In this document: one piece after another, positions 1 to 64,000 of the stretch
How the letters are laid out: each line of letters opens with the position of its first letter
How positions within the stretch are numbered: position 1 is the first letter of the stretch
Assembly: GCA_963969365.1 (NCBI GenBank)
Contig: OZ017747.1
Location: 4,402,001 to 4,466,000 of the forward strand
Direction of reading: 5' to 3'
DNA length: 64,000 bases
From: Asterochloris sp. CNOR1
Taxonomy: Eukaryota; Chlorophyta; Trebouxiophyceae; Trebouxiales; Trebouxiaceae
Position numbers and translations under genes: made by a program
The notes under the pieces: generated by a model
What the model was told of the DNA's origin: nothing
What the model saw: only the letters and a program-made list of their open reading frames with translations
Database searches by the model: none

Positions 1-3000
1 AGGCAATGCGCCCACCCAGGCGCCCATCAATGCCTGGCAGGCTGCCTGCACTCTTTGCAGCCATGAGCGCCTTCACGACGGCCCCCTGGCTGCTCTGTGC
101 CGCCACGTCTGCGCGGCGCTGCTCTGCGCGGCCCCGCACCTCCTGCAGAGTGGCGCTCAGGCGCTGCACCTCGACGGTGGCAGCCTCCAGGGTGGCCTGC
201 GCAACCTGCACCTCCTTCCTGCAGCAGAGCACCACAGCAAGCTGGGCTGGCGCCAGCCTCTTGCCCTGATTTTTCACTATCTGCAGTTCTGTTGCTTGTG
301 CCGCGTGCCTGCAGCAACTGACGCCTCCTCACATGAACTGTTGACCTGCACCTCCTGTGCTCGCAGCCGTGCTTCTCTACCGAGCTGCGCCTTGTTAGGG
401 CTGGCATGCTGAACAGTGCCTTGGCTCCCATGCAACATTCAAGCAGGCTTTGCCGTGTTGCTGTCCTCATCCACCTCTCAGCAGGAGCCTGTGCCCTCCC
501 AGCCTGTAGCTCACTGCTGTCCTGCATTACACCACCAGCTGCTGACTGGGCTGTTGGATTGCCAGTGCTGCTACAGGTAGATGCACCTTGCAGCTGATAC
601 CCATCTCTTGCACTGATGCACCACGCTTGCCAAGAGGGCAGCAGCATCTCTTCACCAAACCCACCTGTGGCGCTTGACGTCTGTCTGCATCTGCTTGACG
701 TCTGCCTGGCGGCTCTGGGCGGTCTCCTCCGCCTCTGTCACACCGCGTTGAGTTGCCTGCGAGGGCCGCGCAGCTATCAAAAATCGGTGAACAGGTCCAC
801 AGGAGGAGCACAAGTATGGCTGAGTAACATGCAAAGTTGCGCTGCGTTTCCAGCGTTTGGCAACACCCCACCGCAGCCACACACACACACACACTCGACT
901 GATGCCATTAATCGCTGTCAGGCCAGTTCTCATGCAATTGATCCTCAATTGGCTGTGTCCTCTGCCCCTCCTCAGCTTGGAGATGTGCTCACCTTAAAGC
1001 GCTCCTGTGCCTGAGCATGAGCCTTGTGCAGGAGGTCCCGCTCTGAGGTGGCGACCCCCATGCGACTGCGCACCTCTCCCATCTGGCGCTCCCAGGGGGC
1101 CAGCTTCATGCGCACAGCCTGCAGGGCCTGGGTGTGCTGCTCCACCTCGCCCTGGGTGGCCTGGACCATGCCCTCCAGCGCCTGCAGGGGACAAAATGCA
1201 GCTGAGTCAAGCATAGGGTGGTCCACCTTGCCCTGCATCATGCGCACCTCAACCCGCCATTGCCTGCAGGAGTCACAATGCAGCTTGGTCAAGGTTATAA
1301 GGTCTTGCAATGCTGCTCCACCCCACATGGCTTGGACCTTGCCCTTGAGCACCTGCAGAGGACAAAATGAGCTGAGGCAAGGTTAGGACCTGGGATCGTC
1401 TACAATGATCCTTGCAACATCTATTCCATTGCCTGCAGGGGAAAGGGGGCAGCATGACTTCCTGAGCCTTGCACTGTTATCTGTGCAGACTAAGCAACTT
1501 GCCTGCACGGCACAACGTCCTGCCAAGCATAACTGGTTTGCAGATACTCAGGACGCCAAGTTGGGATCACAGCAAGCTCTGAAGACTGAGGACAGCAGTC
1601 TATCAGTTCATCGTAGCATTAGGAAAAGTGCTGGCGCCCTTGAAGCACCTCTCAGGCAGGGCACTTCAATGCTGTCTCAGGCATGGGAGGACTCAAGAAA
1701 TCTTTGTAGCCAGGGCTGCTTCTGCAAGGGTAATTCCTGAGCCTCTACCAAAGGAGCCCTGACTTCTTTCTCAAGGTGGAAGAGCACAGAGGCAAGTAGG
1801 CTCACCTGCTCCTCCTGGTGCAGCTGCTCCCCCAGCTTCTCGATGCACTTCGTCAGCGCAGGGATGTCCTTCTCTGCCTGCTTGCCCTCTGCAGCCCGCT
1901 CCTGCAGCCCCGCATATGACACATCGGCCCCAGTGGCCCTGCAGCTTGCTGTGGCGCTGCCCACCATGTTGCTGCAGCTGCCGCACCGCCCAGCTGCTCT
2001 GCGCAGCCACAGCTGGCATGCGTCCACCGGCATCTCTGCTGCTCAGACTCACAGAGCCCACGACCATTTTATGTCTGGTGCTGCAGCATGACCTGCTGCC
2101 TGGACAACGGCCTGCCCATCTGGAAAATGCGGATCGCCCCATGCAAGCATACTATGCAAAACCCACATCTGAGGCCTTGCTGACTGAGCATGTGGTGTCC
2201 ATGCTCCAACATAATACCAAAACAGAACTTTTGGCTCGTCCTGGCACCCAGACCTGCAGTGTGCAGTCCGCAAGTCCCCAGGCTGTGCAGCCTCCCACAC
2301 TCCTCCATGGCAGTCTGTTCACTCACTGCAGGATCACATCAGACAGCAGTTGCTGCGACAGACCTGCAGAACACTGGCACCCCACCTACAGCTTGGCCCT
2401 GCTGCCCGCCAGGTTCTCCTACGTGACAATCTCTGCCGCCCATTCTGCCAACCCTTGCTTGGCTGCTTAAGGACCAGAAGTCCACCTACAGCTCTGTCCT
2501 GCACCAGCTTCTCCAACCACGACACTCTGTGACCAGAAGGACATCAACTGCAGCGTGGCCAAGCGATGCCTGCCCATTCACTGTGCCCTGTCCTGCTACT
2601 GCACCTGCCCAGCAGCCTGCCGCAGCACTCCTCAGGCCACCCCTGCAGCAGCAGACACACCCAGAGGACCCACCTGCAGTTGCTTCTGCATGGGAAGAAA
2701 TTCAAATGACAGTGCTTGCCACCCATGCCCAGCAGCCACAGGCCAAGGGAGTTGATCAGCCCACCTGCAGCTTGGCCTCATCCCTGGCCAGCTTCTCCTG
2801 CAGCTTCTTGACTTTGGCCTTCAGGTGCTTCAGGTCCTCACGGAACTTGATGTCCTGGCGCTCGAAGGCGCGGAACTCCTCACTGGCAGCCTCCAGCTCT
2901 CCCGCAACCCTCGCGCGCTCTGCCCCCATTTGTTTGGCCCTGGACAGGCAGCAAGAGGGCAGTCAGACTCCGGTGTCATTGCCCGCCAGCCGCCACCCAG

Positions 3001-6000
3001 GCGCCCTTCGCACATATTGGCTGGCCCTCACAGGTCCAGCAGAAGGGCACACAAACTGGCTTATTGCGCTGGTCCTCAGCCAATTGCATGCGCTTTGTAG
3101 CCATTGTTTGGGTCTGCAGGTGCAGCTTTGGACCACTCAGGCTTGTGTGCATTGCTGATTGCTCGAGCTGGCAGCACCCAGCTTGCCGGCAACCAGTGTG
3201 CACTGTGCAGGCAGTGACTTGGCCTTGGACGCAACAACATTGCAAGAGTTGCTGTGGATCTGCACCCCAGTGGACTGAGATGGGTAAGAGCCTGACAGTC
3301 GCTTGTCACAGGAGGACCTGGCACAATCCCAATCCAGCACCAGGTGGCCCAGAACGCTTCAGCAGGGCAGCACAGGGCATCACAACAATTCAAAGCAAGG
3401 CTGCCCAAAGAGGCAACCCTGCCCACTGAAGATCAGCAAGGAGGTCAAGGCACCTGGCCTCAGCCTGCTTCAGGGCCTCCCCATAGCTCTGGAACTTCTC
3501 CTGCTCATGCCTCAGCTTGGCCTCCAGCTCAGTGACGCTAGCCTCACTCCTGGCCAGATTCCTCTGCACGCCGCACACCACAGAGGCCAGTCAGCAGCCA
3601 GTGGTGCTGTGCTGACTGCAGATGGTCAAGCTTGACATGTTTGACATCAACCATCAGACTCCAAGATGGGACTTGCTCAGAACTGTTTGCACGATGTTGC
3701 ACAATGTGCCCTGCATGCTCTGTGCCCCACCTGGGCAGTCCAGATGAACTTGAGGAAGATGGTGCTCTGCGCGCGCAGGCACTCCTGCTCCTTCTGCAGG
3801 TAGGCCTCAGCCTGCTGCTTGTCCCCCTCCAGGCCCTCGCGCTCCCGCTCCACCAGCTTCACGCGGGCCAGCTGCTCCTGGCGGGCCTCGTTCAGTTCTT
3901 CCAGCCTGCAGGGAGATGCACTTTGATCATTGGGGTTTTGAGAAGGTGCATCCAGACAGGGCCTGGGCCAGCTGCTCCTGGCAGGACTTGCTCCTTTCTT
4001 CCAGCCTGCTCTGCAGATAGACTCTGCTCTGTGTTGCTGCAAGGGCATGGCATACACCCAACTTCCCCTCCTTCAGCCTGCACAGCAACTCATGCCGTTC
4101 AATGCGTTCCTCAAGGAATGCAGCCCCCACTCACTGCTTGGCCTGCCCCTCGATCTGCTCCACATACTTGTCGGTGCCCACAATGTCCTCCAAGTACTCC
4201 AGCAGCCCTGTGTCGTGGGGGCCCACGGACTTGGCCTTCATCAGGGAGATCTGCTCAACCTCCCCCTGCACAGGGAGGGATGCGAGCCTCGGATAGTTTG
4301 TGGCTCATATGCTTATACACCCCCATTGCATGCCACCAGCTGTGAGACTGTGGAGCTTGGCCTTCACCAGAGGAACCTGCACATGTCCCGTTGCGTCACA
4401 AGTGGTCAGCTCAGACAAGGGGTGCTGGTAGACACATCAATGCAAGGCCAGAGTCGCTGAGCCTTAGCTGTGTCAGGAGTACCTGCCTTACCCGTCCCTG
4501 CCCAAAGAAGTGGTCATTGAGACAAACAGCTGACTAGATTTTCAAGGCAGGCCTGATGCCTCAGGCCCTCATCGAGGTGTTACGCTTATATTTTTCTTGC
4601 TTAGAGGGGTGGTGTGGACCACCAGCCTGCTAAGGCAGAATGCAAATTGAGGCATGCAGAGCTGTGGCAGTCAGCTCTCACCTGCAGGATGAGGAAGCGG
4701 TTGTTGTCCAGGTCGATGCCCTTTCCCTTGAGAAGGCGGGTGACCTCTGTGAAGTTGCTGCGCCGGTCGTCGATGTGGTAATCGGATGAGTTGTTGCGGT
4801 GGGCTGTGCGGGACACCACAAAGGCACTGTCTGGGACGACATCAAATGTCTCTTCCCCCTGCACACAGGCAGGGACTTGTCAGAGCAGCCTAACAGGGAT
4901 GCAAGCAGGGGAAGGGGTGGGAGGGATGCCAAGCCCTGTCTAAGACAGCTTTGATGGTCTACATCCCTCTGCACTCCTTTGCACGCCACCAGGACCATGT
5001 TGGTGCTTTTGAAAAGGGGTTGCAAAGAGACACAGCAGGAAGACAGGCTGGAAACACAAAGGCGCTGGTTGGGACGAGTGTGGAGCTCGCCTTCCCCTGC
5101 AGGCAACTGCAGGCAGCTGTCGGAGATGCTGCAGTGACTGGGCCTGGGACAACACTGAATGTCAGGTCCCCCTGCAAGCAGTGAGTGGCTGTATCTGCTG
5201 CAGCCATCCAGAACATGGCAGTGCTGGGTGCTGGGCCCTGGTGCTGTGGCGCTGCCGTGCTGGCCACGCATGCTGCAGCACTGCTAGCTGTGGCACAGGC
5301 CGCCTGGGACATGCTGGCCTGGCTGGCAGCTACCAGGCTGCTGGGCGCTGGGCACACATACTGTAGCACTGCTGACTGCGGCATCGGCCGGGTTGAGACT
5401 GCTGCTCTGGCTGGCAGCTACCAGGCTGCTGGGCGCTGGGCTCACATAGTGTAGCACTGCTGATTGCGGCATGGGGCCGTGTGGAGTCTGCTGCTCTGGC
5501 TGGCAGCATGCAGACTGTTGGTTGCCGCGTCCAAGCAGATAGCGTGGCCCCTCGGGGGAAAGCTGCAGTGAGCAAGATTACTGGGCAGGACATGCTCATC
5601 GCTGCCAGCCTATCAGGCACGGCAATGCCTGCCTGCCAAGCTAAGCACAAGCAGGTTTCGAGCCGGCACCCAGGCAGAGAGCATACTACCACAGCAACCT
5701 TGTGCTGTGAGCATGACCTGCCTGCTCAGCAAGGCACAAGCATCCCTGTCACTCGCACTCATTGCCAGCCACTACGGGATACAACATTGAAGCGCTGCGT
5801 GCAGCCACATATGGTCGAAGCCGCAGCAGATCATGCTTGGGCATCTCACTGTGTCCAGTATCTCCTGGAAGTGCACTGACACTCTGGCCATCTCCAGGTT
5901 CTGGTGGTGGGTGGAGTTGTGAATCAGCTCTGACACCTTGTTCAGCCGCAGCTGCAAGCGGCAGGGCAACAGCTCAGCGAACCTGCTTGCCTTCAGGCGC

Positions 6001-6389
6001 CAGCCTAGGCACACCCACAGCCTCGCCAGGGGGCAGGCCGTAAGCGGCCGCTGGCACGACCATGTGAGGCTGTGCCTCACCTGCTTGGCCCGCTTGCCAA
6101 ACACAAACAGCATTGCATCAATGACATTGGACTTGCCGCTGCCATTGGGGCCGACCACCGATGAGAAAGACTGCGCGCAGGCAATGGAGAGCAAATTGCT
6201 CAGCATGCAGGACGTCAGGAAACATGTGGAACACATCGAAGCACGGGGCCTCAAGAGCAGCCAAATCTGCACAGCGGGGCAGAGCACCTTGTGAAAAGGG
6301 CCCACACGCTGAGCTCCAGCATAGGACTTGAAATTTTCCAGGACCATCTCCCTGATCACCAGGCGGGGGCCTTGACCCACCATCTCCAT
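1..6389 (-). CDS. SMC4: SMC4, condensin ATPase subunit (5' half; gene runs off the left edge)
   Basis: SMC4 pairs with SMC2 in condensin and uses ATP to compact mitotic chromosomes. Twelve exons join in phase: 6389-6288, 6170-6081, 5951-5850, 4858-4682, 4265-4135, 3905-3731, 3563-3427, 2939-2765, 1901-1806, 1181-993, 756-665 and 218 to about 16, giving about 557 residues. The N-terminal head has the SMC4-type lead-in (LENFKSYAG), the Walker A loop GPNGSGKS and the tract FGKRAKQ. Exon 5 carries GEVEQISLMKAK and LLEYLEDIVGT, which separate SMC4 from other SMC proteins. Exons 6-11 are charged coiled coil. The last exon enters the hinge (VVKALMAAKSAG, PGIDGRLG). The second coiled coil and the C-terminal head (signature motif, Walker B) lie outside the window. 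The start at 6389 is chosen because the first exon is open, keeps phase and matches the family N-terminus. Introns are rich in copies of exon edges (see repeat entries). Confidence 0.95.
878..894. repeat. (CA)n microsatellite in an SMC4 intron
   Basis: A run of eight to nine CA dinucleotides within the intron between the SMC4 exons at 1181-993 and 756-665. It is a simple repeat and may be length-polymorphic. No function is inferred. Confidence 0.9.
1167..1440 (-). repeat. Decayed copies of an SMC4 exon start in the preceding intron
   Basis: The real exon begins at 1181 on the minus strand and reads ALEGMVQATQG. About 171 nt upstream (near 1383-1320 on the plus numbering) a CTGCAG is followed by a diverged copy that reads VLKGKVQAMWG. 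The plus-strand text around the two splice sites, acctgcag..gacaaaatg and so on, is clearly related. A weaker third copy lies around 1219-1275. The copies carry the 3' splice site as well as exon sequence. Confidence 0.8.
2381..2770 (-). repeat. Decayed copies of an SMC4 exon end (donor side) in the following intron
   Basis: The exon 2939-2765 ends, on the plus strand, in the text ccacctgcagcttggcc. Related blocks occur at about 2381, 2481 and 2670, spaced about 100, 188 and 91 nt, each beginning with cacct followed by a gcag or acag stretch. This is the donor-side counterpart of the acceptor-side copies seen elsewhere in the gene. Confidence 0.6.
3861..4085 (-). repeat. Three copies of an SMC4 coiled-coil exon start
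   Basis: The real exon starts at 3905 (LEELNEARQEQLA). A copy 100 nt upstream reads RLEERSKSCQEQLAQ, and a shorter, more diverged one 72 nt further upstream reads RLKEGKLG. The first copy keeps the CAG splice context and the CAGGAGCAGCTGGCCC block. All copies sit in the intron between exons 4265-4135 and 3905-3731. Confidence 0.85.
4813..5176 (-). repeat. Three copies of SMC4 exon 4 start, still partly in frame
   Basis: The real exon starts at 4858 and reads GEETFDVVPDSAFVVS. Upstream in the intron a copy with its splice site ending at 5097 reads GKASSTLVPTSAFVF, and another with its splice site ending at 5172 reads GDLTFSVVPGPV. All three follow a CAG. The alignment is visible both in nucleotides and in translation, so the duplicated unit crossed the intron-exon junction. 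Confidence 0.85.
5277..5515. repeat. Tandem repeat of about 88 bp, 2.7 copies, in an SMC4 intron
   Basis: The block ggctggcagctaccaggctg occurs at 5321 and 5409, and its start recurs at 5498 (spacing 88 and 89). The block gcactgctgactgcggcat recurs with the same spacing at about 5277, 5365 and 5454. It lies upstream of the exon-4 copies described at 4813-5176, in the same intron. Confidence 0.9.
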
Positions 6390-6797
6390 GGCTCCTCAAA
6401 GCTGTCAGAGATCCAAAGAGACCAGGAGCATGTGGTCGTTGACTGCAGTCAAGCTAGGTGGTGACCTCTCCGCAGAGTCTGGAGCCACACAGATCAGCAA
6501 TGAAGGGGCTCTTGAAATCTAATCAAGACATAGTCACATGCAAAAACCGCAGCTGTGGCGACACGAGGCAGCGTCTTAGGTCAGCGATCCGCAGGTCCAT
6601 GCATAGCTGAGCTTTGCCCGGTCAGCAGTCCAAATTAACTTGGACAACAAGCATTATTTGTTTGGGCGATTGGACCTGATCTGGGCACTAGGGCGTCACA
6701 TCACATGCTGTGTGACACCTCGCAACAAGTCACCAGGCCCCATTGAGAATGTTACAAATCATCCACACTGCCTTTGCGGCTACCCTTTGGCTTTGCT
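6390..6797. other. Gap between the SMC4 start and the CR gene end; contains repeat copy A
   Basis: About 400 bp with no convincing coding potential. It should contain the SMC4 promoter (SMC4 starts at 6389 and runs left) and the 3' flank of the CR gene. The only structure seen is the 56-bp block at 6577-6632 that resembles the NAC alpha leader at 11554-11626. Confidence 0.6.
6577..6632 (+). repeat. Imperfect direct repeat, copy A (partner at 11554-11626)
   Basis: Shares with copy B an exact 16-mer taggtcagcgatccgc, then an interrupted match over the next 40 bases (ggtcc, tgca, gagctttgccc against gagcttgcccc) and a 12-mer gtcagcagtcca at the end. Copy B has about 13 extra bases in two places. 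The two copies are in the same orientation and bracket the CR gene. Confidence 0.8.
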
Positions 6798-9700
6798 TCA
6801 AACACAGTGCCCACCACATTGGTTGTGCAGGCGCGCACAAAGACAGATGTCACCTGAGCCAAGCATGCTCCAAGCGCCCACGGCCGACAACTTCTTGTGC
6901 TTCAGCTGGTCCAGAAAATTCAAGGCCTCTTCAGAGGGCTCCACAACACCTTGCAGCTGCTCATCTATCATCAAGCCTATCTGGTGCATGTCTGAAGCAC
7001 TAGTGTACTGCCTCAGCTCATTCAGGGTGTTGGAACTCCAGCCAGTCGGAGTAAATCCTTCTGGGAGGGGACCTGTCGTCTTCTGGCCGACTGCCTCTAG
7101 ATTGATGACCATGTAAGCTCCAGGCCCTACCTGTACGATGTTGGCCATGCGAAAGTCGCGGTGCAGAAAGCCAGCTACATGCAGGACCTCTGCAGCTCTG
7201 CAGCAGGCGGTAGCCAACGTCCGCACATCTTACAGACAGACACAGCACCACCTTAGATCTGTGGAGGTATGACGAGCCTGTGGACAAGCCAGGGCACGCA
7301 GAAGCCTCACCAGCAGGCAGGCTGGCTGGGGATAGCAGCAATGCCAGGGCCATCGAGTGCCACACCTGCTCGCTGGCGCACGACGCTGGGTAGCCAACAG
7401 GCCTGACCTCCACCTGGTACCGACCACGCTTCAGCTGGGGCGGCTCAGCTGCTGCTATGATGAAAGGTTGGTTGGGCTGGCATTGCAGTGCAGCCGTGCT
7501 GGCAGCGGCATAGGCGGCCTTGATGGTGTCAATGTCTGTGGCGTGCTCCTCTGCAACGTGTTTGAAGTTGCAGATGACCTTCTGTTGGGGAGGACCACCA
7601 GGTACCTGCAAGCGTGAGGGGTATTGTCAAGAGGCAGTTCCGCACACCACACAACACTCACTCCACTTGCAACAAAGTGCCTTTTGCACCCTCCTTTCAT
7701 GCCCACAGATATACAGCGCTTGATTCAGCATTGCCTCAAACAAACCCAGCATGTTGCAACCAGATCAGCACTTGGTTGCAACACACCTGGAGCCCTCACG
7801 CACCCTTGGGACCTCTGGTGATCACGCTGTACATGAGTGGACGCGCAGGGACTCGAGGCAGACTTTTGGCCATGACACCTAGCAGGAAGTACATGCGCAC
7901 AAGGGCCTGCACAAGCATCATGCGGTCCAGCACATTGGCCAGGTTTAACACCTCGCCCAACTCTTCCACCTGCATCCGCATCATGACACCGGCTCAGAGC
8001 AGTGAGCCCAGTGATGTCATAGTATGCAAGGGAGGTCCAGACCTCCCGGCAGCGGCTGCAGCCAACAGATGAAACTGGACGCTGTCACATGTGCTGATGC
8101 ATGACACAGGGTTCTGGTTGCTGGCGGCTTTGCAATGACTACACGCAGGATCATTGCACATGCGCAACTGATGCTGTGTTCAGCATAAATTTTGGGGCCA
8201 GGACACCAATGCTCACCGTCTTGCCATCTGCAGAGATCCAGAACAATTGAAACCATGTTCCAGCCGCAGCATACGCCAGCATGAAGCGCACTGTCCCAAA
8301 GCGTAGCCCATTCAGCTCCAGACGTTTGTCCTGCAAGTCCTTGCTGGCAAGCTGGAGGTCTGCCACCTTGTCCTTACCAGTCAAGAGAGTGCATCCGTTC
8401 ATGATTACAGTGGTGTCAGGCCAAAGACCTGTGAGCACTGCTCTGCTGCTTGTGTAGCAAGGTGGCTCTGTGCAGTTGAACAAGAGTGTGGGGCTGACAC
8501 CGTGAAGGCGGTGACGGGCAAGATGGGTGAAGACTGTGCGAAAGCAAAACCATGCGAGCTGGGCAGTGTCTGCCTCACTGCCGGCTGTTGCCGCCGGCTC
8601 TTGCAGCAGAAATATGAATGCTGTCACCACTTTTGAATCAGCGTCTGCTGGCTCTAGGTGCTCTGCGGCGTCGTGGGAATCTTGCCAGCCATAAAAAGCT
8701 GGCAGGACAGGAATGCGTAAAGTGGACTGAGCAGGGAAGAGGGTGGCTTCAACCTCCTCCTTGGTGCAGGGCAGCTGGGGCTGCTGCGGCAGCATGCTCT
8801 TCAGCCGGTTAATCCAACACCCTGACCAATCTGCAGGCTCTGCACGGAGTTGCATTAATATGAGGCTTTTCAAGGTCTGGACAATGCAGCATGTTGCCTT
8901 GCTCGCGCAACATGCCACAGATGCCTCCTTTCGACACAAACAGCAACACCCTGCACTGTAAAGCTGAGCAAAGCCGTAGATTGGTTTTAGGCATGCTGAA
9001 ACACCTGCGCATGGCTTCTTGATGGGGCCAGCTTCACCGTCACTCTTACTGGTAGCCTCGCGCCTGCGCTTCCCTGCACAGACAGACCATTCAGTCATAA
9101 CAGTTTTGCCCAGATCACCCCGGCCTCCACATCTAGAATGAGCCCGTGACCACCCTAGGCAGCGTCCCACACAAGGCAATGTGCACGCTGCCGTGTACTG
9201 CGCCAGGCCAGGCCTGCAATGTGGCAAATGCAGTTCCTGTGCTGCCTGCTACAGACAAAAGTTAAGTAGCCCGAGCAGGAATGGCACAAAGGCCCTATCT
9301 GCATGCCACCCAGTGCTCTTCGCACCGCAGTCACGCCCAGCAGCCATTATGCGCACCCTCCATCTTGAGACAGCCTGGCAGCCAGAGGCTCACCCTGACA
9401 GCGGCCCGCACTGTATGTGCCATCCCTCAACTCATACCCTGCAGCTTGGACAGCCAAAGACATCTGCATGGACCTCTGCTGCAGCAAGACGAGCCGTGAG
9501 GTGGTCCACGACATACCGAGCTCACCTGAGCGCTCCATCACCCCTCAGCACCAGTTGCAGGACCCTGAACAGTGCCGCCCACGAGGCACTGTGCTGCGTC
9601 GCCACAGTTAAGCAGGCTGACCACTGCAGCCTTAACAGACATGCAGACTCTTTAAAGGACGTGCCACCCAGCAGGGGGCTTGTCTTCCTCACTTGTGCTG

Positions 9701-10658
9701 CTGCAAACAGCCAGAGCCTTGCCCAACCCTCACCTGTGGGCTCGGCGGTGACGAGCCCTGCGGGGAGGACGACCAACACCCCCACGTGGCACACAAGGAC
9801 ATGCACCCCAGCCCCTGCAGCCCTTCTCACCTCCCATGCTGCCCTCAACTCAGGCACACCAGTCAAGCCCAGCAGAGATCATGAAGCCATCCCTGCCCGG
9901 CGCGCTGGCTGCCATTGCATGAGGCACCCCCAAATGCTACGCACTTGGTGCGAAGGGTCATGTGTGTTGCAGCTGATGCATTTGCTCTGAAGTGCTGCCA
10001 ATATTGGCAGACTACCTACATTACTGTACCACCACACACCTCCTACAGCCAACTTTCAAAGAGGCATGACTGCCCTGAATAATGCCCCACACAAAACTCA
10101 TTGCCTGCTGCCGCACACAGTTCCAAACAATATAACAAAGTCTTACCTAGCCACAAATAGCTTGGCCACAAAGAAGGCAGACAATCACCCTCAACTCTGC
10201 TGGTGCAAGCAAGCTCAGCAGATGGAGGCGCATACCTCACCTTCAGGTCAGCCTCGGAAGGCGCTTACCCCTCACTGCGCCCCGTTCTGCCAACCCCTTT
10301 GTGTGGCCATGCCCTGTGCAAGCTATGTTAGTGTGCGGGACCCCCCTCATCACATCAAGCAGCCTGCCATTCACAATCCTGTAAGGAGTTGCCTTGTCAG
10401 CACTATCCATGCACGCATGGGCGCCTATTTGCCCACCTGACTGCTCCTGCAGATGTAACTCGTAGGCGGCACCATCTCAGCCAGCTTTTCCCGAGGTGGC
10501 AGAAAATCATCTTGCTTGCCCTCGGCACACAACCCCCCAATCCAGCTGTCGTCCAAGCGTTGCAGCACCACTGTTGCCTCATCAGCTGTTAGCGGAGGCT
10601 TCAATGTCCTGGTGGCCACTGGCTGGCCTGCCTTTGTGATCTTGAAGGTGATCGTCAT
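6798..10658 (-). CDS. Crinkler-type (CR) protein: header-like N-terminus, PD-(D/E)xK-like region, kinase-like C-terminus
   Basis: Exons that join in phase: 9814-9734, 9073-9005, about 8839-8217, 7969-7826, 7605-7311 and 7228 to about 6798. The candidate first exon is 10658-10437; its junction to the next exon is not settled. Exon 1 (74 residues; MTITFKITKAG, then LDDSWIGGL and LPPREKLAEM) resembles the ubiquitin-like CR header. The next exon holds VHVLV, a common feature after that header. Then follow a basic, NLS-like stretch (GKRRREATSK) and a domain with LWPDTTVIM and LLTGKDKVADLQ, like a PD-(D/E)xK nuclease fold. A helical linker leads to a kinase-like domain with a possible Lys in KVICNFK, HRDFRMANI, and VINLEAVG where VIDxE is usual. 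Known CR proteins are secreted or nuclear effectors in oomycetes and fungi and also occur in algae, with roles in conflict proposed. No signal peptide is visible. The nuclease-plus-kinase assignment is by motif only. Confidence 0.65.
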
Positions 10659-11628
10659 GCCTGCATCGCACCAACAATCAAGCCTCAACATCCTCTTCGT
10701 GAGGTGTTATGCAGTTGTCTGTATTGAACGGGCTGAGCTGCACTGTATGCCACATCATATTTTCTGGCTTCGGCTGGTTTGCATGGCAGTTGTCATTGCA
10801 GCAACAGACAAGATGAAGGTGATGATGAAGCACAAGTCTTCTGACTGAATTGAATTGACAGGAATGCAAGGACTGACAGTAGGCTGCAAGCCCTGTCGGA
10901 CGTTGTCAGCCAAGGACAACAACATGGCTATCATTGCAGCAGTGAGGAAAACGCGACTGCAGCGCTGCTGCGACACAAGTGTTTGCACAGGCAGGGCAGC
11001 TAAAGATGGCGCCCCGAAGGATCATACAGACTTGTGTGTGGCGTCCCTTGGCAGGAAGCCTGCACAGCACCTCCCTGCCAGCACCGTGTCCACAACAGCA
11101 CAGCATGCAACAGTCCAAGCACAGACAGCACCGCCCACTGCCCAAATGCACTGCAATCATGCCTGTCAGGGGCGCAGCAAATCTCCAGGCTGTCCAGAGG
11201 CTCTGTGCCGTGCAACTGTCCTGTCACTGTCCACAGCCCTCAGCAGTGAGGGCAGTCATTGCAGCATGACAGCCAGCAGCATGAAAGATGAGGAAAACAG
11301 CTTTACAGCAGCATGGGGCGTATGCAGTATGCCTGGGGAGCTGCATCTCCAAGGACGTGACCCCTGGTGCCTGAAGCAGGATGCTGAGCAAGCACCAGCG
11401 GCAGTCTTACCTGTAACACACTTGTCAGGAGAAAATGCTGTTGTTTGAGTGCTTCAGACGTGTAACACGACTCGTGTTGGCATTGAGCACAGCTACCCGA
11501 CTGCTGGACACATAAATCGCAAGAGGAAGAGTCCGGGATCGGGTAGGACCATCTAGGTCAGCGATCCGCTCGCGGTCCCTGCACAGCCTGAGCTTGCCCC
11601 GGTCTCACCAGCAAGTCAGCAGTCCAGG
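10659..11628. other. Divergent intergenic region between the CR gene and NAC alpha
   Basis: About 970 bp without supported coding sequence. On the minus strand near 11413 there is a good donor-like site (TTACAG followed by GTAAGA), so a 5' untranslated exon of the CR gene is possible. The right end holds repeat copy B (11554-11626), which stops two bases before the NAC alpha start codon. No TATA box could be assigned with confidence. Confidence 0.5.
11554..11626 (+). repeat. Imperfect direct repeat, copy B, in the NAC alpha leader
   Basis: Partner of 6577-6632. It covers the last 73 bases before the NAC alpha ATG at 11629, so this copy is probably promoter or 5' untranslated sequence. It contains the exact 16-mer and 12-mer described for copy A. 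Confidence 0.8.
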
Positions 11629-14544
<2,916 letters not shown>

Positions 14545-15074
14545 TCCACAGGACCTGCTGTATTGCTTTGAAACCTTGCTTACCAGGAGTGCAGCTTGAA
14601 AACAGTGGTCTGTAAGCAGTGACAAATCAGCTGAGAAGCACAGCGCTGATGTTGTGGAAGTTCTGAAGCTGCGACTGTGAACAAGCAGCAGCATTCTAGC
14701 TCCTGCCTGACCACTCCTGACAAGGTCTGATACACTGCACAGCAGAACGAGAAGCAGTATGCACATGTACAAAGATGAAGACTGATCCCTGACGACTAAT
14801 GCCAGGCATGCTCTGTATGCCTCTAGGTAGGCCTCCCCCATTGGGGTGCCTACTCATGCAGAGCTTCACACAGCAAACGCGACTATTGCCCTGTCAGTCA
14901 GCCATGGCGGTGTTACAAGCTCGTGGTCAGACAGAGAAGACATGCAGCTGCTCAAACACAGCATGTGGACGAGTGATAAATTCATGAATGCTGCTGCTGC
15001 ACAAGGCAGACCCTGCGTGTGATCGTCCTGCGTCGTGCCAAGCTCGCATCCAGGCCAGAAAGAGGGGTGGGCGC
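14545..15074. other. Convergent gap between NAC alpha and RPS24
   Basis: About 530 bp holding the two 3' flanks. No open frame here has family resemblance and no repeat was noticed. Confidence 0.5.
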
Positions 15075-17223
15075 CTACTTCTTGGCTGCCGCTGCAGCCA
15101 GAGAGGAGGAACGTGTCGACAATTGGGCAGCAGCAGATCCTTAAGCAACAGCACAATAGGAAGCGAGGGTCAGCAAGACTTGTGATCAAGCAGCAGGTGG
15201 TGCTGGGTTGGTCAGGTAGCAGCCCATGGCTCTGTGAACACACACAGGACACCAATTTGGCTATGCCCAGCACCCTGCGCCTGTGCACAGTGAGCAAGAT
15301 GCACACAGCGGTCTGTGAGGCTCTCTTTCACAGGAAAAGAGGCTGAATGTGCTGTAAGCCATGCTGCTGCTGCAGATGCAACCCAGCAGGAAGCCCTGGA
15401 CAGTCTGCTGCTTCACGCACCTGCATTCTTCTTGGTGCCCCTAATCTTCTTGGTCCTGTTTTTCCTCTCCTTGATCTGCTTCCTGGATTTCTGAACACGC
15501 TCTGCCAGGCCATTCTGCAGCAGCAGCAGGCAACTTCTCAGAAACAGTACCAGCTTGCGGCTCACGGCTGGCAGCCAGGCATGCACGATGAGAGCCAGCG
15601 TGGCCTCCCAAGTACTGACTGCAGTATACGCCGCTTCATGTACATGACAATCATCTCGTAAAGAGGCAGGCAGATGAGCAAGCAGCATGTCAAGCACAGC
15701 TTCAGCACTTGCAGGCAACCTTTGACATGTGCCTCCTCATCTGCTCACCCTGACAAGGCGGTACTTGGGCTCAAAGTGCTTTGCAGCGTCTAGATTCTCA
15801 TAGATGAGGCCAAACCCTGTCGACTTGCCGCCACCAAACTGCAGCACGCCAGAGCAGTAAAGGTCAGATGGGTACAGCTGCAGAGTTCATGCACACCCCA
15901 CAAGTGGTCTTGCCAAGCATAAAATAGTCTGCCACTTGCTCAGTTTGCTGCAGAAAGCAAGGCAATTTAGCACCCAGCAGGTCTTGCCTGGCTGACAGCA
16001 AACATGAGCATGAAGCCAAGCTTTCATGCCGTTGTGGACTTGCTGCGCCCATCTTGCTGTGATCAGCGGCACAACCCCTCAGCATGATCTGCGGCACGCC
16101 ACAGCACCGAATGCAAGGGTCACACCTTCACAGAGCTGTCCAGCTGCACAAGGAAGGGCAGTGCAGCCCTCAAGGTACTGCAACCAGCCCTGCCATACTT
16201 GGTGCCACTTCCAGCAACAGGCAGGTCAACTACGCATGCCCAGCCTGCTGATCTCCACTTCACATTGCATGCTCATGGCAGGAGGGTGCACCTGAGTGCG
16301 GAAGCCGAAGACGAAGACGTTCTGGGGATCCCGGACATCGTACATCTTTGCCAGCTTCTCCTTCAACTCAGCCTGCACAGAAATGTGCAGCGGCATTAGA
16401 TCAGAGACCTGGTTCTGGAGTACAGCCTGAGTAGGTGGCAGGTGACTTCTCCGAGAAACAGTGCAAAGGCATGCGGCTAGTAAGCAGCTGCTGACCGGCC
16501 AGTGCTTTTGTATGATGGCACAAGATGCAGGGCCAGCCATTGAGCTCAAGATTGAGCTCAATCACTGAAGCAGAAGAATTATGTTCCAACACGCAGCAGG
16601 TGCACCACATTGCTGGCGACTCCAGAAGGCAGACTGCTGTTCAACACGCAGCAGGTGCAGCACGTGTCTCACCTTGGGGACGTTGGGGCGCCCAGGGTGC
16701 AGCACATCAATGATCTGCAGCAGAGGAGGGGCAAGACTGAGGAGCCTGTTGATGTGACTGCAGCATGGCGCAGCTCAGCAGCCATGTCATCAATCTCAAC
16801 CCCGGAAGGAGGCAGCACCCACACCCACACCCACAGTTCAGCTGCCCCAGCATGCTGCCCCAGCCTGGAGTGCATGACGCCAGTGTGCTGCCTAGATGAC
16901 TCTGCCGCCGCGATCTTGCTCAGGCAGGCAGCCTGCCACATACAGCTGGTGCGGCTGTTGTGCGCATGGCTTCTTCTCAAGCGGCTGCTGCCCAGCCTGA
17001 CGTGCGTGATTGCCGGTATCCTGCTCAGACGATGCTGCCGCCCCCTCTTTTGCTCAAGTAGCCAAGCTGCCACGTCAGGCTAAAGTAGCCGGTGTGCGCC
17101 CCCAGCCAAACCCCAGCAACCCCACAGCACTGCGCCAGGTGAACCACTCACAAACTGCCGTCGCTGCAGGAGCTTGTTGGTCATGAACTTCCTGGTGCGG
17201 ATGGTGGCTGCCTTGTCCGCCAT
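15075..17223 (-). CDS. RPS24: 40S ribosomal protein S24 (eS24)
   Basis: Structural protein of the small ribosomal subunit. Six exons join in phase: 17223-17152, 16714-16673, 16372-16292, 15838-15749, 15514-15421 and 15091-15075, giving 131 residues, the usual size. The N-terminus [19 protein letters not shown], then [47 protein letters not shown] and [18 protein letters not shown] are all diagnostic. The final exon is only 17 nt and adds an Ala/Lys tail (AAKK) typical of the family. If the last intron is retained, the frame ends at TGA 15415-15413 with NAGA instead. The start is the ATG giving the conserved N-terminus. It is convergent with NAC alpha and divergent from the Ycf20-like gene. 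Confidence 0.96.
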
Positions 17224-17980
17224 GGCTGCGCACCTACGCTGGTCGCAGTCTCAGCGCGCGACAGAACCCTGCAGTGGCGTATGCGGGGTGTCAGCATGGG
17301 TGCCAGTCAGTGCCTGCTGGGTGCTGTGTCCCTCGCGCCTGACTGGCATCTTCAGCTTTGGCGCTGGAGTGCTGCGCCCTCCAGGCACTGCTGAAGCGCA
17401 GCACCTCTCGCGCCATGTCTGCCACGCGATGTGGCACCTGACATCTGGATAGCGCACCACCTGGTGTGTGGCTCAGAGGAGAGGCTGTGCTGAGCGATCA
17501 CAGCAGCCCAACAGCTTTGTGCTGTATTGATCTGTGAAAGGTCCATGCAGACAGCAAACAAAAGCAGACATGGGTTTGCTGGCTTGGGTTTCGTACCGAG
17601 GGGCATGTACTGGAACAGCTCTGCTCGTGCGGCCACTCCACTTGCAAAACCCATGCTGGCTAGTTCAGTGTCGAGGACGCTACAGGGCTCACCTGGCTGT
17701 CAGCAGCCCGTCCCTTCTTGATCCAAGCTTCCCAGGTTGTTGCCTGCCTCTCCACTCACAGCTCGGGCGCCGGCTGCGAAGGTTAGGTTACTGTCTCTTG
17801 ATTCGTCTGCTGCTTTCTTTCTGGTCTCTTAATGTCATACGCAGCAAGGGGGTGGATTGCCTGTTGATGGTCCACCTAGCCAGATGCAGAAGCCTGGATC
17901 TCTGGTGAATGGTGTTTTGCAGTGTCAGATGCATGTCCAGCATGCTCTAAAATCCCTGTGAGCATGATTGCGCTCTGCAG
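17224..17980. other. Divergent region between RPS24 and the Ycf20-like gene
   Basis: Should contain the RPS24 promoter and the first exon or exons of the Ycf20-like gene. A Ser/Ala/Arg-rich stretch around 17735-17790 (reading PASPLTARAPAAK before a GTTAGG donor-like site at 17783) would suit a plastid transit peptide and is in phase with the exon at 17981. An in-frame TGA near 17718 means its upstream structure is not solved. Confidence 0.4.
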
Positions 17981-18427
17981 AGAGCAACGGGAAGAGCACC
18001 CTGCTTAAAGTTCAGAGGCGAATGCTGTCACCATCAGCACCTCAGACAGCATGACCCTATCACCAGAGCAGCAGCAGGCAGACCACCAGGCGCGACTCGT
18101 CTGGGCTCACAGGTTCTGAGCATTCCACAGCGCCTAGACAGCTACTTTGAGGGGAGGTCGCCCCACACAGCCTTGTTTCGGAGGGCAATGTGGTCTGGGA
18201 CAGCCTTCTTCACAGGATACTATTCGGCAAACACTGTGTCCCTTTCCTTTGGTGCATTGGCCATTAATGACGTGGTGGCGGCTGCTGTCACCCTGGCATT
18301 TTGCGAGATTGTGTCTCTGATGTATTGGTCTGCTCCAGTCAAGACGCTGAAACTACTGCTGCTCAACTGCTTCAAACTGGGGGTGATTGCCGCCCTGATG
18401 GCAGACGCCATGAAGCTTGGCAGCTAA
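17981..18427 (+). CDS. Ycf20-like (DUF565) plastid membrane protein, 3' exon
   Basis: The exon from 17981 is open to TGA at 18427. Its C-terminal 90 residues match the Ycf20/DUF565 family: IPQRLDSYFEGRS, FRRAMWSGTAFFTGYY, TVSLSFGALAINDVVAA, and a closing LNCFKLGVIAALMADAMKLG. Two to three hydrophobic membrane segments are visible. Family members act in plastids of plants and algae and in cyanobacteria; in Arabidopsis nuclear Ycf20-like proteins have been linked to non-photochemical quenching. The segment at 17981-18110 is Arg/His-rich and unlike the family, so part of it may be transit or linker sequence. The first exon upstream is unresolved. It is convergent with the GST gene only 151 bp away. 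Confidence 0.8.
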   Translation, partial: RATGRAPCLKFRGECCHHQHLRQHDPITRAAAGRPPGATRLGSQVLSIPQRLDSYFEGRSPHTALFRRAMWSGTAFFTGYYSANTVSLSFGALAINDVVAAAVTLAFCEIVSLMYWSAPVKTLKLLLLNCFKLGVIAALMADAMKLGS

Positions 18428-18578
18428 TGCCCCTCATCAACCCACACTATAACATAGGACAGGGCGGGGAGGCCAGCCAGGATACATTGAGACAATATAC
18501 AGCTGCTCGTCTTCAATTCAAACTTTAGCTCTGCTCAGCAGCAGACTGCCTGAGGGAATGACTGTCTGTGATGTGACA

Positions 18579-20774
18579 TCAGAGTTTTGATGGTTGTTGC
18601 TGCTGCTGAAGACGCTCCTTTCCTCGCCTGACTGCAAGATCAAGCAGCTTGTTTGCCTTGCCCCACTCTGGGCCCACTGTGGCTGCCACTCGCTGCATCC
18701 ATGCCTGCACCTCTGGGTGGGGCCCAACATAGTCGCTCCATTTGGGTCCCTGCAGACAAGACTATCTTTTTTCAACAGTGCTGGTGTGCTAGCTGGTTAC
18801 CCAGCCATGCTCAAAAAGGGATGGCTGCACAGACAGCATGTGGTTCGCGCAGAGGCTCCCACGCAACTGGCACAATGACCTGCCACAAAAGCACCCTTTC
18901 AGTGTTGTGCAGAGGCCCATGACGCCAGGCACAGCCATGAGCCCAGGCCATGCACACTGCCATGATGCATGCCAGTGCTGCCAGGCGCCCACCTCAGGCA
19001 CTGTCTCCAGCATCCGCAGCATGTCCAGCTCTGAGGCGTACAGCAGGTCGGCGATGCTGATCTCACTGCCAGCAACAAATGGGCGCCCCTTGAGCCACAC
19101 ACGCTCCATGGTCTGCAAGAACAGGGCAGTCCTCAAGAGTCAAGCTTACAGGGATTAAAGCCATCTCTGCTCTAAAGCCATGTCAGGGTGCATCAGCTGC
19201 ACCCTTCAAAAGCACACAGGGGAAGCTGCAGGCAGAGGGACATGCTGCCCTAAATAGCGCTGTGGCTGCTGCACGCCCATCATGGGCCGCAGGCTGCCTC
19301 TCAAGCCATGCCAGCTGCTCCACCTTCTGGACCTTGAGACACTGCAGTGCTGGCTGCTGCAAGGCAGCAGCTAAAACATGCTGCTCTGGGTGGCACAATT
19401 GCTGCAGTGCACCAACTTGCCCGCCGCAAGGCAGCTGTCAAATTCATGCCAGCATTGTACCACTTCACACCAAGAGACACTGCAATATGGTCTGCAGGGC
19501 AGCAGCTGCTAGGCCCACCTTCAGGGCGGCCTTGAGCACTCGCTCAGCCTGCGCGATGGCTCCCTCATTGCGCTCAGGCAGACCCAGCGTCTTCCACAGC
19601 ACGCGGTTGCCCAGCAGCGCTGCCGCGCCAGCCCGCACGTTGCCGTGATACCTGTGTGGCGGCAGGCAGTCTCTTGACTGGCAGGCATGAAGGGCTGCTG
19701 TGTCTTAGAGCATGCTATCAGCCACAGTGTTTGGGCAGCTGCTTTTGCTCCTGGTGGCCGTTTCCGGCCAGAAGGGAGAGCATGATGTCATTTTGCGGTA
19801 CCTGCACACCAGCCGGGCAGGCTCCTGATTGGCAGCACATGGGCTCGTGGTGATGCTGCTGAGATATGTCTGCAGCATGTCAGACCTGCCCTGAGCGCTG
19901 CAGCTGGCTGTCCTCCTGGTGGCTCTGCACGCCCCAATGTGACGAGCAAGCTGTCATTGCCGTGATACCTGCACAGCAGCCTGGCTCCTGTTTGCATGCA
20001 CTGAGCATGTCTGCGGCGACAGTGCTGCTGCCAGCTACAGGCTGCAGCATGACTTCTGACTGGCAGGATGGTGCAGGGCTTCTGGCTGCTGTCTGTTGGG
20101 AAGAGCATGCAGACAAAGGCAAAACAGCAGACGCTTTCCCTGCCGATGATGGTGACCCACCTTAGGACAACCAATGTGTAAAGTGTTGACAACTGGCTGC
20201 AAGACAATGGCAGCTGCTGATGCTGCCTAACAAAGAACAGGCCAACATGCTAAGGGCAGGCCACCATTCCTGCATAGCGAGTCCCTGCAGCAAGCCGAGA
20301 AGGCTCCTCACCAGTCAAGAACAGCATCCACCCTCGCCCTTTTCTTCGGATCTGAAGGATACCAGTGGTCCGCAGCGTGGCGGGAGTTGCACAGGTAGCG
20401 AAGGATGGCTGCGCTCTCAGGCAGCACGAAGTCCCCCTCCTGCAGAAGGTATGTGAGTGCATCAGCCACCTGCACTGCAAGCAATGCACAGCATGATGAG
20501 CAGCATGCACGAGCACTTGTTGTACACCTTCAAGCAGGGAATCTTGCCGAGAGGGTTCATTGCCAGGTAATCTGGTGAGCGCTGCTGCTTCTTGTGTATC
20601 AGTATCTGCCTTTCATCAATGTCCATGCCCTCCAGTCTGCAATCAGCATATGGACTCCTCAACAGCCATCAGCAACATGTAGCTGCACAAGCTTCCCTGA
20701 CCCCACCTGGTCAGCAGCAGGCAGGCCCTGGAAGGCTGGCTCATAAGATCAACATACAGCTCAGTCCGAGTCAT
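18579..20774 (-). CDS. Theta-like glutathione S-transferase
   Basis: Six exons join in phase: 20774-20707, 20636-20528, 20469-20312, 19651-19519, 19112-18993 and 18749-18579, giving about 252 residues, the normal size. The N-terminal thioredoxin-like domain starts MTRTELYVDLMSQPSRACL, where Ser in MSQPSRAC is the likely catalytic residue as in theta GSTs. It continues with NPLGKIPCLK (cis-Pro loop) and LPESAAILRYLC (glutathione-binding ES). The helical domain has DHWYPSDP, YHGNVRAGAA and the N-capping-like GSEISIADLLYASELDML. The C-terminus ends in a Gln-rich tail. Likely role: glutathione conjugation or peroxidase activity in the cytosol. The large intron between exons 20469-20312 and 19651-19519 contains copies of the exon-4 start. 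Confidence 0.92.
19640..19985 (-). repeat. Copies of GST exon 4 start and splice site
   Basis: The real junction (minus strand) is CACAG then GTATCACGGCAACG at 19651. Upstream in the intron TGTGCAG is followed by GTACCGCAAAATGACATC near 19802, and by GTATCACGGCAATGACAGC near 19972. Text before the sites (CAGCAGCC..CTGCCAGTCA) is also related. Spacing is about 150 and 170 nt. Confidence 0.75.
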
Positions 20775-21900
20775 TTTGTGCTATGTCAGATGACTCAGGC
20801 GTTTTAGGTCAAGCATTCAGGACATGGCAGACACTCCTGTTCGCTTGTTGTTGCACCCAGCTCCACATCTGGTACCTGGCTTTCGCGTGGCTCGCAGTGA
20901 ACACTGTCTACTATCCAGGGACATGCATCAGGCTGTGAAAGAGATTGAGGCCAGCCTGGACGGCAAGCAGTCAAGGCTGAGCCAAAAGATGGCAACATGC
21001 AGCGAGGAGCTGCACTGTTACCACATGCAGCAGCAGTGTCAGCTAGTGTGCCTGCTTCCCAACAACCTCAACGCCATTCCAGCTTCTGCACAAGCGCCAA
21101 GCGCCTCCAGCCTCCCGCCTATGCATCTCAACAACAGCATGCATAGGCGCAGCCAGTAGCCTACATCTGGCAGCAGGAGGCACCAGTGGGTGTGAGATTG
21201 TGAACTCACGATTCACTTTGTTGGCTCTTCCACCTGCAGACTGTGAGCACGCACCATCCAGAGCCCAGCGAACATGGCATCTGTTGCTTGCTGAAGCCCT
21301 CCAAGTCTTGAAAATTGCTGCGAGTTTGAGCTCGTAGCAGATTCATTATTATGTCAGTGCATTGGCACAAGTTATGGCAGCCCTGACTCATTCTGGCTGC
21401 CTTGAACTCGCCTTGATAGCGTTGGCGGCCCTGCTGGCACCCAGTATGACATTGCTAGGTGGCCAGAGTCAGCAGCAGTTGTGAGGCCACCTGTCCCCAG
21501 GCACACGCTGTCTCCTCAGCCCTCATTAGCAACTTCACATACACCCAGGTGGGCCACGACAACAGGGGCCCCAAATGCTGTGAGCACCATGCAGCACTTC
21601 CAGATGCCCACCTCTGGCTGTCAGTGGCTGATTGCTTGTATTGATTGTCTGCAACAGCACAGGAAGATCAGGTCTGGCTAGCTCTGACAGCATGTGAGAA
21701 ACTTGACAGTGTGTGTTGAAAATGTGCCTGCAACGGCTCAAGCTCTGTTCAGCAGCAGCAGCTCATCACTCTGGATCAATTATGTGGGCCAGGAGCTGCA
21801 AGCCACTGTCATTCAGGCTTGCAAGTTCCACTTTCTGAACTCTGGCACCTCCTTCACAAAACCCAGCCCGCCATCCAACCTGCATCATATAGAGAGCAGT
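20775..21900. other. Divergent intergenic region, GST and reticulon
   Basis: About 1.1 kb containing both promoters. Short open frames exist (for example 20824-21159) but show no family resemblance, no conserved splice partners and no codon pattern that would support a gene. I see no repeat or element. Confidence 0.5.
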
Positions 21901-24232
21901 ATGGCCACACAGCAATACTCCACACCGTACGCAGGGAAGAGAGTGAGCCTGGGCGACCCTGAGCGTGAGTTCCCCATTGCTGATGCAGCCGGATCTGCGG
22001 CCTGAACAATGCTCTCACCGCCTGATCCTCGCCATCGATGGCATTTCAAAAGGCCCTGCATCAAGAAGCCTGCATCACTGCTGGCCAGCTTCCCTTACTG
22101 GCACATGCCTTTGGCTGGCTTCTGATTGGTGAAAACTGCCTTAAAGGAGGCTTGGAGCTGCATGGCCAACACCTGCAGGCTGCTCCTGCGCGGCTATGCA
22201 ACGCATACTAGGCAGCGACAATCCAGGCCCTGAGGCTAGCCCAGCCTGACACGCTGCTCTGATGGTGCTGCAGTGGACGCCCTGCTGCTGTGGCAGGACC
22301 CGCGCAAGTCTGGCATTGTCTTTGGCGGCATCACAGCCGCCTACATCCTGCTGGAGTGGACAAAGTACAGCCTGATCAACCTGGTGGCCAACTTCCTGCT
22401 GATTGCAGTCATTGGCGCCTTCCTCTGGAACAATGTGGCCAACTTCACCAACATGTGAGGCCCAGCTTGAGGTTTGAGCTTCATACATAGCAGGGAAGCT
22501 GGTACAGGACAGGCTGTCTCAGGGCTGGTGTGAGCGCAGCTGAAGGCTGCTGGTGTCTGCTGTGCGCAACAGCTAAGCTCCCCTCCTTGACATAGAACGG
22601 CAGCTCACTCCAGCCAGCCTGTGCTCGCCGACTTACAGACATTAATTGCGGCAGAATCGGCTTGGGGCCAGCTGAGAGGCCCTTGCTATGCACAGCTCAA
22701 CCAGGTCCCTGAGCGCCATGCTGCTCTACGCATGTCATGCTGCCGGCAGAGACCAGTGCTGCCGCGAGCTGGCTGCAGGATCCAGGCAGCCGCCTTTGCA
22801 GTGCCATGTGCACCAATTTTGACTATAGTGCCTACTGGGAATTGGGCACATAGACTTCAAGGCTGTTTGGTGCTGGCCAGTACCTACCTAGCCCCACTGT
22901 GTGCAGGACTCTGTGCTATCCTCAAACACCGCACTTGCCTCACACACCTCGCCCCTGTCCTTCTGCTGCCCATGCTGTCTCATGGGCTTCAGTACTCTAT
23001 ATGCAGTCCCCAGAACTAGGCAGGGCACACATGGGTTGGCGCTTACTGGATGCCCTTGCCTGCAGGCTTCCTGCCCCTCTGCCGCGCGTCGCGTCTTACG
23101 GGATCCTGAGCTCTTTGCGCTGTTCCCAAGACAACAGCAAATTTTTGCAACAGCACATCTGGGCTGAGCCTGCCTGACACTGCCGCCTGCAGGCCCCCGG
23201 TTCCTCTGCCTCGCATTCTGTCCCACGGGCTCCAGGAGCGGGAGTTCCACGTGCACTCAGAGCCTGTCCGGCAGGGCCTGAACAAGGCACTGGGTGAGCT
23301 GGAGCGCATGACTGCCAGCTTGTGCAGCACAGCATTGCAGGGGGGTCTGCTGAGGTTCCAGGGGCAAGCTAGAGTGCTCAAGTCACCTTTGCTGCTGGTC
23401 TTGCTGACAGTGCACTGGGCAGGTGTGCGCGACGGCAGATGCATTTTCAGGCAGCAGAACCCGTAACTGGTGTGTGCCAGCATGGCAGCCTGCCCTGCCT
23501 CACCTGGCTGCTGTGCAAGCCTCAAGGCCACCTCTCTGGTGCTGCAGTCTTCACCAGGAGGGTGATCACAGGAAAAGAGGTTGTCCTCACAATCGAGGTG
23601 GGCCCTGGTTTTCTCATCTGTCTGCCTGATTGCTACCTGCAGCTCTTCTTTAAAAGTGATCCTTAGCTGTGCCCGTGATGGGCGCTTTCCTGCTGCTGTG
23701 ACTTTGAATCTGCAGTCTGACAGACTCTCTGCCGCCGCTTGCTGCAGACAGCACTTGCCCTCTATGTGGCAGCCAAGATTGGAAACTGGTTCTCCACTCT
23801 CGGCCTGGCATACACAGGTGACTGCAGACCTGTGCTGCAGCTTTCCGCGAACTTCTGCTGCATGAGGCAGGCACGCACCATCAGTCTGGCATCAACCTCT
23901 CTCCCTGACTCGTCTGCTGCTGTGAGTGGTGGCTGCCCTGTCTTGCCAGCTCAACAGACTGGCAGCCGCCTTTTGTGCCTGCAGTGGTGGTCCTGGCCTT
24001 CAGCGCCCCCAAGCTGTATGAGTACAAGAAGGACGAGATTGACCAGATGACCCACAGGGCTGTGCACGAGTCCAAGAAGGGCTACTCTCAGTACGTGGAG
24101 CCCTACATGAGCAAGATCCCCCGGGCCTCCACCAGCACCAACACTGGCGTGCCTAAGGCTGCACAGTACCAGAGCACGGCTGACTCTGCGTCTGTTGCAC
24201 CCATTGGCGCTGAGCCTAAGAAGGCCATCTGA
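21901..24232 (+). CDS. Reticulon-like protein
   Basis: Reticulons are ER membrane proteins that bend tubules through two wedge-like hydrophobic hairpins. Six exons join in phase: 21901-21964, 22274-22454, 23193-23293, 23548-23597, 23748-23817 and 23985-24232, about 236 residues. After a short N-terminus (MATQQYSTPYAGKRVSLGDP) comes the reticulon homology domain. It opens DALLLWQDPRKSGIVFGG, followed by the first hydrophobic hairpin (LINLVANFLLIAVIGAFLW), a loop with PPVPLPRILSHG, the second hairpin (TALALYVAAKIGNWFSTL, VVVLAFSAPKLYEYKKDEID) and a hydrophilic tail. The phase-1 donor at 21964 is preferred over an earlier GTGAGC because only it keeps the frame of DALLLW. No lysine-type retrieval signal is obvious at the C-terminus (EPKKAI). 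Confidence 0.93.
22948..23245 (+). repeat. Three copies of reticulon exon 3 start
   Basis: The real exon starts at 23193 (gcccccggttcctctgcctc, then cattctgtcccacgggctccag). Copies: from 23064 (gcttcctgcccctctgccgc, then gtcttacgggatcctgagc), preceded by ctgcag, and at about 22948-22993 (cctcgcccctgtccttctgc, then gctgtctcatgggcttcag). Spacing is about 115 and 129 nt. All lie in the intron preceding the exon. Confidence 0.85.
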
Positions 24233-24481
24233 GGGACGGGGCAGCCGTCATTGGCTTGTGATGAGTCAGAGAACACACTACTGGCTGATGCAGCCTGTCT
24301 GTGCAGCCTGCAGTAACAGGCGTCAAACTGATGCTCTCAAGTTCAAGTGGATCGGCAGAACATGCTGGTTGTAGGGACCACCATAAGTGTCTTGGCCTTA
24401 GCCTGTATTCTTAGTCAGGTTCATTTCACTTGACAGTGGTTTCATTTTCTGAGTTTAACAGCAGGATGCTCGAGAGGATGG
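24233..24481. other. Convergent gap between reticulon and SEN2
   Basis: About 250 bp holding both 3' flanks. No gene is supported. Confidence 0.5.
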
Positions 24482-27400
24482 TTACAACCCAATGGCATGA
24501 AGCCTGCTCAACTTATTGATGTTGGCCTCTGGCACCCAGCGCTCTACCTGACGCTCTTCAACCTGCGGTGCACGGGGACTCATTGGACCACAGGCAAGTG
24601 ACATAGAGCTGCTTGCACAGCTGCCTGCATGCAGTGCTGTGTACAGCGCAGAGGGGCTTTTGTCAACCAGGATCAGTCTGGCCACACCAGCACTACAGCG
24701 TTCTTTCACTTAAGTATAAACAATCGCGCTGGCCACGCTCCTATGTGGGAGATCAGGGCTCAACCTGCTTGTGGTGGGTGATTGTTGCACCCTGAATTGT
24801 GAATCGTCAGGCTGAAGTTAAGTGACAACAGGTCTGGCAATGCTCAAGAGCTGCCAGTCCTTCCCACCTTGTAGTGCTGCAGGCAGGCCAGGGTGGAGAG
24901 ATCTACTGGTCCATTCTGCTCGATGTGGAACAGCATCAGCTTCTTGGCCACCTGCATGACGGGCATCGACTTTGGAGGCCTTTAGCCAACTGCAGCCACA
25001 AAGCGGTGCTGTGACCAGAAGCACCATAACAGGGCCTTTGCAAGTTGCAGGCATGGCCGAGCAACTGTGAGTGCAGCAGAGCCTCCTGAACTTTGATGAG
25101 CATCACACCATTCAGGCCGTGACAAGTTGCAGGCACCCTTGAGCTTGCCTGTGGATGCAGCAGCACCTCACAGTACTCAATGAGCAGGCCACACATCAGA
25201 GAACCCTGATCAGTCTGTTGGTGCCCTCCAGGTGCTTTACAGCAGCTCTGGGTCTGCAATAAAGGTCGTGATGGTGTTATGCTCGTGGGTCAGCTCACCC
25301 TGGTAACCAGTCTGTTGGTGCCCTCCAGATGCTTCCACAGCAGCTCTGGGCTGACAGCGGGGGTGGTGGTGGTGCTCTGGCCGGGCATCACCAGCACGCA
25401 GATGTAGGAGTGGGCGTGGGCTGGATGCCTGTCGTAGACCACCCAGTCGGCGCCATAAGCCAGGCCGCAGCGCGGGATCCAGCCCTGGACCACCAACAAT
25501 GCAGCCATTTCTCACTTGTAGCACCACAGCGGTAGGTCCAAAGGACTCGGTGCAGCTCTCACGACCCTGGCCAACTCCCCTGCTGTGCACCGCAGGGGCC
25601 ATCTTTGAACAAATGCACTGTCTGTGCAGCATGCCAGCTTGCATGGTCACATCAGTCTCTGAGACAGAGATGACATGCTGCAGGAGCCCTGCCTCCGCAG
25701 CCTGAGCACAGCTTCTCACGCCTGCCCAATTGACAGCCTTCCTGGCTGCCAGGCAGGGAACTCTACAACACCAGCAGCCTTGCATGCAGCAACTTTGCAT
25801 GCAGCAGCCCACCTGGCTCCTGTAGTGCTGGTAGGCCACATACAGGAGGTGGAACCCAGGGCGCAGGCGGTTGCTGTGCTGCCAGAGGTCCTGCAGGCAG
25901 GAGGAGGCAGGGACATCACTCGAGAGCTCTGGCAAGGACCTCAGATGGGTGGCAGGTTGCCGCAAGCTTGCCGCTGGGTCCCTGTAGAGAGGCATTTATA
26001 CAGCAAACCCTGGCTTGGCTGCTGCTCTCCAGCAGCTGTCTGCTGCAATGCCCAAGCCCACCCAGCCCATTCCATCCCCTTTGTTTATGACTGTACTTTG
26101 GGGAAGTGATGAGTGGAGGGCCCACCCTTGCGCGAGGGCTGCGGTGTCAGGCATGTGTCATGAATGCAGCTTAGGCCACCCGAGCACCAGCATTGGCCCG
26201 GACCCAGCCTGGCCCCAGTCCGCAGCAGGCAGAGCCCCACCTTGTCTGACAGGCTATCCAGCACGAGGCCACAGCTTCAGGTGAGATCCTGGTGCAGCAT
26301 GAAAGTGCTCAGCTGCAGAGCAGGCAGCGCACCTTTCCTGCAGAATACTGCTGCAGGCAGACCTCATATGGAAGGGCATCCAGTGAGCCCTCCCCCGGAC
26401 GACGGTGCGCTGTCAGGCAGCTGTGCCCATCATGAAAGCAGCACGCAGAAACCCACCTCATCTGATAGCCTGTGCAGCGAGCCGTCCCCCAGCTGGCGGT
26501 GCACTGCGAGGCAGCCCAGGCAGTGCTGGAGCAGGAAGGCCTCGTACAGGCTCAGGTACAGTGGAATCCAGTGCTGGCGATCGCCCTGCAGGCAAAGAGC
26601 AGCTGGACTTGGGACAATGGCAGGGCCAGTGCGGATCGAGCAAGCTGGGAGCTTCAGGCAAGGAGCGGTGCACAGGGGCACGGCCTCGGACTGGCACACT
26701 TCTTTACGTGACCTTACCTGACGCACACGGTGGACGTCACTTTGACCAGGGGCAGAGGGCAGGGACTTTGACTCAGCAGGAGTTGTGAGTCAGCACTTTT
26801 GCCAGTCAACAGGGGGCTGTGCAGAAGCTCAGGGGCTGACATGGCCACACACAGCAGGCACTTGCGCCGCGGGCAAGAACACTGTTTGGGTCCTTGGGCA
26901 GATGTTCAAGGGGTCAAGGGCTGTGGCACAGTCCTGTACACCATCAGCATCTTGGACAAACGCCCCACGGTCAGCACAGCAGGCCGCACCTTCTTCATGA
27001 AGCCGCCAGGCCGGTGACTGGACTTGCCAGCGTACTTGACTGGAGTCTGCCACGGCGTCTCCCGGTGGCTGCTGCCGCCAGGGGTGGCGGCAGCGCCCCC
27101 CTCCGTGTCGCTGGGATCGACAGGGGTCCCCTCTCCGTCACTGACATCAGCTGGCGTGCTTCCCCCGTTGCTAGGGCCAGGGGCGGCGCCATTGCCTGCG
27201 GGTGCTGCCTGGCCCCGCTCCATGGCCTGCTGGGGCTGCGCAGCCTGTTGCGAGGCGCCCTCCTCAGCGTCTGCAGCCAGGCAGGAAAGGGGCTGATGGC
27301 TCCATGCCTGCCTCGCAGGCAGCCGTCTTCTGCAGCGCCCCGCTCCACTGTCTGCTGGGGCTGCGCAGCCTGTTGCAAGGCGCCCCGCTCAGCGTCTGCA

Positions 27401-28865
27401 GCCAGGCAGGAGAGGGGCTGATGGCTCCATGCCTGCAGTCTGTTCCTTCTGTTTTTGACCTTCTTCTTCTTCTTCCTCTGTTGCTTCCTGAGGCTGCACA
27501 GTCTCAATTGAGTGAGCACCCTGTGAGGAGGCGTCCACAGGCCTATGACAGCCAGGCAAAAGAGGGATGATCCTAATGCTTGGCCCAGGCCTGCTCCAGA
27601 TGGAGCAGACGTATGTGCTGGTATGAGGCCAGGAAGGAGGTGCATCTGGTGCAGGCCTGGCGCCAGCGTCTGCCTGCTATCCAGGGCTACTCTCTCTCAA
27701 GCGACATGCTGTGCACGCTCTCTCCTGACCTCCTTCCCACATACCAGCACATAGATCTGGCAGCATGGAAATTCAGACGTGCTGCAGTGCCTTTCTCCCA
27801 CGTTCTGCTGGCCTGTCAGCGGGCGCTGGGCTGATTGCTGCAATGGGTGGTCTGCTGGTGGCAGGCCACATCATGCTCACCGTCCTGCTGCATAGCTTCC
27901 GGCCTGTCTGGCCCCTCGCCCCCTTCCTCCCCTGAGGCAGCCCCCTCACCATCTGCCCCCTCACTGTCCCCCCCAGCTGCCATAAATCTCGCATGCTCTG
28001 CCCCACTCCTTAGGCGTGCTGTCTCGAGCGCAGCTGCCCGAGCTGGCTCCAGCAGATCGCGCAGCTCCGTTGCAGTGTCCGCCCCACCATCCATGTTACC
28101 GACGGCGCAGTCATGGAACAGGCCCGCCTGCAGAGGAGGGGCATAGGCCTGGACACTACTTGTAAGAACACAACATGGGACTCCTGCTGATAAAGAAATC
28201 TTGAGGGCCGAGAGACATGTAAGCTACTGGTTATGGAATTTGGCACATCTCACGCAACCTGCAAGACAGAAATCGCTTGCCTGCACGGCAGAGTATGCAA
28301 GCTCAGTGCAATGCATGGATGTCAAGCAGAGCAGAGGCATGCACTGGTGACCGCAGGGGATTGAAAGGAAGCCAAAGGTGGGCTGTTGCTCAACCTTCGC
28401 CAGATAGCAGGCTGGCGATATGCTGCGTGGGCACATCATATTCCCGTGGGTGGGCAAGATGCAGTCTGATGGCGCTGCAACAGCATGGGCTGAGGTCAGA
28501 CACTTCGATCTGGTGACCTGCAGGGGATCCGTTGACCTGCTGCTGCAGCTTGTGGAGGAATGCTCACCTCATCAGAGCTCACAACCAGCCACACCGCTGA
28601 CCCGTCCAGCAGTCCCTGAAACAGCTGTTGCCGCAGAATGAGCAGGATCTGCAGGACAGATTCAGGCGGTCAGAGGTCTGCTCCTAAGCTCATATGAGAT
28701 GAGCTCATGCAGAGACTGCAACACCTGCATCTGATTGGGGCCCCAGCTCCTGCCCTTGAATCGGCCCCCATGGCCGCCCTGCGATCTGCCCCCTCGGGCC
28801 CCTCCTCCTCTGCCTTTGCCCCTGCCAACAGATCCACCCCGCCTGCCCCCTCTTTGCTGTGCCAT
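24482..28865 (-). CDS. SEN2: tRNA-splicing endonuclease catalytic subunit SEN2
   Basis: SEN2 cuts the 5' splice site of pre-tRNA introns within the tetrameric SEN complex. Nine exons join in phase: 28865-28725, 28648-28568, 28127-27881, 27270-26942, 26585-26457, 25890-25813, 25484-25299, 24951-24868 and 24562-24482, about 451 residues. The start region is Gly/Arg-rich (MAQQRGGRRGG, RGG-like). Exon 2 (LFQGLLDGSAVWLV) and exon 5 (PLYLSLYEAFLLQHCLGCL) match the N-terminal domain of plant SEN2. The catalytic domain has YQHYRSQGWIPRCGLAYGAD with the catalytic Tyr, HAHSYICVLV with the His, and VAKKLMLFHI with the Lys, so all three active-site residues are present. Exons 3-4 add an acidic, low-complexity insert not seen in compact homologues. 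The exon 27881/27270 junction lies beside a 125-bp repeat that duplicates its acceptor. Confidence 0.93.
25204..25358 (-). repeat. Copy of the end of a SEN2 exon in the following intron
   Basis: The exon 25484-25299 ends SPELLWKHLEGTNRLV. About 105 nt into the next intron (25206-25252) the text cagtctgttggtgccctcca and ggtgctttacagcagctctg repeats that exon end with a few changes. On the coding strand the copy contains an early TAA. This is a duplication of exon sequence on the donor side. Confidence 0.9.
26228..26430 (-). repeat. Decayed copies of SEN2 exon 5 in the following intron
   Basis: The exon 26585-26457 contains plus-strand text agccgtcccccagctggcgg and tgcactgcgaggcagc. At about 26387-26424 the intron has agccctcccccggacgacgg and tgcgctgtcaggcagc. 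At about 26233-26255 a copy of the donor region reads LDSLSDK then GTGGGG, against HRLSDE then GTGGGT in the real exon. The similarity is moderate. Confidence 0.6.
27205..27437 (-). repeat. 125-bp tandem duplication across a SEN2 acceptor
   Basis: Two copies with spacing 125: the block tgctggggctgcgcagcctg starts at 27228 and 27353, and a CTGCAG acceptor precedes exon start 27270 and its twin at 27395. Coding-strand copies read DAEEGASQQAAQPQQAMERG (real) and DAERGALQQAAQPQQTVERG (copy). The unit length is not a multiple of three, so use of the upstream acceptor would shift the frame of what follows. Confidence 0.92.
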
Positions 28866-29991
28866 TGCTGCTTATTTGCCTGAAGACTGATGTCAGATAT
28901 GATCTATGTCGAATTGGGAGATAACATCAGACAGACCATTCAGGAATGTCAGACAGAGCATCACAGGCATTGCATGTGCTGCAAGACCCTGGATTTGAGA
29001 GGCTACCCCAAGAGGTGGGCTACCTTGCAGAGACTGCACATGCACCCCAGCAGGCGCGGGCTGTGCACTGCCATGCCTGCTTAAATGACATGAGGCTCAC
29101 CGCAGCCATGCTGACTCTGCAAGGTGCTTGCCATCACAGACAGTCCACAGGTGTTTCTTCTTCATGCTTCACAGCCTCTCAATGCTCAAGAAACACCTGT
29201 GAAGCATGCTTCAAAGCTGTGGCACAACCACTGATTGAGGTCCAGTCCTGAAGGCTGAGCTGCGAAATTACTGCCTCAACTGCGCTGCCGTACATTGTTT
29301 CGCAGCTTGTTGCAGCATCCTGGTAAGCAGAGCCTGTGGAGGTGCCTGCAAGGCCAGCAGTGGGTGGCCATGCTTGCAGCCCAGCCATAGCTGTTGCTCA
29401 GCACCCACACCTCATCTGGTCAGTAAGGCTTCTATTGCCTGCTGGGAGAGTCCTGCATGCTGTGGGCAGCCCAGTTAGCCCATGCCATTGCCACTCTTGT
29501 TCCTGCATGGCAGCTGAGCCCATGCGTTACTGCCTGACACTTCACTTGAATGGGTAGTCTGCCCAAGAACACAGTGGTTGGGCAGCTTCAAGATTGATGT
29601 CATGGGGTGTTGACTGCTCTGCCAGCTCAATGCACTCTGCTGATCCAGGCTCAGCACTGTTCGAAGCTGCCTTTGGCCAGGGATGCAGAGGCTACATCCT
29701 CTGGCCCATGGAGCTGAGCTGTGACACTGCCAAAGCTAGGTTCTGGCAAGTGGGCGAGAATAAGCAACGCGATCAGATCTGTCGACCAAAGGCCATGTTG
29801 GTGTGAGAGGTGTGGTGCAGCAAGTGGGAGCCATCTGAGGTGAAGACATGGGTTTACACATGAGCATGTGAATGATGCACAACAGAGCCAGCATGGACAT
29901 CAATCCTGCTGCTGATCACGACTCCAAGTCCAGCATCCAGGATGACATGCAGTCCAGAGCAGCATTTGCAGCTGTAATGTCATGCTGCAGG
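28866..29991. other. Divergent intergenic region, SEN2 and the TCERG1-type gene
   Basis: About 1.1 kb with both promoters. The frame of the first TCERG1 exon is open from about 29872, so its true start may lie in 29872-29992. An inverted-looking pair near 29150-29205 (acaggtgtttcttcttcatgc against caagaaacacctgtgaagcatg) could form a hairpin. No function is assigned. Confidence 0.45.
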
Positions 29992-32900
29992 ATGAGCGCC
30001 AATGATGAAGGCAGCAGCCAGGAGGCAGGGCAGCCCTCAGAGCAGTCCACAGCATTGACGATCCCAGCACCTGCGGCCGGTCAGGCGCAGCCCCATCCGT
30101 GGGCACAGGGCCGGCCTCGGGCCCCCCTGGCCCCTCAGCAGATGGTGGCCCCCCAGCGGCCACAGGGCGGCCGTGGCATGCGGCCTCAAGCAGCGCAGCT
30201 CCCTGGGCCTCCACGCCCGCACCACGGGCATCCTGCGCACAACATGGCCCCTCTGCCGGGGGGCTTTCAGCCAGGCAGGGGCGCCCTGCCCCCTTTTGGA
30301 GCGCCTCCCTTTGGGGCCCTGATGCCACGGCCCCCAGATGGCAGCATGCCGCGGCCGCTGCCGATGGCCCCACAGGGGCGCCCGCCCTTCAGGCCACCTC
30401 CCCCCCACCAGGCGCCACCAGGTTGGGGCATGCAGATGCAGCCGCAGCCGCCGCGCCCACCCCATGGCTTTGGTGGCCCGCCAGTGGCACGGCCTCCAGG
30501 GCCAGGCATGGTGCAGAAGGGGCCCGGGGGCCCTGCAGGGTTTCTGGGGCCCCCAGTGCCTCCAGCACAGCCACCACATCCCCTGAGCCAGAGCCCCTGG
30601 CTGTCGGCCCCAGGTGGGGCGCCTGCAGCCAGGGCTAAGGGAGCCAGACCTGATCAGCATGCGGCGGAGCGGCCTGTGCAGGTAGCTTCATGGGCACTGA
30701 AGCTGTCAGCGCTGCGTGCCACGAGCACAGGCCTGTGCTTCTGTGCAAATATAGCCTTGGCATTTGCCCAGCAGGAAGCCGGATTGCATTTGCCCAGCAG
30801 GAAGCTGGATTTGCGCTGAGGGAGCTGGCTCGCCACGAGGTGCTGTCATGGATGCTGGGCTTGTGGTGCACCTACCCCGCCCAACCTAACTTGGCCTGCA
30901 GCAGCTCCCTCACCTGGCTTGGCCTGCAGCAATCTGCAGGTCTGCTCTGAGGGCGATCGCCTGCTCCACCTCAGCGTTGATGCACAACAGAGCGGCGCCC
31001 CTGAGGAGTGCCCTTGCACAGGGCTGACTGGCTTCAAGGCGTCCTGCTCTGGCTGCAGGCAAAGCCGGGAGTACTGCAGAAGCCAGCAGTGCTGGAGAAG
31101 CCAGCTGTGTTGGAAAGACCTGCGTCTGTGGACGGGAGGCAGGAGGCAGTAACCGCAGGTGTGCTCAGAGTCACAGCTGCAAAAGGTGTCTAGATGCACG
31201 CATGCTTTGCGTGGCTGGCTGTGGCGGCTGTCAGAGGCCAGCGTTGCAGGCCTACAGACTGTGCAGGCCCTCTGCAGCAGTACTCGCTTCACACAAGGGT
31301 GACACTCAGAGGGTGCCCAGCTGCTCCGCAGGGCTTGTTTGAGGCTTTCACAGGCCCAGAAGCTGACTGATCTGGTGATATGGTGAAGCCTGCTTACACT
31401 GAGACCAATTCAGCTCTGCTCAGCTTGACAGGTGCCTGTGCATGCAGAGTCTGGCCAGCAGCAGGAGCAAAACGCGCGCAGCCAGCTGACAGCCGCTGCA
31501 AAGCCACAGCAGCCCTCAGCAGCAGACGTCGCGGCTGCATGGTCTGCACATACAGCAGACGATGGCAAGGTGGGCTGTGCGCTTGCCCGCTGGGCATAAA
31601 TATAGCAGGCCACAAGTGCGCAGATGCCTGCACGTTAGACTACATGACTTGCTGTCTGGCACTGTCTTGGTTCGAAACTGTCTCTCAGAGCAGTATGCCC
31701 TACCTTTGCTGCACAGCTGCACAGATGTGAGGCACAGCTGATATGGCCTGCGCCTCGGCCACTACAAGGCTCAGCGCCAGCTTTTGTGACAGGCAGCATT
31801 GAGCTCTGTGGGGCTGGTGAGGTCTCTCCAGCTAATGCCCAAGTGTTCTGGTGGTGCAAGCCAAGCGCAGTACATGCCAGCGCACTGCGCGCCAGTGGCC
31901 TGCTTGCTGAGGGGCGGGGCTGACCAGCAGACTACATGGCCTGCATGGCGCTGGCTGCTGTGACATGGCTGAATGAAGCCTGGCTGCTGCGCTGTTACAT
32001 GCTGTCCTCCATGTGGGTCAGGTGTAATCTGTGCTGCAGGTCACAGGTTGAATGGACCAGCCCACTGCGTGCCTGTGGCCTGCTTGATGGAGGCTGTCCA
32101 GTGGAGGACATGGCCGCGATTGCCTGCTATGGCTGTTGAGTTGACTGACCCTGTCGTGGGCCTGCAGGTGTACTATCACAACACCCTGTCTGGGGAGTCA
32201 TCCTGGACCAAACCCCAGGACTTCAAGGGGGAGGACGCCACAGCTGGGGCGCAGCCAGTGCCGGTGTCTTCAACAGATGTGCAGGTGCATCAAAATGCAC
32301 TGCAAAATAGAGCTTGTGGAGGCATGGTCAGGTGCTGCTGCTGTTTGCCACATATGTGATTGGGTGGATCAAGCCACTGCCATCGACAAACCAGGTTGAC
32401 GCCGGCTCATGCCTTGCTTGATAATGAGAATACTGGGGTGCAGGCAGGGACGTCCTGCAGACCATGAGTCCTGCCCTGAGTGCTGCCAGGTATGCTGCTG
32501 CTGCAGCTCTCCAGCAGATGACCTTTCTGGAACAGGGGTACTACCCCCTCCTGAACGCTAGACTTGAAGGCACTGCATCTGTGCTCATGGCTGCCAGAGC
32601 TGGGTAGAGTAGGGAGTAGGGTGCTTGGGGCAGGGAGTCGGAGATGGGGGCTCCTCTCACTTGCAGGTACAATGTGATGTCCACTGCCCCTGCTGGCCTG
32701 TGCACTTTGCTGGTGACTCAGAGCAGCCAAACATCTGCTGGCCCTCATGCAGGGCACCGAGTGGGCAGAGGTGAGCTGCAGCGATGGGAAGGTCTACTAC
32801 TACAATGCCACGTCCCAGGAGACCACCTGGCAGAAGCCGCAGGCCGTGGCCGACTCCCAGGCCAAGGGGGAGGCGCAGGAGCAGCAGATGAAGCGCGCTG

Positions 32901-35900
32901 GGTTCACGCCTGCCCATGCGGCCATCATCGCCCGCCTGAAGGCCAGCAATGCACCGGCACTGAACCTGCGGCCTGACCTGAGAGGTGTGCTCCCTGAGTG
33001 GCGCACTGAGGTGTGTCCGCTGGGTGGAGCTTCCTGCTTTGTTCTGATGAGTGGGTCATCATCAACAAAATGTGATAAACAAAATTGAGAGATGGGAGAA
33101 TGTTGAGCAAGAGCCGGTCTGCCGGTGAACGGTAACAGAAGGCGGCCATGATGGGCTCCAGTGATGTGGGTAAGTGCTGGTGTAAGGCTGAAACTCTTTG
33201 GGCCCTCATGTGTGTCCACCAGGCTCCTGTATTGTGAGGTTCTTCTGCTGGTAGCCTGACCAGTAGCACGTGGCAATTGTGAACCAGCTCACATGCTGCT
33301 GGCATTGCCCAACTGGCCGGTGGCGTCCTGTCCAAGTTGGTGCTGCATTTGTGCTTGTGTGTCGCGCTTGGGAATTGTGTCAGTGCCGCATGGCAGCTGT
33401 TGCACATACTGACAGTGATGCGCCTCTTATCAGCGTGCTTGAGCTTCTCTTGTTCAAGTGTTACTCTTAGGGCTTGCACTGTTGCCTGTATCTGCCTAAG
33501 GCCAGATTGCTTGAGGTTACATTGTCCCCTGTGGCTGCAGCTTGCGCGGGACAATTCGCTTGAGCTCAGGCAATCATCAGTGTTGATGAGGGTACTGAAC
33601 AAGATCCCCCTGTGGGCACAGAACTCAGATCATCAGCCTGCCAGCTGTTGACAGCATGGCTTTCGTGACTGCAGTGGTTGAGGAGACTGACGACGATGCC
33701 ACCTTCACCGAGGCTGACATCGAAAGGGAGCCTGGAATGAGGGGCGCTGCGCAGCAGCCTGTACGCCGGCAGGAGGCAGATGCAGGGCCAAGGTGGGCTG
33801 GGCAAGGCTTGTTGAGCTTGTGTGTGTGTGTGTGCGCGTGTGTGTGTGTGCAAGGGCCGCTCAGTTATCTGCTGTTGCCAAGTTGCCAAGTGCCCTCTGC
33901 CAAAACCCAGCCGCTAAAGACTTGAATCCCTAACACCTACAACAGCCATCGGTCTGGCTGGGCCAGACCTGCAAGCTTTTGCATCTTTGCAAAACAACGG
34001 CTTGTAAGGCTTTGCCACCTTCACACAGGCCATGCAGAGGAAATGACCAGTGGTGCCCAGCATCCTCACTGATACTTGTTGTCTGCAGGAGCGAGGACCC
34101 TGGGGAGCTACCTGTGCCTGGTCCGCAGCCGCCAGCCTTAAGCTCTGCTCTTCCAGGGCCTCACCAACGCAGCATGCAGCCGCCGCCTCCAGCAGACGGG
34201 CGCCCGCCCCACATGGCGTACCCTGGCGTGCAAACCCTGGTGCCAAACCCTACACCGGGGGGCGCTGCTCCGCCGCAAGGGCCTCCTCCTGTGCGCCCCG
34301 GGCCGCCTCATGCCTCTGGAGGCAGGCCCCCACCGGGCTGGCGGGGGCCCCCTGGAGGGCACTTGAGTGGCCGGAGTAATGGGGCCCAGGCACTGCCGCC
34401 GCCACTCCCCCCTCCAAAGACCCACGCTGAGCTCGTCGCTGAGTACAAGGAGCTCCTGCTAGAGAGCCAGGTGTGCTGCAGGCTGTGCACAGGGCTTGTG
34501 TTATCACAGCAAAGGCTTGACTCACCTGTTCCTGGTGGACGTCAGCAAGGCATGTAGAAGCTGCAGGAGCGTGCTGTTCGCCAACGCCACCGACCTGCAC
34601 GTGACTCGGCAGTTGGAACGCCATGTGCTCCAGGACGGTGCCCAGGGTTTGCTGAAGTCGTTGAGGGGGCTGATTTGCTTGTGCAGTGGGCAGTATCACG
34701 ACTTGTACATGGCCAGCTGCAACCAAGACAACTGTGACAGCCCCTCTGCTGCAGGCGATGACCTTGACCTGCTGTGTATAGTTGCTGCCCGACGTCAATT
34801 ATGCTGGTACGGCTGATGCATTCCCCTCATGTTTGAAAGCCAGCCTGTCTGCTGCAGGTGACGGCCTACAGACCCTCAGCACATGTGCCGCCTCACCTGA
34901 GCGCGCAGTTCACAGGGAGATGCCTGATAATGGAGTGTGAACCTCCATTGTGCAGGTGACAGCCTTCAGCCGCTGGGAGAAGGTGTTGCCCAGGCTGGTT
35001 GAGGACTCGCGCTACAAGGCCGTCCCCACCCCCAAGGAGCGGCGCCAGGTGTTTGACGACTTTTGCCGCAACGTGGCCGCAGAGCAGAAGGCTGTCCAGG
35101 CGCGCAAGGAGATGCAGAGGTGGGCTGGCACCATGCCTTCCTGTTGTTCTGGCTCTGTTGAAGAAGAGCGACACAACCAAGACTGCAGGGGACGCCCAGA
35201 TGATTGTAAGCAGCGGTCCTGCAGTGTACAGCAAAACAAAGACTGCGCAGACTCCTGTCAGGCATCTTGCAGCATTGTGGCCTTAGCATCAGATGAGGTA
35301 CCAGGCAGGTCCAGCTTTGGCATATGCCCTGTGATTTTAGGCTGCAAATCGATTACCTTCTGTTAGGTCTTGCTGATCGACCAGCCCGGTGACTTGTCGC
35401 AGTTGTTGCTGCCAGGTCCACCCTTGCAGGGGTAGTCCAGGAGGTCTCCTTCCATCACTGCCCTCCAGCTCAGAAGCACTGAGTCGTTGGGCTGTCGTCC
35501 AGCTTAAGGGCTGCCAACTAAGAGCTGCTCATCAGTGATTGCAGCTTGATGCATTGGAGCTGCTGGCTGTCCTCTGCAATCTCGGTGTGACCTCTGTGGC
35601 GCACGCCTTTGGCAATGATGAGGCACTATCCGCGCTTCCGAGCTCTTGCTCTGAAGAAAAGGATATTTCATGGTTGAATTTCTTCAGCTGAGCTGCTGTG
35701 TTCTGGGGCTTCCCTCACAGTGACTGGCCATTCATGTTCTAGCTGTGCCTTTTCATTGGGTGTGCATGTACTGAGCTTCATGTTCAGTCATGAATGGCCA
35801 GCTGGCTGCCTTGCAACACCTGCATGGCTCAGTGACCAGCTCACCTTTTCTTGTGGACCAGTTGCAACCTTCGCAGCTCTTTGCTTCAGTCTTTTACTGC

Positions 35901-38900
35901 TGCGCTGCTCGTCGCGCAGGGCGGCAGCCGCGCAAGCACCTATACTGCATCTGCATTCTGGTGCAATTCAATGGCACGCACTAGCTGTGCTGTTCTTGTT
36001 CATACAAGGCAGCAACTCTCCTTTCAGCTCTCATGCCTCCAGCTTCATTGCAGCTCACTGCCTTGCTGTGCTGCTCTGAGCAGGGCAGCAGCTGTGCCGG
36101 CCTTCAAGGCTCTTCTCGATGAGGCCCAGAGGTACCAGCCGGGGCCGCCTCTGCCTCGAGAGCAGCCTGAGGATCAGAACAAAGCAGGTGGGCCGCACAA
36201 TGTCAGGTCCATGCTGATGAGCCAGACATACCATAGGGCACCTGCTTCATGCAGTGTGTCCAACTCCATCATGCGCTCCTCTGTAGCGTAGATCAGCTTA
36301 GCCACTTCAGTGATAGCCAGCCAGCACTCACTGTGTTACGCACATGGATACTCATGGCAGTCAGCGCCTGCACGACTGCACTCATTGGATGGCAGCTCTT
36401 CAGGTCACAAGTTACAGTGCACTGCTCACAGCAGTGCTGCCTCGTGGTGCGTCCAGGCGCCAAAGCGGACCGCGTGGGCAAGAGCAGCTCGCCCCAGCCT
36501 GCAGCGGAGGCCGGCAAGGGCAACAGGAAGCGTGGAAGGAGCCCAGAAGCCCGCAACGGGCGGGACAGGGGCGCCAAAGACAGCAGCAGGGCTGAGAAGG
36601 AGTCCAGCAGGAAGCGGTCTGCCAGGGATGAGGCGGGCAGAGGCTCTCGGAGGGCAGAGGTTGGCCAGTCTGACCGGCGCAGGAGCAGCAGGGGCTCAGA
36701 CGCTCAACGGGGCAGCCTCGCTGAGCGTGACAAGCGCAGAAAGAAGGACAGTCCCAAGCCCGACAGAGCTCGCGACAGCAAGGCTGATAGGGATGCGGCA
36801 GGGAGTGGCAAGCAGGCTGGGCGCCAGTCTGTGACTGCAGAGGGCAGCTCTGCTGAGAGGGACGCACCAAAGGAGGCAGCAGCAGCAGGCCCCTCTGGCA
36901 GCACCAAGCAGCAGGGTGGGGACCCCGCTGCTGATGCTGCTGTTGCCCCTGAGGCTGGCAGGCACTCTGGTGCTGCCCAGAAGGCACCAGAGGCTGACCT
37001 TGCCGCCGCGGAGCACAACAGCACAGGGCAGGGGCCAGACGGAGAGTTGCCCCCGCCGCCCCCTCCAGGGGCGCCCAGTGCAGGTGCGTGCTTACTTTCC
37101 CGTTGCTCTGCATTAGCTGCATCCGCCAGTGTGCTGGAGTTCCTTCCGGGGGAGAGGAAGCAGCCTGCTGTCTCGACACGGGCGCTGTACAGCTGCGGCG
37201 TGGCCCTCGCCTGCAGGCAGGATGCTGCTCACGGCTCACTCATGATGGTCCACTGCCTTGCGATGTGCGCCGTTGCTGCACTCCTGCTGGGCACCGGGCC
37301 TACACAGTTGTACCTGGTGACGACAATACTTTCTGTGTGTGGTCCAATGTGCATCAGAAAGCTGATGGTGTTCCCTGCAGTTCCTGGACCTCCATCTCAC
37401 GGAGACATCAAGGCCACTGGGGCTCAAGCTGCTGAAGAGGAGCACCCTCCAGAGGACATGGAGGTGGACCCCAACCCGGCAGGTCAGGGTTTGAGAGCTC
37501 TGCATGGCCTGGGAATGCGGTCTGCAGGGTTCCTCCTCAAGTGGGGAGAGCACTGTGCCCCTGGCTGTAGCAGAGGGGGTGCAATCAACATCCCTGGGCT
37601 TAGCGGTCCAGCAGTCATTCAGCTGCTGGCCCCCAGCCCCCCAGATATATTGTGTACATAAATACACACCCAAACATAGCATCTCTGGGCAGCGCTTGGC
37701 AGCTGGCCCACACCAGCCCTGTCAGATAGCGAGCCTCCCTCCGCACAGTCAACATGGGGTTTTTGGCAGATTTGCGGTCCTGACTTGGGCTTCCTGGTCC
37801 TTCTCATTGCAAGTGGACGGTGTTCATGTTTGATCAAGCAGCTGTTGTCAAGGCACTGCTTCCTTCTCAGCTCTGGCCAGGGAAGGCCACTGCACCAGCA
37901 CCAGCCATGTTGCTGCTTTCACTGATCAACACCAAAGCGCTGCATGTGCAGGCCTTGGAGCCACCACAACTTACGAGGAGTTTGAGCACTCATGGGGGGA
38001 TGATCCCCGCTGGCAGGTGACCACCCCAGGGAGCTAAGCATGCTGCTGCAGCACCTTGGCTGTTGATAGACTGTCAGCCGTAATGTCTTGTCATCCACTT
38101 GGGAGCTCCATCTGCCCAGGTGTGTACCTGCCTGCGGCGCCTCCTGCTCCGCACATGCCTCTGCGTGCTGCGCCTCGCTGCCTCTGCTGTCAGCAGCCTG
38201 CACGGTCTGTCCTAGATAGAGCAACATCCTGGAGCCACAATGGATCATCCTGTGAAGTCGGTCCGCTGGGCCGACCTCTGTATCTGCAGCAGTGGACATT
38301 CAGACTGTAGCAACATGGCTGCACATGTCAACCACTGATATCACGCAGGCTCCTGCACTGCCCTGTGCCCCTCCGTGCCTGCTGCAGCACTGTAATGAGG
38401 TCTTCATCTCAAAGCAAGCTACTGCGCTAATCTCTGTCCCTGCCTGCCTGCTGCAGCAATGCAGCGAGGCCATCCGGCGGGAGCTGTTCCAGGAGCGCGT
38501 TGCAGTGCTCAAGGCCCAGGCAGATGAGGCGGCGGCTGCCCAGAAGGCTCTTCAGGAGAAGGAGTTCAGGTGGGTGCAGGCTGACCACCTTTCTCTTCCG
38601 CCTGAGAGTCATTCTGCAGCAGCAGGCTGTCCCACCAGAGGGCACCCCTAGGTGCAGGTTGACAGCCTGGCTCTGGCGTGTAGGACGTTGTATAGAAACA
38701 GGCTGCTGTTCAGTGCGTCATTGTAAATAGCGTGGCCAGGAAGGTGCTGATGGCTTCTTTTGGCCTGTCAAACGCTGTGCAGAGGCATCTTGCTGCCTTC
38801 AGAGCCCCGCAAGAAGAAGGTGGGTCCGAGCTGAGCGCTGACCTGGGGTGTTTGTGAAACTAAAAGACTGTGCTATAGCCAGGCCACGCTCTTGGAGCTG

Positions 38901-41838
38901 CAACTGCACATGCGCACCAAGGGCTGACTTTGCCAGTGCGATGGAAGTTCTGGGCTGCTGCAAGGCCATCCTGCAGGAGCATGAGCACACCAGGTGGCTG
39001 ACCTAGCATATATAGCACATATACACAGATGTCTGTGCTGCTTCAGGACCATGCTCCAGGAGCTCCACCTGCACCCGCGCACCAAGTGGCTGACCCTGAA
39101 GGGGCGCTTGCGGGACGACAGACGATACCGCGCAGTGCCGCGCGGCAACCGCGAGGGGGTCTTCAATCTCTTTGTGGCCGAGCTAGAGGTGAGGCTGCGG
39201 CGGTGGAGGCTGCTTTGCAGAGCATCAGCGTGCGCAGTCATGAGTGTGGACAGCAGCGCCTGTGCAGGAGGAGGATACTCCATATGGCCTGGAGTATCAG
39301 GCAAGAGGGTGTTTGCAATACCAATGTCGCCGCTCAGGAGTGGGGCTGGGGCAGGGCCAGAGGCACAGGCAGGGAAGGTGGTGCCAGAGCATTTTGGTTG
39401 GACATTCGTCCTCTGCATTCACAGTGGCAAGGTGCAGGTGACAGGTAGGGCCCCGGCAACTGTGGCATGTGTGGAGCAATGGTGATTCAGACCACACTGA
39501 AGCCTAACGCCCGCAGAGCCATTGCTGTCCCTACCCTGCAGGAAAAGCAAGTGTGCAGCCTGTAACAAGCAGGCGAGAGAGGAAAGATACAGGAGCCTGT
39601 TCCTGCAAACTCCTTCCTGCGAGGGTTGCTGTCAGTATCTCTTCTCGTGTCTGGCAGGGTGCCATCAAGCAGAAATGCGATGAGGGATCAAAATTTTGCC
39701 AGGGCAGCCTGCCTTCCTGCACGGCCGCCCAGCGCTAGCTGCCCTGCAGAAAAGTGAGCGTGCGGCCCGCGAGGAGCAGAGGGCAGCGGAGGACCGCCGG
39801 AGGGCTCTCAGCGCAGCACAGCAGGAGGCGACGCGGCGCCAGAGGGAGGCGGCCCACACAGATGCTGCAGCTGGGTACCAGACTCTGCTGGCTGAGGTCG
39901 TGAAGGACCCCAACCTGCGCTGGATAGACTGCCGGGTGAGGTCAGAGGGGACCATGAGCCTGTTAGCCACAGGGTCTCATAGCATGCAGCATGCTATGCT
40001 GTTGCCAGGACGAGCTGCTGAAAGGCTTTTGAAGGATGTTGCAGCAGAAGTCAGTAACAAGATCCTCACACATGTCCAGGGCTTGAGCCCTTGTATCTCA
40101 GCTATCTACTAATTGAAATTCTGCTGGACCACGGGGTCCTTTAGCAGGCCTGGAAGTCTGCTGAAGGATCTCAGGCCCGACCTTGCTGCCAGGTGCTGGC
40201 CCTGAGGGTTTCAAAGTCCTTCCATGCGCCTGTGCAGGACAAGCTGCTGAAGGACCCCCAGGGGCGTGCCAGCCGCCCGGAGGTGCCCACCCGCGAGCAG
40301 CAGCAGCTGTTTGAGAAGCACGTCCAGGACCTGCGCACCTCCCTGGACATTGAGTTCAGGCAGCTGCTCGACCAGGTGAGGTTTGTGAAGTCTGCTTTGC
40401 GCTGACAGGACTTTGTCCAGGGGTTCTGCCCCAGGGTCATCATTGTTTTCTATTGGATTATCTGCTCTGCTGGAACAGAGGAGGTTTTGAACACAGTGGC
40501 CTGCAGATTGCTGCCAGCTTGAACGTCATCAGGCGTCTGCTGCCCCAGCGGCAGGGTGAAGGCCCGATCTCTCTGCTGTGCGTGCCCTGCAGGCTGTTTG
40601 CCTGCAGCAGTCTGATGGGCTGCTGTGCTGGTGACTGGCCGATGGCTTGCAGGTTGCCTGCCAGCTTGCGCATCAGCTTGAGCAGCATCAGGTGGCAGTC
40701 CTGCTCTGCTCTCCCTGTATGGTCAAAGCAGTTGCAGCTACAACTGCTTGCAAGCCTGCACTTTGGCCCCTGCAGGGCTGGAGCCGACTACGCTTGCAGC
40801 ATGGTAAAGGCCCCAGCTCTCTGCTGTGCTGCTCCCTGCAGGAGATTTGCCTGTAGCAGTTTGACAAGCTACTGCACTGGTGACTGTCGGGGGCTTGCAG
40901 GTTGCCTGCCAGCTTGAGCATCAGCTGGCACCCTCTGCCCCAACAGCTGCTGTGGAACAAGGCATGCAAGAAGCAGACCACGGTGTAGCATGTGCAAAGC
41001 ATAGGACTGGGATCGAAGCCCAGTCTCCTTGCTGTGCTGCTCTGTCCAGGGGGCCTGCCCACAGCAGCAGAACCTCAGCCCTGCTCATCTGCTGTGGCTC
41101 TGGCCGCCACTCTGCAGGTGCTTTTTGAGCAGGCCAGGGTCACTCTGATGGGTGGCAACTTGCTTCAGGCTGACTCTGCTGCTCACCCCTCTGTGCAGGT
41201 GCTCAGGCCGCTGCTGGGCCCCAACAGCGATGGAAAATCGCTGCCCCTGCCATTCAGAGACTTTCGGGAGGCAATGCGCTTGTTGGAGGAGGATGCCCGC
41301 CTCCACAGGGTGCCAGACGCTGACAGGTCAGATTGCGGCACTCACAATGTCTTGCAGGTCTGATCTGGCCCCTGGTGGCTCATGCAGATCTGTCACATGC
41401 CTGGCAGGCAGCCGTGCTGACATGCCTGCCTCTGGGCTCTTTTGCACAGGCAGCAGGCTGGCTTTTGCTCTGTCATGTCTGCCAGCACTGTGGACCACAC
41501 TGCGGAGCGCAGTGTGAGGCGGCGGGCTCGATGTGCTTCCCCCCAGTGGCCTGGCAGCAGACGAGGCGAGTAAGCAGTCAGGAAATTCTCTGCTAATGCT
41601 CAGAGCCTCAACTTTGCAGTGCTGGGTGTGCAGAAAGGACCTTTGGAACAAGTGGGTCACGCAGCTCGTCAGGGAGCTCAACGATCCTGCCGTAGCAGCT
41701 GCAGCCAAAGCCCTGAAAGGTGGCAGCAGCAGAGGCGCTGAAAGGGATAGGGAGCGCCAGGCCAAGGAGGCTGGCATTGACAAAGCTTACCTGCGAGAAT
41801 ATCTTGAGCCCGACCAGAAACGCATGCGCCCTACTTGA
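29992..41838 (+). CDS. TCERG1/CA150 (PRP40C-type) transcription elongation and splicing factor, WW and FF domains
   Basis: TCERG1-type proteins couple RNA polymerase II elongation to splicing: WW domains bind Pro-rich splicing factors and FF domains bind phospho-CTD. The N-terminal exon (to 30681) is Pro/Gly/Met-rich. WW1 is split: WSAHTADDGK ends at 31569 and VYYHNTLSGESSW starts at 32168 (exon to 32278). WW2 (from 32753) reads EWAEVSCSDGKVYYYN and TTWQKPQ. An acidic exon (about 33672-33791) and a second Pro-rich exon (to 34470, ending AELVAEYKELLLE) lead into FF1 (from 34956: VTAFSRWEKVLPRLVEDSRY). Further FF segments are VPAFKALLDEAQ (about 36090), TYEEFEHSWGDDPRW (about 37968), LQELHLHPRTKWLTLKG (39054), YQTLLAEVVKDPNLRW (39876), EFRQLLD (40354) and an exon at 41199. 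The end is LEPDQKRMRPT. An Arg/Ser/Lys-rich block (about 36450-37080) interrupts the FF array. Start and several small exons are approximate. Confidence 0.88.
30760..30811 (+). repeat. 26-bp tandem duplication
   Basis: Two adjacent 26-bp units (gcatttgcccagcaggaagc then cggatt, and the same with ctggatt) just after the donor of the first TCERG1 exon. They differ at one position. Confidence 0.9.
33819..33850 (+). repeat. (TG)n microsatellite
   Basis: About 32 bases of TG with a short CGCG interruption, in a TCERG1 intron about 30 nt downstream of the acidic exon donor. TG tracts near donors can affect splicing in animals; no such role is claimed here. Confidence 0.9.
38372..38480 (+). repeat. 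Copy of a TCERG1 exon start
   Basis: The real junction ctgctgcag then caatgcagcgaggccatcc starts at 38457. Sixty-nine nt upstream ctgctgcag is followed by cactgtaatgaggtcttcatc. The copy keeps the splice site and the first codons in diverged form. Confidence 0.7.
38885..39105 (+). repeat. Three copies of the start of a TCERG1 FF exon
   Basis: The real exon text is caggagctccacctgcaccc, cgcgcaccaagtggctgacc near 39055-39094. Copies occur at about 38892-38928 (ttggagctgcaactgcacat, gcgcaccaagggctgac) and about 38971-39002 (tgcaggagcatgagcacacc, aggtggctgacc). Spacing of the ggctgac block is 74 and 92 nt. Confidence 0.85.
40505..41085 (+). repeat. Long direct repeat with period about 248 bp in a TCERG1 intron
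   Basis: A block of about 127 bp at 40555-40682 (ggtgaaggcccgatctctct to gcatcagcttgagc) recurs at 40803-40930 with roughly 80% identity by eye. A partial third copy is near 41020-41085. Each unit contains several acceptor-like gcag sites. Confidence 0.85.
41111..41235 (+). repeat. Acceptor duplication before a TCERG1 FF exon
   Basis: The real exon starts at 41199 (after ctgtgcag; reads VLRPLLGPNSDG). At 41118, after tctgcag, a related start reads VLFEQARVTLMG. Spacing is 81 nt, a multiple of three, and whether the upstream site can be used is not clear. Confidence 0.65.
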
Positions 41839-42479
41839 GCGGCATGCTTGCCACAATCGTCTGTTTCTTACTGACCTTGGTGCTCTTGTCTCTGCCTCTG
41901 ACTTTGTTTGATTGCTGTAAGTGATGACTGGCATCATCAGACATCATGTCCATTTAGACAGGCAGCTGGGCATGCAGCTTGACATTCCAGTCAAGCTGTT
42001 ATCTGGCTGAACGGAGACTCCATAGGTTTACATCAGTGCTGATCCAGGCAAGCAACAGACAGAGCGTTGGGAGCTTCAGATGACGGGGTTGTGAAGGTTT
42101 GTTAAAGGTGCCCTTGAACCTGTCCGATACAACACAAGGGCATCACACTTGTGGGAAAGGGTATTGTTCCCTGCTTAGACAAAGAGCTCATTCATTACAG
42201 CTCAGACCAGAATAACAGACCAGGCAATGCGCTAGAAACATCTTTGGCGGCTTTGGAAAGCCCATCACTTGGTGGATGCAAGTCCCACTCACGCATTGCT
42301 CAGCATGTGTGGGGGCGACTGCCCAGCAACATCAATGGGCTGCTGGGTGGGCTTCTAGCAAAGTCCTCAACCCTGATTCAGAGTTACAAGAGGCCACTTT
42401 GTTGGGACTGAACACCATTCAGCAGTGCTTCAGTCAGAGGGAAGTGCAAGGGGAGCCATCATAGGCTGGGGAGGGGCTG
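41839..42479. other. Convergent gap between the TCERG1-type gene and the TPR gene
   Basis: About 640 bp of 3' flanks. Open frames such as 42151-42411 have no family resemblance. No element was seen. Confidence 0.5.
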
Positions 42480-45235
42480 TCAATCACCTTCGTCATCTTC
42501 AAAGGACATGGGCCGCCTGGACTTAGCATGGCTGCCAGAAGCTGGCTTGCCCTTTATGTTTCTCGGTGGCAGCTTGTCCAGCAGGCGGTCGTCCCGCCGC
42601 CTGAACTTGTGTTGGTGCTGATCGGCCTGCTTGCGCTCCATCTGGTCTGCTCTCTGCAGGGCTGCCAGGTAATCCTGGTTGTCAGGCTCCAGCTGCAGGG
42701 CCTTCTCATAGGACTCCCTGGCCTGCAGGAGGCAGCACCATGCCTTAGATTCAAGTACAACCAGTGGCCATGCCCAGCCTTCCCTGGCAATGGTGGTCAG
42801 GCCAGCTGCACACAGGAGTTGACCACCTGCAGGAGACAGCGCAATGCCGCGGCATAAAGCCCCAGCAGTCTGCCCGCCTCTGCCAGCAGTTACGTGCAGG
42901 CATGCGCGTGGAAAGCAACGTCCCGCCAACTCAGATGTACCAGCTTGAGCAGGCGGCATGCCTACACTCTAATGGTCACCTCGCCATGCAGCTCCAGCCC
43001 GCTCTGGGCAGCCCCACGGCGGGACCACCCCTTCCCCCAGCGCGGCTTGAGGCGCGTGCAGGCCTGGGCATCCTCCAGCGCCTCCCTCCACTGCTGGATG
43101 GCTGCATGGGCTGCTGAGCGGTTGCTGTAGTACACCTCGCACCTGTAGTGCAGGGTCTGACGGCTTCTGGAGCTGTTTAGGGGCAGGGCTGCAGGCACTG
43201 CCCAATCAGATGGGGTTGACAGCTCCAGCAGGTGCTGTGCCCTCTCAGCTGTGCCGCATTTTGGCTGCTGCAATACAAGCTGCACCCACAGGTCTGCAGA
43301 GCGGCTGAAACTGGCAGAGAAGGATACGAATCCAGCAGACCCTAAAAGATTTGCACTGCAGGTCTGTTTAGGCTGACACTGCAAGGCATGTAGGGCTGCA
43401 GGCAGCAGCCCAGGGAGCATGTCTGCAGGGGTCAGGTTAAGCAGCAGGTGGAGCTCAGTGCCAACAATGCCCAGACGCGGCCAGCACGCACTACCTTGCT
43501 GCTTATGATGCTCAGTGTCGACTCCCCTCAGTGGGGTGGCCTGCTGTTACAGGACCTTGCCGGAGGTGCAATCATCTCTGCAACCTGTTGCTGTGCAGTC
43601 CCTCCAATGCGCTGCAGTCCGCACCTTGGATCCAGCTTGATGCACTCTGTGAAGTGCTTGATGGCCTCGCCATACAGCTTGGCCTTGAAGGCAGCATTGC
43701 CCTTGACCTTGATCTCAGCAGCCTTGCCCTGCAGAGCATGAGGACAGGCCTGGCCACAAATTTTCTAGTCAAGAATTGCTGGGTCTTCCAGCAAGTATGA
43801 CATGACGTGCAGCAGATCAGCAGCTGGATTCCCAGCTGCTGAGTGGAGCAGAGCCACGATTTGTCAAGTGGTCTTATTTGTCTTCATGGGAGGCAAATGC
43901 TGGTTGTCTGGTTGTCTGGGGCTGACATGTGTGACGGGCTTGGCCCGGAACGCCATCCAAGGGGACCCTCTTCAATAAGCAGCCCAAGCTGGAGAGCACA
44001 AGTTGGTCAGGCGCCCTGCCTTTCCGTCGGCAGCAGGGCAGCGCACCGCCATACGCATGTGCAGTATCGTGGTCCTACCAAACTACCTCGTGGGCAGAAC
44101 TGGCTGCAAGGCCAACCAATGTCTGCCAGCAAGTATAGAATAGCATATGATGACATGCAGCACAGCTTTAGTTGGCACGACCTTTTGTTGCCTGGTGGCG
44201 CGCCTGATGACGAGGGGGAAGGAAAGGCCACCTGGCTTTACAGATGCACTGTCCTGTTCGCAATGCCATGGGCAGCAGTGGCTGCCCGACTCGTGCTGAT
44301 GCATGGCTGCAGACTGACCTGGTCAAGGTGCCAACCAGCATGAGGGCCGCTATGCTCGGGGTAATCATCATGGCACAGGAGAGGCACCCAGGGACATATG
44401 CAAGAGCAGCCTAGGTGCCCACACTGTAGCAGGTGTGCTTGCCTTGTTGGCCAGCTGCTGCAGCTCAGGGGCGCCCACCACCAGGTCAGGCTGCTCTGCA
44501 ATGGCTCGCTGCAACGCGCCCTGCACACAAAGAGATGCCGCCTGGTGTGGATACGGAAGCAGCCATCACATTAATATGTGTCCACACGAAGGCCACCTTG
44601 GCACCCAGAGCAGAACAGGCCGACATCAGCAACTTGTATTCAGCTCTGCTTTGCACGCTGACAGGCAGCCTAGGTCAGCAGAGAGGCAGCACCCACTTGC
44701 TTGTCCGACCTGCAGGCAGCAGCAGGGCCAACTGCCACTGCACACAGCACAGCAGGCGCAGGACTCTGCCCCGCTGTGCACTCCATCCTGCATGCGCCCT
44801 TACCCCATCGTCATCCCAGTCATCCTCTGGTGGCTCGTCCTCCAGAGCAGCGATGGTGGCTCCCTCGGGGGCGCCCTCTGCGCCTGGTGCCGGGGGCTGG
44901 CCCCCTCGCCCCAGCAGGTGGGCATGAGCCTGCAGGAACTTGGGCGTCTGGCGCACATAGTTCACCTGGCTGCCCCTTTTGGACCCCCCTGCAGCATACA
45001 CAGGATGGCATGTAATGCCTTTCTCAGCTGCCATGCATTGAGGGGAGTGCATGCAAGCACAGCTCCTGAAAGGCACACAGAGATCCTGGCTTCTGAAGAG
45101 CAGCACTGAGGCAGCCTTTGATGAAGCCACGCTGGTCCAAGTTACTTCCCGCCAGGTGGAACAGCAGGAAAGGGGAAGGCAGCTGAGGATGCAATGTCCT
45201 TTTCAGTGTTTACCTGCTTCACCCCCTCCTGTCAT
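42480..45235 (-). CDS. DUF4604-like N-terminus fused to a TPR co-chaperone-like domain
   Basis: Six exons join in phase: 45235-45214 (MTGGGEA), about 44988-44810, about 44522-44442, 43728 to about 43628, about 43146-42980 and 42722-42480, roughly 265 residues. The N-terminus (SKRGSQVNYVRQTPKFLQ) followed by an acidic tract (EDEPPEDDWDDDG) resembles DUF4604 proteins such as human KIAA1143. The rest has about three tetratricopeptide repeats of STI1/TTC type: KGNAAFKAKLYGEAIKHFTE, VYYSNRSAAHAAIQQWREAL and ARESYEKALQLEPDNQDYL. It ends in a basic then acidic tail. The intron after LANK uses a GC donor (AAG then GCAAGC). TPRs of this type usually bind the EEVD tails of Hsp70 or Hsp90; that role is inferred. 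The start is the only ATG whose 7-codon exon keeps phase with the next one. It shares a 270-bp divergent promoter with adenylate kinase. Confidence 0.82.
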
Positions 45236-45505
45236 GCCGGCGCCTCCTCCCCTGCCCCTTCCAGCTCCTGAAAAGTGTTCATCTCGATCCTGGCTGCTAA
45301 AGCCACCATACTGGTCCTCCCTCTCCCCCTGCCCCTCTCTGCCCCTCTTGGTACCTCTGCCTCTGCCCATTTACGAGAGTGTGGTTTACCTCACATTTCT
45401 TCTGGAGGAATCTGGCATGAGCCCAGCTGCGGCAGCTACAACGTCCACACCATCCGCTCGCTTCACCCCATTCCTTGTGGCTGCTTGGCCAATCTGTGAA
45501 CTGCG
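45236..45505. promoter_or_regulatory. Probable bidirectional promoter, TPR gene and adenylate kinase
   Basis: Only 270 bp separate the two divergent start codons (45235 minus, 45506 plus), so both promoters and 5' leaders must share it. It is C/T-rich on the plus strand at 45220-45375. No TATA box is evident. Confidence 0.55.
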
Positions 45506-48500
45506 ATGGCTGCCAGGCGAGTGGCTCAGGCTGTCAGCCAAGGCGCTGCATCGTTGAATCATGGGCTTGGCACCCATGGCCTGGGGGCTGCTCTTCCCCT
45601 TGCAGCAGCATCCTCCTGCCCCAGGTCACCTGCCTGGGTCTTCCTGGGACCCCCTGGAGTGGGCAAGGGGACCTACAGCTCTAGAGTGGCAGACTGCTTA
45701 GGGGTGCCGCACATAGCAGCGGGGGACCTGGTGCGCATGGAGATCAAGCGGCAGACGCCCTATGGCATCAAGGTGGGCCTGCGGCGGCAGTGTTGAGCGC
45801 AGTCAGCTTCACAGGCGCTGCTGTGGTCACCGCTGTCCTGGTCCCTGACGGTCCTGTTGTGAAGTGCAGGCGCAGAGCATTGTGGAAAAGGGCAATCTGC
45901 TGCCGGACACCATGATTCTGGAGGTGAGATGTGCCTTTGACCCTGCAGCGGTGAAAGTTGCCTCTGGGGGCAGTTAGGCCGGTGCAGCGCCTGCCAAGGC
46001 TCTGTGCCTCAGCGTCCAACAGCACAGCCCTGACTGTGGCCGCTCTGACTGGGCGCCTTGTTGGAGGGCGGAGTCCCTCCCTTTGGCGCCATGCTTTTGC
46101 ACATCATCTGCCTTCAGCAAGCACCCTGCGCATTTGGAGTGCACACCAGCTCTCAAAGGTGCCTGGCAGTCTGCTGCTGATGGTTTGTCAGCATCAGATT
46201 TGGCGCCACGCTGGTGATTCCCCCGTCAAATCAGATCAGCGTTCCTGATGCGCTGACAGCGTCTTTACTGAAGCACCTTACGGCGAGGTCTTACTGAAGC
46301 ACTACAGTGAGGCCTGCACTCTGCTTTCCAAGTTTCCAAGTTAGCTGCAAACTGTGCAGGGGCAGTTAGATGCATTTGCATCCCTCCTTTGTATCAGTGG
46401 CTATGCTGCCTGCATGCTCCTGTTCTGCCTACAGCGCAGATGGCTGGCACTCAAGGGCTCAGCCTCGGCCGTGAGCTGGATTTCTATCTTGACCATCTTC
46501 ATCAAGAGATTTTCTTGCCCCTTCCTGCAGCTCTTCTTGGGACAGGCTGCAGCTGCCAGGGCGTCTCAAATCCTGCAGCAAACACAGTTTCAGCTCCTGC
46601 TCCTGCCTGCAGCTCACACGCATCATCCGCAAGGGAATTCAATCTGGCAGAGGCTGCCATTCAAGCTCCCCACAACAGACCTCTGCTCCTGTCTGTAGCT
46701 GATATGCTTGGTCTGCTCTGTCTTGAGACCGCTCCTGCCCCTGCCTGCAGCTCAATGGCCTCTGGGAGGGACGCTGCAGCACCTCCGACACGGCACTGCT
46801 GACACAGGCTTGCTGTGCTCTGCTTCAGAACTGCCCTCGCCTGCAGCTCATATGCAGGCTGGGAGGGGTGGGCGGGTCCTGTGGAGGCAGGGGACAGGAC
46901 AGAGCTCATCACAGCTGCTGCACAGAAGCTCTTTGTGACTTTCATTTAGACTTTTTGCCTCCGCCTGCAGCTCATACGCATGCGCATCCGGGAGGGGCGC
47001 CAGAGGGGGGAGCTGGGGCATCTTCTTGATGGCTTCCCCCGCACTCAGCTGCAGGCGCAGGCCATGGACGAGTTTGTGGACACCCGTCTGGTCATCAATC
47101 TGCAGCTGCGTGAGGAGGTGAGCCTGTGCTGGCACTCACACTGTTTGCGAGGAACCTGGCGGGTGTTTAGACCTACAGCTGCGCGGGGTGCTGTTATGAG
47201 CAGCAACTGCAGCACAACATGCCAGCAGGCCATGTGCAAAGCCGCTGAGTCTAAGTGCTGCAGTGCGCAGATCCAATTGACCTGCAGCCGCACAGGTAGT
47301 TGAGCCCACACAGGCAGGGGCTGAAGGCACATCTCCATGCGTGTCTGACACCGCAGGTTGATGGCTGTGAGTGCTGGTAACCAGTCATACTGGGCTGCAG
47401 GCAATGGAGATGTGTCTGCCTTGCTGCAGGCCCCAGCGTGTCTGACGCAGCTGCAACTTGGGGCGGGCCATCAATTCCAAGCAATACTGCATCCTGGCTG
47501 GGGGGCAGTCTCGTGGGGAGGTCTCATTGAGTACGTCTCAGACCATGTTGCTGTCGCTGGCTTGCAGGATACCTCAACCCCTATTTCTCTCTAGCACATA
47601 ACAAAATGCTCATGCCCTGCTGCAGGCATCCTTGCAGCGCTGCTACATTTTCACATGTTCTCTCAGGATCTGCTCTGCCCCTGTTGCAGCTGTACATAGT
47701 GCTCCTCAGGATTTGCTTCCACCACTCGCTGGACCACCACCCTGCACTCACCTGCTGGGGGTCTGGACCTGCAGATTCTGACGGCCAAATGTCTGGGACG
47801 CCGCATGTGCCAGCAGTGCGGCAAGAACTTCAACGTTGCCGACATCATGCTGCCTGCCAGCGACACCCAGCCTGAGATTCGGATGCCTCCCTTGAACCCG
47901 CCAGCAGCCTGCATGGAGAAGATGGCCACCCGCAGCGATGACAACCTGGACGTCATCAACAACCGCCTGGAGGTGAGGATTCAAATCGTGCAGGAGAGTG
48001 GGACATTGTGGTGCTAATCTGGACTGAAGCCCACCTCTGGGTTCTGGACAATGCTTGGGAAGTGGGCACTGTGCATGAGGAAGTGTACTGCTGTGTAGAC
48101 CCGTCCTCTGGGGAGGGGGGCCAAGGTAGGTCAATGCGTGTTCTTGACAGGGCGCCGCCAAGCTTGATGGCAATCCCTGTGCTGGTGTGGATGTGCCGAT
48201 CTGGGCCGTGTCTGCGTACCAAAACTTTGGACCTTGTCAAGAGCTGACTTGAAGTTGCTCACCTGAAAGTCAAGCTTTAGGCAGCATCAGCTACCGCCTG
48301 GAGGTTAGCACCAACATGATCAGTGTTGCCAGAGGGAGGTGGGGGGGAGAGCAAGCAATCATCACCTTCATACTGTATGATTTGCTGCCCAGGCGAGCTC
48401 TGACCAAGATGTCCGCTCTTACCAAGATTTAAGGGGCTCTGGGTGGGCCCAACATTTGCTGCACCCCAAAAAGCGACACTGAAGGTTGCTCAGGCCTGGT

Positions 48501-48909
48501 TCGCAGCAGCAGCAGGTGCTCAACGCCCACTACTCTCCCAGAGGTCTGGATGTCAGCGGCCATCACAGTGAAGCCACAACAACCAATGCCCTGACAAACT
48601 GTGCGTTGGCTGTTGACTGTGCTCATGTTCCCCCATGCTGCCACACAGGTGTACAAGTCAGAGGCAACCCCAGTGGAGGAACACTTCCGCAGCAAGGGGC
48701 GCCTGATGACCTTTGAGATCACAGGCGGCATTCCTGAAACCCTGCCCCGGCTGCTGGACGCCCTGCGACCCTACTCAGCGCTGACAGAGGAACGCAAGGC
48801 ATTCAACAGCAAGCAGCGCCAGCTGCAGGCCCTGCAGCAGACCGCTGCCACCAGCCAGAGCGGGGCCAGCGTGGAGAATCTGCAGGCGGCTTCTGCAGGA
48901 GCTGCCTGA
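45506..48909 (+). CDS. Adenylate kinase, organelle-targeted
   Basis: Catalyses ATP + AMP to 2 ADP. Five exons join in phase: 45506-45772, 45870-45923, 46971-47117, 47775-47972 and 48649-48909, 308 residues. Residues 1-42 (MAARRVAQAVSQGAASLNHG and on) look like a mitochondrial or plastid presequence. The P-loop is GPPGVGKGT, the NMP-binding region IAAGDLVRMEIKRQTPYG, then the family signature LLDGFPRT. The LID is long-type, CLGRRMCQQCGKNFNVADI, with two Cys that could bind a metal, then TRSDDNLDVINNRLE. The C-terminal 40 residues (after LTEERKAFN) are a Gln/Ala-rich extension. It resembles plant organellar adenylate kinases more than the short cytosolic type. The 1-kb intron before exon 3 is full of decayed copies of that exon's start. 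Confidence 0.93.
46520..46990 (+). repeat. Array of at least five decayed copies of an adenylate kinase exon start
   Basis: The real exon starts at 46971 after ctgcag and reads ctcatacgcatgcgcatccg. CTGCAG-like acceptors followed by related text end at 46530 (ctcttcttggga), 46612 (ctcacacgcatcatccgcaa), 46698 (ctgatatgcttgg), 46750 (ctcaatggcctctgggaggg) and 46846 (ctcatatgcaggctgggagg). Spacing is 82, 86, 52, 96 and 124 nt. The preceding polypyrimidine text is repeated too. Confidence 0.85.
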
Positions 48910-49334
48910 GTCTTGGTTGTCTGTCGCGATGGGCACTGCCTCTCTGCTCCCTCAGCCAAAATAAATCTGGCTTGTGCATTGCAAGCAGCTGGCCTCTGTG
49001 CCAGGCATGCGCGTTTCATTGGCGCATTTCATACACATCAGGCCCATATTGTGGTCTTGGCACCCTGGAGCTGCCGACGGCGGCAAGCCAGCCCCTAAGT
49101 GACAGATCCTGAACGCCTGCTGCCGTTCTTTGGCTCTAGTATGTAGTGAAGTCATGCCGTCATCTGTGAACTCTCATCTGCATTTGCTGTGGCCCCTTTG
49201 CAGTTCCAGACTGAGGTCCTCTGGCTTTCACATGAAGCTACAGTCTAGCAATTGAGACATAAGTGCACCAAGATATCAACATGCATGCCTCTGTCATGCA
49301 TGTTCTCTTTGTAACAACTTGGGACGGAGAAGGA
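48910..49334. other. Convergent gap between adenylate kinase and the deacetylase gene
   Basis: About 425 bp holding two 3' flanks. No gene is supported. Confidence 0.5.
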
Positions 49335-52300
49335 TCAATGGCTGCCCTGCTCAAGGCCATGTAGCCTGCGAATGTCATGCACACGCTGCCACACGGCATC
49401 CATGGGCTCCACGACCTCAGTGTCAGGTGGGTGGAGCGACTCATCTCCCAACAGGCCAAGAAAGGACTCTGTCACAGACTCGCTCAGGCCCCGCAGACTG
49501 TAGCCGCCCTCCAGCAAGATGACCAGGCGGCCACCTGCAAAGATGGCCTCAGTTAGGTGCTGGCCCCTGGTGTCAAGAAGCCATTTCCTGAAAGCTGCAT
49601 AATCAGCTGTTGTCAGCGAGCTCCAGAGGCTGAGTCAGGTCTGAAGCAGTCAAAAGCAACGCCACTGCCATGAATTCAATGCTTGACAGCAAGAAGGACA
49701 CCGTCATGGTTGCTTGAGCATTGGCGTGATGGCGCATGGCGGGTGCCCACCTCCAGCAGCACAGTCAGGCTGGTGCACAAGCTACCACGGGGGCATCTGC
49801 CCGGCAGGCAGCCATGCTGGTGCACCACATGGTGAGCTTGATGCAGTCATGCTGCACTTGGTGGGAAACTGGTCCACAGACCAGCTCAATGCAGACTGCT
49901 ATGCCTGACCCTCAGCGCACCCACATGCACCTCAGATTAAAGGGGAGTGATTCACAAGCAAGCTGGCTGACCACGCACCAAGTCCTCAAGTGGCAGCACT
50001 AGAGAACTGAAAAGGGTGTAAAATTGCAACCTGTGCTCTTGGAAGGAGGTGACGTCCAATCCCTCCTTGTCTGGCAGCATCTCTAACGGCAATGGACCAC
50101 TGGCAATGGACCACCACAACACACATGTTTGCAGCAACACAATCATGGTGACAGGCTGGTGCACACAAGCCTAGGTTGTCGACTGTGCTGATTGCAGAGT
50201 GCCTTGAAGCTCCCTCACATACAGGCTGTCAGGCTGTAACGCACCACAGAGCTTGTTACTGAGCTCCTTGATCCTGCGCGCCAACCAGTGGTAGGTGCTA
50301 CTCTGAAAGTTGAGGCTCTCCAGAGGGTCCCGCCAGTGGGCATCAAAACCTGCATTGTCCAGACAGACTTGCAGGGGTGCAAGCAGGAAGCAGAGACCTG
50401 CCTGTGCTACTTCATGCCAGCCACCAGTGCTCGTCGGCCACCAGCACCACTTTCAATCAAGCTCGTGGCGGCAGAGTCCAGCCTGTCGCACATCGCATTC
50501 ACAGCGGCAACGCACTGCATGCATGGACATTGGCATGTTCATGTACTACTGCCAATCTGGGCTCTTAGCAGGAGAGTCCAATCCGCCGCACGTTGCTGAA
50601 ACAGAGGCGCAAAATGCTGATAAGAAGAGATGCAAAATTCAGTGCGTAGAAGTGTGGGGTCAAGGCATTTTGCGCCTGCGAGACTGCTCCCTGGGTTTTG
50701 GCTGAATTGCATGCATTAAGAGCTGCTGCAGAGGTAGATCTACCTGAGCTGACGAGGATGATGTTGGGCTGGAACTTCTGGGCGGCAGGCTGGATGATTT
50801 TATTGAAGGCCAGCTTTGCAGCGGCGTCCCCAGACCCAACTGCAACCATGTGATGCTTTCAGAGCATGCGCAGAGACCCAGTTAGAGATAGTGCCCGGCC
50901 TGACCTGCAGCAGGCATCAGGCAGACAGACAGCTGAGCCATCTGCATGTCTTAAGCAGGGGTGCAAGTCTGGTCCCCTGGCCTGTGGTTAAGGGGCGCAA
51001 CAGTAACATCTGCAGCACAACATGCACATCTACTGCACAGGCAGAACATCGAATGGCTGCAAGGTGAGGAGTGGCCAGAACAGTGGTGCCTCACAAGCCG
51101 CCCACACAATGTCTGCACCAACCAGACCAGCAGAGCCTAATCACCTGGCGCCACACCAGTGCTCAGCAACATCACCAGGAGCTGTTCCACACAGCCAGCA
51201 GCATATGCCAAAATCAATATGGCCGCATCAGCGGCCCTAGCGCCAACATGCCACCAGCACATGACAAGTGTCCCATGTCAACCCAGACCTACTCAGACCG
51301 CTCCCAGGCCCTGACAAGAGCCACTGTGACCAAGTTGGAGCAGTCGTCCACAGTGTGGCTGAAAGCATGCTCAGAAACAAGTGCGAGGGCCCTCACTTGG
51401 CAGTGGGATGTTGATTGTGAACCCCTCCCCCCGTCCAGCCCCGGTCTCCTGCAGCTTGCCGCTGCCCGGCCACACTCCATCCTGGTGCATGTCGATGAAG
51501 AGCACACTGTCATCATCATAAAACAGGTCGCTGGTGCCGTTGCCTGCAGCCAGGACAGGCAGGATTGATACTGTGCTGCTTGAAACCCATCAGTCTGCTT
51601 CCTGTGCTCATGCACGCAGGCCGCCGATGCCACAAGACAGACGTCAGGCTAGCTGCTGTCTGTGGAATGCCACGTGCAGATTGCAGGTTGCAGCTGCAAG
51701 GCATTCAAGGCAGCAGCACCCACAGAGCATCCAAGCATGAAGACAAGATGAGAATGAGTCCAACATCTGGCATCCCCACCCCGCAGACCAGCTGCCGGCT
51801 TCGCAGGTGGGTTGCGGAGCAACCAGTCTGCTCTGTGTAAGCTTGCCAGGGCAACGACAGCCAGACCAACCCTGCTACAGTCTTGAGTGGCCTGTGCTAA
51901 GGTCAGCTGCCGAAAGCCTCACCATGATGCACATCCCAATCCAGGACCATGACCTGCAGGCACCAGCACAGGGTGTCAGCTGCGTTGGGCTGCTGGCGTG
52001 AGGTAAAGGGTATTGCTGCAACCTACCCTGGAGTCGCATTCATCTGCTGCACACATGGTGCAGACACCTGACACCGGGTGTCAGGCGCAGGGGCTGCTGG
52101 GGCGAGATTAAGCATGCACTGCTGCCACCTGCTGTCGAGACCTCTTGTACAGTTGCTGATGTGCCCCAGCGTTTGTAATTCACACTAAGTGCAGGCGCCC
52201 CATGGCAGCAGCACACATCAGTTCCCCTGACACGATGTCCACCTTCAACACCAGCAGCATCATTTTCAGCTCCATGTTGTCCCTGCGGCCTCAGGCAGCA

Positions 52301-54855
52301 AGCCGCATCAAGGACATGCCCAGACAATTCCTGAACAACATAGAACATGCCTGTGCTGCACACACAAGGTGCAGGCGGCCTGCACATGGCCTGCACCTGC
52401 TTGCAGACTGCTCTCAACACTCCATTCTGCCCTTACCTTCTTCAGCCCATGCTTCCGCTGCGCATATCGTGCCGCTATGGCCACATTGTTGAAGAGGCAG
52501 AAACCCAGCGGCTCTGTGGCAGTGGCGTGGTGCCCAGGAGGGCGCCCTATGCTGAAGCCTGAGGGCACAGCAGCATCAGGGCGGCGCTTTCCCTGAGCCA
52601 CCGCCGTCAGATTCTGGCGGTGCTGTGCTGAGGCTGCCACAACAGCATCCACCAGGGTCAGCGCTGAACCTGACGCCTGCAGCAGAATGATGCAGGACAT
52701 GATGCTTCGTGTGGCGACTAGCCCGGCAGGCAGCATTGTTGGAGCATCCATCATGCTGTACGCCAAAGTCAGTGCAGCACTCCTGACACCTGCGGCGCAC
52801 ACCTCTGTCAAAGTCCGTGAGCAAAGCGCAGCACTGCCCAGAGGCACTGCTGCGCAGGATGCACCCTCAACTGTACACGCTGTCAGATGAGCTGATGTCG
52901 ATCCATAGATGGAGCTGCTGGCTATCTGTTGGGCTTGCAGGCTGGCTGTGAGGGCTGCGATCTGCATTGCCTTCAGGCCGCTTGCTGGCTGATCCAGCTC
53001 TGGCCAGCTGGGCACCAGCAGAGCCATGCCCAGTTCGCTCCAAGATCAAGACGCAGCACGTGCTGCCCCTGATTGAGCTGCCAGCTGCAGGGGAACCACA
53101 GGACTGCATTTTTCGTTTATACTGAGTGTAGACGGGTATGGCATCCATCGTGACAACAGGTTGCTTGCTGCAGGGCTGCTGCCTGGCAGTGCCATTAGCT
53201 GGCAACGTTGGACCAAGCTAGCGCAGCAGGCTGGCAAGCCTGGCTGCTTTCTTATGATGACACACCTGCCTGGGGAGGACCCACACTTGCCTGGACATGG
53301 CGACAGCACACAGACGCCGTGCAGACGTTACCCATGGCTGTCACTGGCAGACCACCACAATTAGAAACCCTCCATCATGAACACAGCTCGTTTGCTGCAG
53401 GGCTCCTACCTGGCAGTGCAACTGGCTGGTTACAATGACCAAGGCGGTGCAGAAGGCTAGCGAGCGCACTTGCTTCAGGTCCACACACTTGCCTAGACAG
53501 GGGCACACACTTGCCTGGACATGGTGACAGCACGCAGTAGCTGTGCAGATGACGCCCATGGCTGCCACCAGCGCAGTCGGTGCCTGAGCAATGCCCTTGA
53601 TGACGATGGACCCACCAGCCCCTGCTGCTGCCAAGTAAGGCCCCCATATAGCTCAGGAGGAGAGGTGCTTTTCAGCAATGCAGATTCAGCAACTTTGCCA
53701 GACTGACCCCCAAGCTGAAAGGTGCCCGGAGACAGCCCACCCAGGAGGTCCCCCAGAGTGGCTGCCGCAGACACAAGCTTCATGTGGAGCAGTGCTTGCT
53801 CATCAGTCTTTGAGCCCTAAGACGGCCTTTCAGTTGTGTGCCGAAGGCCACCAGGCACCTGCTCTGCATCTCCAGAAGAGCTCTGATGCATGGAGGTGGG
53901 CATCACCGGGGTTACTCTGCAAAGTGCTGTATAGCACATCAGCAGCTCCTGCGTCCCTGCAGAGCTTCTGCCAAAGAGCTGATGCATCCAAGTGAGCACC
54001 GTTGCACCTGTAAAGCCCCTCTAGAGCACTGCACTGCACAGCAGGCAGCGCCTGCGCACCTGCAGCGCGTCCGCAAAGGAGCTCTGGTGTACGTAAGTGA
54101 AGCCGTCTGGGTCGTCAAAGTCAGCAACCACAGTGGGCTCCCCTGGCTTTGCGTTGGCAGCTGTTTCGCGCACCCTCTGCACGTAGTCTAGCTGGTGCAC
54201 GCAGGTCACCTCCTCTTCTGTGGCTGGCAGGGGTTCTTGTAGCTGCAGCAACTGCAGGACACAGAGGCCACGGATCAGGAGACAGGCTTAAGCTGGTCTA
54301 CCTGGTGCAGGCAGACAATCATTTGCTAGCCAATACGAGCTACAACAGATCAAGAGGCAGAAGATACGATAGCAGTCTTCGGCTGGCAGATGTGCAACAG
54401 CCAGCATCAGGCGCACAGACTACAAGGCAGCCCATGCTAATGTGGATGACGCCATGCATCTGGTCTCTGCAGCATAACAAGGCAGCTGGGACGACGCAGA
54501 GCGGTGCTCTGCCAGTTCAGCGGTGCTCTGCCAGATCCCCGGTGCCCTGCTAGGAGTGACAGCGCCAATTGCTGAATGTTTGCCTGCATGTATGTCCAGC
54601 CAGCTAAGCAGCGGCGGACAGGCATTGCAGCTGCTGGTTCACCTGAGACCCGCGCTGCTCTGGAGTGACACCTGCATCCTTCAGAGCCTTGAGGATAGCA
54701 GGGATCCTCTTGGCTGTCTCAGGGTGGGGCTGCAAGTCATGCTGAGGCGCCCCTGCTACTGTGAACAGAAGCTTGGCATCTGATGCAGCCTGGAGCTGCT
54801 CTGGGGACAAGCGCAAGGGGGACTCCACTGCAAAGGTGCTCAACAGCGCACAGGA
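49335..54855 (-). CDS. Class II-type histone deacetylase, HDA14-like
   Basis: Zn-dependent lysine deacetylase. Recognised exons: about 54855-54646 ([36 protein letters not shown]), about 54251-54058 ([23 protein letters not shown]), about 52681-52440 ([31 protein letters not shown]), a 34-nt exon at about 51955-51922 ([10 protein letters not shown]), about 51543-51424 ([25 protein letters not shown]), about 50840-50742 ([14 protein letters not shown]), about 50347-50200 ([13 protein letters not shown]) and about 49534-49335 ([16 protein letters not shown]). The catalytic His pair (GHHA), the Zn ligands Asp/His (DWDVHH) and Asp (GFDAH), and the Tyr in GGYS are all present, so activity is expected. 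The order and sequence are closest to plant HDA14, which is organellar or cytosolic in Arabidopsis. The start codon lies in an unresolved upstream exon; the apparent start near 54924 is a GTG. Confidence 0.9.
53160..53580. repeat. Tandem duplication of about 227 bp in an HDAC intron
   Basis: The text ttgctgcagggctgctgcct and ggcagtgcc at 53165 recurs as ttgctgcagggctcctacct and ggcagtgca near 53392. The text cacttgcctggacatggcga and cagcacacag near 53285 recurs as cacttgcctggacatggtga and cagcacgcag near 53510. Identity is high enough to be unmistakable. Confidence 0.9.
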
Positions 54856-55447
54856 CGAAGTCTGCAGGGCAGAAGCAAAACAGACTATGCAGCGTGATGG
54901 TTTGGGGAGTTGAGCGTCAGGCACATTGCGGCTGTGAAAGTATGGTTCTGCAAAATGACTGCTGGTTCATGAACCTGATGGATTTAGGCTAAGTAACCTC
55001 GAATGTCGAGAGCTGTCCTGGCAAGATGATGCAGCATTCAGGAGGAGCTACCGATGGACCAGCAATGATTTCGTGTCCCAGCAACTCACTGGCAGGTAGT
55101 GAGGCTGGCAAGGGCAGCCCTTACGTCCAGGAGTTACAATCTGAGCTTTGCTAAGGGAGGCAGGACTCAAGCGATGGGCAAGCAAGCCAAAAAGAGCCCG
55201 TCTTGCGATCATGACGCTGTCCGAGCTGCTATCATCGCATGTCTACAAGAAAGCAAAATGATTGACCTAAGCTCCACAAATGGGCCCGCCTGATAGCTGG
55301 TTCAGAGGTCAAACCGAGGCACTCAGGGAGTTCGAGGTTCATGCTCTATTGATCTGCTTGCCATGGCCCAGAGATTATTAGGTGCGATTGGCATCTCCTG
55401 CTACTGTGAACTTGCTGCTGGAAGCAATCAGGAGCGTCACATCTCAA
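54856..55447. other. Divergent region between the HDAC and eIF2A genes
   Basis: About 590 bp that must contain both promoters and probably the first exons of both genes. Start codons could not be fixed for either. No other structure was seen. Confidence 0.4.
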
Positions 55448-58400
55448 TGGTACCTTCTGCTGCAGTGTGGAAGCCTGATGCCATCTCTGTTTTGGAGGGG
55501 CTGCCACACCCACAGCATGTGCCAGCCGCCTCCAGGTATGGCCGTTTCAGAGATGCACAGAGCAGTCAAGCCTCCTTGATGCTGATTCCCAGATTTGCAC
55601 ACCATACTGTGACTGCAGCCTGTCTCACAGTTCCAATCATACATCATACTGAGTATATGACAACTGTGTGTCTTGCCTGCAGTGTGCCAGCCTCAAAGAG
55701 CACCTGGTCAACAGATGGCAGGCTGCTGGCGCTGGTCACTGAGGGAGCTGTGAGCATCTTGGATGGGAAGAGTTTGCAGCAGGTGCGAGCTCCGCTGGCA
55801 GCCACAGGCCCCCGTGCCCAACAGGGGCAGGGTGCACTGAGGTCCTCAACCTTATGGACATGGCCAAGCCCCAAAGAGTCTGCAGTGCCCCGGTCGATGG
55901 TTCACACAGTCACAAGCTCTTGTGTTCCATGTCAGCCTTCTCAAGAGACGGAGAGACGACCACTGTGTTCAAGTGTCACACGCGCGGCTTGCGCTCGCTG
56001 AAGGTGTTATGTAGCCTGCACAGCTGTCACATGTTCTGACCCCTTGTTGCTGCACATCTGCAGGTGCAGCGCTTTGAGCTGCCAGGCGTGGTGGCAGCGG
56101 CCTTCAGCCCAAACGCTACTTTCCTGCAGACCTTCCAGCAGCCCTCTAAGGATGCAGGGAACTCTGCAAAAAACCTCAAGGTCAGCCACTTTCACCGTGA
56201 AATGGTTCAGGCTTTTGTGCTTGCTTGCTTGTCAAGTGTAGACGAATAGCGTGTCCGGTAGGCCAGCTGCTTTCAGAGTGAGCCCAGCATGCTTCAACAT
56301 TAAATCAAAGGCTGCAGTTTGAGGCAGTGTCTTCACCTGCTCAGGTGGCTTCACTGTGCTTGTTTGCTGCAATTTCTACTGTGCTTCTCGTTTGGTGGCA
56401 CAGGCTGCGCACAGAAGCCCTGCTGCTGGTTGACAAGCGCTCTGTTGCATATCTGAGACCAGCTGCTTGCCCTGCGATGGCTGTCCTCAAGAGAGGCAGG
56501 TAGCCTTGCTGTGACAAACTCAGTATGGTGACACCTCCCGGCCCTGCAGCTGCCCAATCTGAAGACGGGTAAAGTGGCCCAACAGACTGTGCTGACTAGC
56601 AGTGTATGCTGCCTTGTAACAACTGTATGTGTTGCAGCTGCTGAAATTGAAGAATAAAGGCAGCGAGGTGGCCAACCAGCAAAAAGTGTTGATTTTTGTC
56701 TGAGTAACTCCTGGTGGCGCTGCAGCTGCTGAACGAGAGTTGACCATGCAGCCCAAGTCTGCTGACCTGACACAGTGGATGTTCAAAATTGCATGCTGCC
56801 TGCACTGCAGCTGCTGAGTGTGAAGACGGGTGAGGTGGCCATGCAGCTGTACCAGAAGACAATGTCCAAGGAGTCCTGGCCCTGCCTGCGCCTGAGTGCC
56901 GACGAGGCTCTGGCCTGCCACCTGGTCACCAACGCTGTCAATGTCTACAGTACCAGTGACTTTGCTGCAGGTACCTGTATTGTTGTTTTGCATTAGTTGT
57001 AGTTTGCTTTAGTTGTGGGGAAGCAGCCTGGCTTAAAACAGAGCGCGCAGTGGTCCCGCTGACACTTTGACAAGTAATCTGGATCAGTGCACACGGCGGC
57101 ATTGCTGGGGCGGCAGCTCTCTGCCTTGAGCTGCGGCTGGAGCTATGGCTTAGCATGCACAGGGCATTACCTGGCTGCATGCAGCGGAGCACTGGCTGTG
57201 CAGACAGCAGGGCACAGAATGTCCTTCTGCCTTATTGGCCGCCCAGGCCTGTCCCCTGCTGGCAGTCAGCGATGCTGATCTTACTGGCGGCCCTGCAGGT
57301 GTGCAGAAGAAGCTGCCGCTGAAGGGCGTGGGAGGGTTTGGCATCTCCCCAACTATTGCCACTCAGGCCAGGCTGGCAGCCTGGACACCCGAGGCGCGGG
57401 GGTCACCCGGCTTTGTGGGCGTGTGGGACCTGCAGGCGCTGGGGAAAGGGGACGCACCGCCTCCTCTGTCACGGCGCACCTTCTTCAGGGTGAGGCCAAT
57501 AACAGAGAAGCACGCATGGTTCAGGGAACTAGTTGGCCTCAAGGTTCTGGGGTGAGAGTTTGACCGTGAGTTCTTCGCTGGCGCGCGCATCTGCTTCGGA
57601 GTGAGGCCAGGCCACGGCCGCTCTTGCAGGCACACTGCCATCTGGCATGCTGCCCTGACTGCAGGGTCACTGACAAGCTTTGTGTCTGCAGACGGCTGCA
57701 GGCTGCTTTTGAATTGAATGCAGTGCGGGCCATTTTTCAAGCAGCTGGCCCTGGGACAAGGGCTTTCCGTGAGCGACGCTGTTGTGAAGTGAAGGACAAC
57801 AGGATGTATGTGGGAGGCAGCTACATACCCTGCAACTGCAGACCTTTGCAACCAGGAAAGGGTAGCCCAGATGTCATGATCTGGTGGTGTTGCACTACTG
57901 GCTTGCAGGCCCAGCGGGAGCTGTTACGGCTTTGTGCAATTTCTCTGGCCTGCCTCAAGCCCCTTGTGCTGGGCTCTGTGCCTGATGCCGGCAGACAAGG
58001 CTTGGCCATGCAGCATGTGCAGGCCGCCAAGGGTGCTCAGGCTTGCCTCCTGCTGAGCATGTCATTGTCTTATATGCAATTCGGCCTGCAAGCTCTGCAA
58101 AGCTGCGAGCATTGACCTAGGGCCTGGAGCCTGCTTTACATGTTTGGTCTGTGCATGTTGCCTCTGGCCATGGTCAGGCAGGGCTAGGCATAGTGGCCTG
58201 CCTCCTCACTTTGAGTACAACTCCGCCTGCTGAAGTCAAGGTGCAGAGATTTCAGTGGTCAGCCTGCAGTGGAATGTGCACAGGGACCGTCCTGCTGGTG
58301 GACCCCTCTAGTGAGGCAAAGATACACAGTAGTCATACAGGTCAGCTGCCCTGCAGGCAAATAGCGTTAGCCTGCTGTGGAATGCCACTGGGTCCTCCCT

Positions 58401-61400
58401 CCTAGCAACTACGTCCAGCGATGTGGATGCCACCAACCAAAGCTATTACGGGGAGCAGAAGCTGCACTTTCTGGCAGCAGATGGTTCCAATGACTGCCTC
58501 GTCCCAGAGCTGAAGGTGATCCAGCTCGACATCACTATTGCATCTATGATGTTGGCATATGTGATGCTGGCCAGCCTCTTCAACTTCTGCCACCTGCTGC
58601 ATTCAAGCTACAGAAGCACTTGAGCATCAGAGTCAAAACGCCTCTGATGCTGGGAGTAGAATGGTGTGAGCTGCGTACAGCTCTGTGGCATGCAGGTAAT
58701 CTCTGAAAAGCAAGCAGCAGGTGCTTCACCGACTAATGGCAGCTGCAGTGCTGCAGCAAGCACAGGATACATGCTGCAACGATTCTGGAATAAATGCGGC
58801 TGTAAACAAAGCATGCCTGGTTGGCTTCCAAGTATGGGGGCTGCGAAAGCGCAGCCATAGTAACATATGAGAGCTGCCTGTCTGGCTTTGCAATATGAAT
58901 GCTGCAATCTTCGCTTGAGGCTGTGATTAAAGGCCTGTTGCCGCAAGGATAGCAATCTGCTGTCAGCTGTTTCTGACTCTGCATGGCAAGCCTCGCATGG
59001 CGGTGCTACATCTGCTGACGCCGCTACCACCCTGCTGCTGCAGCATTACCCGATCTAAAGATGTCAGATCGGTGGCTGGCTGTCTGGCTTCACAAAATGT
59101 GCAGCTGCTGGCACTGCGCCCAACCCACTGCTGCTGCAGGATGTCAGTGCCAGCTTTCTCTGCCAGGGGCTGCCTGTCTGGCTTCACACTACATGCAGCC
59201 ACGCCAGGGGTGGCCAGTTTAGGTTCGTGCCGTGCACACAGCTGCTGACGTTGGTCCCACCCATCTGCTGCTGCAGGACGGCCCCATCCATGATGCCCAG
59301 TGGTCCCCAGATGGCCAGTTCTTTGTTGTTATTGCTGGGTTCATGCCTGCAAAGACCCTCCTGTTCGACGACAAGTGCAAGCCTGTGTTTGACATGGGCG
59401 CAGGGCCGCACAACATTGTCCGGTGGAACCCCCACGTGAGTCGGCATCAGCAGTGCTACACGCGCAAACAAAGCTGCCTTGGGTTGCTCAAGCTTTGTTG
59501 GGCCTGCACCTTGATGTGCCATGGCAGTGAATGCTGTTTGGAGAGTCCAGCTTTTGGCTGCCCCAGGGCGTGAAGGCTGGGATGTGCCTGCAAAAGCGCA
59601 TGGCAGCCATGTCATCCTGCTTCTGAGAAGCCGTCGCTATGCTACCTGTTGCAATGTTGGCTGCCCCTTTGAGTCAGCAAGCAGAACTACTGCTCTTGTG
59701 ACGAAATCATGCTGAAAATATGGCATTTCTCTTGCTGCAGAGCCGCTTCTTTGCTGTGTGTGGCTTTGGCAACCTGCCAGGGGATGTTGTTTTCTACGAC
59801 AAGAAAGTGGATGGCAAGTGCAAGATCATGGGCAGCACAAGGTGAGGCACTGCCTGCCAGTGAGCAGCAGGAGAAGCAGAGTGGGCTGCTGCAAAGGTGC
59901 TGCACATTGTGTATGGGGCAAACTGCTGTACGTCGTGCATTGGGGCTCTAAATTGCAAGGGACGCCCATGCACATGAGCTTCACACAAGAGCTTCAAAGC
60001 ATGCCTTGGACTGTGATAGTTTGCAGTCTTGGTATTAAGCCAAGTAGCCTTGGGATTTGGACTTTGCCGTGTATGCGACGGCCAGGTGTTGCCTTGGGGC
60101 CGGGGCTGTGCTGTAATGCAGCCTTGATCGGGAGCCAGGGCATGCCCTGCATCCTCAGCTGTGCTACTCTGCAGCTTGACTGCAACACCAGGGCGTGCCT
60201 TAAGACCTGAGCTTTGTAACTTCTTGGTGTCAGTCACATGAGCATGCAATGGCCACTATCCCATCCTGTCAAAGCTGTTCCATCCAGCCGGCTCAGGGGT
60301 GCAAGCCTGACAGCTTTCCACGGCGCTCTTTGTGCTGGGCTGTGCCCTCCCTTTGATGGCAGGAAGGCTGGGAGTGTATCAAGGTCCTGTAATGATATGC
60401 ATGGCCTCATTCATGACTTGAGCTTCAGGCCCGCATGAATACCCTGCGCCTCGTCGTGTGCCGCACATCCCCCGCCTTCTGCCTCCCTGCAGGGAATGCT
60501 GCTTGTCTCCTGGTGTAGGGTAGTTCTAGTGGATGTAAGCCTGCCTGGGGCCTCTTTGATGCAGGAGCCTCCACTTGGCGGATGTTGCCCTCCAGTCTTG
60601 CTGCACACTTGCAACATGACAGGGTCAGAACTTCCCAGACCTTTGTTGCCTGTCTGGCCACTCCTTTAGTTTGTCTCCAGGTGGTGTGCAGGGCCCTCAC
60701 CTGGATGGCTGGGATGCAACCTGCACCGTCTTGGCCCTGATGCCTGCAGAGGGCTGCTGCTGGCCCCGCCAGTGCAGTCTCCCGTCAGCTGCGCTCAAAG
60801 CTGGGGCTGTTTACAGTGTTGGATCTGCACCTGAAAACTGCAAAGCTCGGGCTGTTTCAATCTCCGAAAAGGCCACAATCTTGCTCATGGCACCCCTTGC
60901 TGCTTCGTGCAGAGCCAACAATGGTGTTACCTGCGAGTGGGCTCCCGATGGGCGGCACTTCCTGACTGCCACCCTGGCACCGCGGCTGCGGGTGGACAAT
61001 GGGTTCCAGATCTTCAGGTGGGAGGTGATGCTGCCCTGCTTTGCAAACAAAATCTGCAGCGGGCTGCGCTGCTTGGGATCAGCACAGTCTTCTACTTGAC
61101 GAGTGCCTATGGATGCTGGGTTCCAGGTGGGAGGGGTGGTTGCCTGCTGCTTCAGCTGCAATTACTCCTTGGCTTGCCATCTGGGCCACGACTTAAGAGA
61201 AAATGCTAGCCAGTGGGCGCTGCGTGCCGGCACTGTGCCCCTGCAGTTGTCAGGGCTGACGGAAGGAGTGCTTGATGAGCACCAGCCTGTACTTAAGCAG
61301 CTGTGCACAGCAGTGTCAGGTCCTTAGTTGGTGACTTCATAGCGCCACGACTTGGAGAGGGAGTTGACCTGTGTGGCTTCTTGTGCGGCGTGACCCCGCT

Positions 61401-63148
61401 GCAGCCACCTCCCACAATGCATTGCTGGCGAATAGCCCACCCTCTGCGTGCTCGGGTCCTTGCAGGTACACAGCAGCCCTGGTGCACCAGCAGCGCATGG
61501 ATATTCTGCTGGGCGCCTGCTGGCAGCCTGCCCCAGAGGGCGAGTTTCCTGACCGGCCGCAGTCGCCACGAGCAGGAGGCGGTGCAGCAGCAGCTGACGG
61601 CTCAGCAGGGACGCCTCCACCCGCCAGGGCAGCTGGCTATGTGCCGCCCCACCAACGTGGGCAAGGTGAGCTAGAAGAGTACAGTGAGTGGCGGAAGTCA
61701 TTGCAGTGCTTGCGGCAGCGAATGGCAGCAGCGAAAGGCAGCAGTTTGCTTGTCTAGAGGTCTTTCCTGCATACAACAGCAGTTAGAGCATTGTCCTCCG
61801 CATCCAGCAGCAGCAGGGCCAGAGGCTATGCATGTTGTGTCTTGAGATGGGTGCAGCGGCGTGCCTAGCTTGGAGGTGGCTTTTGCTTCCAATGGCTGCC
61901 AAAGAGACGGCTCTTGCATTAGCAATTGCAGGGGCAGATCATAGGGGTTATTAGGTATGAAAGAAGTGAAGTACACTGGTAAGCTCAGGCCTGGTTACAC
62001 CCAGAGTAGTGCCCCTGTTTGCTCCAGATTTGACCCTGGGTGGGCCATGCCCAAATGGAGGATCTCAGGGTCAACCTCGGTCGTCAGGTGGTTGCACCAA
62101 CAGAGACCTTGTGGTGGAAGTGTGCAAGCTGTGCTGCATCTGCGGGGCTATCTGGCGCGGCCAAGCCACATTCAGGAACAAACAGGCGGCACAATCTTTG
62201 GCTTCTTGTCAGGCGTGGCTTACGACAGTACGAAGCAAGCTGCTGATGTTGGGTGTGGGTGGATCAGTATCTGTGGACGCGTGCCGGTAGCATGGGATCT
62301 GACATTCAGCCTCAAGCAAGTCTTCACACAGTCAGCAAGAAGTTGAAACCACCCTTCTGCAAGGGGTGATGGCGCCAAGTCTGGGGACCAGTGCTGTCAT
62401 GCCACAAGGCCTTCACTGTGTCCTGCAGGAAATGCAGCTTTAGCGCCCTCATTCAGCTTGGCCTATGAGCAGGGCGGTGTGGGGAAGCTGCTGAAGGAGG
62501 CCCAGGGCGGGCGCCTGGTGCCAGGGCAGGCACCCCCAAAGACGGGGGCGGCCTCCAAGAATGCAAGGCGCAATGCAGCCAGGAAGAAGAAGAAGGAGGG
62601 CAGCGCAGCAGGAGATGATGGCGAAGAGGATCAGGCTCAGCCAAGCACGGTGGCGTCAGAGCCTGCAGCAGTCAATGGCCACAGCACAGATGCTGTCACA
62701 TCAGGTGGGCCTGGTTGGCAGGCAGAGGTAAGATGGTTTCTCTCCTGACCTGTGCTTGCAACAATACTGGGTCCTCAGCACAGCAAACAGCTTTCCCAGC
62801 AGCATATGCTGGTGACTGTGTTAGCCACCACACTCTGCACTCTCAGACTGGTGTGGTCATCAACAGAGGCTCATTCTGTGTGCACTCAGCTTGCTCATTT
62901 CCTGGTCCTCCTGCTCTGCAGGCCTTGCTGCAGCATCTCTAGAGCCGCCAGCAGGCGACGCCCCCCAGTCACAGGCAAACAACAGTGACGATGCCACCAC
63001 AAGAAAGGTCAAGGCGCTGCACAAGAAGCTTCGGCAAATACAGCAGATGAAGGAGAGGGGGGGTGAGCTGCAACCTGAGCAACTCAAGAAGGTCGCACAA
63101 GAGGAAGAAATATGTGCAGAGCTGCGTAGCTTTGGTGAACACGTATAG
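55448..63148 (+). CDS. EIF2A: Eukaryotic translation initiation factor 2A (eIF2A)
   Basis: eIF2A is a WD-repeat (beta-propeller) protein that can deliver initiator tRNA to the 40S subunit independently of eIF2. Recognised exons (approximate unless noted): 55448-55535 (AVWKPDAISVLEGLPHP), 55682-55782 (STWSTDGRLLALVTEGAVSI), 56065-56179 (VQRFELPGVVAAAFSPNA), from 56811 (LLSVKTGEVAMQLYQK), 57299-57489 (KLPLKGVGGFGISPTIA), 58237-58316, 58409-58515 (NQSYYGEQKLHFLAADG), from 59277 to about 59434 (DGPIHDAQWSPDGQFFVV, GAGPHNIVRWNPH), 59742-59842 (SRFFAVCGFGNLPGDVVFYD), 60913-61017 (NGVTCEWAPDGRHFLTATLA), 61467-61667 (AAGYVPPHQRGQ), 62430-62720 and 62923-63148. The order and the motifs PHNIVRWNPH, GFGNLPGD and CEWAPDGRHFLTAT are diagnostic. 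The C-terminus is a Lys-rich then coiled-coil region (KALHKKLRQIQQMKERGG) ending at TAG 63146-63148. The start is uncertain. Confidence 0.92.
56535..56860 (+). repeat. Four-copy array, about 88 bp each, of an eIF2A exon start
   Basis: The splice-site AG ends at 56549, 56637, 56725 and 56810 (spacing 88, 88, 85). The last is the real exon (ctgctgagtgtgaagacggg, tgaggtggccatgcagctg). Copy 1 reads ctgcccaatctgaagacggg then taaagtggccca; copy 2 ctgctgaaattgaagaataa and aggtggccaac; copy 3 ctgctgaacgagagttgacc then atgcagccc. Each copy includes the CTGCAG or TTGCAG acceptor. This is the clearest array in the window. Confidence 0.95.
58865..59300 (+). repeat. Repeated acceptor units before another eIF2A exon
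   Basis: ctgctgctgcag acceptors end at 59043 and 59139, and the real one at 59276. The phrase ctgcctgtctggcttcaca occurs with small changes near 58873, 59079 and 59172, and a gctgacg element precedes two of the acceptors. The unit is about 96 nt, less regular than the array at 56535-56860. Confidence 0.75.
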
Positions 63149-63401
63149 ATGAATTTGTCCTCGTCTTGCAATTGAGAGCACATCCTTGTATGTAGCCGTA
63201 TTGCTTTGTCAAATTATTCATTCTGCCCCAGATTGTCCTTGAATCTGGGGCAGACGTCAACTGAGCGTGTGCAGCGTGTAGCAGCGTCAAAAGCTTCTCA
63301 GCACTCGTAGGCGTGACCAAAACGCCAGCATGTGCAAGCAAACTTGTATATAATTAAATGCAACAGTACATGTGGGCCAGCAATGCATCAATTGACTAGT
63401 A
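63149..63401. other. Convergent gap at the right end
   Basis: About 250 bp of 3' flanks between eIF2A and the minus-strand gene at the edge. A short inverted pair around 63223-63254 (ccccagattgtccttgaatc against gaatctgggg) could form a hairpin. Confidence 0.5.
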
Positions 63402-63813
63402 TCAGCTGCTTTCTGCGTCATAGTCGTCTTCATCAGCGGCGGTGCCGACAAGAGCTGGCATGGAGAGAATGCCAGGCACTGCCACTGGAGCTGGCTGCTG
63501 TGAAGGCTGCTGCTGCTGGCCAGTGTTGCCTACTTCCGTGTCAGGCAACTGGCTCTTCTGTGACACAGCAGGTGCAACAGACTTCTCGGTCTTCAGCCGT
63601 TTAGCAGCTGGTGCAGGCTCAGTTGCACCACTTGCCTCCGCATGAGCAGTCTGAACAGCAACGCTGTCCTCTGCCTGTGCTACATCATGCTTGGGTGCTG
63701 CCTCGCCAATGTGATTGGCAGTGGCAGTCTTCCGCGGCTTGCGCCGGCCTGGCTTGGGCTCCTTTGCACCAGGTGCTGCTGGCTTGCTTTCGCTCTCCCC
63801 TGCCCTGCATGGC
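63402..63813 (-). CDS. C-terminus of an unidentified basic, low-complexity protein (partial)
   Basis: Open on the minus strand from an acceptor-like ATGCAG near 63815 to TGA at 63404-63402, about 137 residues. It is rich in Ala, Pro, Gln and Lys. There is an AT-hook-like or nuclear-signal-like basic motif (KPGRRKPRKTA), a second one (AAKRLKTEK), a Gln run, a short hydrophobic patch (PVAVPGILSMPALVG) and an acidic end (DEDDYDAESS). Codon use is even and no stop interrupts the frame. It suggests a nuclear, disordered tail; the family was not recognised. Upstream exons may include the Ala/Val-rich frame at about 63942-63820 but the join is not certain. The gene continues beyond the window. Confidence 0.6.
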
Positions 63814-64000
63814 AGTCACTGCATGTTGGACAGCGGCCACTGCAGATGGTACTGACAAGCCTGCGCAACCCTCTACCAGGGCCGCCAGGGCAACTGCTGA
63901 CTTGCATCTGACCAGGACGGCAGCAACTGCATGTGAGCACATCAGGCCTGCTCAGGCCTTTCCCTGCGCTGGCAAACGGCTGGCAGAAGCTCAACTCACT

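Follow-up and report, generated by a model that had tools for sequence, protein, structure and literature searches.

Introns in the 64,000-nucleotide stretch of Asterochloris sp. CNOR1 analysed here (the window) appear to contain diverged copies of the exon edges that adjoin them, often with their splice sites. This raises the question of whether such copies are real and recurrent and, if so, whether they come from a process aimed at splice junctions or are the recognisable survivors of duplications that arise more or less at random along genes.

Short tandem duplications in introns

Short tandem duplications in the introns of this compact genome are numerous, decayed, real and widespread. Direct self-similarity was scored by banded self-alignment and, at a score of at least 20 and offsets of 30-600, the window yielded 43 local direct repeat pairs. 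Six distant offsets in the same window returned 0, 0, 0, 1, 1 and 0 pairs, ten order-5 Markov simulations 0-1 and ten local order-3 simulations 0, bearing out an earlier prediction that intron self-similarity would exceed that of composition controls. The suspicion, in the same preliminary description, of a recurring genome feature also held: pairs recur in 21 of the 23 additional 10-kb stretches, the exceptions (L002 and L014) having none at offsets of 700 or less. At a score of at least 22, 92 pairs were found across 18 other 10-kb stretches, with 0 in both the far and the between-locus controls. All 294 kb, window included, gave 207 pairs (score at least 20, offsets 30-3000) versus 2 at far offsets, the far band of the 10-kb stretches comprising only about half the cells of the near band.

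Orientation is nearly always direct, with 2 local inverted pairs scoring at least 20 (control 1) set against the 207 direct pairs within 3 kb. Most copies diverge by 10-35%. Of the spacings first read by eye, the general range survives, 80-139 nt being the most frequent class, but the spread is broad and there is no fixed spacing of 88 nt. Just 42 of the 207 pairs abut exactly or almost exactly, an observation that sits uneasily with tandem duplication, and the remainder have spacers, which in our simulations decay can explain in part. Young contiguous pairs do occur, their aligned length equalling the offset plus a few nucleotides (121 at offset 119 in L008; 103 at offset 101 in L024).

Copies at exon edges

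Gene models were ab initio predictions, in which exon copies are sometimes called as false exons (judged against PDB homologs), so that class counts are approximate; these counts use 195 of the 207 pairs, offsets above 600 or 700 being omitted, and a thinned set comprises 119 of those 195. At least 20 nt of copy lies in 133 of 649 predicted introns. The first 60 nt of an exon matches its upstream intron in 37 of 604 introns at a score of at least 16 (control 0.0), and the last 60 nt matches the downstream intron in 30 of 604 (control 0.3). At a score of at least 15 the corresponding counts are 38 and 24 of 463 junctions; exon-end copies are thus the rarer, as had been described, but the difference is modest. 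Exons stay single for the most part, although exon-exon pairs make up 13 of the 195. Of the 145 predicted introns in the window, 37 touch a copy; they belong to 10 of the 12 predicted genes, among them all eight originally singled out (SMC4, GST, reticulon, SEN2, TCERG1, adenylate kinase, HDAC and eIF2A) (Table 1).

Table 1. Copies and their reference sequences in the window. The names reticulon-like, SEN2-like and TCERG1-like follow the preliminary description.
Positions	Strand	Gene	Feature	Support
1135..1217	-	SMC4	Start of exon 993-1181 and 3' intron end, reference of three-step acceptor ladder	Exon backed by PDB SMC4 alignment
1219..1293	-	SMC4	Decayed copy 1 of junction 1135..1217, offset 81, CTGCAG retained	53/74 identical
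1311..1387	-	SMC4	Decayed copy 2 of junction 1135..1217, offset 176, CTGCAG retained	65/77 identical
2883..2961	-	SMC4	Start of exon 2765-2939, reference	Exon inside PDB SMC4 match
3168..3244	-	SMC4	Copy of start of exon 2765-2939, offset 285	54/77 identical
3865..3928	-	SMC4	Start of exon 3731-3905, reference	Exon inside PDB SMC4 match
3965..4029	-	SMC4	Copy of start of exon 3731-3905, offset 100	51/64 identical
4817..4885	-	SMC4	Start of exon 4682-4858, reference	One stretch of PDB SMC4 match starts here
5055..5190	-	SMC4	Two copies of start of exon 4682-4858 (5055-5125, 5144-5190), offsets 238, 313	48/69, 34/47 identical
5259..5521	-	SMC4	88-nt tandem array, not an exon edge, probably within long intron	TRF period 88, 83%; predicted exon without homolog support
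12492..13258	+	NAC-alpha-like (presumed)	Intron pairs, offsets 93-303; gene additional to those first listed	Self-alignment
16853..17099	-	RPS24	Intron-internal pair, offset 133	Self-alignment; Pfam Ribosomal_S24e
19170..20001	-	GST	Two offsets among pairs, 128 and 165; probably within introns	Pfam GST_N/GST_C
22952..23235	+	Reticulon-like	Pairs at offsets 116 and 243	Self-alignment
25196..25390	-	SEN2-like	End of exon 25299-25484 and copy, offset 94	73/97 identical
27205..27436	-	SEN2-like	Start of exon 26990-27270 with acceptor, and young copy, offset 125	97/107 identical; TRF period 125
38345..39095	+	TCERG1-like	Acceptor-side pairs, offsets 69, 83, 165	Self-alignment
40548..40926	+	TCERG1-like	Donor-side pair, offset 248	Identity 0.83, 130 columns
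46593..46996	+	Adenylate kinase	Start of exon 46971-47117 and copies 46598-46635, 46832-46859	32/38, 24/28 identical; Pfam ADK
51955..52139	-	HDAC	Intron-internal pair, offset 104	PDB HDAC match
53144..54083	-	HDAC	Pairs at offsets 227 and 98; offset-227 pair probably intron-internal	Predicted exon 53410-53624 without homolog support
56535..56840	+	eIF2A	Start of exon 56811-56970 and decayed copy 56535-56579, offset 261	36/45 identical
59008..59278	+	eIF2A	Exon 59277-59435 acceptor, with two copies lying upstream, offsets 137, 230	Nearer copy 32/40 identical

The ladders had been read as copies of exon edges. Homology backs several of these edges, in SMC4 and eIF2A, but some ladders are intron-internal, such as the 88-nt SMC4 array, which PDB homology suggests lies within one long intron. 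The GST pairs depend on short predicted exons that we consider doubtful, and the HDAC pair at 53144-53568 depends on an exon prediction that no homolog backs. The first of the genes additional to those eight, which we take from its protein to be NAC-alpha-like, likewise carries pairs in its introns.

Random duplication, survival and decay as the probable explanation

Relative to a uniform shift null, junction-spanning pairs are in excess, numbering 77 against 34.6 when predicted internal exons shorter than 40 nt are merged into introns (as they also were in the simulation comparisons) and 67 against 38.6 when they are not. Among spanning pairs at least 80% identical the figures are 22 against 8.5, short exons merged. 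Intronic pairs number 50 against 63.9. Exon-exon pairs stand close to their null (13 against 15.9; 7 against 10.0 when thinned), without strong depletion, so that a purge of duplications from exons lacks support.

Forward simulations of random, protein-preserving duplication followed by decay were run under 13 settings, with age, indel rate and exon rate as free parameters and unit lengths drawn from the observed spacings. Without any targeting they gave a junction excess, spacers, short blocks and blocks that stop near a junction. Simulated ratios of intron-internal to junction-involving pairs ranged from 1:0.9 to 1:4.7 over the 13 settings, the observed ratio being 27:70 (1:2.6). Under this model, random placement and decay account for much of the junction pattern, since exons change slowly and copies of them therefore stay recognisable.

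We consider random short tandem duplication, combined with protein-preserving survival and decay, to be the probable and best explanation. Short tandem duplications, with spacings most commonly of 80-139 nt, would arise at roughly random positions in genes. Those contained in an intron, or straddling a single splice junction, would spare the protein if the outermost junction is used, and we infer that, the protein being unchanged, such duplications survive and the intron lengthens. The copies would afterwards decay through substitutions and indels, those of exon edges remaining recognisable longest because their exon counterpart evolves slowly, and old events would consequently come to resemble ladders in which exon edges recur along with their splice sites. 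In keeping with random duplication, the copies are local, gene-specific and direct, with 0 cross-locus hits among 18 stretches at a score of at least 22.

The molecular cause is probably that staggered DNA breaks are filled in before their ends are joined, by analogy with human cells, where small tandem duplications are described as the commonest short (<100 bp) insertions and form at breaks through Pol alpha-primase fill-in (PMC8355091). The duplications attributed there to CST/Pol alpha-primase resemble ours in being direct, contiguous, short and genome-enlarging. They differ in measuring less than 100 bp and, in the portion of that paper available, in not being described as tied to introns.

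The preliminary description had proposed recurrent tandem duplication across splice junctions that lengthens introns. Its core stands: duplications are widespread, often cross junctions and decay, and introns are longer where they hold 20 nt or more of copy (median 300 nt versus 224.5 nt without), a difference that is no proof of lengthening as longer introns also give more room. Targeting of junctions or splice sites does not follow, the random simulation yielding a junction excess as well.

Possible restriction to introns

Intergenic DNA behaves differently. No duplications were found in 30 intergenic/UTR segments totalling 21 kb, a sample that is probably mostly UTR and promoter, where about 11 were expected; this sits awkwardly with random placement. 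An internal pair scoring at least 16 occurs in 55 of 311 introns of at least 250 nt versus 0 of the 30 segments (10.9 expected, Poisson p 1.8e-5), and pairs at that score number 80 in introns and 0 in intergenic/UTR DNA (chance 1.9 and 0.0). Gene ends gave 1 of 88 at a score of at least 15, versus the 38 and 24 of 463 exon junctions given above.

These contrasts would be expected if duplication were specific to introns and tied to the transcription or splicing of intron-containing RNA, a reading that is compatible with random duplication and survival but that we hold only as a minority possibility. The missing intergenic duplications could reflect intron-specific growth, constraint, annotation bias or faster decay. 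In so small a sample, probably rich in UTR and promoter, duplications could be masked by constraint or by more rapid decay; in Chlamydomonas, according to the part of PMC8226300 available, intergenic DNA aligns far less than introns between species; and a gene finder may absorb flanks that hold exon copies, biasing the gene-end test. Rather unlikely, in our view, is the stronger proposition that tandem duplication in this lineage happens in introns alone, perhaps linked to their transcription or splicing and with a preference for splice junctions, and is the main engine of intron length while intergenic DNA stays minimal. The 97 thinned events in 649 introns, at a simulated detection of about 10-51%, imply about 0.3-1.5 surviving events per intron.

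Possible targeting of splice junctions

A process aimed at splice junctions, duplicating both the exon edge and its splice site, was the original reading of the ladders. The excess of spanning pairs over the shift null, including those at least 80% identical, favours it, as do the 26 of 36 exon-only blocks that start or stop within 3 nt of a junction. Some excess is also left over once the simulations must match the ratio of exon-only to spanning pairs as well, and none of the 13 settings fitted all measures. Among the ten settings with both ratios, those with exon-only:spanning ratios of 0.34-0.64 gave intronic:junction ratios of 1:0.9 to 1:1.8 (observed 1:2.6), and those at 1:2.2 or above gave exon-only:spanning ratios of 0.95-2.5 (observed 0.46). 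Settings exceeding the observed class ratio retained too few still-spanning pairs (exon-only:spanning 1.7-2.5 versus 0.46), and hence a residual junction excess remains.

Part of this residual probably stems from false predicted exons, as some junction calls depend on predicted exons without homolog support. Acceptor and donor sides are both hit, and untargeted simulation itself yields a junction excess and blocks that stop near junctions. We therefore regard a junction-aimed process as unlikely.

Function and origin of the copies

Could the copies be working alternative exons or regulatory splice-site ladders? A first count, with CTGCAG identity of 0.85 against about 0.71 in flanks, suggested functional acceptor ladders, and TGCAG in decayed acceptor copies is indeed often intact (identity 0.851; complete in 40 of 71). 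At other places in copy pairs this motif is almost as well kept (0.810, 84 of 188; 0.822, 136 of 287), so acceptor copies show at most slightly more retention, little or none of it extra; the value of 0.908 obtained when pairs with both copies predicted as acceptors are included is partly circular. Sense-strand TGCAG is depleted in intron bodies (871 observed versus 1084), from which decoy acceptors seem to have been removed. Mismatch between exon and copy at the three codon positions (0.217, 0.223, 0.256) reveals no clear constraint on copies as coding sequence, and its weak third-position excess is as expected if constraint acts mainly on the exon. In the PDB eIF2A alignment, a 16-residue gap at 56535..56840 leaves the homolog room for only one of exon and copy, not for the copy as an additional exon. 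A functional role is accordingly very unlikely, and the copies have the look of remnants, not of functional elements.

Intron gain by tandem duplication of an exonic AGGT-type site (the Rogers model) is a most improbable main process: the similarity it requires was seen, on one or the other side, in just 5 and 4 of 604 introns at a score of at least 16 (control 0.0), far rarer than junction-spanning cases, which comprise both exon and 3' intron sequence. Mobile introner-like elements, which would place similar introns in unrelated genes, are highly improbable; nothing in their favour was found, far-offset bands in the window were near zero, and 18 cross-locus pairings, covering the same threshold and offset band in paired loci rather than all against all, gave 0 hits. 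Chance, composition or assembly error is a negligible prospect even in so CTGCAG-rich a genome (241 in the window versus about 20 expected), with far-offset, between-locus, Markov and length-matched controls near zero, and a divergence in most copies that would be unlike read errors or collapsed repeats.

Relation to known systems and significance

Related duplications have been described where introns are gained. In the potato RdRp case (PMC4974935, as far as its available text goes) the duplicated segment likewise crosses an intron-exon boundary, carrying the acceptor and the 3' end of the intron, but a new intron results, whereas here existing introns grow, exons stay mostly single and cases are numerous within one genome. 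Novel Drosophila introns ascribed to tandem duplication or sliding (PMC2891723, in the part available) similarly involve duplication near splice sites with one copy turning intronic; unlike here, new intron positions are created. In genome architecture the relatives of Chlamydomonas are comparable, as they also combine long introns (medians of 198-343 nt), many per gene, with short intergenic distances and compact genomes; the available portion of that study settles on no mechanism behind intron length and does not cite duplication as its driver (PMC8226300). For nuclear introns, the accessible part of PMC12633428 gives numbers and lengths only. Among the matches listed, mostly from open-access literature, there was no report of genome-wide exon-edge duplications in algal introns, which is no proof of absence.

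Random tandem duplication with survival and decay offers a concrete and measurable route by which introns can lengthen without change to the protein, and it explains the pile-up of decayed exon edges and splice sites inside them. It also advises caution in annotation, as ab initio gene finders may call exon-edge copies as false exons. If the restriction to introns holds genome-wide, the long introns of compact green algae become testable through strain comparison of duplication breakpoints, and intron-confined duplication, if true, would explain why introns in these genomes are so conspicuously long.

Abundance and Distribution of Local Direct Repeats

Introns in Asterochloris sp. CNOR1 hold far more closely spaced direct repeats than chance allows. 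We aligned DNA with itself by banded local alignment (+1/-1, gaps 3 + 1 per base), comparing offsets near the diagonal with distant offsets, a control that leaves composition and motifs unchanged. The window yielded 43 pairs of copies scoring at least 20 at offsets of 30-600, against 0, 0, 0, 1, 1 and 0 in six distant bands, 0-1 in ten order-5 Markov simulations and 0 in ten locally trained order-3 simulations. The assembly (56.4 Mb in 21 contigs, 18 of them 2.0-4.5 Mb each) shows the same elsewhere: 18 other 10-kb stretches, from 18 contigs, held 92 pairs scoring at least 22, with none in the far control or between loci. With five further stretches and the window, 294 kb gave 207 pairs at offsets of 30-3000, versus 2 in a far band that, in the 10-kb stretches, has about half as many cells as the near band. 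The repeat pattern reported in the preliminary description is thus real, and extends beyond the window. Inverted local pairs are almost absent (2 at scores of at least 20; control 1). Visible copies lie in about 20% of the predicted introns.

Of the 23 stretches outside the window, 21 had pairs at offsets up to 700 and two (L002 and L014) had none. In the window, the gene at 42483-45370 (-), presumably of TPR type from its sequence, has no copies in its six predicted introns, and the single other copy-free gene is truncated by the window end. Larger or exonic repeats also occur. A 401-nt tandem duplication, 87% identical, at L012:6198-6987 takes in one complete predicted exon and part of the intron on either side, making it a candidate recent exon duplication, and L024:2881-3144 is an array of 69-nt repeats within a predicted exon.

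Gene Models

A small self-training gene finder predicted exons and introns. Once converged, it gave 68 genes with 649 introns; the median length was 240 nt for introns and 108.5 nt for exons, and the consensus was CAG/GTG at donors and CTGCAG/G at acceptors. Across the window and the 23 other stretches, 92% of predicted introns have T at -5, 95% have G at -4 and 98% have C at -3. This is an unusually strict 3' splice site, although self-training may have sharpened it. Among the window proteins searched, Pfam matches were to GST, adenylate kinase and ribosomal S24e, and PDB matches to HDAC6, SMC4 and eIF2A. Homolog alignments reveal the chief fault of the gene finder, which is that decayed exon copies are called as extra exons. 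One case is eIF2A, where a predicted peptide (56550-56573) is similar to the first part of exon 56811-56970 at a point where the homolog alignment leaves a gap of 16 residues. The gene finder also joined SMC4 to an upstream gene (16-10658, -), the boundary probably lying near 6270-6850. A match to the box C/D snoRNA U36a (Rfam, 68.8 bits) lies at 35610-35695 (+), inside the span of a predicted TCERG1-like gene and on its strand.

Exon Edges Are Copied into Adjoining Introns

Using exon sequence only, we compared the 60 nt at each exon edge with the adjoining intron body, and with length-matched introns from other loci as control. Exon starts matched the upstream intron at a score of at least 16 in 37 of 604 introns (control 0.0); for exon ends and downstream introns the count was 30 of 604 (control 0.3). 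With targets capped at 300 nt and a score of at least 15, the counts were 38 and 24 of 463 (control 1.0 each), a modest acceptor excess that agrees with the earlier impression of rarer exon-end copies. Ladders, series of such copies with their splice sites inside an intron, had been named in at least eight genes. Copies of four SMC4 exon starts and one eIF2A exon start are supported by homology, but an 88-nt SMC4 array is probably intron-internal, and one HDAC pair and the GST pairs depend on unsupported or doubtful predicted exons.

Exon-edge copies and related repeats in the window
Feature	Position	Basis
SMC4 exon start and copies	1135-1387	homology-supported
SMC4 exon start and copy	2883-3244	homology-supported
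SMC4 exon start and copy	3865-4029	homology-supported
SMC4 exon start and copies	4817-5190	homology-supported
88-nt array	5259-5521	probably within one long SMC4 intron, not an exon edge
SEN2-like edge	25196-25390	gene model or Pfam match
SEN2-like edge	27205-27436	gene model or Pfam match
Adenylate kinase edge	46598-46996	gene model or Pfam match
HDAC pair	53144-53568	predicted exon without homolog support
eIF2A exon start and copy	56535-56840	homology-supported
eIF2A acceptor	59102-59278	gene model or Pfam match
GST pairs		short predicted exons, judged doubtful

Possible Targeting of Splice Junctions

The preliminary description proposed a process of duplication across splice junctions. When observed pairs were moved at random across the sample, junction-spanning pairs with an intronic partner exceeded expectation (77 versus 34.6 with short predicted exons merged; 67 versus 38.6 unmerged), while purely intronic pairs (50 versus 63.9) and exon-exon pairs (13 versus 15.9) did not. 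This apparent targeting is weakened because the shift disregards selection and unequal decay. We therefore simulated random tandem duplications in the predicted gene structures under 13 settings, keeping those that left the protein intact, ageing them and applying the same detector. Since exons change very little, decay without any targeting was enough to make junction pairs more visible and to place block ends close to the splice site. Simulated ratios of intronic to junction-involving pairs ran from 1:0.9 to 1:4.7, enclosing the 27:70 (1:2.6) of the thinned data.

The fit of random, untargeted duplication plus decay is nevertheless incomplete. Among observed junction pairs, exon-only to junction-spanning stood at 22:48 (0.46). 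In the ten settings with both ratios, those giving 0.34-0.64 yielded intronic to junction ratios of only 1:0.9-1:1.8, and those at 1:2.2 or above gave 0.95-2.5. Neither group fits both, so an excess of junction-spanning pairs persists in the observed set. Several predicted exons in the window are visibly false, and errors of this sort push counts the same way.

Fate of the Copies

Exon and intronic copy mismatched at 0.217 of first, 0.223 of second and 0.256 of third codon positions, against 0.254 between intronic copies; the slight third-position excess is as expected where mainly the exon is constrained. Where the partner is not a predicted acceptor, acceptor copies retained 0.851 of TGCAG bases, with the motif whole in 40 of 71. 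The motif elsewhere in pairs was kept nearly as well (0.810, 84 of 188 whole; reverse complement 0.822, 136 of 287), and random 5-mers at 0.717; including pairs with both copies predicted as acceptors gives 0.908, a partly circular count. We find no convincing sign that the ladders are in use, though acceptor copies may have a small retention advantage. Intron bodies in the 294 kb contain 871 sense and 1084 antisense TGCAG, 387 of each being the palindrome CTGCAG. This sense deficit suggests that decoy acceptors are selected against.

A Known Process, Possibly Confined to Introns

In humans, small tandem duplications are described as the commonest short insertions, forming through fill-in at breaks with 3' overhangs and subsequent end joining (PMC8355091). 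One account traces an intron gained in a potato gene to tandem duplication across an intron-exon boundary (PMC4974935), and another gives tandem duplication as the apparent origin of some novel introns in Drosophila (PMC2891723). Whereas new introns arise in those cases, the same kind of event in Asterochloris mostly lengthens existing ones. Few introns showed the similarity expected after recent gain: of 604, 5 did so in the test on one side and 4 in the test on the other. We regard the finding as a known process represented by many cases, with the possible restriction to introns and the residual junction excess as its more interesting parts.

If duplication simply struck unconstrained DNA, it should be found in intergenic DNA too. 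Introns of at least 250 nt held 80 pairs at a score of at least 16, versus 1.9 by chance, and 30 intergenic or UTR segments (21 kb) held none; at scores of at least 13, these segments had 7 pairs versus 9.4 by chance. An internal pair in 55 of 311 such introns predicts 10.9 segments with pairs, where 0 were seen (Poisson p 1.8e-5). Likewise, only 1 of 88 gene edges was copied outwards at a score of at least 15. This absence could mean that short UTRs and promoters are under constraint, that copies there decay faster, that the annotation is biased, or that the process acts in introns alone.

Chlamydomonas relatives are described as having conspicuously long introns and mostly short intergenic distances, with the driver of intron length left open in that account (PMC8226300). 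Intron-confined duplication, for which the intergenic sample here is 21 kb from one genome, would if true bear on why the introns of these algae are long.
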